38,690 bases of DNA from NCBI GenBank assembly GCA_019239415.1, contig JAFAZW010000043.1, positions 1 to 38,690 on the forward strand, in the 5' to 3' direction. The notes beneath the pieces are model-generated. The model saw only the letters and a program-made list of their open reading frames with translations. It searched no databases and was not told the DNA's origin. The position numbers were made by a program, and so were the translations under genes. Numbering within the stretch: position 1 is the stretch's first letter; every line of letters begins with the position of its first letter. Positions 1 to 38,690 of this stretch are shown piece after piece. The DNA is from Alphaproteobacteria bacterium. GTDB taxonomy: Bacteria > Pseudomonadota > Alphaproteobacteria > Sphingomonadales > Sphingomonadaceae.

Positions 1-4
1 CGAA

Positions 5-76
5 TCTATAACGGTACCATAGAGTCCATTTTTTCGTTGACAAGCGAATCTAAATTGGACTAGACCGTACGGTACT
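5..76 (+). promoter_or_regulatory. Promoter and TetR-type operator candidates of the efflux operon
   Basis: A perfect -35 box TTGACA lies at 37-42, with a weak -10 candidate TAGACC at 61-66 (18-nt spacer). A perfect 10-bp palindrome ACCGTACGGT at 64-73 overlaps the -10 region, where a repressor would block RNA polymerase. Further upstream TCTAT (5-9) and ATAGA (19-23) form an inverted repeat around a second CGGTAC box, so CGGTAC occurs at both 12-17 and 70-75. Efflux operons of this kind are commonly controlled by a TetR-family repressor encoded next door; any such gene would lie left of the window. The repressor is inferred; the symmetry is visible. Confidence 0.5.
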
Positions 77-101
77 GATCAACCAGAACGGAATCACGGC
101 C

Positions 102-1520
102 ATGGCTGTCCCCTCCTCCACGCGCCGCCACCTCGCGGTTCTGAGCGCCGCCCTCCTGACCGGCGCCTGCGCGTCGGTGCCGAACCTCGGGCCGAAGCCC
201 ACGCCCGCGGCAGCGGCGTCCCTGCCGGCCGCCCAGTCGCTCGCCGGTAGCACGGCCGAATGGCCGGGCGGCCGCTGGTGGGAGAGCTATGGCGACGCGC
301 AGCTCGACGCTTTGATCGGCGAAGGCCTCGTCGGATCGCCCGATCTCGCCGCCGCCGCCGCGCGCTTCCGTCGCGCCCAGGGCTTCGCCCAGGCGGCGGG
401 CGCCAGGCTGTTGCCGAGCGTGGATGCGGCCGCATCGGTCTCCGAGCTGAACCCGCCCAACAGCGTCGGCGTGCCGCTGTGGAGCGGCTTCAAGGATTTC
501 GGCAATGCCGGGATCGGCTTCGGCTTCGACCTCGATCTCTGGGGCAAGAACCGGGCGGCGCTCCGCGCGGCCAAGAAGGACGTGGAGGCCGCGCGCTTCG
601 ACGCCGAGGAGGCGCGATTGATGCTCACCACCGGCATCGCTGCCACCTATGCCGACCTCGCCGCCCTCTATGCGCAGCACGACAGCCTCGAGAGGGCGCT
701 CGACGTGCGCGCCCGGTCGCTCGCGCTGGTCAAGCAGCGGGTGGATGCCGGGCTCGACAACGATTCCGCGCTCCGCCTCGCCGAGGCGCGCATCCCCCAG
801 ACCAAGGCCGAGCTCGCCGCGACGGACGAGGCGATCATGCTCGCCAAGCACGCGCTCGCCGCTCTCGTCGGCACCGGCCCGGACCGCGCCCTTGCCATCA
901 CCCGCCCGGCGCCCGGCAAGCTCCAGGCGCACGGCCTTCCAGCCGGCGCGTCCATCGAGCTCATCGGCCGGCGTCCCGACCTCGCCGCCGCCCGTACCCG
1001 GGTCGAAGCCGCATCGGACCGGATCAAGGAGGCGCGCGCCGCTTTCTATCCGAATGTCAGCGTCTCCGCGCTGGCGGGCTTCGCGTCGCTGGGGCTGAGC
1101 GACCTGTTCAAGTCCGGCTCCGGCTATGCCGGCGTCACGCCCGCTATCTCCCTGCCGATCTTCCACGGCGGCGCGCTGCAGGGCAATTATCGCGGCAGCC
1201 GCGGCAGCTACGACGAAGCCGTCGCCCTCTACGACGCGCAGCTCGTCCAGGCGCTGCGGCAGACCGCCGACGCGGTGACGAGCCGCCAGGCGCTGGCCGA
1301 GCGGCTCGCCCATTCCCGGAGCGCCCTCGCCTCCTACGAAGGCGCGCTCCGCCTCGCCCAGCTGCGTTACGAAAAGGGTCTTTCGACCTATCTCGACGTG
1401 CTCACCGCGCAGGAAGGCGTCGTCAGCGCCCGCCTCGCCGTCGCCCAGCTCGAGACCCGCGCCTTCACCCTCGACGTGCAGCTCGTCCGCGCCCTCGGCG
1501 GCGGCTTCGCTGACGCCTGA
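102..1520 (+). CDS. NodT-family outer-membrane efflux lipoprotein
   Basis: Outer-membrane channel component of a tripartite multidrug efflux pump, of the TolC/OprM/NodT type. The first 23 residues form a lipoprotein signal ending in the lipobox LTGAC, with Cys23 as the lipidated residue. The two repeated outer-membrane-efflux domains follow, with the typical alpha-helical repeats; RRPDLAAAR near residue 295 and LRYEKGLSTYLDVLTAQ near the C-terminus are family landmarks. The length of 472 aa is normal. The ATG at 102 lies just downstream of a promoter and has only a weak ribosome site. It is followed after 26 nt by the adaptor gene, so the three pump parts are one operon in the order channel, adaptor, permease. 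The substrate cannot be read from sequence. Confidence 0.92.
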   Translation: MAVPSSTRRHLAVLSAALLTGACASVPNLGPKPTPAAAASLPAAQSLAGSTAEWPGGRWWESYGDAQLDALIGEGLVGSPDLAAAAARFRRAQGFAQAAGARLLPSVDAAASVSELNPPNSVGVPLWSGFKDFGNAGIGFGFDLDLWGKNRAALRAAKKDVEAARFDAEEARLMLTTGIAATYADLAALYAQHDSLERALDVRARSLALVKQRVDAGLDNDSALRLAEARIPQTKAELAATDEAIMLAKHALAALVGTGPDRALAITRPAPGKLQAHGLPAGASIELIGRRPDLAAARTRVEAASDRIKEARAAFYPNVSVSALAGFASLGLSDLFKSGSGYAGVTPAISLPIFHGGALQGNYRGSRGSYDEAVALYDAQLVQALRQTADAVTSRQALAERLAHSRSALASYEGALRLAQLRYEKGLSTYLDVLTAQEGVVSARLAVAQLETRAFTLDVQLVRALGGGFADA

Positions 1521-1546
1521 CCCAAAGCCTTTCCAGGAGACCTCCC

Positions 1547-2704
1547 ATGGCCGACAGAAATCCCGACGAATTCCACGCCATCGCCGAAACTGAGAGCCCG
1601 CTCGCCGGCGCCGCCCGCAAGGCGAAGCGCCGGAAGCTGTTCGCCGCGCTCGCCGCCGGCATCGCCCTCAGCGGCGGCGGCTACAAGGCGTATGACGCGC
1701 TCGTCGCCTCCAAGCACGCGGCGACGGACAACGCCTATGTCGGCGCCGACGTCGCGCAGGTGACCTCCCAGCTCTCGGCCTCCGTCGCCGACGTCCTCGT
1801 CGAGGACACGGCGCAGGTCCGCAAGGGCGACGTGCTCGTCCGCCTCGACGATACCGACGCCAAGATCGCGCTCGCCAATGCCGAGGCCAATCTCGCCAGC
1901 GCCGTCCGCAAGGTCGAGGGGCTGCACGCCACCGACAGCGGCCTCGGCGCGCAGATCGCGGCGCGCGGGGCCGACGAGGCCCGCGCCGCGGCGCAGGTCA
2001 GCGCCGCCCAGTCCGAGTTCGACAAGGCGAAGATCGACCTCCAGCGCCGCCAGTCGCTAGCCCAATCGGGTGCAGTGTCGCAGGATGAACTGACCTCCGT
2101 CCGCACGGCCTACCACAACGCCGCCGCTGCCGTCCGTGCCGCCCAGGCCGCGCGGGCTCAGGCAGCCGCTGCGCGCGGCGCTGCGGTCGGCGAGCGCAAC
2201 GCCAACCTCGCGCTCATCGCCAATGCGAGCATCGACAACAATCCCGAGGTGCTCGCCGCCCGCGCCGCGCTCGAACAGGCCAGGGTGAACCTCGCCCGCA
2301 CGGTGATCCGCGCCCCGATCGATGGGGTCGTCTCGCGGCGCCAGGTCCAGGTCGGGCAGCGGGTCCAGCCGGGCGCGATGCTGATGACCGTGGTTCCCGT
2401 CCAGGCCGCCTATGTCGACGCCAACTTCAAGGAAGTCGAGCTCGCCAAGGTCAAGCCCGGCCAGACCGTGACCATGACCTCCGACCTCTACGGGTCGAAG
2501 GTCGTCTTCCACGGCCGCGTCGCCGGATTCTCGGGCGGCACCGGCGCGGCCTTCGCCCTGGTGCCGGCGCAGAACGCGACCGGCAACTGGATCAAGGTCG
2601 TCCAGCGGCTCCCGACCCGCATCGCGCTCGACCCGAAGGAACTGACCGCGCACCCGCTGCGCGTGGGCCTCTCGATGAACGTCGACGTCGACGTCTCCAA
2701 ATAA
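1547..2704 (+). CDS. emrA: HlyD/EmrA-family periplasmic adaptor of MFS efflux pump
   Basis: Membrane-fusion (adaptor) protein joining an inner-membrane MFS exporter to the outer-membrane channel. A short basic cytoplasmic N-terminus is followed by one membrane anchor at about residues 31-48, then the EmrA-typical TDNAYV at 60-65, a biotinyl-lipoyl half (to about 105), a long Ala-rich coiled-coil hairpin (about 105-225), the second lipoyl half containing TVIRAPIDGVVSRR, and a beta-barrel domain. 385 aa is the usual length. The start ATG has a clear AGGAGA ribosome site 7 nt upstream. It sits between the channel gene and the permease gene, which fixes its partners. I see no defects. Confidence 0.93.
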   Translation: MADRNPDEFHAIAETESPLAGAARKAKRRKLFAALAAGIALSGGGYKAYDALVASKHAATDNAYVGADVAQVTSQLSASVADVLVEDTAQVRKGDVLVRLDDTDAKIALANAEANLASAVRKVEGLHATDSGLGAQIAARGADEARAAAQVSAAQSEFDKAKIDLQRRQSLAQSGAVSQDELTSVRTAYHNAAAAVRAAQAARAQAAAARGAAVGERNANLALIANASIDNNPEVLAARAALEQARVNLARTVIRAPIDGVVSRRQVQVGQRVQPGAMLMTVVPVQAAYVDANFKEVELAKVKPGQTVTMTSDLYGSKVVFHGRVAGFSGGTGAAFALVPAQNATGNWIKVVQRLPTRIALDPKELTAHPLRVGLSMNVDVDVSK

Positions 2705-2721
2705 GGGAAGGAAAGCCCGCC

Positions 2722-4275
2722 ATGGCCAGCCTCGCCGCGGCCCCGCCGCAGGAAGGAAGCGCGCGCCCGCTCGTCGGGACGGCGCTCTACGTTGCCGCGA
2801 TCCTGATCGGGCTCGGCAACTTCCTCGTCGTGCTCGACACGACGATCTGCAACGTCTCGGTGCCGACGATTGCCGGCAATCTCGGTGTTTCCTCGACGCA
2901 GGGCACGTGGGTGATCACGTCCTACGCCGTGGCGGAGGCGATCACCGTCCCGTTGACCGGATGGCTGGCGAAGAAGTTCGGCGCCCAGCGCACCTTCATC
3001 GCCTGCTACCTCTCCTTCGCGGTGGTCCAGTTCTTCTGCGGCATGTCGCACTCGCTCGGCATGCTGCTCGGCATGCGGGTGCTGCTCGGCCTCGTCGGCG
3101 GGCCGATCATGCCGCTTTCGCAGATGCTGCTGCTGCGCATCTTCCCCAAGGAGAAGGCGACGCTGGCGACGGTGATCTGGGCGATGACGACGCTCGTCGG
3201 CCCGGTCGCCGGCCCGATCCTGGGAGGCATCATCTGCGACAATTACGGCTGGCCCTGGATCTTCTTCATCAAGGTGCCGATCGCGGCGGCCGCGGGCTTC
3301 GCGCTGATGAAGCTGATGCACGGCCAGAGCGACCCGAAGGCGCCGGCCTTCATCGACAAGGTCGGCCTCGCCCTCCTCGTCATCTGGGTCGGCGCGCTGC
3401 AGATCATGCTCGACGAGGGCCGCAACCAGGATTGGTTCGCCTCGGAGGAGATCTGCATCCTCGGCATCGTCGCGCTGATCGGCTTCCTCGCCTTCGTGAT
3501 CTGGGAGCTGACCGAGAAGAACCCGATCGTCGACTTGAGGATCTTCCGCCACCGCGGCTTCGTCGGCGCCGCGCTCACCTACGCGGTCGGCTACGGCGCC
3601 TTCTTCGCCAGCATCGTCCTGCTGCCGCTCTGGGAGCAGAGCGCGATGGGCTACACCGCCACCTGGGCCGGCTACGCCACCGGCATCATGGGCATCCTCG
3701 CGGTGGTCTCGGCGCCGTTCGTCGGCAAGGCCTGCGAAAAGATGGATCCGCGCCTGATCGTCAGCGCCGGCATCCTCGGCATCGGCGCGATCATGGTCTG
3801 GCGGATGTGGACGTTCAATCCCGACGTCACCTTCACTCAGATGGCCTGGCCGACGCTGTGGACCGGCCCGTTCATGGTCATGTTCTTCGTACCCGTGACC
3901 GGCCTCGCCATGGCCAGCGTGAAGCATGACGAGCAGGCCAACGCCGCCGGCCTCTCCAACTTCATGCGCACCCTCGCCGGCGCCTTCGCCACCGCGCTCG
4001 TCCAGAGCGGCTGGTCGAACGCGACGCGGCGCAACGAAGGCGAGATCGTCAACGCGATGCAGCATGGGCGCACGGCCGTCGAGGGCCTGCTCGCGCAGGG
4101 CGTGCCGCTCGACAACGCCCGTGCCGCCCTGTGGCAGGTGATCGAGGGGCAGAGCGTGATGCTTGGCACCTTGAACATGTTCGGCGTGATCGCGCTGTGC
4201 CTCGCCTTCTCGGCGACCCTCATCTGGCTGGTGCCCAAGCCCAAGGGCCCGATCGACACCAGCGGCGCCCACTGA
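2722..4275 (+). CDS. emrB: DHA2-family MFS drug exporter (EmrB/QacA type)
   Basis: Proton-driven inner-membrane exporter with 14 predicted membrane segments, the permease of the preceding channel and adaptor. LDTTICNVSVPTIAGNLG in the first membrane segment is the DHA2 family motif, and WLAKKFGAQRTF is the motif-A loop between segments 2 and 3. GPVAGPILGG in segment 5 is the antiporter motif C. The length of 517 aa is typical. The gene starts 17 nt after the adaptor with GGAAGGA about 9 nt before the ATG. It is the last gene of the operon; the next gene starts 166 nt downstream. The substrate is unknown; EmrB relatives export hydrophobic, often uncoupler-like, compounds. Confidence 0.93.
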   Translation: MASLAAAPPQEGSARPLVGTALYVAAILIGLGNFLVVLDTTICNVSVPTIAGNLGVSSTQGTWVITSYAVAEAITVPLTGWLAKKFGAQRTFIACYLSFAVVQFFCGMSHSLGMLLGMRVLLGLVGGPIMPLSQMLLLRIFPKEKATLATVIWAMTTLVGPVAGPILGGIICDNYGWPWIFFIKVPIAAAAGFALMKLMHGQSDPKAPAFIDKVGLALLVIWVGALQIMLDEGRNQDWFASEEICILGIVALIGFLAFVIWELTEKNPIVDLRIFRHRGFVGAALTYAVGYGAFFASIVLLPLWEQSAMGYTATWAGYATGIMGILAVVSAPFVGKACEKMDPRLIVSAGILGIGAIMVWRMWTFNPDVTFTQMAWPTLWTGPFMVMFFVPVTGLAMASVKHDEQANAAGLSNFMRTLAGAFATALVQSGWSNATRRNEGEIVNAMQHGRTAVEGLLAQGVPLDNARAALWQVIEGQSVMLGTLNMFGVIALCLAFSATLIWLVPKPKGPIDTSGAH

Positions 4276-4441
4276 GCGAAGGAGCCGAACGCACCCCCCG
4301 CGCCCCACTGTTCACGAGATTCGGCCGCCGCGATGCGCGGCGCCGGATACCCACCGAAGGCTTCCGACCACCGGCCGCCGCGTGCCCCGCGCTGGCCGCT
4401 CGGGAGGGCTGTGCCTTCGTCATCCCAGAAGGAGAATCAAA

Positions 4442-5047
4442 GTGCGTAATTACTTCCTCTCGATGCTCGTCGCGGCGACCATGCTCTACGGCGCGCCGGC
4501 CGCAGCCCAGAATTTCACCGGCCCGTCGGTCGGCGTCCAGGGCGGCTGGCAGCAAGAGAAGGTCCGCACGCCGAACACCAATCTCGGCGTCCTCCCGATC
4601 GACCGCTCGCGCGATGCGGCCGTCGCGGGCGTCTTCGCGGGCTACGACCGCGAACTCGGCCGCGGTTTCGTCACCGGGGTCGAGGCCGGGTTCAGCATCG
4701 CGAGCAGCGACAAGCTGCGCGGCGGCACCGGGACGAGCGCAATCACGATCGATCCCAAATGGTCGTTCGATGCCACGGCGCGCGCCGGCTACCTCGTCAC
4801 GCCCGAAACCCTGGTCTACGTGCGCGGCGGCTATGCCAACGAGCGCATCCGCGCGACGATGGCGAGCGGGTCCGGCACCGGCACCTCGTCGGACAATCGC
4901 GACGGCTGGCTGGTCGGCGGCGGCGTCGAGCGGATGCTGATCCCGAATGTGTCGGCGCGGCTCGAATACCGCTTCACCGACTTCGGCGACAGCAAGGGCA
5001 TGTACGACCGGCACCAGGTGCTGGCCGGCATCGCCTACCGCTTCTGA
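4442..5047 (+). CDS. Small outer-membrane beta-barrel protein (porin family/OmpA-like barrel)
   Basis: Probable 8-stranded outer-membrane barrel of 201 aa. The GTG start at 4442 is preferred over an upstream in-frame ATG at 4382 because it follows an AGAAGGAGA ribosome site and gives a clean signal peptide of about 22 residues ending in APAAAQ. The mature part alternates polar and hydrophobic residues (GPSVGVQGGW, AGVFAGYDREL, ARLEYRFTDFGD) and ends in Phe after HQVLAGIAYR, as expected for BAM-inserted barrels. It follows the efflux operon by 166 nt, a gap with no recognisable signal besides the ribosome site, so it may be independently transcribed. The function beyond a surface protein is unknown. 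Confidence 0.85.
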   Translation: MRNYFLSMLVAATMLYGAPAAAQNFTGPSVGVQGGWQQEKVRTPNTNLGVLPIDRSRDAAVAGVFAGYDRELGRGFVTGVEAGFSIASSDKLRGGTGTSAITIDPKWSFDATARAGYLVTPETLVYVRGGYANERIRATMASGSGTGTSSDNRDGWLVGGGVERMLIPNVSARLEYRFTDFGDSKGMYDRHQVLAGIAYRF

Positions 5048-5061
5048 GCGGAAGCGGACCC

Positions 5062-5433
5062 GTGAAGACCGGGCGCAGCTTCGTGCAGGCACGGCGGACC
5101 ACCTCTCCCCTCGGTCCTCGCCGTCGCCGCGCCGTCCGCGCCCGGCCCCCCGTGGCGGCGAAGATTCCGACCCCCGCCGCCGCATCCGCCGGTGCGTGCC
5201 CGCCCCGTCCCCTGGCGGGCACGCACCGCACCCTCAAGCAACCCTATCTCAGCGCGCGCGGCCTCTCGATCCTCGTCCACCTCCTGGCCGGGGCGCTGGT
5301 GCTCCTCCTCTACGTCGTCGTCGAGCGCACGCTGGAAGAGCCCATACCGGCGCTGATCGTCACCGCGGTGCTCGCAACCTGGATCGTGTCGATCGGCGCG
5401 ACGGCACCCGGCGGCGGCCCGAGGCGGCGATGA
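5062..5433 (+). CDS. Possible small two-helix membrane protein (weak call)
   Basis: This open frame starts with GTG at 5062 (alternative GTG at 5152). Its N-terminal part is Arg/Pro-rich and unconvincing. The last 65 residues read like a real protein: a hydrophobic helix (LSILVHLLAGALVLLLYVVV), an acidic turn (ERTLEEP) and a second hydrophobic helix (ALIVTAVLATWIVSIGA), ending in GGGPRRR. Small two-helix membrane proteins resembling this occur in alphaproteobacteria, but I do not recognise the family. A 15-bp hairpin lies inside the frame just before the first helix, and no start codon follows the hairpin in frame. Either the start lies before the hairpin or the frame is fortuitous. Confidence 0.3.
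   Translation: MKTGRSFVQARRTTSPLGPRRRRAVRARPPVAAKIPTPAAASAGACPPRPLAGTHRTLKQPYLSARGLSILVHLLAGALVLLLYVVVERTLEEPIPALIVTAVLATWIVSIGATAPGGGPRRR
5190..5228 (+). repeat. Perfect 15-bp stem hairpin
   Basis: CGGTGCGTGCCCGCC (5190-5204) is exactly complementary to GGCGGGCACGCACCG (5214-5228) around a 9-nt loop. The hairpin lies 143 nt after the beta-barrel gene. It could end transcription or protect the 3' end of that mRNA, but it has no T-run, so an intrinsic terminator is uncertain. The alternative is a structure controlling the putative small membrane gene around it. Confidence 0.7.
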
Positions 5434-5671
5434 CCGCGCACCGCGGCGCGACACGGTCGATCCGCCGCCACGCGAAGCCGGTGGCGAAGCGTAACGCCGC
5501 CATCCGGCGCTGAGTGACCCGGCGGCTTTCCTCTGTTCCGCGGCCGCGGCCAGTGGACCGCCTCGTCCGGCGTTGCGCAAAGCCACGCGATCCAGTTGCC
5601 CTGCGCAAGAAATGATGCTCTTTTCGCCCTCACGAATAGCCGCGCCAGTCTCCGCGGCCGGCGAGGCAATG
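5434..5671. other. Rest of the gene-poor stretch before the Ter locus
   Basis: The stretch between the beta-barrel gene and the first Ter gene (5048-5671) is 624 bp. Besides the hairpin and the doubtful small frame it contains the 8-bp palindrome TTGCGCAA at 5573-5580 and a related TGCGCAA at 5602-5608, 100 to 65 nt before the next start. A weak promoter-like pair (TTGCCC 5596-5601, TCTTTT 5619-5624, 17-nt spacer) lies in the same place. I see nothing else. Confidence 0.35.
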
Positions 5672-6664
5672 ATGGGCGTGAATATCGACAAGAGGGATGC
5701 GCGACTTGATCTCGGCGCGGTCCAGGTGCGGGCCGGCTGCGGCAACGGATGGGTTTCGGCCGACCTGGATCTCGTCGCCCTTCTCCTCGATCGCTCCGGC
5801 CGGGTGACGGACCCTTCCCGCATCGTCTTTCACAACAACGCGCGCACGCCCGACGGGACGGTGGTCTGGTCGGGCCGCGCCGTCACCGGAGAGGACCAGG
5901 AAAGTATCCTCTTCGACTTGTCGCGGCTCGATGCCCATGTCGTCGAGGTCATCGTCTGCGTCGCGGTGTTCGATCCTTCCCGCCGCCTCAACTTTGGACA
6001 GATCGAAGGCTCCTCGCTCGTTGTTTCAGACGCCGCGAGTGGACGCGAAGTCCATCGTTGCGAGCTCGGCGAGGACCATGGAACGATGAGGGCGCTCGAG
6101 GCGGTGCGGCTGATGCGCCTCGGGCGCAGCTGGCAGGTCGAGCCGCTGGGCCGGGCGCACGGCGACGGTCTCGAGCCGATCCTCGAACATTATGCTCCGG
6201 GCATCGCCGTTCGCCTCGCGAAGGACGAGTCCGCGCCGAGTCCGCCGCGATCGCGTCCTGCCGATTGCGACCCGCGCGACATCTTCGCGGAGCTGGTGAG
6301 CAGCAAACCGTTCGACGGCTATTGCTCGACAACCGAACGCCAGGCGCTGGTCCGCGAAGCCCAGCTCATCGGTCTCGATCCCGCAGGCGCCGAGATCGTG
6401 CTCGACTTCGAGCTCGAGCGGCGTCGGATCGCCAACGAGGCCGTCCTTCTCCAGCGCCTGGAGTCGATCCTCCACCAGTTTACGGACGACGACAAGAAGC
6501 TCGACGACAAGGAGCGGCGCGATGCGCTCCAGCTCGCCTGCCGTCCGGCGGGCGGGTGCAGCAAAGGTCTGCAATATGATGTCGCGGAGGACTATGTGAC
6601 ACGGTTCTGCCGCATGAACGGCGTCCGCGTGAAGGCGGGGCTGTTCAAGTGGATAGTGCCATAA
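5672..6664 (+). CDS. TerD-like domain fused to a novel acidic helical-repeat domain
   Basis: 330-aa cytoplasmic protein. Residues 1-180 resemble a TerD domain (WVSADLDLVALLLDRSGRV, FHNNARTPDG, a WQVEPLGR segment matching the TerD WKFRAVGQ strand), but the calcium-binding DFDLDAS and GDN loops are lost or altered. After a Pro-rich linker (185-197), residues 200-320 hold two copies of a short helical unit; the second contains FTDDDKKLDDKERRDAL (270-286) and VAEDYVTRFCRMNGVR (304-319) and is almost the same as one in the next gene. ATG 5672 is preferred over farther upstream starts because GAGG lies 5 nt before it. A 13-nt gap to the next gene implies co-transcription. The role is inferred from the Ter context only. 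Confidence 0.75.
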   Translation: MGVNIDKRDARLDLGAVQVRAGCGNGWVSADLDLVALLLDRSGRVTDPSRIVFHNNARTPDGTVVWSGRAVTGEDQESILFDLSRLDAHVVEVIVCVAVFDPSRRLNFGQIEGSSLVVSDAASGREVHRCELGEDHGTMRALEAVRLMRLGRSWQVEPLGRAHGDGLEPILEHYAPGIAVRLAKDESAPSPPRSRPADCDPRDIFAELVSSKPFDGYCSTTERQALVREAQLIGLDPAGAEIVLDFELERRRIANEAVLLQRLESILHQFTDDDKKLDDKERRDALQLACRPAGGCSKGLQYDVAEDYVTRFCRMNGVRVKAGLFKWIVP

Positions 6665-6677
6665 GAGGGGGCTGGCG

Positions 6678-7517
6678 ATGAATTCGAATGACCGTGCGTG
6701 GCTGGATAACCGCGTCCACGCCGCCGTGGACGATGACTTCTACCTCGATCGCGACGAGGAGAAGCGGATCAAGGAGGAAGCATCGAGCCGCGGCATTGCG
6801 ATCCGCGACATCGAGCTGGTGATCCGCGAGGAGCTGCAAAAGACGGAATCGATCAGCGAACGGCAGCTGCTCGACGATCTCGATCGGCTGCTGCACCAGT
6901 TCACCGATGACGACAAATTCCTCGACAGGAAAGAAGAGCGGGATGCCTTCGACCAGGTGGTCCGCGCCGCCCCCGGCAAGCGCAAGGGCCTCGATCCGCG
7001 CGTCGCCGAAGAATATGTCACGAGCTTCTGCCGGGTGAACGGCATCCGCCGCCAGACCGAGCCGGGGGGCGGCACGAATCGCATGCTGTTACCGCTGCTG
7101 GGCGCCTTGCTGCTGATCGTGCTCGTCGGCGCCTTTCTCGTCGCGCGCGGCGGCGGCGGCTCGTCGGGCGGGCGTCACGCCGCCATAAGCCAGGCGGACA
7201 AGGATGAGATCGACGGCCATCTCCGGCGCGCGACCGACTATGTCGAACGCGCGCAATATACGGATCCCCCGGAACGCTCCGCGAAGGCCGAGCTCGACGC
7301 GGTCAAGCGGGCCGACCCCGACGGGACCTATCGCAAGGACGAAGTCGCCGGTCTCCAGCACAAGATCGTCGACCATTATATCGCTCTCGCTCAGGAGAGC
7401 GCTCGCGACGGCGAGAAGGATGCGGCGGCGCAATGGCTCGGCCGCGCGCGGCTGATCGGCGTCGACGCCGAGCAGATCGACCAGAAGAGCCGCGAGCTGG
7501 GGATCGAAGGCCGCTGA
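6678..7517 (+). CDS. Membrane protein with the acidic helical repeat and a C-terminal helical domain
   Basis: 279 aa, one membrane span. Two repeats of an acidic helical unit occupy the N-terminal half: DDDFYLDRDEEKRI (18-31) and DDDKFLDRKEERDAF (77-91), the second followed by VAEEYVTSFCRVNGIR (109-124). The second repeat matches the C-terminal domain of the preceding protein nearly residue for residue. A membrane helix spans about 136-156, then a GGGGSSGG hinge leads to an alpha-helical domain (about 170-279) that resembles TPR-like helices. The N-terminal half is probably cytosolic and the rest outside; the topology is inferred. Unknown family. It ends 52 nt before the convergent end of the tubulin-like gene. 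Confidence 0.75.
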   Translation: MNSNDRAWLDNRVHAAVDDDFYLDRDEEKRIKEEASSRGIAIRDIELVIREELQKTESISERQLLDDLDRLLHQFTDDDKFLDRKEERDAFDQVVRAAPGKRKGLDPRVAEEYVTSFCRVNGIRRQTEPGGGTNRMLLPLLGALLLIVLVGAFLVARGGGGSSGGRHAAISQADKDEIDGHLRRATDYVERAQYTDPPERSAKAELDAVKRADPDGTYRKDEVAGLQHKIVDHYIALAQESARDGEKDAAAQWLGRARLIGVDAEQIDQKSRELGIEGR

Positions 7518-7537
7518 GCGTCCCGAGGCGAGCCATT

Positions 7538-7558
7538 CGCGCCGCGGACGGCGGCGCG
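7538..7558. terminator. Hairpin between convergent genes
   Basis: CGCGCCGC (7538-7545) pairs with GCGGCGCG (7551-7558) around a 5-nt loop. It sits in the 52-nt gap between two converging stop codons, where a bidirectional transcription stop would be expected. There is no flanking T-run, so termination is inferred from position and pairing. Confidence 0.45.
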
Positions 7559-7569
7559 GGTGCGCCTCG

Positions 7570-10500
7570 TCAGACGGCCGGCGGCGGCGGCGGCACGATC
7601 TGGGGCGGCGGCGGCGGCTCCGGCGCGAAGACGACCCGCAAGGCCGGTTCGCTCGCCGCCGGCGTCCACGCGCTTCCGCCCACCGCGTTGTAAACGAGGC
7701 TCTGCTCCGAGAAGCGTCCCTGGCGGTGCATCTGGCGAAGCTCGGCAAGGCCGAACGGCCCTTCGCTCTTGCCGTCCTGCGCGACGAAGAAGGACACGGC
7801 TGCCTCCGCCGGGGGTGGCGGCGGCACTGTCGTCGCGGAGACCGTCGCAGCCGCGGGCTGCGCCCCGGCGACGGTCTTCAGCGCGTCGTCGCGAAAGGCT
7901 TCCGGGTCGAGCGTCCGCTTGTCCGTGGCTCGAAAGGCCGGCGCATCGTCGGGATCGCGGTTCGCCTCGCCATTCTCCACGTCGTTCAAGCTTCCCGCGA
8001 CCGCGAGGCTGTAGCTCTCCACATTGTCGAACAGCCGGTCGTTCATTTCGCCGAGCGCAGCTGCCGGGACCTTCGACCCCAGGCCGGCCTTGGCCTTGCG
8101 GCGGAAATCGTCGGCAAGCTTCATCGAGACCTGGAATCCCAGGCCGGTCGGACGCGTCTCGTTCCCGAAGGAATCCTGCTCCCGCGGGGGTGCGTAGCCG
8201 CGCTTGGCGTTCCACTCCGCAAGTGCCGCAAGCGCCAGCCATTGCATCGGCGTGAGCTTCGCCTCGAACGCCTCGATCAGGCTCTGGATGCGGGCGAGGT
8301 GCGAGGTCTCGAAACCCTTGGCCCGGATCTTCCGCTCGGTGCCGACCGACTGAAGGTCGAAGCGAGACATGTCGACATAATAGCGGGGGTCCTGCTCGCG
8401 ATTGTCCTCGGCCGCCAACGCCCCGCGGCGCAGCACGCCGTACATCACCCCCTTGAGAAATATCGACAAGACTTCCCGCTGCTGAGCCAATTCCTCGTTC
8501 GTCGGCACCACCGGGTTCGGGAAGCGCAGATAATCGAAATGATTGTGGAGCGGGAGCGGATCGCGCGCGGAGAGCTCCCGCTCGTACGACTTGCGCCACG
8601 CGTCGCGAAGCGGCGCGATGGCGTCGAGCGGATAGCCCGAAAGCTCGCAGTAGCAGATGATGCGGCCGCGGACCCCCGATTCCTCGATGGTCGGCGCGGA
8701 AATGCCCCGCCCTTTCGGCATCTCGTCGGCGATGACGGCCGAAAACTGATCGCGGAGCACCTGCGCGTCGGGTGCCGCGATGATCATCTTGAACTGCTCG
8801 CCGCGAGGCTGGAAGCGGTCGAACTGCGCCGGGACCCAGGGCATGGCGCGGGCGAGCATGCGCTCGATCACGCGGCGGCGCTCGTCCGGCGTGAGCGAGC
8901 GCAACGCCTCGACCGCCGAGGGAATCCGGCGCTCCTCGTCGGCAAGCTTCTCCTTCGCGATCGCGCGCAGCTGGTTGATCAGCCGGAGCCGGTCGGCGTC
9001 GTTGCGCAGCATCGGGAACATGCCGCGGCAGCCGCCGAAGTCGGTGAACTTCTCGTTCGCCCAGGTGCGCGCCTCGGTTGCCGTCCGTTCCTCGGCGATG
9101 CGGCCGGCGCCGCGGTCGATGACGATATAGACGCCGTTCTCCGGCCGGTTCACCGCGTCGCGGACGCGGTCGGCTTCCGCCGAAACCATGTCGAGGACGG
9201 CCTTTACCGAGCGGCGGCCCTCGTCGAGCTCGCGGAGCAGCCCGGTCCAGGTGACGTCCCCTTCCTCGTCCGGAGCCGAGCGCTCGCCGAGATAGTTCGC
9301 AAGATCGTCGAGCAGCTTCTGCGCCTCCACCGCCGCTGTCGCGCGCAGCCAGAACTTCAGCCCCTCGCCGAGGTCGGTCTCGAAGTGGCGCAGATATTCC
9401 TCGGCTGCGTCGCGGTCGACGCCGCCGAACAGGCGCGGCTTCGCCGCCTGCTCCAGCTTCTGCAGGGAGCGGACGAGGTGCCGGCTCATGATCTCGTCGG
9501 CGACGGCCCGGAACTTCGCCGCCGCTTCGTCGAGCTGCGCGCGAATGCCGGTGCCGTCCTTGGCGAGCTCGTCGCGAATCTGCTCGACCAGCTCGATGGT
9601 GAAGTCGAGGCCGCCATTCTCGCGGTCGTCGACGAGGTCGTAGAGCGCATGCTTCAGCGACTGCGGCCCTTCCTCGGCGGTGAGCTGACGCAGGATCCGA
9701 CCGCGCGCCGCCTCCACCTCGCCGCGGCGGATGCTGGCGGTCCCGGCGCGCGCCAGCACCTCCGCCTCATATCGTGCGCGGATCTTCTCAGCCTGCGCGG
9801 ACCAGTCCTTCGGCTCGCTCGCCTGCTCCCGCATGGCGCGCACTTCGCCGGAAATATCTTCCAGAAGACGGCCGTGGATCGACTTCATGTCGTCGCTGAC
9901 CATCAGCTGGTCGACCATCGCGTAGGCGGCGACCGCGTTCGGGCGCGGCGACAGGAATTCGGGGAAATCGTCGAACAGCTTCGGGCTGAGCAGCATTTTC
10001 GAGCGCATGAAGGCGTCGCGATCCTTGACCCCGGGATGGCGCCCGCTCGCTCCTTCGAAGACCCCGAAGAAGGCCTGCAGCATCGTCTTGCTGGCGTCGC
10101 TCAGCGCCGCCTCGTGCTCGAGCGCCCCCGTCGTCGCGACGATCGACTGGCCGATCGCCGAATAGCCCTTGGCGTAGCCGAGCACATGGCGGTCGTCGCC
10201 GGCGATCGGCGGGTGGAACATCTGCATCTTGTGCTGTTGCTGGTTCACCGCGATCGAGCGCTTCTTGCGGGCGAACTCGCTGCTGCCGAAATCCTCGAAC
10301 AGGATATCGGCGATCATGTCGTAGATATCGTCGACGCGCTCGGTGCGGTCGCCGTTGAGGTTCGCGGTATCGAACAGATAGACGTCGTTATAGGGCTTCG
10401 CGGCCGACGGCCGCTCCACGCTCGTCCAGCTGCGGGCATAAGGCGGCTGCGGGTTGGGCCGCATCACATATTCGAGTTCGCTGAGTGCCGCGAAGCCGTT

Positions 10501-11211
10501 GGCGAAGACGCGATCGCGGTTCGCGCCCGCATAGCCGCTCGGCAGCATGAGGAAGAGATCGACCTGGTCGGCGCGGGGCGAAGACATGGAGCGGATGGCA
10601 AGGCCCGCGTCGATGAAGGCGCCGGACCCCGTACCGCCCGCCAGCGATCCCACCACGACGACGCGGAGCTGGCGCTGCGTGACGATGCCGAGCCTCGCGA
10701 GCGCCTGCTGCGTGCTGACATTGTCGAGAACCGCCGCCGACTTGGCGGTCATCGCCTGCTTGAAGGCGTCGAACTGGTGGAAGAAGAGCAGCCGCGAGAT
10801 CGAGCGGACCTGGCCCGCTCCCTTCTCGGTGTCGATCGTCGAGAGATCGCGGCTCGGCAGCCACTCGGCGATCGCCGGATAATTGGCCTTGTTGTTCTGG
10901 TAGAAGCTCACGTCCACCTTGGCCTGGAGCGTGTCGCCCTTGCCGAAGGCGACCGCCTCCGCCATCGGATCGGTCGTCGCGGCGCGCCCCGTCTCGCGCG
11001 CCTCGTTCGTGTCGGTGTCGAAGTAGAGGAATCCGGCCACGGGGAATTCGGACATCGAGTTCAGGCGGGTGCCCTTCCAGTCCGCCTGGAGGATCCGCCG
11101 CCGCAGGCGGAGCAGGATTTCCATGCCCGTCCCGCCCAGGCCCACGAACACGGTGGGCCTGACCTCCACCTCCACGTTGGTCGGCGTCTGAATTGCCTGC
11201 GTCTCAGCCAC
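7570..11211 (-). CDS. Tubulin/FtsZ-like GTPase with C-terminal GYF_2-like domain
   Basis: 1213-aa protein of the bacterial tubulin-like group (Tubulin_2 type). VGLGGTGME (23-31) matches the first phosphate loop of FtsZ/tubulin, FDTDTNE (64-70) matches the nucleotide-contacting loop, and VVGSLAGGTGSGAFID (186-201) is the tubulin signature loop. A very long helical, charged middle region (about 350-1060) follows. The end holds a GYF_2-like module (about 1140-1185: FFVAQDGKSEGPFGLAELRQ, SAWTPA) and a poly-Pro tail. GTG 11211 is the start, with AGGGGA 8 nt upstream. It is the last gene of a minus-strand operon with a membrane protein, a vWA-like protein and a TerD fusion. A GTP-driven scaffold is inferred, not shown. 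Confidence 0.85.
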   Translation of the reverse strand: MAETQAIQTPTNVEVEVRPTVFVGLGGTGMEILLRLRRRILQADWKGTRLNSMSEFPVAGFLYFDTDTNEARETGRAATTDPMAEAVAFGKGDTLQAKVDVSFYQNNKANYPAIAEWLPSRDLSTIDTEKGAGQVRSISRLLFFHQFDAFKQAMTAKSAAVLDNVSTQQALARLGIVTQRQLRVVVVGSLAGGTGSGAFIDAGLAIRSMSSPRADQVDLFLMLPSGYAGANRDRVFANGFAALSELEYVMRPNPQPPYARSWTSVERPSAAKPYNDVYLFDTANLNGDRTERVDDIYDMIADILFEDFGSSEFARKKRSIAVNQQQHKMQMFHPPIAGDDRHVLGYAKGYSAIGQSIVATTGALEHEAALSDASKTMLQAFFGVFEGASGRHPGVKDRDAFMRSKMLLSPKLFDDFPEFLSPRPNAVAAYAMVDQLMVSDDMKSIHGRLLEDISGEVRAMREQASEPKDWSAQAEKIRARYEAEVLARAGTASIRRGEVEAARGRILRQLTAEEGPQSLKHALYDLVDDRENGGLDFTIELVEQIRDELAKDGTGIRAQLDEAAAKFRAVADEIMSRHLVRSLQKLEQAAKPRLFGGVDRDAAEEYLRHFETDLGEGLKFWLRATAAVEAQKLLDDLANYLGERSAPDEEGDVTWTGLLRELDEGRRSVKAVLDMVSAEADRVRDAVNRPENGVYIVIDRGAGRIAEERTATEARTWANEKFTDFGGCRGMFPMLRNDADRLRLINQLRAIAKEKLADEERRIPSAVEALRSLTPDERRRVIERMLARAMPWVPAQFDRFQPRGEQFKMIIAAPDAQVLRDQFSAVIADEMPKGRGISAPTIEESGVRGRIICYCELSGYPLDAIAPLRDAWRKSYERELSARDPLPLHNHFDYLRFPNPVVPTNEELAQQREVLSIFLKGVMYGVLRRGALAAEDNREQDPRYYVDMSRFDLQSVGTERKIRAKGFETSHLARIQSLIEAFEAKLTPMQWLALAALAEWNAKRGYAPPREQDSFGNETRPTGLGFQVSMKLADDFRRKAKAGLGSKVPAAALGEMNDRLFDNVESYSLAVAGSLNDVENGEANRDPDDAPAFRATDKRTLDPEAFRDDALKTVAGAQPAAATVSATTVPPPPPAEAAVSFFVAQDGKSEGPFGLAELRQMHRQGRFSEQSLVYNAVGGSAWTPAASEPALRVVFAPEPPPPPQIVPPPPPAV

Positions 11212-11239
11212 GATGTCGTCCCCTGCGTCTCGAATGGGC

Positions 11240-11683
<444 letters not shown>

Positions 11684-11704
11684 GATCCTGCCTCCCCCTT
11701 TGGT

Positions 11705-13213
11705 CTAGTCGTTCAACGGTGTCACCGACGGCGGACCGAACATCCGGCCCATCACCTCGGCCCGCGTCCCATAGGCATCCGCCAGCGTCCGCTTCTCGCG
11801 CGGCTTGATCCGGATCCGCTGGTCGCCTTGTCCGACGCGGACCGTATATTCGCGCGGCCGCGCGCTCATGACCAGCAGGAACAACGCGGCGGCGAGCGCG
11901 AGCGCGGCGAGCGCGATCGCCAGGATGAGCGGCCAGGGCGAATAGCGAAAGGTGATCTGGACCGGCACCTTCATCGTCGCCGACGAAATCCGCCGATAAT
12001 CGAGGAAGACTTCCGGCAGATGCGCCGCCATCGCCGCCTCGGCCTGCTCGTCGCGGATCATCTCGCCGCCGCTGATCGCCGAGATGCGGGCGACGAAGGC
12101 CGGGTCGAGCGAGAAGCGCAGATCCTGGAGCCGGACTTCCACCTCCCCGACGGCGGTCCGTTCGTCCTCGAGCAGGCCGGCAAGGCCGCCGGAGCGGGGG
12201 ACGGCCGGCAGCCGCAGCTCGAGCTGGACCGGGCCGGATTCGCCGGCGGCCTTCACATTCTCGAGCACCTGCGGCGTCATCGACGCCTGCCCGCTCCTGA
12301 GCGCCGGGTCGGCCGAGTGCCAGCCGGTGGTCAAAGCCGCGCGGGCGATGTTCTGCGGATAGTAGGTGTTGCGCACCGTGCCCTGCAACCGGACGACCGA
12401 CGGGCTCCCGCCGGGCACGCCGGAGACGATCAGCCGTCCCTTCACCACCTCGGCGGTGACGCCGGCGGCGGCGGAGGTCAGGTGAAGCTCGACGGGATCG
12501 GTCGTCAGCGGCTTCAGCTTCACGGGGGGCGCCGGAAAGAGCGCCCTCACCGGCGCGCCCGGCCTCAGGATCGCGGCCAGCGCATTCGCGCCGCGCTCCC
12601 CATAAGCGAGGGCATAGACGATCAGCCCCTTCTCGTTGAAGTGCGGGCCGGTGACGACCTTGCGCATCGGGAAGGCGGCGATGGCGGTGATATGCGGCGA
12701 CTGGCGCAGCGCGTTGTAGAAGGCGCGGGTATTCTCGACCACCGTGGGGCGGTTGTCCGGCGCGTCCTTGTTGTTGGTGACGATCCAGATCACGCCCTCG
12801 CGGCCGCGCATGATCCGCGAGAAGGTGCCGGTGAGGGCGCCCTTGAAATCCGCATCGGCATAGGCGCCGGACGGCTTCCTGGGCAGGTCGATCCGGGCGA
12901 GGGCGGCGGCGATCGCGCCGGCGTCGTACGGGCCGTCGAACATCACCTCGGGCGAGGTCCGGCCCGGTACCTGTCCCTCCTGGTTGAAGGCGGCGACGAC
13001 GACCGGAACTCCCTGGAGGTTGGCCTTGCCGATGAGCGAGCCGACGAAGGCGCGAAGCGGCGACTTCGGATCGAGGTAGAATGGCTCCATCCATCCCGAA
13101 TTCTGGATGAGGAACACCTGCTCGACCGCGCCCGCCCCCCCGCTCGCGGGCGCGGGCGCCGCCAGGACGAACGCCGCGATCAGCGAGAGGAAGAAAGACG
13201 CCAGCTTGCGCAT
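11705..13213 (-). CDS. Periplasmic vWA-like protein with C-terminal membrane anchor
   Basis: 502 aa. A signal peptide (about 1-23, ending in APAPAS) is followed by a von Willebrand A-like fold: VFLIQNSGWMEPFY (33-46), then VPVVVAAFN and GREGVIWIVTNNKDAPDN. The metal-binding MIDAS is degenerate: the usual D-x-S-G-S reads Q-N-S-G-W, and the later TDG reads TNN, so metal-dependent ligand binding is doubtful. A beta-rich middle leads to one membrane helix (about 420-440: WPLILAIALAALALAAALFLL without break) and a basic cytosolic tail of about 60 residues. It overlaps the end of the upstream TerD fusion gene by 34 nt, implying coupled translation. It may link periplasm to the tubulin-like protein; this is inferred. 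Confidence 0.8.
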   Translation of the reverse strand: MRKLASFFLSLIAAFVLAAPAPASGGAGAVEQVFLIQNSGWMEPFYLDPKSPLRAFVGSLIGKANLQGVPVVVAAFNQEGQVPGRTSPEVMFDGPYDAGAIAAALARIDLPRKPSGAYADADFKGALTGTFSRIMRGREGVIWIVTNNKDAPDNRPTVVENTRAFYNALRQSPHITAIAAFPMRKVVTGPHFNEKGLIVYALAYGERGANALAAILRPGAPVRALFPAPPVKLKPLTTDPVELHLTSAAAGVTAEVVKGRLIVSGVPGGSPSVVRLQGTVRNTYYPQNIARAALTTGWHSADPALRSGQASMTPQVLENVKAAGESGPVQLELRLPAVPRSGGLAGLLEDERTAVGEVEVRLQDLRFSLDPAFVARISAISGGEMIRDEQAEAAMAAHLPEVFLDYRRISSATMKVPVQITFRYSPWPLILAIALAALALAAALFLLVMSARPREYTVRVGQGDQRIRIKPREKRTLADAYGTRAEVMGRMFGPPSVTPLND

Positions 13214-15309
13214 TGATTACTTTCGAAGTGATGGACGCACAGTCGATCGCCGTCGAGAAAGATCTCGAGATCATCGACGGCACTGATCGTGAAGCGTTGG
13301 CCAAGAATTGCAAGGCCCGCCTGGTCGCGGTGCACGGCGAGGGCGGCCTGCCGCGGCCGTGCCGGGGCCTCCCTGAACAGGAACTCCCGCATCCCCTGTC
13401 CGGGGCCGAGATCTTCCATCAGCGCGAGGACCGTCTCCCGGCTGCCGATACGGAGGATCGGCATCACCCACCAGCCCGCGAAATCGTAGTCGAGCGTGAT
13501 CTCCTCGGCGACCGTGCCCCAGGGATCGGCGTAGCGCTCCCGCACCCGGAAGGTCTGCGACCCGACGCTGAGGAACGGGCCCGGCAGGTCCTTGACGTCG
13601 CGGGCCCCCTTCAAGGTCATGCAGCAGGCGACCGCGGCGCCGCGATTGAGGCCGTCCGACGAAATGCGGGTTCCGAACATCCACAGGCGGCCGTTCTTCG
13701 CGCGGTAGGGCCGCAGGAAGGGCAAGGCGGCCACGCCCGGCGGCCACGGGTGCCAACGCCCCCCGAATTGCTCCTCGGTGCGCTCGATGAGCAGGAAGCC
13801 GGCGGTGCCCGGCCAATAGACCAATCCCGTCTCGGCGTTGGCCACGGGCGCGCCGAGCTGGCCGGGCTCGGTGGGGGCGCCCTCGACGGGGATCCAGTCG
13901 AGGGCGCCGCCCGGGTCGCGGACGGCGATGCGAATCTCACCCGCCACGTCGACCGGCAGCAACACGCTGTCCTGCAGCACGGCCGCCGGTCCGATGGGAG
14001 TCCCGCCGAGATCGATCTGGCGCAGGGTGGGCTGCTGGTCCGCGAGGACGTGCACGAGGCCGCCGTCGTTTCCGAAGAAGACGCCCTCGCGGGTGCCGAC
14101 GGCGCCGAAGGCGAAGGGCATGGTCTCCGCGGCCGGAGCGAACCGCCCGAGGGCAAACCATTTGCCGGTGAGCGGCGCCTTCCACCAAGCCTGACCGTCG
14201 GCGACGTTAAGAGCAACGAGCCGCGCCGGGCTGCCGCCCGCGGCGAAGAAGCGCGCCCCTTCCGGAATGGTCTCGTCCTGCCGCGACGCGACGTCGAGAC
14301 CGCTCGCCCAGCCGAGCTCCGGCCACCCCTCCTCCCCGATCGACCGGCCGAGGGTGCGGCGGAGCGGCGGCGTCTCCGGGAGCGCGGCCCCGGTGAGCGG
14401 GTCGAACGCGAAGAAGGAGGGCCATCGCGCTCCATCCTCCCCCACCTTCAGATCCAGCAATTCCCGTTCGACGAGGCGGGTGCGGCGTGCATCGGCGGGC
14501 ACGACGCCCCTGGCAGTGAGCGCCCAGCCTCCCAGGGTAAACGCCGGGGGCGCCGCGGTCTCGCCGTCGGCGCGAGGTACGCGATCGGGAGACGGCGAAG
14601 CCGCGGTTCGCATTTGCCGCTCGGCCGGCGAGCCAGGCCCCGCGCGGGCGTCATCCGCTCGCGGCGGCGGCAGCGGCGGCGATATTGCCGGGTCCGCAAC
14701 GCGTAGGCGCTCATCGCTCGCCGGAGGCGCCGGCGGCGCGGGCCGAGGCGGCGGCTTTGCCGCCGGGGGCGTGGGCGCGGGCTTGAACACGCGCTGCAGA
14801 TCGGCCGGCGTGCAGCCGATCCCCTGCGCGAGCGGGGCCAGCCCTTCCTGATACCCCTGTCCGATCGCTCGGAATTTCCACGCTCCGTTCCGCTGGTAGA
14901 GCTCGCCGATGACGGCCGCGAGCTGCCGTTCCTCCGGGAGCCGGAACCGCGCCAGCTTCGAGCCCTGCGACGCCAGGTTGATCTCCACGCCGGCCCGGCC
15001 GCAGTCGACGGCCGCCTGATCCTGGGCGACGGCGCAGAAGCTCACCTTCTGAACGCGGCCCGGCATCGCCGGAACGTTGATCTCGAAGGTGGCGTGACGG
15101 GTGCCGAGGCCGGTCATCCGCACCTCTCCGCCTACGCTCTCCGTCCTTCCCGGTCCGATGAGATCCGCGATATCGCGAACCTTACCGTCGGCGCCGAGGA
15201 GGCAGCAGCACAGCGAAAGCGCATCCTCCACGCTCCAGGCCAGCTCGGCGACGACGAGCGCGGCGGGCAACGCCAGATTCGCGCCCGGGATGAGATCCTG
15301 CGCCGACAT
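13180..15309 (-). CDS. TerD-like domain fused to a beta-propeller-like domain
   Basis: 709 aa from the ATG at 15309 (an in-frame start at 15351 is possible but gives an unlikely leader). Residues 1-165 form a TerD-like domain (LCCCLLGADGKVRD, VIGELYQRNGAWKFRAIGQGYQEGLAPLA) in which the calcium-binding DLDAS strand has become LSLCCCLL and the GDN loop is missing. A Pro-rich linker of about 100 residues leads to a C-terminal domain of about 430 residues with repeated beta-strand blades (ARLVALNVADGQAWWKAPL, GTREGVFFGNDGGLVHVLAD, NAETGLVYWPGTAG) like PQQ/propeller proteins. First gene of the minus-strand operon, divergent from the TerD operon. Probably an adaptor that ties Ter proteins to the membrane and tubulin-like components; inferred. 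Confidence 0.78.
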   Translation of the reverse strand: MSAQDLIPGANLALPAALVVAELAWSVEDALSLCCCLLGADGKVRDIADLIGPGRTESVGGEVRMTGLGTRHATFEINVPAMPGRVQKVSFCAVAQDQAAVDCGRAGVEINLASQGSKLARFRLPEERQLAAVIGELYQRNGAWKFRAIGQGYQEGLAPLAQGIGCTPADLQRVFKPAPTPPAAKPPPRPAPPAPPASDERLRVADPAISPPLPPPRADDARAGPGSPAERQMRTAASPSPDRVPRADGETAAPPAFTLGGWALTARGVVPADARRTRLVERELLDLKVGEDGARWPSFFAFDPLTGAALPETPPLRRTLGRSIGEEGWPELGWASGLDVASRQDETIPEGARFFAAGGSPARLVALNVADGQAWWKAPLTGKWFALGRFAPAAETMPFAFGAVGTREGVFFGNDGGLVHVLADQQPTLRQIDLGGTPIGPAAVLQDSVLLPVDVAGEIRIAVRDPGGALDWIPVEGAPTEPGQLGAPVANAETGLVYWPGTAGFLLIERTEEQFGGRWHPWPPGVAALPFLRPYRAKNGRLWMFGTRISSDGLNRGAAVACCMTLKGARDVKDLPGPFLSVGSQTFRVRERYADPWGTVAEEITLDYDFAGWWVMPILRIGSRETVLALMEDLGPGQGMREFLFREAPARPRQAALAVHRDQAGLAILGQRFTISAVDDLEIFLDGDRLCVHHFESNQCASWRLSSSR

Positions 15310-15396
15310 CTCTACCCTGCTCCAGCCCCTTTCGCCCGCCGCGTCGGGCACGAGGCACCCGGCGCGTGCATCTGATGGACGGCTAGTCGCCGCGCG

Positions 15397-15414
15397 GGCA
15401 ACAAGAATCTTGCC
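15397..15414. promoter_or_regulatory. Inverted repeat 1 in the divergent Ter control region
   Basis: GGCAA (15397-15401) and TTGCC (15410-15414) flank an 8-nt core which itself is nearly symmetric (CAAGAATCTTG). It lies between the divergent TerD-propeller and TerD genes and shares its half-site with the repeat at 15451-15472, so both could bind the same regulator. No regulator gene is visible in the locus. Confidence 0.4.
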
Positions 15415-15450
15415 TCCCGACCCCCCGCCGCCAGGCTCAAGCGCCGTCGC

Positions 15451-15496
15451 GGCAACGGAAAAAACGGTTGCCTATCGACTCCCGCCTGCCTTAGCT
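15451..15496 (+). promoter_or_regulatory. Inverted repeat 2 overlapping the presumed promoter of the TerD operon
   Basis: GGCAAC (15451-15456) and GTTGCC (15467-15472) form an inverted repeat around GGAAAAAACG. Its right arm overlaps a -35-like TTGCCT (15468-15473), which is followed after exactly 17 nt by a weak -10-like TTAGCT (15491-15496). Transcription would then start about 15 nt before the ATG at 15518, with the ribosome site AGGGGAG between. The geometry fits repression at the promoter; the promoter call is weak because the -10 is poor. Confidence 0.4.
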
Positions 15497-15517
15497 TCGC
15501 GCCTACAGGGGAGATCC

Positions 15518-16099
15518 ATGGTCAGCTTAGTCAAGGGGCAGTCGGTCAGGCTGGACAAGATCGCCGACGCGGGTCTCAGGCGGGTCACGATGGGGCTCGG
15601 CTGGGACGTGCGGCAGTCGAGAGGCTTTCTCGGGCTGTTCGGCGGCGGCGGAGGCGATATCGATCTCGACGCCTCCTGCCTGCTGTTCGACGCGACCGGG
15701 GCGCTCGTCGATGCCGTCTGGTTCCAGCAATTGCAGAGCAACGACGGCAGCATCGTCCACACCGGCGACAACCGGACCGGCGCGGGCGAAGGCGACGACG
15801 AACAGATCATGGTGGACCTGCAGCGGCTTCCGGCGAACGTCACCACGCTCGTCTTCACGGTCAACAGCTTCACCGGCGACAGCTTCGACCGCATCGAGAA
15901 CGCCTATTGCCGGCTGGTCGACCAGGCGGGCGACCGCGAGCTTGCCCGCTTCGACCTCACCGGCAGCGGGTCCCACACCGGCCAGGTCATGGCGAAAGTG
16001 TCGCGGCGCGACGGCGGCTGGGAGATGACGGCCATCGGCGACCGGACGAACGGCCGGACCTTCCACGACATGATGCCCGCGATCGTCTCGCATCTCTGA
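15518..16099 (+). CDS. TerD-family calcium-binding protein
   Basis: 193-aa soluble TerD-type protein, first gene of the nine-gene plus-strand Ter operon. MVSLVKGQSVRLDK opens the domain; DIDLDAS (47-53) and [13 protein letters not shown] (83-95) are the two acidic calcium-binding segments of active TerD domains. It has a Gly-rich insertion (RGFLGLFGGGGG, about 35-46) between the first strands, as in the longer TerZ/TerX-type members, and its C-terminal strand is divergent (WEMTAIGDRTNG instead of [10 protein letters not shown]). ATG 15518 follows AGGGGAG. Family proteins are linked to tellurite, phage and stress resistance and thought to act near membranes with TerC. The exact role here is unknown. 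Confidence 0.9.
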   Translation: MVSLVKGQSVRLDKIADAGLRRVTMGLGWDVRQSRGFLGLFGGGGGDIDLDASCLLFDATGALVDAVWFQQLQSNDGSIVHTGDNRTGAGEGDDEQIMVDLQRLPANVTTLVFTVNSFTGDSFDRIENAYCRLVDQAGDRELARFDLTGSGSHTGQVMAKVSRRDGGWEMTAIGDRTNGRTFHDMMPAIVSHL

Positions 16100-16116
16100 C
16101 TGCCGGGGCGCTGCCG

Positions 16117-17289
16117 ATGGACCTGACAATGGGCGGCAATGCCCCGGTCGGCGGGGGCTCTGTCGCGGTGACCCTGTCCGCGCCGGGCGGGCGCCTCCGC
16201 GGGTACGAATGCTCCGCATATCTCCTCGGCGCCGGCGGCAAGGTCCGCGGCGACCGCGACATGATCTTCTACAACCAGGCGGTCAGTGCCGACGGCGCCC
16301 TCCGCCTGAGCTCGAGCGAGGGCGAGGCCCGGTTCGAGGTCGCCCTCGATTCGATCGACGCCGCGGTCGAGCGCATCGTCTTCTGCGTCACGACGGATCC
16401 GTCGGGCGGCCGGAGGACCGTTGCCGAGGCGGACGGCCTTGCCATGGCGATCGCGCGGGAGGGAGTTTCGCTGTGCCGCTTCGCTCCCGATCTCGCGTAC
16501 GCCTCCGAAGCGGCGCTGATGCTCGGCGAGCTGTACCGGCGGGCCGGGTCCTGGAAGTTCAGGGCCGTCGGACAGGGGTTCAACGGCGGCCTCGCACCGC
16601 TGGCGCGGTCGTTCGGCATCGACGTCGCGGACGACCCGCCGCCGGCACCCGCCGTCCCCCCTCCGCCTCCGCCGCCAGGGGCCGCGCCGGCGCGGGTGAA
16701 TCTTGCCAAGGTGACCCTCGACAAGAAGGGGCAATCGGTCAGCCTCGAGAAACGCGGCGCCTCTTACGGCGAGATCCTGGTCAACCTGAACTGGTCGAGG
16801 GGACGGAGGGGCTTTTTCGGCGGCGGCGCGATCGACCTCGACCTGGGCTGTCTGTGGGAGCTCGCCGACGGCGACCGCGGCGTCGTCCAGGCGCTCGGGC
16901 GCGACTTCGGCGACTATGCGCTGCCGCCCTTCATCCGGCTCGACGGCGACGACCGCACGGGCGATGCGGCCGGGGGCGAGAATCTGCGGATCAATGGTGC
17001 CGAGTGGGCGAGGATCAAGCGCGTCGCCGTCTTCGCCACCATCTACGAGGGCGTGCCGAACTGGCGCGAGACGGACGGGATCGTCACCGTCACGCTCCCG
17101 GACCAGCCGCAGATCGAGGTGCGGATGACCGAGGGCCGCAATGATCGCGCCCTGTGCGCGGTCGTGCTGCTCGAAAATATCGGCGGGACGCTGCGGGCGA
17201 CCCGGATCGTCGACTATTACCGGGGACAGAGCGAGCTTGACCGCGCCTACGGGTGGGGCATGCGTTGGGTCCCGGGCCGGAAGGATTGA
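16117..17289 (+). CDS. Two-domain TerD/TerA-like protein
   Basis: 390 aa, two TerD-type domains joined by a poly-Pro linker (about 173-192). The first (1-170) keeps the fold signature ([28 protein letters not shown]) but lacks the calcium loops: the DLDAS strand reads ECSAYLL and the GDN loop is gone. The second (about 193-390) is TerA-like, with VTLDKKGQSVSLEK, AIDLDLGCLWE (238-248) and GDDRTGDAAGGE (277-288), so it probably still binds calcium. The start ATG is 17 nt after the preceding TerD gene, and the next gene follows by 11 nt. One protein thus pairs a degenerate and a competent domain, which suggests a bridging function; inferred. Confidence 0.87.
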   Translation: MDLTMGGNAPVGGGSVAVTLSAPGGRLRGYECSAYLLGAGGKVRGDRDMIFYNQAVSADGALRLSSSEGEARFEVALDSIDAAVERIVFCVTTDPSGGRRTVAEADGLAMAIAREGVSLCRFAPDLAYASEAALMLGELYRRAGSWKFRAVGQGFNGGLAPLARSFGIDVADDPPPAPAVPPPPPPPGAAPARVNLAKVTLDKKGQSVSLEKRGASYGEILVNLNWSRGRRGFFGGGAIDLDLGCLWELADGDRGVVQALGRDFGDYALPPFIRLDGDDRTGDAAGGENLRINGAEWARIKRVAVFATIYEGVPNWRETDGIVTVTLPDQPQIEVRMTEGRNDRALCAVVLLENIGGTLRATRIVDYYRGQSELDRAYGWGMRWVPGRKD

Positions 17290-17300
17290 AGGGGAACAGG

Positions 17301-18404
17301 ATGCTTAGCCATTTCAAAGGGGCAGTCGTCTTCACTGCGATCTGCCTCGCCCTCGCGGCCTGGCTCGGGTGGGGCCTGACGCACTCCGCTGCCGGGACCG
17401 CGGGCGTCGTCTGGATCGTCATCGTCCTGGGGGTGCTGGAAGTCTCGCTCTCGTTCGACAACGCCGTCGTCAACGCCGCCGTCCTCAAGGACATGCCCCC
17501 CATCTGGCGGAAGCGGTTCCTGACCTGGGGCATGGTCATCGCCGTGTTCGGCATGCGGGTCGTGTTTCCCCTCGCCATCGTGGCGATCGCCGCCAGGCTC
17601 GGCCCCCTTGCCGCCGTCGAGCTCGCCGCCGAGAAACCGGCCGAGTATGAGCGGATCATCACGTCCGCGCACGTTGGGATCTCCGGGTTCGGAGGAACCT
17701 TCCTCGCCATGGTCGGCCTCACCTACTTCTTCGACCAGGACAAGGAAGTTCACTGGATCGGCTTCGTCGAGCGATGGCTGGCGAGGATGGCCGCCGTCGA
17801 GGCAATTCAGATCGGCATCGTCCTCCTCGCCGTTTACGGAGTGTCGCTCCTCCTGCCGCCGGACGACGCGTTCACGCTGCTCAAGGCGGGGATCTTCGGG
17901 CTCCTCGCCTTCCTCGTGGTGGAAGCGATCAGCTCCGTCCTCGAACCGGAGGACGGATCGGGCATCGTCGTTCGCGCCGGGATCGGCGGCTTCCTGTACC
18001 TGAACATGCTCGATTCCGCCTTCTCCTTCGACGGCGTCATCGGCGCGTTCGCGCTTTCCAACAACATCTTCATCATCGCGCTCGGCCTCGGGATCGGCGC
18101 CATGTTCGTCCGGTCGATGACCGTCCTCCTGGTGGAGCGAGGCACGCTTTCGGAATATCGCTATCTCGAGCACGGCGCATTCTGGGCGATCCTCATTCTG
18201 TCGGCGATCATGCTGCTTTCCTCCCGCTTCGAGATTCCGGAGGTCGTCACCGGGTTTATCGGCGCGGTCCTGATCGGGCTGTCTCTCTGGGGTTCCGCCC
18301 GGTACAACCGGATCAACGGCAATCAGGACGCCGCCGAGGACGGGGGCGTCGCGCCCGACGGGAGCGTCGTCGAAGGAACCGGAGCGGCCGGAGGAGCCTC
18401 ATGA
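17301..18404 (+). CDS. TerC-related DUF475 integral membrane protein
   Basis: 367 aa polytopic membrane protein of the DUF475 branch of the TerC superfamily. About nine hydrophobic helices are visible. Helix-borne acidic motifs typical of TerC occur twice: [18 protein letters not shown] (about 46-63) and [18 protein letters not shown] (about 236-253), each with Asp that could coordinate a metal ion in the membrane. TerC proteins are thought to move or sense divalent metals (Mn, Ca) and to bind TerD proteins at the membrane. ATG 17301 is preferred, next to GGGGAACAGG. Its stop overlaps the ATG of the next terD gene (ATGA), so the two are translationally coupled. The soluble C-terminus (about 335-367) is low complexity. 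Confidence 0.92.
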
Positions 18405-18979
18405 GCATCAGCCTGGCAAAAGGCGGCAATATCAGCCTTTCGAAGGAGGAGCCCGGCCTCAGGAACGTGCTCGTCGGCCTCGGCTGGGACGCGCGCGAGA
18501 GCGATGGCGCGGACTTCGACCTGGACGCCAGCGCATTCCTGCTGACCGCGGCGGGAAAGGTCCGCAGTGACGGCGACTTCATCTTCTACAACCAGCTGCG
18601 CTCGCCGGAGGGGTCGGTGGAGCATACCGGGGACAATCTCACCGGCTCCGGCGACGGCGACGACGAAGCGATCAAGGTCGACCTGACGAGGATTCCGCCG
18701 GACGTCGAGCGCCTCGCCTTCGCCGTCACCATCCATGAGGCCGTCGCCAGGCGCCAGAATTTCGGGATGGTTCGCAACGCCTACATCCGCATCGTCAACA
18801 GCGACAGCGACCGCGAGGTGGCGCGATACGATCTCGGCGAGGATTATTCCACGGAGACGGCGCTCATCTTCGGCGAGGTCTATCGGTACGGCGGCGACTG
18901 GAAGTTCCGTGCCGTGGGCCAGGGGTTTCAGGGTGGACTGGCCGCGCTCGCGCGCGGCTTCGGCGTCGACGTCGGTTGA
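18401..18979 (+). CDS. terD: TerD-family calcium-binding protein (canonical)
   Basis: 192-aa canonical Ter[21 protein letters not shown] starts the fold; DFDLDAS (38-44) and [13 protein letters not shown] (77-89) are the calcium sites; [20 protein letters not shown] and [20 protein letters not shown] are fully conserved family segments. The start overlaps the stop of the DUF475/TerC gene by ATGA, which supports a TerC-TerD complex made in step. A second canonical copy follows 16 nt later and is about two-thirds identical by eye, so a local duplication is likely. Confidence 0.95.
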
Positions 18980-18995
18980 ACAAGGGAGCAGGAAT

Positions 18996-19571
18996 GTGGC
19001 GGTATCTCTGACCAAAGGCGCCAATGTCAGCCTGTCGAAGGAGGCGCCCGGCCTCCACACGGTCCAGGTCGGCCTCGGCTGGGACCAGCGCGTCTCCGAC
19101 GGCAGCGAGTTCGACCTCGACGCCAGCGTGTTCATCCTGACCGAGGCGGGCCGGGTTCGCTCCGATGCCGACTTCGTGTTCTACAACAATCTGGAGGGCG
19201 CCGGCGGCGCGGTCGTCCATCAGGGCGACAACCGCACCGGCGCGGGCGAGGGGGACGACGAGTCGGTCGTGGTCTCGCTCGACCGGCTGCCGCCCGATGT
19301 GGCGAAGCTGAGCTTTGCCGTGACCATTCATGAAGCGGACTCCCGCCGGCAGAATTTCGGCATGGTGACCAACGCCTTCATCCGCATCGTCAACGCGACC
19401 GGCGGGAGCGAAATCGCCCGCTACGACCTGTCGGAAGACGCCTCCACCGAAACCGCGATGATCTTCGGCGAGCTCTACCGCCACGGCTCGGAATGGAAGT
19501 TCCGCGCCGTCGGCCAGGGATTCAACGGCGGCCTCGGCCCCCTTGCCCGTTCGTTCGGCGTGAACGTGTGA
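18996..19571 (+). CDS. terD: TerD-family calcium-binding protein (second canonical copy)
   Basis: 191-aa TerD paralogue of the preceding gene with the same layout: FDLDAS (39-44), [13 protein letters not shown] (77-89), [20 protein letters not shown] and a [20 protein letters not shown] end. The start is GTG 18996, since the overlapping ATG at 18994 is in another frame and GGGAGCAGGA lies just upstream. It is followed after 33 nt by the PRTase gene, the first biosynthetic enzyme. Having two near-equal copies could allow mixed oligomers or higher dose; which applies is not visible. Confidence 0.94.
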
Positions 19572-19604
19572 CGCTCGAGGCCTGCACCGGGTCTGGAGGA
19601 TGAG

Positions 19605-20705
19605 GTGACGGGCTGCGACAGCCTGAGCTTCGCCCTTTCCGGCGGCACGATCACCTTCGACATCGGCGCGGCCGCGCCCGGCTGGTCGTTCGACCGGCTC
19701 TGCGCAGTCGGCGAGCGCGACAACCCGCGCCGCCCCTTCCTGATCGTCTCGCGCGTGCTCGGTCGCCACATCCCGGCGCCGCCGTCCGATACGCGCCGGG
19801 CCATGCGGGACCTTGCCGCGCAGATTCCGGCCGATTTGCCCCAGCCGACGCTCGTCGTCGGGCTTGCCGAGACGGCGGTGTGCATCGGCCACGGCGTGTA
19901 TGAGGAGCTCGTCCGGCGCGGGATCGAGGGCTGCTATCTGCACACCACGCGCCAACGCGGCGACGCGCCCCTGCTGTGCCGGTTCGAGGAGCCGCACAGC
20001 CACGCCTCCTCGCACCTCGTGTACCGCCCGCATTTCGATCTGGCGGCGTTCCGATCGCTCGTTCTCGTCGACGACGAGGTCTCGACCGGCACCACCCTCG
20101 CCAATCTGGAGGACGCGCTCCTCTCGTCCCTGCCGCGGGTGGAGCGGGTCGTGATAGCGGCACTGACGGACTGGAGCGGCCGCGGCGAAGCGGGAAGCCC
20201 CAGCGTCGCGCTTCTCACCGGCCGCGCGCGCTGGACGCCGGACCCGGCCTCAGCCGATGCGGCTGCCTCCTTTCCCGAGCGCGCCGAGGCCGGGTTCGGC
20301 CGGCTGGCCTCGCCACCGCGCCACGCCCGGCGCGGGGTCTCGCGGCCGGACGACCTCCCCGGTTTCGACCGGCGCCGCCTCGCCCTCCCGAAGGATCGGG
20401 CGATCCGGGTGGTCGGCACCGGCGAGTTCACCTATCCGCCCTTCCTGCTGGCGGAGGCCCTCGAGGCGGACGGGCGGGACGTCGTGGTCCAGGCGACGAG
20501 CCGCAGCCCGGCGCGCGTCGGCGGCGCGCTCAGGTCGAAGCTCTGCTTCGCCGACAATTACGGCGCCGGCGTGCCCAATTATCTCTACAACGCAGGAAAC
20601 GAGGGTGAGGAGCGGATTGCCCTCCTGTGCTGCGAGACGGGCCGGGGCAGCCTCGACCCGACGCTGGTCCGCGCCCTCGCCGCCGTCCCGGTCGCCTTCG
20701 CCTGA
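19605..20705 (+). CDS. Ter-type phosphoribosyltransferase with TRSP domain
   Basis: 366-aa two-domain enzyme. The N-terminal half is a type-I phosphoribosyltransferase: VLVDDEVSTGTT (153-164) is the PRPP-binding loop. The C-terminal part (about 255-366) is a TRSP domain, with TGEFTYPPFLLAEALE, the namesake ATSRSP and FADNYGAGVPNYLYN. Enzymes of this architecture occur with TerD/TerC genes and are proposed to build a nucleoside-like metabolite from PRPP; no product has been identified that I know of. GTG 19605 is chosen because GGAGG stands just upstream and the neighbouring ATG at 19600 runs into a stop. Three nt separate it from the HAD gene. Confidence 0.87.
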   Translation: MTGCDSLSFALSGGTITFDIGAAAPGWSFDRLCAVGERDNPRRPFLIVSRVLGRHIPAPPSDTRRAMRDLAAQIPADLPQPTLVVGLAETAVCIGHGVYEELVRRGIEGCYLHTTRQRGDAPLLCRFEEPHSHASSHLVYRPHFDLAAFRSLVLVDDEVSTGTTLANLEDALLSSLPRVERVVIAALTDWSGRGEAGSPSVALLTGRARWTPDPASADAAASFPERAEAGFGRLASPPRHARRGVSRPDDLPGFDRRRLALPKDRAIRVVGTGEFTYPPFLLAEALEADGRDVVVQATSRSPARVGGALRSKLCFADNYGAGVPNYLYNAGNEGEERIALLCCETGRGSLDPTLVRALAAVPVAFA

Positions 20706-20708
20706 CCG

Positions 20709-21443
20709 ATGCGCGCGATCGTTCTCGCCGATCTCGACGACACGTTGTTTCAGTCGCGGAGAAAGTGCCCCCCCGACATTCCCGAGGGCCGGCTCCGCTC
20801 CATCGCCGTCGATGCGGACGGCAAGCCGGTCGGCTTCGCGACGCCGCGGCAGTCGGCCCTGCTGCGCTGGCTCTCCGAGGGGGCGTGCGTGGTTCCGGTA
20901 ACCGCCCGAAGCCGCGCCGGACTCGAACGCGTCTCCCTGTCCTGGCGGTACGCGGTCTGCGCGCACGGCGGCATCATCCTGGAAGACGGCCGGCCGTGGC
21001 CTGCGTGGGAGCGCAGGATGACCGACGCCGCCGCCGGGTGCCGAGGCGCATTCGACGACCTCGAAGAACGGCTGGCCCAGGCCGGCAACCAGGATCTGCG
21101 CATCACCCGCATCGGCGGGCCGTCGCCGCTGTTCCTCCTCGCCAAGCACGGGCGGAGGGATGACGAAGCGCTCGCCGCCGTCGCCGCCGCGCTGACACCG
21201 GCGCTGCCGGAGGGTTGGCGCGCGTCGCTCAACGGGAACAACCTGGCGCTGCTGCCGGCGCATATCCGCAAGGAAGCCGCGGTCGCCGCGCTGCTGCCGC
21301 GGCTGCGGGAACAGTGGCCGGACGCCCCCATCGTCGGGCTGGGCGACAGCTGCAGCGATGCCGCCTTCCTCCGCCTCTGCGACGTCGCCGCGATGCCGAG
21401 CCGCTCGCAACTGGCGCGCGCGGCGCTCGGAACCGCGCCGTGA
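20709..21443 (+). CDS. HAD-superfamily phosphatase of the Ter biosynthetic set
   Basis: 244 aa HAD hydrolase. Motif I ADLDDTLFQ has the nucleophile Asp8 and general acid Asp10; motif II lies at VPVTARS; the later Lys is in the HIRKEAAV region; motif IV GLGDSCSD supplies the magnesium-binding acids. The cap is of the Cof/sucrose-phosphatase type, judging by length. It probably removes a phosphate from the product of the flanking phosphoribosyltransferases; the substrate is inferred. It starts 3 nt after the PRTase-TRSP gene and its TGA overlaps the GTG of the next gene. Confidence 0.88.
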   Translation: MRAIVLADLDDTLFQSRRKCPPDIPEGRLRSIAVDADGKPVGFATPRQSALLRWLSEGACVVPVTARSRAGLERVSLSWRYAVCAHGGIILEDGRPWPAWERRMTDAAAGCRGAFDDLEERLAQAGNQDLRITRIGGPSPLFLLAKHGRRDDEALAAVAAALTPALPEGWRASLNGNNLALLPAHIRKEAAVAALLPRLREQWPDAPIVGLGDSCSDAAFLRLCDVAAMPSRSQLARAALGTAP

Positions 21444-22531
21444 GCGCCGGCTTCTCCGGCAGCTATGCTGCGGAAGACGTCACGTTCCTCCTCAAGCCCG
21501 TGACGATGGCGGCGACGGGCGTCGCCGAGAAGGAACGGCTGATCCAGACGGGCCGACGCCATTATTCCGAGATGATCTCGATCGAACCTCCTCCCGACGA
21601 GGAGCATCTGCGCCTCTACCGCGAGGCGCTGGCACGCAACGGCGCGCGGCTCGCAGCGGACGTCGCAACGCTCGCGCGCCTGCTCGCGGAGGCGGTTCCG
21701 GCGCCGCGCGAGGTCGTGCTGCTCTCACTGGCGCGGGCGGGGACTCCGATCGGCGTCCTGCTGCGCCGCGCCCTGCTCCGCCAGGGACGGCGCGCCGCCC
21801 ACTATTCGATCAGCATCGTCCGCGACCGGGGGATCGACCGGACCGCCCTCGCTCACGTCGCGCGCCGCCACGCCGCGGCGGACGCGGTGTTCGTCGACGG
21901 ATGGACGGGCAAGGGTGCGATCGCCGCGGAGCTGCGCGCCAGCCTCGCCGCCTGCACGCTGGGCTTCCGCCCGCGCCTCGCGGTCATTACCGACCCCGCG
22001 GGGCGCGCGGACTACGCCGCCGGCAACGACGACTATCTGATCCCCTGCGCGCTCCTGAACGCCGTCGGCTCGGGCCTCGTCAGCAGGACGATCCTCAACG
22101 CTTCGGTGGTCGGGAAAGGCGAGTTCCACGCGTGCCTCTATTATGACCATTATACAGGCCGCGACCTCAGCCGGGACTTCGTGGATGCGGTGGATGGCCT
22201 TGCCGCCTCGATCAGGCCTGGCCCGGAAGGCCCTGCCGTCGAGCCCGACGGCGCGCGCACGCGGTGCGATGCTTTCATCGCGGCGCTTCTCGCAACGGAG
22301 GGGCTTAAGGATGCCAATCTCGTGAAGCCGGGTATCGCCGAATCGACCCGCGCGCTGCTGCGCCGCGTCCCCATGAAGCTCTTCGTGCGCGATCCTGCGG
22401 ATCCCGACGTGCACCATCTGTTGCGGCTCGCCCGGCTCAAGCGCGTCGGGCTGGCCTCGCTCCCGGCGAGCGCGCCGTTTCGCGCGGTCGTCCTCATCCG
22501 CAGCCTCGGCGCGAAGGAGCGCGCGGCGTGA
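21440..22531 (+). CDS. StiP-type PRTase-like protein with C-terminal PELOTA domain
   Basis: 363 aa. The N-terminal two-thirds match the family annotated as cysteine protease StiP and interpreted by comparative genomics as a phosphoribosyltransferase: SGSYAAEDVTFLLKP at the start, HYSEMISIE (about 42-50), LARAGTPIGVLLRR, HYSISIVRDRGID and VFVDGWTGKGAI (a PRPP-loop-like strand). The last 80 residues, from ANLVKPGIAESTRALLRR on, fit the PELOTA RNA-binding domain that is normally fused here. GTG 21440 overlaps the upstream stop by GTGA. Protease versus transferase activity cannot be settled from sequence; the context favours a transferase acting with the PRTase-TRSP and HAD proteins. Confidence 0.87.
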   Translation: MSAGFSGSYAAEDVTFLLKPVTMAATGVAEKERLIQTGRRHYSEMISIEPPPDEEHLRLYREALARNGARLAADVATLARLLAEAVPAPREVVLLSLARAGTPIGVLLRRALLRQGRRAAHYSISIVRDRGIDRTALAHVARRHAAADAVFVDGWTGKGAIAAELRASLAACTLGFRPRLAVITDPAGRADYAAGNDDYLIPCALLNAVGSGLVSRTILNASVVGKGEFHACLYYDHYTGRDLSRDFVDAVDGLAASIRPGPEGPAVEPDGARTRCDAFIAALLATEGLKDANLVKPGIAESTRALLRRVPMKLFVRDPADPDVHHLLRLARLKRVGLASLPASAPFRAVVLIRSLGAKERAA

Positions 22532-23436
22532 TCGATCCGCTTTCGCTCGGCGCCACGCTCTATCTGCCCGCCGTGCGGCCGCGGCTCGCCGAAACGCTGG
22601 CGCTTCGCCCTATTCCGCAGCTTCGCTCCGCGGTCGTCTGCCTCGAGGACGCGGTGCGCGACGTCGATCTTCCCGATGCATTGGCAGGCGTCGCACGGCT
22701 CCTCCTTGCCCTCGCTGCGGAAGCCGCGCCGCGTCCCCGCCTGTTCCTCCGGCCACGCGACGCGGCGATGCTGGCGCGGCTCCTGGAGCTGCCGGGCATC
22801 GAACATGTCGACGGATTCGTTCTTCCCAAGGCGACCGTGGCGCGGTTCGAGGCCTTCGTCGAGCGGATCGAGGGGCGGCACCACGTCCTCATGCCGACGC
22901 TGGAGACCGCCGACGTCTTCGAGCCCGACGCCCTCCGTCGGCTCCGCGAGGCCTTCTGCAAAGCCCGCGAACGGGTCTTGCTGGTGAGGATCGGCGGGAA
23001 CGATCTGCTCCAGACCCTCGGCACGCGCCGGTCGCGGCACCGCACCGTCTACGACGGTCCTCTCGGCCCCACGATCGCCGCGATCGTCACGACCATGCGG
23101 CCGCAGGGTCTTCACCTGTCGGCGCCGGTCTTCGAGCATTACAGCCGTCCCGCGCTGTTGCGCGAAGAGGTGGAGCGAGACCTCGAGTTCGGCCTCTTCT
23201 CCAAGACGGCCATCCATCCGCTCCAGGTTCAGGTGATACAGGATGCCTACGCCGTCACGGCTTCCGAACTGGCGGCCGCGGAAGAGATCTTGGCCAAGAC
23301 CGGTCCGGCCGTGTTCGGCGACGAGGGCTCGATGGTGGAGCCGGCGACGCACCGTGAATGGGCAACGGCCATCCGGCGCCGCGCCGATTATTTCGGGGTT
23401 CGCTCCGACGGAACCGCGGCCCGGGCGGCCCGCTAG
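22528..23436 (+). CDS. CitE/HpcH-like C-C bond lyase of the Ter biosynthetic set
   Basis: 302-aa TIM-barrel aldolase/citrate-lyase-beta relative. VVCLEDAVRD (36-45) carries the Glu-Asp pair; RPRLFLRPRD, FVLPKATVARFE and LMPTLETADVF are barrel strands with the metal and substrate ligands; SKTAIHPLQVQVIQDAY is the usual C-terminal CitE motif. In Ter systems this enzyme accompanies the two PRTases, the HAD protein and an ATP-grasp ligase; the ATP-grasp gene is not here. GTG 22528 overlaps the previous stop. It is the last gene of the operon, and its TAG overlaps the TAG of the convergent next gene by 4 nt (CTAG). Confidence 0.87.
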   Translation: MIDPLSLGATLYLPAVRPRLAETLALRPIPQLRSAVVCLEDAVRDVDLPDALAGVARLLLALAAEAAPRPRLFLRPRDAAMLARLLELPGIEHVDGFVLPKATVARFEAFVERIEGRHHVLMPTLETADVFEPDALRRLREAFCKARERVLLVRIGGNDLLQTLGTRRSRHRTVYDGPLGPTIAAIVTTMRPQGLHLSAPVFEHYSRPALLREEVERDLEFGLFSKTAIHPLQVQVIQDAYAVTASELAAAEEILAKTGPAVFGDEGSMVEPATHREWATAIRRRADYFGVRSDGTAARAAR

Positions 23437-23915
23437 TCGAGATCGAACGAGGATCCGTATTGCATGTCGATGAACCGCACGTTCTGCGTGAACGCATCGA
23501 CGTCCCCCTGCGCGATCATCTTCGAAATCTCGCGCAGCCGCGCAAGCAGCTTCTCCAGTTGATCGACGAGAATGTAGCTGGCTGAACGGCCGGTCTCCCG
23601 GAACACTTCGGCGCGATGCTCGGGCGGGATATCGATGTAGCTTTGAATGAGCCGCGGGAGATGAACGGTCCGAATCCGCTCCAGCTCGTCGAAGGGCCCC
23701 ATCCCTCTCCGCGCGGCGCACCGCTCCTCGAGCTCAACCAGCAGACTCAAGACTTGCGCGACCTTCTCCCGCGCACCGGCGGGAAGCTTGTTCCTGTCGA
23801 ATTCCACATCGCCGCCGGCGGGGGGATGGGCCGCAGGCCCGGCCGCGTCGGCACCATTCTCGGCGCCCTGGCCGAAGCTCCCACCGAGAAGCTGAAGGAG
23901 ACGACGAAGCACCAT
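23433..23915 (-). CDS. Helical protein of unknown function next to the Ter operon
   Basis: About 160 aa from ATG 23915; TTG starts at 23945 or 23951 would add up to 12 residues, and neither choice has a good ribosome site. After a Gly/Pro-rich start comes a helical, charged region (PAGAREKVAQVLSLLVELEERC, ELERIRTVHLPRLIQSYIDI, ASYILVDQLEKLLARLREIS) and a short aromatic end (FIDMQYGSSFDLD). The pattern resembles proteins found near TelA/TerB-type genes, but I cannot assign a family. It converges with the Ter operon, sharing CTAG with its last stop codon, and precedes the RTX gene in the same direction. A 193-nt gap to its right holds no recognised signal. Confidence 0.6.
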   Translation of the reverse strand: MVLRRLLQLLGGSFGQGAENGADAAGPAAHPPAGGDVEFDRNKLPAGAREKVAQVLSLLVELEERCAARRGMGPFDELERIRTVHLPRLIQSYIDIPPEHRAEVFRETGRSASYILVDQLEKLLARLREISKMIAQGDVDAFTQNVRFIDMQYGSSFDLD

Positions 23916-24108
23916 ATCTGTCGCTTTTACGCCGCCGTTCGGCAACGGCAACCACGAGTCGCCTTCAACGCGAACCCATCGCGGTCTCTCCCGAGCGCGG
24001 CGAGCGCCGGCTCTGCAACGGCCCGGACGCTCGCCTCTTTGCCACGGCGTCGGTCACCCGCGGTCGGCAAGCGCCGGCGGAGGTACGGCTGAGACGAGCG
24101 GCCCAGCG

Positions 24109-27100
24109 CTAAGCGACGACGTAAATGTCCGAAGGCGCCAGCGGCGGCAGGTTGGTGAGCGTGGCGATGAGGACCGGCGCGTCGCTGCCCGCCCCGTCGT
24201 CGTCCCAGTAGAGCTTCCCGTCGTCGGTGTCGTAGAGGAACTCGCCCAGACTGCCCGAAGCCGTCGGGTTCGCGCCCGAGACGAGGAGGACCGACCCACC
24301 CTCCGCGAGCCCGCCGCCGAAACCGCTCGCCGAGATCTCGATGCGATCGGTGCCGCTGGCGAAGTCGGTGATCTGGTCCGGGCCCGTCGTGGGCAGGGTG
24401 AAGCTGAACACGTCGCTGCCGGCGCCGCCGGTCAGCACGTCCGACCCGGCATCGCCCGAGAGGAAGTCGTTGCCGTCGCCGCCGTCGAGGCTGTCGTTGC
24501 CGTCGCCGCCGCGCAGCACGTCGTCGTCGTTGCCGCCGGTGATGACATCATTCCCCGCTTCCCCGGAGATGTTGTCGTTGCCGTCGCCGCCGGAAATCTG
24601 GTCGTCGCCATTGCCGCCGAAGATATTGTCGTTGCCGGCCTGGCCGAAGAGTTGGTCGTTGCCGTCGTCGCCGGAGATGTCGTCGTCGCCGTTGCCGCCG
24701 TCGATATAGTCGTTGCCGTCGCCGCCGTTGAGATTGTCGAGGCCGTCGCCGCCATAGATGGTGTCGGCGCCGGCGAGGCCGAACACCGCGTCCTGTCCGT
24801 CGAGGGCGTTGATCGTGTCCGGGCCGACCGAGCCGATGAGGATGTCGTCGTCCGCGGTGCCGGTGATCGTCTCGCCGGTCGGCGCTCCCCCGTCCGGCGG
24901 ATAGCCGGGCACGAAGTTGGCGTCGGTGAAGGCGGTCGCGTCGGTATTCTGGAAGATGGCAATCGTCGCCCAGTTCGCACCGCCGGCCGTGCCGTCCTGG
25001 TCCCATTGCAGGAGCGTGTCGGCCCCGCTCTGCTCCAGCCGCAGGAAGCCCGACCCGAACGGGTTGGAGCTGCCGTCCCAGCCGATCAGCAGGCTCAGCA
25101 GCGCGCCGTCGTCGCCCATCAGCTGGAACAGGTCGCCGCCCGCGCCGGGCGTGAAGTCGGTGACCGTGACCGCCGCGGTGCCGGTATCGGCGTAGAGCAG
25201 CTCGATCGTGTCGCTGCCCGTACCGGTCGTGATCGTGCTGGCGAACGAGCGGTAGGAGAGCTTGATCGTGTCATTGCCGTCGCCGCCGTCGATCGTCTGC
25301 GATCCGTCGAATGCGGCGGCGACGATGAGGTCGTCGCCGCTCCCGCCGGCGAAGCTGTTGGTGCCGCTGAAGTCGGACAGGAAATCGTCGCCGTCGCCGC
25401 CGTCGAGGCTGTCGTTGCCGGCGCCGCCGTTGAGGCTGTCATTGCCGGCGCCGCCCGAGAGCTGGTCGTTGCCGGCGTCGCCGACGATATCGTCGTTGCC
25501 GTCGTCGCCGAACAGCTGGTCGTTGCCGGCGCCGCCGGAGATCTGGTCATCGTTGTTGCCGCCGTGGATGACGTCGTTGCCGGCCTCGCCGTTGAGGCTG
25601 TCGACGCCGTCGCCGCCGGAGACCGTGTCCGCGCCGCCGCCGGCGAACACGGTGTCGTTGCCGCCCTGGGCGTCGATCGTGTCGTTGCCGGCGGTACCGA
25701 CCAGCACCTCGCCGGCCGCCGTGCCGGTGATCGTCGCGCCGGCCGGCGCGCTGCCGTCGGGCGGATAGCCGGGCAGGAAATTCGCGTCGGTGAAGGCCGT
25801 CGCGTTGGTGTTCTGGAACACGGCGAGAGTGTCCCAATGGACGCCGCCCGCCGTGCCATCCTGATCCCATTGCAGCAGGGTGTCGGCGCCGCTCTGCACC
25901 AGCCGCAGGAATCCCGATCCGAAGGGGTTGGAGTCGCCGTCCCAGCCGCTGAGCAGGCTGAGCAGCGCGCCGTCGTCGCCACCCAGCTGGAACCGGTCGC
26001 CGCCCGCGCCCGGCGTGAAGTCGGTGACGGTCACCGCTGACGTGCCGACGTCGGCGTAGAGCAGCTCGATCGTATCGCTCCCCGCTCCGGTCGTGATCGT
26101 GCTCCCGAACGACCGGTAGGAGAGCTGGATCGTGTCGTTGCCGTCGCCGGCATCGATCGTCTGCGGCCCGTCGCCCGCGCCGGCGAGGATCAGGTCGTCG
26201 CCGGCGCCGCCGGTGAAGCTGTTGGTGCCGGCGAAGTCGGACAGCACGTCATTGCCGTCGCCGCCCGCGAGGCTGTCATTGCCGTCGCCGCCGAAGATCA
26301 CGTCGTTGCCGCTGCCGCCGTCGATGGTGTCGTTGCCGTCGTCCCCGCTCAGGCTGTCGGCGCCGTCGCCGCCGTGGATGACGTCGTTGCCGCCGAGGCC
26401 GAACACCGTGTCGTCGCCGCCCCGCGCGTCGATCGTGTCGCCGGCGTTGCCGCCGGTCAGCGTCTCGGCGGCGTCGGTGCCGGTGAGGATGTGGCCATCG
26501 TCGCTGCCGAGGATGGTGATGCTGAGCGTCGAATGCGCCTGCGCGCCATGCTCGTCCTGGATCGTGTAGGAGACGTTGACGACGAAGGTGTCGCCGTCGT
26601 TGAGATAGTCGAAATCGGTGCCCGGGTCGAAGCGGACGTGATTGTTCACGATCGACACGCTGCCCTGCCCCGTCGGGACGGACGCCGCGATGAGGCTGAG
26701 GACCGCGCCGTGATCGATGTCGCTGTCGTTGGCGAGCACGTCGAAATCGACGATCGCGTTCTCGTCGGCGCTGGTTGCATCGGGATTGGCGGTCGGGGCG
26801 TCGTTGACGCCGGCGATGTGGAAGACGAGGGCGCCGGTGTCGCTGCCGTCATTGTCGGTGACCCTGTAGTTGAAGCTGTCGACGACATTCTCGCCGGCGG
26901 CCAGGGCCTGCGCCGCAGCCGACAGCACGTAGCTGTAGGTGCCGTTGGCGTTGAGGGTGAGCGTGCCGTAGGTGCCGACGAACACGCCGGCGGTGACGTG
27001 AAGCGCGTCGCCGTCAAAATCGTAATCGTTGGCGAGGACGCCGGTCGGACCGCTGCTGACGACCCCCGCATCCTCGTTCGTGTAGACCTGGTCGTCGACG

Positions 27101-27474
27101 GCCACGGGTATGTTCTTGCCGCTGCCGATGTCGATGACGCGATCGGCGAAGACGAGCCGCTCGACGTTGATCACCCGGTCGTGCCCGTCGGCGCCGGCGC
27201 CGCCGAGGTGGACGATGTTGAGATAGCCGCCGCTGGTGAAAAAGGTGTATTCGTCGATCGGACCTGAATAATAAGCGGTGTCCGGGCCGTTACCGCCGTC
27301 GATCAGATCGTCGCCAGCGCCTCCGGTAATATCGTCGCTGCCATTGTCGCCGTATATCTGGTCGTTGCCGGCGCCGCCATTCAGGGTGTCGTTGCCGTTG
27401 CCGCCGTGAATGACATCATTGCCGCTGCCGCCATTGATGATGTCCTTGCCGTTGCCGCCATTATAGATCGTCAT
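24109..27474 (-). CDS. Secreted RTX-type calcium-binding protein
   Basis: 1121 aa, Asp/Gly-rich, no N-terminal signal peptide. Layout: RTX nonapeptides GGxGxDxL from the start to about 60; two cadherin/VCBS-like Ig repeats (about 110-330: DDQVYTNEDAGVVSSGPTG, FNYRVTDNDGSDTGALVF, VNDAPTANPDATSADENA); RTX block; a module of beta helix plus TVTDFTPGAGGD and YPPDG linkers present twice; a final RTX block; and a C-terminal domain with ITDFASGTDRIEIS, FLYDTDDGKLYWDDDGAG and IATLTNLPPL, typical of type I secretion substrates. AAGGA lies 6 nt before the ATG. No type I exporter is nearby. Adhesin or surface-layer role possible; no enzyme domain seen. Confidence 0.88.
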   Translation of the reverse strand: MTIYNGGNGKDIINGGSGNDVIHGGNGNDTLNGGAGNDQIYGDNGSDDITGGAGDDLIDGGNGPDTAYYSGPIDEYTFFTSGGYLNIVHLGGAGADGHDRVINVERLVFADRVIDIGSGKNIPVAVDDQVYTNEDAGVVSSGPTGVLANDYDFDGDALHVTAGVFVGTYGTLTLNANGTYSYVLSAAAQALAAGENVVDSFNYRVTDNDGSDTGALVFHIAGVNDAPTANPDATSADENAIVDFDVLANDSDIDHGAVLSLIAASVPTGQGSVSIVNNHVRFDPGTDFDYLNDGDTFVVNVSYTIQDEHGAQAHSTLSITILGSDDGHILTGTDAAETLTGGNAGDTIDARGGDDTVFGLGGNDVIHGGDGADSLSGDDGNDTIDGGSGNDVIFGGDGNDSLAGGDGNDVLSDFAGTNSFTGGAGDDLILAGAGDGPQTIDAGDGNDTIQLSYRSFGSTITTGAGSDTIELLYADVGTSAVTVTDFTPGAGGDRFQLGGDDGALLSLLSGWDGDSNPFGSGFLRLVQSGADTLLQWDQDGTAGGVHWDTLAVFQNTNATAFTDANFLPGYPPDGSAPAGATITGTAAGEVLVGTAGNDTIDAQGGNDTVFAGGGADTVSGGDGVDSLNGEAGNDVIHGGNNDDQISGGAGNDQLFGDDGNDDIVGDAGNDQLSGGAGNDSLNGGAGNDSLDGGDGDDFLSDFSGTNSFAGGSGDDLIVAAAFDGSQTIDGGDGNDTIKLSYRSFASTITTGTGSDTIELLYADTGTAAVTVTDFTPGAGGDLFQLMGDDGALLSLLIGWDGSSNPFGSGFLRLEQSGADTLLQWDQDGTAGGANWATIAIFQNTDATAFTDANFVPGYPPDGGAPTGETITGTADDDILIGSVGPDTINALDGQDAVFGLAGADTIYGGDGLDNLNGGDGNDYIDGGNGDDDISGDDGNDQLFGQAGNDNIFGGNGDDQISGGDGNDNISGEAGNDVITGGNDDDVLRGGDGNDSLDGGDGNDFLSGDAGSDVLTGGAGSDVFSFTLPTTGPDQITDFASGTDRIEISASGFGGGLAEGGSVLLVSGANPTASGSLGEFLYDTDDGKLYWDDDGAGSDAPVLIATLTNLPPLAPSDIYVVA
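24880..26264 (-). repeat. Duplicated module inside the RTX gene
   Basis: A stretch of about 510 bp occurs at roughly 24880-25400 and again at roughly 25744-26264, offset by 864 bp (288 codons) at the unique anchor TCCCATTGCA (25001 and 25865). Both encode the segment with TVTDFTPGAGGD, LLQWDQDGTAGG and the YPPDG linker. The copies differ by scattered, mostly silent or conservative changes. The boundaries are estimates. RTX repeats outside these copies have a period of 27 bp. Confidence 0.75.
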
Positions 27475-27640
27475 CGCGAATCCTTCCCCGCTTTCCGACG
27501 ATCAGGCGCAACTGACACCCGCATTTCCCGCGAAAACAGAGCTGGACGAAGCTGCGATGATGCTGGCGCGGCGGCTCCCGATCTGATCCCCAACTGCAGA
27601 ACCGGCCGGATCGACTGAGTGGAATCCTAGTCGCTCGTCA

Positions 27641-27660
27641 TCGCTTCTCGTGAGAAACGA
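27641..27660. promoter_or_regulatory. 20-bp inverted repeat between divergent RTX and kinase genes
   Basis: TCGCTTCTCGTGAGAAACGA is an inverted repeat with 8 of 9 pairs per arm around GT. It lies in the 260-bp divergent gap (27475-27734), 75 nt before the kinase ATG and 167 nt from the RTX start, and could be an operator for either. No clear promoter boxes were seen elsewhere in this gap. Confidence 0.35.
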
Positions 27661-27734
27661 CTCGACCCCCCTGCCCTGCTTGCGTGAATAAGGTGACTCG
27701 CGCGGCGGCAAGTGTCCAGTGCTCAACGCAGGCC

Positions 27735-29201
27735 ATGGAGACCACCCGGCGGGCTGGTCTTTTCGGGCGAAGGATTCTAGCGCGGCGGGCAGCGGAGATT
27801 CCCGTGCCGGACAGGCTTACCGACTCGTTCTTCAGAGCGCTTTTCAACGCGCCGGTGCTCGGCATGGCGGTCGCCGACATCGCCAGCCGCCGCATCGTCG
27901 CCACCAATCCGCGCCTGCGCGAGATCCTCGGCGTCAGCGTGGAGGAGATGGAGGCGCGGGCCGAGCGCGGCCGCGAGTTCACGCCCAAGGAATATCATGC
28001 GCTCGACGAGGAAGCGCTGCGCCGACTGGCCGAGACCGGGCACGTCGAGCCGTTCGAGAAGGAGTTTCAGCGGCCCGGCGGCGACCGCGTCCCGGTGCGG
28101 GTCAGCGCGAGCATCGTTCCCGAATTCCCGAACCGCGCCGTCATCTTCGTCGAGGACATCTCCTCGGAACGGCAGAGCCGGGAGCGGGAGCAGGCCATCC
28201 AGCAGCGGCTCCAGATCGCCCTCTCCGCCGCCGAGCAGGGCGTGTGGGATTTCGACCTCGTCACCCGGGAGATGATCTACTCGGATCGAGCCAAGGAGAT
28301 ATACGGGCTGCCGGTCGACCGGCCCGTGACCTACGAGATCGTCAGGGACGCCACCCACCCCGAAGACTATCCGAACACCTCGGCGCAACTGCTCCGCGCC
28401 ATCGATCCGAAGGTGCGGGACCGCAGCAGCTACGAATATCGGATCGTACGGCCGGACGGGGCGATCTGCTGGGCGCTGGCGTTCGGGGAAGCGATCTTCG
28501 AAGGCCCGCCCGGCGCCGAGCGCGCGGTCCGCTATGTCGGCACGATCCAGGACATCACCGAGCGCAAGCGGGCCGAGCGCCGTCAGCAGCTGCTCGTCGC
28601 CGAGCTCGACCACCGGGTCAAGAATACGCTCGCGATCGTCCAGGGTATCGCTTACCAGACGCTGCGCGGGGGCGCGGTCCCCGACGCCGTCGCCGAAGCC
28701 TTCGCCGGCCGGCTGCAGGCCCTTGCCTCCGCCCACGACATCCTCACCAAGGCCGGCTTCGAGACCGCGAGCTTGCGCGGCATCGCGGAAGCGGTCCTCG
28801 AAGTTCATGACGGGGAGGAGCGGCGCGTGCGGCTCGACGGCAAGGAGGTGCAGCTGACGCCGCAGCTCGCCGTCAACCTCGCCATCGCCCTCCACGAGCT
28901 CGCCACCAACGCGGTGAAGTACGGCGCCCTTTCCGTGCCCGGCGGCCGCGTCGAGTTCACCTGGCAGCAGGCCGAAGGCCGCCTCCTCCTGACCTGGCGC
29001 GAAAGCGGCGGCCCGCCGGTCGCCGAGCCGGAGCGCGAAGGGTTCGGCACCCGCATGATCCGCCGCGCCCTCGCCAGCGAGCTGCGCGGGCCCGTGACGC
29101 TCGAATTCCGCCCGGAGGGGCTCTTCTGCCGGATCGACGCGCCGCTCGCCCCCGCGCGCGGCGACAGCGAGGCGATTGCGCCCGACCGGGAATCGTTTTA
29201 G
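27735..29201 (+). CDS. HWE-family sensor histidine kinase with two PAS domains
   Basis: 488 aa, soluble. PAS 1 (about 30-140, [14 protein letters not shown]) and PAS 2 (about 165-280, [22 protein letters not shown], ending in the PAC-type [16 protein letters not shown]) are followed by the HWE kinase core: [14 protein letters not shown] with phospho-acceptor His293, then [14 protein letters not shown] as the ATP-binding N-box, TWRESGGPP with the family Trp-Glu pair near, and [18 protein letters not shown]/HisKA_2 kinases often feed the alphaproteobacterial general stress response or light/blue-light sensing; no receiver or LOV cysteine motif is seen here. ATG 27735 is preferred to GTG 27684, though neither has a strong ribosome site. 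Its TAG stop lies in the operator of the next operon. Confidence 0.9.
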
Positions 29202-29210
29202 GTCTAAAAC
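29195..29210. promoter_or_regulatory. Probable MarR operator before the aryl-CoA operon
   Basis: GTTTTAGGTCTAAAAC is a perfect 7-bp inverted repeat (GTTTTAG / CTAAAAC) around GT. It lies 18 nt before the ATG at 29228 and contains the stop codon of the upstream kinase gene. AT-rich palindromes of this size are typical MarR sites, and a MarR gene (32483-32986) is part of the same operon, so autoregulation with release by an aryl-CoA or the aromatic acid is likely. The link is inferred. Confidence 0.55.
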
Positions 29211-29227
29211 AATCTGGAGGTCGTGCG

Positions 29228-31519
29228 ATGCGGGTCGCCTGCCTCGGCGGCGGCCCCGCCGGGCTCTGTTTCGCGATATCGATGAGGCTGCGCGACCCGC
29301 GGCACGAGATCCACGTCTTCGAGCGCAACCGCGCCGACGACACGTTCGGCTGGGGAGTCGTGTTCTCCGACCAGACGGTCGACAACCTGATGGCGAACGA
29401 TCCGGTCTCCGGAGCGCAAATCCGCGACGAGTTCGCGCATTGGGACGATATCGATGTCCATATCCACGGCGAGACGATCCGCTCGTCCGGCCACGGCTTC
29501 ATCGGCATCGGCCGCAAGCGCCTGCTCGAGATCCTCCAGGACCGCGCCCGCGACCTCGGCGCGGTGCTCCAGTTCGAGACCGAGGCCAGCCCCGACCTCG
29601 CCGACTGGGACGGCTACGACCTCGTCGTCGCCGCCGACGGCGCCAACAGCCGCATCCGCACCGCCTACGCGCCGCATTTCGGCGTCGACGTCCAGGTCCG
29701 CCGCAACCGCTTCTTCTGGTTCGGCACCAGCCGCGTCTTCGAGGCTTTCACCTTCGCGTTCGAGGAGACCGAAGCTGGTTGGGTGTGGGCGCACGCCTAC
29801 CGCTTCGGCGAGGGCCTCTCGACCTTCATCGTCGAGATGGGCCCTGAGACGTGGGAAAAGCTCGGCCTCGATAGGGTGAGCCAGGACGAGGCGATCGCGC
29901 TGTGCGAACGCCTCTTCGCCCGATATCTCGGCGACCATCCGCTGCTTTCCAACGCGCGCCACTTGCCGGGCCCGCAGGCGTGGCTGCGCTTCCGCCGCAT
30001 TGTCTGCGCGCGCTGGTCCTACCGCAACCTCGTGCTGCTCGGCGACGCCGCCCACACGGCCCATTTCTCGATCGGCTCGGGCACCAAGCTCGCGCTCGAG
30101 GACGCGATCAAGCTCGCCGAGGTGCTGAACCGCCCCGGCCTGCCGCGTGAGCGCGCGCTCGAGGAATATCAGGCGGAGCGCGGTCTCGAAGTGCTCAAGC
30201 TCCAGAATTCGGCGCGCAACTCGACCGAATGGTTCGAGACGCTCGAACGCTACCTCCATTTCGAGCCGATCCAGTTCGCCTACTCGCTCCTCACCCGGTC
30301 GCAGCGCGTCAGCCACGAGAATCTGCGGCTGCGCGACAAGCCCTGGCTGGAGGGAGTCGAGCGCTGGTTCCAGTCGCGCGCGCTCGGCACGCCGGTCAAC
30401 GTCCCGGCGCCGCCGATGTTCGCCCCGTTGCGCCTGCGCGGCCTCCGGCTCGCCAACCGCGTCGTGGTCTCGCCGATGGCGACCTATTCCGCCACCGAGG
30501 GCCTGCCGAACGACTTCCACCTCGTCCATTATGGGACGCGCGCCCAGGGCGGCGCCGGCCTCGTCTACACCGAGATGACCTGCGTCTCCCCGGAGGGCCG
30601 CATCACCCCCGGTTGCGCGGGGATATGGACGCCGGAGCAGGTCACCGCGTGGCGCCGGATCGTCGACTTCGTTCACGCCAACAGCCGCGCCGCCTTCTGC
30701 CTGCAGCTTGGCCATTCGGGGCCGAAGGGCAGCACGAAGCTCGGCTGGGAAGGCTATGACGTGCCGCTCGACGAAGGCAACTGGCCGGTCATGGCGGCCT
30801 CGGACGTGCCCTGGTCGCCGGCCAACCAGATGCCGCGGCCGATGACCCGCGCCGACATGGACACGGTCGTCGCGCAGTTCGTCGCCGCCGTCGCCATGGG
30901 CGAACAGGCCGGATTCGACATGGTCGAGCTCCACGCCGCCCACGGCTACCTTCTCTCCAGCTTCATCACCCCGCTCACCAACCGCCGCACCGACGAATAT
31001 GGCGGCACCCTGGAGAACCGCCTGCGTTTCCCGCTGGAGGTGTTTCGGGCGATGCGCGCCGCCTGGCCGCACGACAAGCCGATGTCGGTGCGCATCTCCG
31101 CCAACGACTGGATGGGCGAGGCCGGCGTGACGCCGGACGAAGCGGTGCGGATCGGCCGCGCCTTCGCCGAGGCGGGCGCGGACCTCATCGACGTCTCCGC
31201 CGGCCAGACCTGGGCCGACAGCCGCCCCGTCTACGGCCGGATGTTCCAGACGCCCTTCTCCGACCAGATTCGCAACGAGGGGCACCTGGCGACCATCGCC
31301 GTCGGCAACATCTACGAGCCGGACCATGTCAACTCGATCCTCGCCGCCGGCAGGGCCGACCTCGTCGCCCTCGCCCGCCCCCACCTCGTCGATCCGATGT
31401 GGACCCTGCGCGCCGCCGCGGGCCACGATTTTCGCGGGGTCCACGTCCCGCCACCTTATCTCGGCGGCATGGCCCAGCTCGCGCGAAACATGGCGCGCGA
31501 AGCGGAGCTGAAGGCGTGA
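29228..31519 (+). CDS. Anthraniloyl-CoA/salicylyl-CoA-type monooxygenase fused to OYE-like reductase
   Basis: 763-aa two-domain flavoenzyme. Residues 1-390 are a class A FAD monooxygenase: GGGPAG (7-12) binds ADP of FAD and [15 protein letters not shown] (about 269-283) is the second FAD motif. Residues about 397-763 are an NADH:flavin oxidoreductase of the Old Yellow Enzyme type ([45 protein letters not shown]), ending without the iron-sulfur region of 2,4-dienoyl-CoA reductase. The same fusion is 2-aminobenzoyl-CoA monooxygenase/reductase of Azoarcus evansii, which hydroxylates and reduces the ring of the CoA ester; databases also name it salicylyl-CoA 5-hydroxylase. The RidA and ligase genes downstream favour the amino substrate. 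GGAGG precedes the ATG. Confidence 0.85.
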
Positions 31520-31527
31520 GGGCATCG

Positions 31528-31658
31528 CCCTCACCCTCCCAGCCTTCGGCTGGGCCCCTCCCTCTCCCGAAATGGGAGAGGGGTTGTCGGCGGCACCAGC
31601 TCCTCTCCCTTTACGGGAGAGGGAGGGGCCCATTGCGCCAGCAATGGGAGGGTGAGGG
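31528..31658. repeat. Inverted pair of REP-like elements (first locus)
   Basis: Two copies of one element stand head to head in the gap between the monooxygenase and SDR genes: copy 1 at 31528-31583 (with CCCTCACCCTCCCA and CTCTCCCGAAATGGGAGAG) and copy 2, reversed, at 31602-31658 (CTCTCCCTTTACGGGAGAG and TGGGAGGGTGAGGG). Each folds into two small hairpins, and the pair folds on itself. The same pair, in the opposite order, is found at 33800-33937. The GTGAGGG end of copy 2 is 3 nt before the GTG start of the SDR gene and so serves as its ribosome site. Such elements are common between genes in sphingomonads. Confidence 0.85.
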
Positions 31659-31661
31659 ACA

Positions 31662-32486
31662 GTGAGGCTGGCCGGCGTGCACGCCCTCGTCACCGGCGGC
31701 GGCAGCGGCATCGGCGCCGCCATCGCCCGCGTCCTCGCGGCGGAGGGCGCGCGGCTGACACTGGTGGGGCGGCGCGCCGAACCGCTGGAAGCAGTGGCAA
31801 CAGAAATCCGTTCCTCCCGAGCGAAGTCGAGGGACGCCGGCACAGACCTGCGCCCCTCGACTGGGCTCGGGACGAACGATGTCTATCTTTGCACCGCCGA
31901 CGTCACCGACCGGGATCAGGTGCACGCCGCCTTCGCCGCCGCGCGCGCGGCGCACGGACCGATCGCCATCCTCGTCAACAATGCCGGCTTCGCGCAGTCG
32001 GCGGCCTTCGCCGACACGGATCCCGACCTCTGGCGCCGGACGATGGCGGCAAACCTCGACGCTGTCTTCCACTGCAGCCAGGCCGCATTGCCGGATCTGC
32101 GCGCGGCAGCGGCGGGGCGGATCGTCACGATCGCCTCCACGGCCGCCCTGGAGGGCTTCGCCTACGCCGCCGCCTACACCGCCGCGAAGCACGGCGCCCT
32201 CGGCCTCACCCGCGCCCTCGCCGCCGAGCTCGCCGGGACGAAGGTGACCGTGAACGCCGTCTGCCCCGGCTTCACCGATACGCCGCTGCTGGAGCGATCC
32301 GTCGCGGAGATCGTCCGCGCGACGGGCCGCACGCCCGAGGAAGCGCGCGAAGCCCTCGCGCGCCGGAATCCCGGCGGCCGGATCGTGGCGCCGGAAGAGG
32401 TGGCGGCGGCCGTCGCGCGCCTCTGCCTCCCCGAAAGCGGCGGCATCAGCGGCCAGGCCGTGCTCGTCGGCGGAGACGCCGCATGA
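31662..32486 (+). CDS. SDR-family oxidoreductase with an in-frame repeat insertion
   Basis: 274-aa short-chain dehydrogenase, probably the 3-hydroxyacyl-CoA dehydrogenase step of the aryl-CoA pathway. The Rossmann motif is ALVTGGGSGIGAAIA (about 6-20); NNAG follows beta-4, the catalytic Ser is in TIASTAAL and YTAAKHG carries Tyr and Lys; NAVCPGFTDTPLL is normal. Residues 50-73 (SSRAKSRDAGTDLRPSTG and neighbours) are absent from usual family members and are encoded by a 70-bp palindromic element. The frame continues correctly afterwards (DVYLCTADVTD). The start is GTG 31662, with its ribosome site inside a REP-like element. The stop overlaps the MarR ATG (ATGA). Confidence 0.87.
   Translation: MRLAGVHALVTGGGSGIGAAIARVLAAEGARLTLVGRRAEPLEAVATEIRSSRAKSRDAGTDLRPSTGLGTNDVYLCTADVTDRDQVHAAFAAARAAHGPIAILVNNAGFAQSAAFADTDPDLWRRTMAANLDAVFHCSQAALPDLRAAAAGRIVTIASTAALEGFAYAAAYTAAKHGALGLTRALAAELAGTKVTVNAVCPGFTDTPLLERSVAEIVRATGRTPEEAREALARRNPGGRIVAPEEVAAAVARLCLPESGGISGQAVLVGGDAA
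31809..31878. repeat. Palindromic element inserted inside the SDR reading frame
   Basis: Arms at 31809-31836 and 31851-31878 (28 nt each) match in 24 of 28 positions as an inverted repeat around a 14-nt loop. The core CCCGAGCGAAGTCGAGGG and its mate CCCTCGACTGGGCTCGGG are of a type I know from intergenic repeats of sphingomonads. It codes for about 24 extra residues between the second strand and the NAD-binding DVTD of the SDR protein. Confidence 0.8.
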
Positions 32487-32986
32487 ACCGCCCGGCGGCC
32501 ATCCCCGAAAAGCACGGCGGCGCGCCCGGCGAGCGGCTCAGCGTCCGCGTCTGGCTGCGCCTCCTGAGTTGCACGATGGCGATCGAGAAGGAGGTGCAGC
32601 GCGGGCTCGCCGGCGCCTTCGGCACGACCTTGCCGCGTTTCGACATCCTCGCCGCGCTCGAGCGTGCGCCGGGCGGCATGACGATGGGAGAGCTCTCCCG
32701 CGCCCTCCTCGTCTCCAACGGCAACGTCACCGGCCTCGTCCGCGGGCTCGCCGCCGAAGGCATGGTCGAGGTCGCACCGCTCCCGTCGGACCGGCGCGCC
32801 ACCCGCGTCCGCCTCACGCCCGCCGGCGCCGCCCGCTTCGCCGCGATGGCCGCGGCGCATCATGACTGGATCGATGCCTTGCTCGGCGGCCTCGGCGAGG
32901 AGGAGCGCCGCGACCTCCACGCCCGCCTCGGGCGATTGAAGCACTCGCTCGCGACCGCAACCGGAGCCGCCGCCGATGGACCCTGA
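32483..32986 (+). CDS. MarR-family transcriptional regulator
   Basis: 167-aa winged-helix regulator. The helix-turn-helix is in [29 protein letters not shown] (about 66-94, unbroken here in two parts), and the wing is [21 protein letters not shown] (about 99-119), both diagnostic of MarR. Dimerisation helices lie at both ends. It sits in the middle of the catabolic operon, overlapping the SDR stop by 4 nt and the enoyl-CoA hydratase start by 11 nt, so it is made together with the enzymes. Its likely target is the palindrome at 29195-29210; ligand probably 2-aminobenzoyl-CoA or a related thioester. Target and ligand are inferred. Confidence 0.9.
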
Positions 32987-33785
32987 ACGCTTCCGCCCCG
33001 ACCATTTCCTGTGGGAATTCGCCGGCGGCGTCGCCACCGTTACGCTCAACCGGCCGGAGCGGAAGAACCCGCTCACCTTCGAAAGCTATGCGGAGCTGCG
33101 CGACGCGTTCCGGGCCCTCGCCGCGACGCGCGCCGTCAAGGCGGTGGCGATCGCCGGCGCCGGCGGCAATTTCAGCTCGGGCGGCGACGTCCACGAGATT
33201 ATCGGGCCGCTCACCGCGATGGGCATTCCGGGCCTGCTCGACTTCACGCGCATGACCGGCGACCTCGTCAAGGCGATGCGCGCCTGCCCCCAGCCGATCG
33301 TCGCCGCGGTCGACGGCGTCTGCGCCGGCGCCGGCGCGATCCTTGCCATGGCCGCGGACCTGCGCCTGGCGACGCCGGCGGCGCGCACCGCCTTCCTGTT
33401 CGCCCGCGTCGGCCTCGCCGGCTGCGACATGGGCGCCTGCGCCATCCTGCCCCGCATCGTCGGCCAGGGCCGGGCGGCGGAGCTGCTCTTCACCGGCCGC
33501 TTCATGAGCGCGGAGGAGGGCGCGCGCTGGGGCTTCTACAACCGCCTCGTCGACGCCGACTCGCTCCTCCCCGAGGCGCAGGCTTTGGCCCGCGATCTCG
33601 CGAGCGGGCCGAGCTTCGCACACGGCATCACCAAGACCCAGCTCAACCAGGAATGGAACGTCAGCCTTGAGACGGCGATCGAGATGGAGGCCCAGGCCCA
33701 GGCCCTCTGCATGGCCACCAACGACTTCCGCCGCGCCTACGAAGCCTTCGCCGCCAGGCGCAGGCCGGAGTTCGAAGGTGATTGA
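32976..33785 (+). CDS. Enoyl-CoA hydratase/isomerase family protein
   Basis: 269-aa crotonase-fold enzyme. [16 protein letters not shown] (about 15-30) opens the fold; [17 protein letters not shown] gives the first oxyanion-hole strand; [19 protein letters not shown] (about 110-128) gives the second, with the Gly-rich turn. The catalytic Glu pair of classic hydratases is replaced around [21 protein letters not shown], so the exact reaction (hydration, ring-opening hydrolysis or isomerisation) is uncertain. In the 2-aminobenzoyl-CoA pathway a crotonase acts after ring reduction. It overlaps the MarR gene by 11 nt and is followed by a repeat pair. Confidence 0.88.
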
Positions 33786-33799
33786 GCGGCCGGAAAAGC

Positions 33800-33937
33800 C
33801 CCTCTCCCTTTACGGGAGAGGGAGGGGCCCGCGATGCACAGCATCGTGGGAGGGTGAGGGCATAGGCCTCATGTGCATTCCCTCACCCCCCCGTTGCTGG
33901 CGCAATGGGTCCCCCCCTCTCCCGAAATGGGAGAGGG
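33800..33937. repeat. Inverted pair of REP-like elements (second locus)
   Basis: The same element as at 31528-31658 but in reversed order: copy 3 at 33800-33860 (CTCTCCCTTTACGGGAGAG to GGGAGGGTGAGGG) and copy 4 at 33880-33937 (CCCTCACC to CTCTCCCGAAATGGGAGAG). The final GAGAGGG of copy 4 lies 4 nt before the ATG of the acyl-CoA dehydrogenase gene and is its ribosome site. Both loci break the same operon between genes. Confidence 0.85.
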
Positions 33938-33941
33938 ATTC

Positions 33942-35090
33942 ATGAGCGACTTCCTCGACTGGCCGTTCTTCGAGGAGCGGCACCGGGATCTCGCCGGCAG
34001 GCTCGAAACCTGGTGCGCCGACGAACTCTCGGACGAGGAGCCGGTCGACGTCGACGCCGCCTGTCGCGCCCTCGTCCGCCTACTCGGCGACGGGGGCTGG
34101 CTGCGGCATTGCGTCCCGGACGCGGCCGGCAAGCTCGACGTGCGCAGCCTCGCCCTGATCCGCGAGACGCTGGCGCGGCACTCGGGGCTCGCCGACTTCG
34201 CGTTCGCGATGCAGGGGCTCGGCTCGGGCGCCATCTCCCTGTTCGGCACCGACCCGCAGAAGGTCGCCTACCTCCCCGCCGTCGCCCGCGGCGAGAAGAT
34301 CGCCGCCTTCGCGCTGACCGAACCGGACTCCGGCTCGGACGTCGCCGCCATCGCCACCCGCGCCGACCCTGACGGCGACGGCTACGTGCTGAACGGCGAG
34401 AAGACCTTCATCTCCAACGGCGGCATCGCCGATTTCTACGTCGTGTTCGCGCGCACGGGCGAGGCGCCCGGAGCGAAGGGCCTCTCGGCCTTTCTGGTGG
34501 ACAAGGACGTGCCGGGCCTCGACGGCACCGACCGCATCGACGTGATCGCACCGCACCCGCTGGCGCGGCTGCGGTTCACGGACATGCGCCTCCCGGGCTC
34601 CGCCCTGCTCGGAGAGCCGGGACGCGGCTTCCAGCAGGCGATGGCGACGCTGGACATATTCCGCACCACCGTCGGCGCCGCCGCGCTCGGATTCGCCCGC
34701 CGCGCCCTCGATGAAGCGACCCGCCGCGCCCTCGATCGCCCGCTCGCCGGCGCCATGCTCGCCGACCATCCGGTGACCCAAACGGCGCTGGCGGAGATGG
34801 TGCTCGACGTCGAGACCGCCGCCCTCCTCGTCTACCGCGCCGCCTGGCTGCGCGACGTCGCCGGCCGCCGCAACAGCCGCGAGGCGGCGCTCGCCAAGCT
34901 CCACGCCACCGAAGGCGCCCAGCGCGTCATCGACAAGGCGGTGCAGCTGTTCGGCGGTCTCGGCGTCACCAAGGGAGTCGCGGTCGAGCGCCTCTACCGC
35001 GAGATCCGCGCGCTGCGCATCTACGAGGGTGCGTCGGAAGTGCAGAAGCTCGTCATCGCCCGCCATCACCTCGCGGAGTATCGCCGATGA
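33942..35090 (+). CDS. Acyl-CoA dehydrogenase
   Basis: 382-aa FAD-dependent acyl-CoA dehydrogenase. [20 protein letters not shown] (about 124-143) and [20 protein letters not shown] bind FAD and substrate; [20 protein letters not shown] (about 357-376) contains the family EGASEVQ motif, in which the Glu is the catalytic base position of one main subgroup. It should oxidise an intermediate of the aryl-CoA pathway, or dehydrogenate the alicyclic CoA ester after ring reduction; the electron acceptor would be ETF, not encoded here. ATG 33942 uses a ribosome site at the end of a repeat. Stop and RidA start overlap (ATGA). Confidence 0.9.
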
Positions 35091-35476
35091 AGATTCTCCA
35101 GCCGCCGGGCTGGCCGCGCCCTAAAGGCTATGCCAACGGCATCGCCGCCGAGGGCAGGCTGGTGGTGACCGCGGGCATCATCGGCTGGGACGAGGCGGAG
35201 CGGATGGTCGCGCCCGACGTCTGCGGCCAGCTGCGCCAGGCGCTGGCGAACACCCGCGCCATCCTCGCCGAGGCGGACGCCGGCCCCGAGCATATCGTGC
35301 GCATGACCTGGTATGTCGTCGACCTCGACGCCTATCGCGCCCGCCTCGCCGAGATCGGCGCGATCTACCGGGAGGCGATGGGCCGCAACTTCCCGGCCAT
35401 GGCGGTGGTCGGGGTCACGGGCCTCGTCGAGCCGGCGGCGCTCGTCGAGATCGAGACCACGGCGGTGGTGCCCTGA
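35087..35476 (+). CDS. RidA-family (YjgF/YER057c/UK114) protein
   Basis: 129-aa trimeric Rid-type protein. [14 protein letters not shown] and [17 protein letters not shown] open the fold; [20 protein letters not shown] and [24 protein letters not shown] close it. The Arg that binds the carboxylate in archetypal RidA (usually GVxRLP) is Thr in GVTGL, so it is not the generic 2-aminoacrylate deaminase. Members of other Rid groups work in aminoaromatic degradation; here it could hydrolyse the enamine/imine formed from the ring amino group. That fits the anthranilate assignment. It overlaps the dehydrogenase stop and ends 2 nt before the ligase ATG. Confidence 0.87.
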
Positions 35477-35478
35477 GC

Positions 35479-37110
35479 ATGCGGAGCGCGCATCTCGACA
35501 GCTTCGTGCGCGACCGCCTGCCGCCGCCGGAGGCGCAGCCGGAATTCCTCTTCGACCTCCCGGAGCTCCGCTACCCCGAACGCCTCAACGCGGCCTCCGC
35601 GCTGATCGATGCGGGCTCCGCCGACGCGCCCGCGGTGATCAACGACGGCGGCACCTGGAGCTACGGCGACCTGCGGCGGCTTTCGGACGGCATCGCCCGC
35701 TTGCTCGTCGAGGAGGAGGGCCTCGTCCCGGGCAACCGCGTGCTGCTGCGCGGGCCGAACGGGGCGATGCTGTTCGCGGCCTGGCTCGGCGTGCTCAAGG
35801 CCGGCGGCATCCTCGTCACGACCATGCCGCTGCTGCGCGCCGGCGAGCTCGCCACTTTGATCGAACGCGCGCAGGTCCACCACGCCATCGTCGACGAGCG
35901 CTGCCTCGAGGACTTCCTCGCCGCCGCCGACGAGACGGCGCTGATCCGCTCGCTCCTCACCTATCGCGGCGATGCCGGCGGCGGTCGGCTCGAACAGCGG
36001 CTCGAGGCGAGCGCGCCCGGCTTCCGCGCCGTCGACACCCACCGCGACGACGTCGCCATGATCGCCTTCACCTCGGGCACGACCGGCAAGCCGAAAGGCT
36101 GCATCCACTTCCACCGCGACCTGCTCGCCTCCGCCGACAGCTTCGCCCGCCGCCTGCTGGAGCCGCGCGCGGACGATCGCTGGCTCTGTTCGGCGCCGAT
36201 CGCCTTCACCTTCGGCCTCGGCATGTCGCTGACCTTCCCCTGGCGCTTCGGCGGGGCGGCGATCACCGTCGAACAGGCCTCGCCCAAGGCGATGCTGGGG
36301 GCGGCGGCGCGCCACCGCGCCACCATCCTCGCCACCGCGCCCACCGCCTACAAGGCGATGCTGGCGATGCACGGCGGGCACGACCTCGGCGCGCTGCGCA
36401 CCTGCGTCTCCGCCGGCGAGCACCTGCCCGCGGCCACCTGGACCGCGTGGCGCGACGCGACCGGCCTTGCCATCGTCGACGGCATAGGCGCGACCGAGAT
36501 GATGCACATCTTCATCTCGGCGGCCGGCGACGCGATCCGCCCGGGCGCCACCGGCCGCGCGGTGCCAGGCTACCGCGCCTGCGTCCTCGATCCGAACGGC
36601 AAGCCCATCCTCCACGCCCCGGGCCGGCTGGCGGTGAAAGGCCCGACCGGCTGCCGCTATTTCGACGATCCGCGCCAGGCCGCCTACGTCCAGGGCGGCT
36701 GGAACCTCACCGGCGACACCTATCGCGAGGACGAGGACGGCTATTTCTGGTACGTCGCCCGCTCCGACGACATGATCGTCTCCTCCGGCTACAACATCGC
36801 CGCGCCGGAGGTCGAGAACGCCCTTTATGCGCACCCCGCCGTCGCCGAATGCGCGGTGATCGGCGTGCCGTGCGAGGAGCGCGGCCAGCGCGTGAAGGCG
36901 TTCGTCATCGTCGCCGCGGGCCACGATCCCGGGCCGGCGCTGGCCCGCGCTCTGCAGGACCACGTGAAGGCGACGATCGCGCCCTACAAATACCCGCGCG
37001 AGGTCGAATTCGTGGCCGCCCTCCCGAGGACCGCCACCGGCAAGCTCCAGCGTTTCGCCTTGCGCGAGGCTCCGGCTGCCGGACCCACGGGAGCGTCACC
37101 CCGGACTTGA
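35479..37110 (+). CDS. Aryl-CoA ligase (2-aminobenzoate/benzoate-CoA ligase family)
   Basis: 543-aa AMP-forming acyl-CoA synthetase. AFTSGTTGKPKGCIHFHRD (about 195-213) is the AMP/phosphate loop; VDGIGATEMMHIFIS (about 333-347) is the motif that contacts adenine and aryl group; GDTYREDEDGYFWYVARSDD is the hinge region; TATGKLQRFALRE holds the catalytic Lys near the C-terminus. The family includes benzoate-CoA and 2-aminobenzoate-CoA ligases; context points to 2-aminobenzoate. The last four residues (SPRT) and stop lie inside a repeat element that begins at 37095. It is the last gene of the operon, 2 nt after RidA. Confidence 0.9.
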   Translation: MRSAHLDSFVRDRLPPPEAQPEFLFDLPELRYPERLNAASALIDAGSADAPAVINDGGTWSYGDLRRLSDGIARLLVEEEGLVPGNRVLLRGPNGAMLFAAWLGVLKAGGILVTTMPLLRAGELATLIERAQVHHAIVDERCLEDFLAAADETALIRSLLTYRGDAGGGRLEQRLEASAPGFRAVDTHRDDVAMIAFTSGTTGKPKGCIHFHRDLLASADSFARRLLEPRADDRWLCSAPIAFTFGLGMSLTFPWRFGGAAITVEQASPKAMLGAAARHRATILATAPTAYKAMLAMHGGHDLGALRTCVSAGEHLPAATWTAWRDATGLAIVDGIGATEMMHIFISAAGDAIRPGATGRAVPGYRACVLDPNGKPILHAPGRLAVKGPTGCRYFDDPRQAAYVQGGWNLTGDTYREDEDGYFWYVARSDDMIVSSGYNIAAPEVENALYAHPAVAECAVIGVPCEERGQRVKAFVIVAAGHDPGPALARALQDHVKATIAPYKYPREVEFVAALPRTATGKLQRFALREAPAAGPTGASPRT

Positions 37111-37240
37111 TCCGGGGTCCACCTTCCTCTCGCGGCCGCCGGAGCAAGATGGATGCCATTGAGCAGGTCGCCATGTCCCCCGGACATGGCTGCAAGGGTC
37201 CGGGGGACGTTTGCACCTGCCCAATCAAGTCCGGCATGAC
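37095..37240. repeat. Composite palindromic repeat overlapping the end of the CoA ligase gene
   Basis: The outer arms GTCACCCCGGACTTGAT (37095-37111) and ATCAAGTCCGGCATGAC (37224-37240) are an inverted repeat with two mismatches, a common alphaproteobacterial intergenic element. Nested inside are CCATGTCC/GGACATGG (37171-37178, 37182-37189) and GTCCCCCGGA with its mate TCCGGGGGAC (from 37199). The left arm provides the last codons and the TGA of the ligase gene. Confidence 0.8.
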
Positions 37241-37298
37241 GAAGGCAGAGGCCTCCGCGCCACTGGCTCTCGTCCCCCGCCTCGGCTAGGCGGCCCGC

Positions 37299-38015
37299 AT
37301 GGCCCCGCCCGTGATCGTCCTCGTCCGCCCGCAACTCGGCGAGAATATCGGCAAGGCCGCCCGGGCGATGCTGAACTTCGGCCTTACCGAGATGCGGCTC
37401 GTCGCGCCGCGCGACGGCTGGCCGAACCCGGCCGCCGGGCCCGCCGCGTCGGGCGCCGACCTGGTGCTGGAGCGGGCGGAGGTGTTCGCCACCGTCGCCG
37501 AGGCGCTGCACGACATCCCCCACGTCTACGCGACCACGGTGCGCAAGCGCGGCCTCGTCATGCCGGTGGTGACTCCGGAGGAAGCGGCGCGGGAGATGCG
37601 GGCGTTGCCGGAGCGCTCGGCGATCCTGTTCGGCGCCGAACGATCGGGCCTGGAAACCGACGAAGTGGCGGTCGCCGGCAAGATCGTGACCGTGCCGATC
37701 AACCCGGCATTCCGCTCGCTCAACCTCGCCCAGGCGGTGATTCTCCTCGCCTACGAATGGTCGAAGCACGAGACGCTGGCCGTGCCGACCGAAGGCGAGC
37801 CGCGCGAGCCGCGCGCGACCCAGTCGCAGCTCGAAGGTTTGGTCCAGCAGCTCTACGGCGCCCTCGACGCCGCCGATTATTTCCACCCGCCCGACCGCAC
37901 CCCGGCGACGAAGAACACGGTCCGCACCATCCTCACCAAGGCCGGGTGGTCTAACCGCGAGGTCCAGGCGATGCGCGGGATCGTCAGGGCGCTCGTGCAG
38001 GGACGGCGGAAGTAA
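37299..38015 (+). CDS. trmJ: TrmJ-like tRNA 2'-O-methyltransferase (SpoU/TrmH family)
   Basis: 238-aa SPOUT methyltransferase. RPQLGENIGKAARAMLNFGL (9-28) is motif 1 with the catalytic Asn/Arg region; FGAERSGLETDEV (about 109-121) is motif 2; VPINPAFRSLNLAQAV (about 131-146) is motif 3, which forms the knotted S-adenosylmethionine site. A C-terminal helical extension (from about 170) with YFHPPDRTPATKNTVRTIL is typical of TrmJ, which methylates position 32 of tRNAs. The start ATG has no strong ribosome site. A long hairpin follows the stop at once. It is a core gene, unrelated to the catabolic operon. Confidence 0.9.
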   Translation: MAPPVIVLVRPQLGENIGKAARAMLNFGLTEMRLVAPRDGWPNPAAGPAASGADLVLERAEVFATVAEALHDIPHVYATTVRKRGLVMPVVTPEEAAREMRALPERSAILFGAERSGLETDEVAVAGKIVTVPINPAFRSLNLAQAVILLAYEWSKHETLAVPTEGEPREPRATQSQLEGLVQQLYGALDAADYFHPPDRTPATKNTVRTILTKAGWSNREVQAMRGIVRALVQGRRK

Positions 38016-38087
38016 GGACTGGGGACTGGGGACTGGGGACTGGCTGAACCCCCGTCCCTAGCCCCTAGTCCCCAGTCCCCAGTCCCC
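38016..38087. terminator. Tandem heptamer hairpin between convergent genes
   Basis: The unit GGGGACT repeats three to four times from 38016 to 38043 and again, reversed, at 38067-38087. A perfect 21-bp stem forms between 38021-38041 and 38067-38087 with a 25-nt loop. It begins right after the trmJ stop and contains the last codons of the convergent chorismate mutase gene, so it can act as a shared transcription end. No T-run. A repeat element that later took this role is the alternative. Confidence 0.6.
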
Positions 38088-38391
38088 TCTCGTCGAACCG
38101 CGTGTACTCGTAGGCGATCGACTCCTCGACCAGCCGGTCGTACACCTCCGCGACCGCCGCGGCGGGGGCACCCTCCGCCTCCGCCAGCCGCACGGCGTTG
38201 CCGATCACCTCGGCCTTGCGGGCCTCGTCGCGGACGTGGCCGCGCTCCGGCTTGATCCGCGCCGCCGCCTCCATGTAGCGGAAGCGGTCGGCGAGGAGAG
38301 CGACGATCGCTTCGTCGAGCCGGTCGACGCCATGCCGCACCTCGGCCATGGTCCGGCAGTCCGCCGGCTTTACCCGCTTGTCCTCTGTCAT
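38065..38391 (-). CDS. Chorismate mutase (AroQ/PchB-like)
   Basis: 108-aa all-helical AroQ-fold enzyme. CRTMAEVRHGVDRLDEAIVAL (about 12-32, broken here for length) and RFRYMEAAARIKP are the first helix with the catalytic Arg and the Lys loop; VRDEARKAEVI and VYDRLVEESIAYEYTRFDE give the remaining active-site helices. It should convert chorismate to prephenate for Phe/Tyr synthesis. The overall pattern is also near to PchB isochorismate-pyruvate lyases, so that activity cannot be excluded. The last residues (GLGTGD) are encoded by the heptamer repeat. It points away from rpsD, and a 175-bp gap separates the two. Confidence 0.87.
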   Translation of the reverse strand: MTEDKRVKPADCRTMAEVRHGVDRLDEAIVALLADRFRYMEAAARIKPERGHVRDEARKAEVIGNAVRLAEAEGAPAAAVAEVYDRLVEESIAYEYTRFDERGLGTGD

Positions 38392-38428
38392 GGCGGGCTC
38401 TTTAGCGGCCTCAACCCCCCTGTCGAGG

Positions 38429-38457
38429 TTGACTTATCGGCCTCCAGCGGCCATGTG
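38429..38457 (+). promoter_or_regulatory. Possible rpsD promoter
   Basis: A good -35 box TTGACT (38429-38434) is followed after 17 nt by a weak -10 candidate CATGTG (38452-38457). It lies 110 nt before the rpsD ATG and between divergent genes. Long leaders are usual for ribosomal genes. No other promoter candidate is apparent in this gap (38392-38566). Confidence 0.4.
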
Positions 38458-38566
38458 CCCCGCTTCGCAATTGGCTCCGCACCCCCGGTGAAGCGGCAGC
38501 CGCGTCAGGCGCAAGGCTTGGCGGTGCGGTTCCGGGGACTCGTAAACCAAGCAGATTGGACCCGAC

Positions 38567-38690
38567 ATGAGCAAGCGCAGCAGCGCCAAGTACAAACTCG
38601 ACCGCCGCATGGGCGAGAACGTCTTCGGACGGCCCAAGAGCCCCGTCAACAAGCGCGAATACGGCCCCGGCCAGCACGGCCAGCGCCGCA
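38567..38690 (+). CDS. rpsD: 30S ribosomal protein S4, N-terminal part (cut by window end)
   Basis: The frame starts at ATG 38567 and runs off the window after 41 codons. [20 protein letters not shown] and [17 protein letters not shown] are the conserved N-terminus of alphaproteobacterial S4 (usually about 204 aa). S4 binds 16S rRNA first during small-subunit assembly and also represses its own synthesis in several bacteria. No strong ribosome site is visible before the ATG (GGACCCGAC). It is a single gene here, not in the alpha operon, as is common in this class. Confidence 0.93.

What the first reader, a model, noticed from the sequence alone, without database searches (positions are those of the whole stretch)
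5672..23436. A Ter locus built around a tubulin/FtsZ-like GTPase
Seen: divergent operons join a 1213-aa protein with GLGGTG, FDTDTNE and GGTGSG loops, a vWA-like periplasmic protein, a three-helix membrane protein and a TerD-propeller fusion to a full TerD/TerC plus biosynthetic operon. Known: TerD-TerC and PRTase/HAD/CitE sets occur together. Inference: calcium-binding TerD proteins report to, or dock on, a membrane-attached GTP-driven filament or scaffold, with the nucleoside-like metabolite as signal or weapon. I know of no experimental account of such a machine.
Basis: partly seen in the sequence, partly recalled or inferred. Interest (0 to 1): 0.9.

Follow-up and report, generated by a model that had tools for sequence, protein, structure and literature searches.

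The report
Ter stress operon wired to tubulin-like GTPase
A bacterial stress-response gene cluster (Ter) sits beside, and shares fused genes with, a predicted tubulin-like membrane machine; a similar pairing, apparently assembled separately, occurs in relatives of a purple sulfur bacterium, which suggests that some Ter systems drive a cytoskeleton-like effector.

Summary
A 1213-aa Tubulin_2 protein ends a four-gene minus-strand operon (TerD::beta-propeller, vWA-like, 3-TM, tubulin) facing a standard Ter operon (TerD, DUF475, PRTase, StiP, lyase). The AlphaFold model matches tubulin, TubZ, CetZ and FtsZ structures. The tubulin part is FtsZl1, described in 2010; most copies have no Ter gene nearby (TerD in the fetched flanks of 2 of 80 loci), and Ter loci of the same family lack FtsZl1. 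What is unusual is the joining. In Chromatiales a full Ter system shares a contig with the same FtsZl1 operon in two genomes, and TerD is the next gene after FtsZl1 in 4 of 4. Trees of FtsZl1 and of StiP each need at least two origins of the pairing. In the window TerD is fused in frame to the module's propeller, and another TerD to a rare TerB-like domain. I found no paper on the link, but the main Ter survey was not readable. The calcium-docking idea is weak: the fused TerD lacks the acidic clusters of calcium-binding TerD. Best reading: a Ter sensing system that uses an FtsZl1 membrane machine as effector. Mechanism untested.

The parts
5672..6664 (+). TerD domain fused to a TerB-like acidic-motif domain (330 aa)
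   Evidence: TerD 7.9e-29; residues 197-330 are 46% identical to a zinc-ribbon-motif::TerB-like protein beside FtsZl1 in Massilia L094
6678..7517 (+). TerB-like domain, one TM helix, C-terminal domain (279 aa)
   Evidence: 54% identical to L094:16393-17265 downstream of FtsZl1; no Pfam family over its cut-off and no PDB relative; TM 137-155. 'TerB-like' is my motif reading; the profile match to real TerB is weak
7570..11211 (-). FtsZl1 / Tubulin_2 protein with C-terminal GYF_2 domain (1213 aa)
   Evidence: Pfam 2.5e-57; AF2 of residues 1-1110, mean pLDDT 82.8; Foldseek tubulin, TubZ, CetZ, FtsZ
11240..11683 (-). three-helix membrane protein (147 aa)
   Evidence: hydropathy peaks 53-71, 98-116, 122-140; family F3 called in 68 of 80 loci
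11705..13213 (-). vWA-like protein, signal-like N-terminus and C-terminal TM (502 aa)
   Evidence: family F1 called in 78 of 80 loci; Q[N/D]SG[W/Y]M-type motif in 75 of 78; weak alignment to an FtsZl1-linked vWA; TM
13180..15351 (-). TerD domain (about 1-190), Ala/Pro-rich linker, beta-propeller (about 364-723)
   Evidence: TerD 5.5e-19, 1.4e-16 to 2kxt; AF2 and Foldseek; one open frame, but internal start codons at residues 188-303
15518..16099 (+). TerD
   Evidence: 3.5e-47, start
16117..17289 (+). TerD-family protein with two matched stretches
   Evidence: 8.2e-37, start
17301..18404 (+). DUF475 / TerC-family membrane protein
   Evidence: DUF475 1.5e-104, TerC 3.5e-17
18401..18979 (+). TerD, both acidic clusters kept
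   Evidence: 1.7e-87; 5.7e-85 to 2kxt; alignment
18963..19571 (+). TerD, both acidic clusters kept (start unsettled)
   Evidence: 2.7e-82; alignment
19605..20705 (+). PRTase_2 plus TRSP
   Evidence: 2.6e-55, 3.5e-14
20709..21443 (+). HAD-like protein
   Evidence: no Pfam match at 0.01; homologue in each of seven other Ter loci
21443..22531 (+). StiP plus PELOTA (start unsettled)
   Evidence: 4.9e-93, 3.6e-21
22528..23436 (+). C-C_Bond_Lyase (CitE-like)
   Evidence: 8.8e-86

Best explanation
The locus is a composite of two modules that usually live apart: a Ter stress-response system and a proteobacterial FtsZl1 module (propeller, vWA-like protein, 3-TM protein, tubulin-like protein). Shown: both modules, the tubulin fold, the domain fusions as open frames, and the same pairing in a second class with separate histories. 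Inferred: the propeller and TerD are cytosolic, the vWA-like bulk lies outside the inner membrane, and TerD and TerB-like domains act as adaptors that plug the FtsZl1 machine into the Ter complex at the membrane. On a Ter signal (metal, or the nucleoside-like product of the PRTase/HAD/StiP/lyase set) the complex recruits or releases FtsZl1, whose GTP-dependent assembly on the vWA-like/TM anchor reshapes or reinforces the envelope, as a protective response to membrane attack such as phage or xenobiotics. FtsZl1 would then be an effector of Ter, in the place where other Ter systems are thought to use TelA/TerF-type sub-membrane proteins.
For: FtsZl1 operon in the same order in 60 of 80 loci, and a discrete present/absent six-gene unit in Janthinobacterium. 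In G1090 TerB, TerY, PP2C, kinase and four TerD genes are followed on the same strand by propeller, vWA-like, TM, FtsZl1 and TerD; G1121 has the same arrangement and DUF475. TerD starts 3 bp after FtsZl1 in two genomes. At least two origins of the pairing on the FtsZl1 tree and on the StiP tree. TerD and propeller in one open frame inside the FtsZl1 operon. TerB-like pair next to FtsZl1 in the window and in Massilia L094, elsewhere in one more FtsZl1 genome, and at full length in 0 of 298 other phylum genomes. Tubulin fold. Ter described as sensing and sub-membrane system: passage in PMC7824862. Ter genes change cell shape: abstract of PMC4633105.
Against: 78 of 80 FtsZl1 loci show no TerD in the fetched flanks, though only 53 of 80 had both full 10-kb flanks; six alphaproteobacterial FtsZl1 genomes lack TerD, so the machine does not need Ter. 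The four Chromatiales copies are one clade, so the independent events number two, not five; only 2 of the 4 show Ter and FtsZl1 on one contig. The fused TerD lacks the acidic clusters. In the linker GC at codon position 3 does not exceed position 1 and internal start codons exist, so separate translation of the propeller is not excluded. Tubulin TM-scores are modest (target-normalised 0.32-0.49 in the 50 rows shown), and T6-H7 elements could not be placed in FtsZl1 by its describers (PMC2875224). No test of GTPase, filament, interaction or phenotype.
Confidence: 0.45

Rival explanations
1. Two independent stress or defence cassettes landed side by side in islands; the neighbourhood reflects shared mobility, and domains were shuffled locally without a joint function.
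For: The FtsZl1 operon behaves as an insertable unit; FtsZl1 genes lie on plasmids beside BrxL, methyltransferase, HEPN or caspase genes in other taxa; most copies are Ter-free; seven Ter loci of the same family stand in genomes without Tubulin_2.
Against: A TerD domain in one frame with the operon's first gene, a TerD gene 3 bp after FtsZl1 in two Chromatiales genomes, and two separate origins of the pairing.
Confidence: 0.3
2. TerD and TerB-like domains are generic interaction or ligand-binding modules, interchangeable with zinc ribbons on FtsZl1 accessory proteins; the FtsZl1 machine borrows them but answers to its own signal, not to the Ter operon.
For: The gene after FtsZl1 is a zinc-ribbon-motif protein in many Oxalobacteraceae and zinc-ribbon-motif::TerD in Thiodictyon; further downstream in Massilia L094 comes zinc-ribbon-motif::TerB-like; the window has TerD::TerB-like (the zinc-ribbon Pfam scores are below cut-off). 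The fused TerD has lost its acidic clusters.
Against: Whole Ter operons adjoin in both lineages, not only single domains.
Confidence: 0.2
3. One reading: calcium-loaded TerD docks directly on a GTP-driven filament, with the metabolite as weapon.
For: Three of the window's TerD genes keep both acidic clusters and could bind calcium.
Against: The TerD physically tied to the module is one that lost them; nothing that I saw points to a weapon.
Confidence: 0.05

Closest known systems
FtsZl1 system of Makarova and Koonin 2010 (PMC2875224; Pfam Tubulin_2)
   Same: Tubulin-like N-terminal domain, long mostly helical remainder, operon with a vWA-type gene and membrane proteins; predicted membrane remodelling.
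   Different: Here the vWA-like family lacks the strict D-x-S-G-S motif (0 of 78), a beta-propeller gene leads the operon, and Ter genes are attached; that paper's main text has no occurrence of 'TerD' or 'tellurite'.
Ter stress-response systems (TerD, TerC/DUF475, TerB, TerY-P, PRTase/HAD/StiP/lyase)
   Same: Same gene order as seven Ter loci of the same family (L020 without a lyase hit, some loci with extra genes).
   Different: Four-gene FtsZl1 operon divergent from it, plus TerD joined to a propeller and to a TerB-like domain.
Tubulin-containing GAP1-N2 conflict systems (Kaur et al. 2020, PMC7159879, passages seen)
   Same: Tubulin domain with helical or coiled-coil tail plus vWA and membrane proteins, read as a conflict system.
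   Different: Those are described in firmicutes and actinobacteria with GTPase genes; the window genes scanned show no such GTPase, and the passages seen do not name Ter as a partner.

Membership tests
FtsZl1 / Tubulin_2 | Tubulin_2 profile match over the curated cut-off | tested here: met
   195.2 bits against a cut-off of 27
FtsZl1 / Tubulin_2 | Tubulin/FtsZ fold | tested here: met
   AF2 pLDDT 82.8; the 50 Foldseek rows shown are, by title and length, tubulin, TubZ, CetZ or FtsZ chains, E 2.9e-5 to 2.2e-4, prob 1.00
FtsZl1 / Tubulin_2 | Glycine loops of the nucleotide site (T1, T4) | tested here: met
   AGGTG[SA]G in 80 of 80 relatives, GGTGM in at least 74 of 80
FtsZl1 / Tubulin_2 | Partner vWA gene | tested here: inconclusive
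   family conserved next door, but the vWA fold is only weakly indicated
FtsZl1 / Tubulin_2 | GTP hydrolysis and polymer formation | not testable with these tools
   needs purified protein
Ter system | TerD genes with a TerC/DUF475 membrane protein | tested here: met
Ter system | PRTase/HAD/StiP/lyase biosynthetic set | tested here: met
   and order shared with other Ter loci; HAD by homology only
Ter system | TerY-P triad (TerY, PP2C, kinase); an optional part, as I recall | tested here: not met
   no such domain in the window genes scanned; present in the Chromatiales locus
Ter system | Calcium-binding acidic clusters in TerD | tested here: inconclusive
   kept in three window TerD genes, lost in the propeller fusion; binding not tested
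TerB | TerB profile match | tested here: not met
   5672-6664 and 6678-7517 have no TerB hit; hhalign to real TerB probability 1.9%, E 0.026 over 25 columns
Known anti-phage systems (PADLOC) | match to a PADLOC model | tested here: not met
   0 families for the 10 proteins given, at E 0.1

The most novel reading that the evidence does not exclude
Some bacteria carry a Ter system whose effector is a GTP-driven tubulin-like membrane cytoskeleton: TerD and TerB-like adaptors tether FtsZl1 to the Ter membrane complex, and a Ter signal triggers its assembly to remodel or seal the envelope under attack. Alpha- and gammaproteobacteria built this coupling separately.
Probability: 0.35. Interest if true: 0.85.

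Novelty: new variant of a known kind. Interest (0 to 1): 0.63.

Why it matters
Ter operons are linked in print to tellurite resistance, phage inhibition, colicin resistance and cell-shape change (abstracts of PMC8123226 and PMC4633105) without, to my knowledge, an agreed mechanism; FtsZl1 proteins occur in many phyla, and the listings I saw show no biochemical account of one (25 of 255 papers listed). A locus that physically joins the two gives each a testable partner: the TerD fusions name which FtsZl1 component to pull on, and FtsZl1 offers Ter a concrete membrane-acting effector.

Tried and rejected
Ter link in Janthinobacterium: a DUF475/TerD/TerD group about 20 kb from FtsZl1 looked like a link, but the same flanks and the same Ter group stand in G1037 without the FtsZl1 unit there, so it is chromosomal background. 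Five weak Tubulin_2 hits with open frames of 524-535 aa in the order (four over the cut-off) were taken for ordinary FtsZ and not counted as FtsZl1. Many class-level hits match only the C-terminal GYF-like tail and were dropped. TerB identity of the acidic-motif domain not upheld. Viral contigs gave no relative of FtsZl1 or of the TerB-like protein, and plasmids none of the TerB-like protein. Plasmids: none of seven inspected FtsZl1 regions has an annotated TerD, but much of L190 and L193 is annotated only as hypothetical. No shared k-mer of 10 or more between the two upstream regions, promoter- and terminator-like sites at chance level, no Rfam match. The script read only part of the loci, so its zero count was void and was redone. 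In one search one row (16134-16685) was translated out of frame and was not used. A tblastn of the zinc-ribbon family F5 against the Janthinobacterium TerB-like cassette found nothing at 1e-3; their likeness is by eye only.
Full report
Observation. The window is one whole contig (G000:C92, 38,690 bp) of a 3.49-Mb genome. The minus strand from 15351 to 7570 holds four tightly spaced genes: TerD::propeller, a 502-aa vWA-like protein, a 147-aa three-helix protein and a 1213-aa Tubulin_2 protein. About 166 bp away, divergent, starts a nine-gene Ter operon: TerD, TerD-like fusion, DUF475/TerC, TerD, TerD, PRTase_2+TRSP, HAD-like, StiP+PELOTA, C-C bond lyase. Two plus-strand genes, TerD::TerB-like and TerB-like-TM, run tail to tail into the tubulin gene. 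No PADLOC model matches the ten proteins scanned.

The tubulin. Pfam Tubulin_2 scores 2.5e-57. A model of residues 1-1110, made with 22 relatives, has mean pLDDT 82.8. The 50 Foldseek rows shown are, by title and length, tubulin, TubZ, CetZ or FtsZ chains; best E 2.9e-5, prob 1.00, target TM 0.32-0.49. A sequence profile of three members finds no FtsZ in the PDB at E 1; only the C-terminal domain matches, to a gliding-motility protein. AGGTG[SA]G stands in 80 of 80 relatives and GGTGM in at least 74. This is FtsZl1 of Makarova and Koonin 2010, who predicted a membrane-remodelling machine with vWA and membrane proteins and could not confidently identify T6-H7 elements (PMC2875224, parts 1 and 2 of 5 read; no 'TerD' or 'tellurite' in the main text).

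The FtsZl1 module. A scan of GTDB genome contigs found 131 relatives and kept the best 80 loci. Gene families called around them by my own script: FtsZl1 in 80, vWA-like 78, TM 68, propeller 64, zinc-ribbon-motif protein F5 56, small lipoprotein-like F9 24 loci (two Methylobacteriaceae propellers fell into another cluster). Propeller, vWA-like, TM, FtsZl1 stand in that order on one strand in 60 of 80; several of the rest are truncated contigs. In Janthinobacterium the six genes are a discrete unit, present in G1047, G1026 and G1029 and absent between the same flanks in G1037. The vWA-like family keeps the Q[N/D]SG[W/Y]M-type motif in 75 of 78 and D-x-S-G-S in 0 of 78. Aligned to a true vWA from a Thermus FtsZl1 operon it lines up the expected strands, but with E 0.14 and probability 0.4%. 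So 'vWA' is plausible, not shown.

How often Ter is near. TerD in the fetched flanks: 2 of 80 loci, both Thiodictyon; 53 of 80 had both full 10-kb flanks. Of the genomes of 50 of these 80 loci, 30 have TerD somewhere. Of 11 further FtsZl1-bearing genomes, 3 have TerD, none near. In the window's order, 3 of 296 genomes have strong Tubulin_2 (five more weak) and 9 of 296 have TerD; only the window's genome has both. Seven fetched Ter loci of the same family show the same Ter order in genomes without Tubulin_2. Thus each module is usually alone.

The second lineage. In the order of Thiodictyon, 7 of 99 genomes have Tubulin_2. G1090 holds on one contig the biosynthetic set, then divergent from it TerB, TerY, PP2C, kinase, TerD, TerD fusion, TerD, TerD, an unscanned 342-aa ORF, two proteins with an N-terminal CPxCG motif and an FGE-sulfatase domain, then propeller, vWA-like, TM, FtsZl1, TerD. 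Pfam: TerB 3.1e-23, TerY_C 3.7e-50, PP2C 3.9e-41, kinase 6.8e-9, FGE-sulfatase 1.8e-55 and 1.1e-54. G1121 has the same arrangement on one 6.84-Mb contig, by BLAST homology to G1090, with DUF475 between Ter and FtsZl1. In G1025 and G1051 Ter and FtsZl1 lie on separate short contigs; in G1025 the Ter contig stops about 120 bp after the last TerD, so linkage there is likely, not shown. TerD is the next gene after FtsZl1 in 4 of 4 (G1025, G1051, G1090, G1121), with 3-bp gaps in G1121 and G1025; three of these carry an N-terminal CxxC...CPFCG motif, the fourth has an unsettled start. The other four Tubulin_2 genes of G1121 have no TerD in the 16-kb stretches fetched.

Separate origins. On an FtsZl1 tree of 87 rows the Ter-linked label (5 rows) needs two changes and starred branches force two (window with Aureimonas and Methylobacteriaceae, 99; the four Chromatiales rows, 100); the method was quick, SH-aLRT only, with several long branches, the window's among them. 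On a StiP tree of 13 rows the window falls with same-family Ter loci that lack FtsZl1, the Chromatiales apart (100/99), and 0 of 200 bootstrap trees allow one change; some branches there are long too. So both modules have their own local history, and the pairing arose at least twice.

Domain wiring. The window's propeller protein has about 310 residues before the shared domain; 53 of 64 relatives have 57-82 (two have none, nine have 88-268, starts unsettled), and no relative matches TerD there. The extra part is a TerD domain (1.4e-16 to 2kxt) plus an Ala/Pro-rich linker. The model (mean pLDDT 72.1, linker mostly under 50) matches TerD (3ibz 4.4e-11; the first row, 9a6r_B, is an integrative model) and, with E from about 4e-7, proteins that I know as beta-propellers. 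The frame is open throughout, but in the linker third-position GC does not exceed first-position GC, and start codons lie at residues 188-303, so a second, shorter product is possible. Relative to 2kxt the fused TerD has lost DFDLD and GDGDDE (that these hold the calcium is recalled). The other TerD, 5672-6664, is fused to a TerB-like domain; its neighbour 6678-7517 is 54% identical to a protein beside FtsZl1 in Massilia YIM B02769, where a zinc-ribbon-motif::TerB-like gene precedes it. At full length this protein was seen in the window's genome only among 299 phylum genomes (two others matched its C-terminal part) and in 2 of 58 FtsZl1-bearing genomes, in one of them away from FtsZl1. It is not demonstrably TerB.

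Mechanism. Shown: anatomy, fold, recurrence. Inferred: propeller and TerD in the cytosol (zinc-ribbon motifs, no evident signal), vWA-like bulk outside with a short tail inside, 3-TM protein as anchor, FtsZl1 assembling on them, TerD/TerB-like domains as adaptors to the Ter complex. A review passage describes Ter as sensing domains, a nucleoside-type signal and sub-membrane structures that block entry (PMC7824862, passages); Ter genes alter cell shape (PMC4633105, abstract). FtsZl1-vWA pairs near BrxL on Thermus-group plasmids, two of three also with methyltransferase-type genes and one with HEPN_Swt1, and tubulin-vWA conflict systems (PMC7159879, passages), lean towards defence. Chance: with one Ter locus and one FtsZl1 in 3.49 Mb, adjacency within 10 kb has odds near 0.6% (my arithmetic, one pair chosen after the fact).

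Literature. Searches for FtsZ-tubulin/von Willebrand, TerD/tubulin/TerC, Tubulin_2/TerD, Ter-dependent stress response, FtsZl1, tellurium resistance/FtsZ-like and terZABCDE listed no paper that I recognised as describing a Ter-FtsZl1 link; for most papers only the listing was seen. The 2012 Ter survey is not held, so priority is not settled.

Noticed in passing
window 24109-27474 (-): 1121-aa RTX repeat protein with cadherin-like domains next to the Ter operon; it would bind calcium outside the cell (inference).
   Followed up: no
window 102-4275 and 4382-5047 (+): Outer-membrane efflux protein, HlyD-type adaptor and MFS pump operon, then a beta-barrel protein.
   Followed up: no
window 29228-38015 (+): Aromatic-degradation-like cluster: a salicylyl-CoA 5-hydroxylase-type enzyme, MarR, enoyl-CoA hydratase, acyl-CoA dehydrogenase and AMP-binding genes.
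   Followed up: no
L188, L189, L191 (Meiothermus, Thermus, Allomeiothermus plasmids): vWA-FtsZl1-unknown trio beside BrxL in all three; L188 and L191 also list methyltransferase-type genes, L188 also HEPN_Swt1/DUF499: a possible FtsZl1-bearing defence island. A 2026 BREX survey does not use the word tubulin in its main text.
   Followed up: partly
L187 (Azospirillum sp. TSA2s plasmid p2): FtsZl1 operon flanked by caspase-family and OmpA genes.
   Followed up: no
G1121 (L223-L227): Five Tubulin_2 genes in one Chromatiales genome; only one is next to Ter.
   Followed up: partly
L228:1046-2311 and 3278-4375: Two proteins with an N-terminal CPxCG motif and an FGE-sulfatase domain between the Ter operon and the FtsZl1 operon.
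   Followed up: partly
L203 (Janthinobacterium sp. K2E3, C1): Zinc-ribbon-motif::TerB-like, TerB-like-TM and a third protein with a CPFCG motif form a cassette away from FtsZl1.
   Followed up: partly
FtsZl1 neighbours across L064-L143: CPxCG motifs recur near the N-termini of several FtsZl1 neighbours (37 of 64 propellers hold CPxCG), like a shared docking tag.
   Followed up: partly
window 7570-11211, C-terminus: GYF_2-like tail resembles a domain of gliding-motility proteins (7z3c; GltJ model matched below cut-off by the L071 protein).
   Followed up: no
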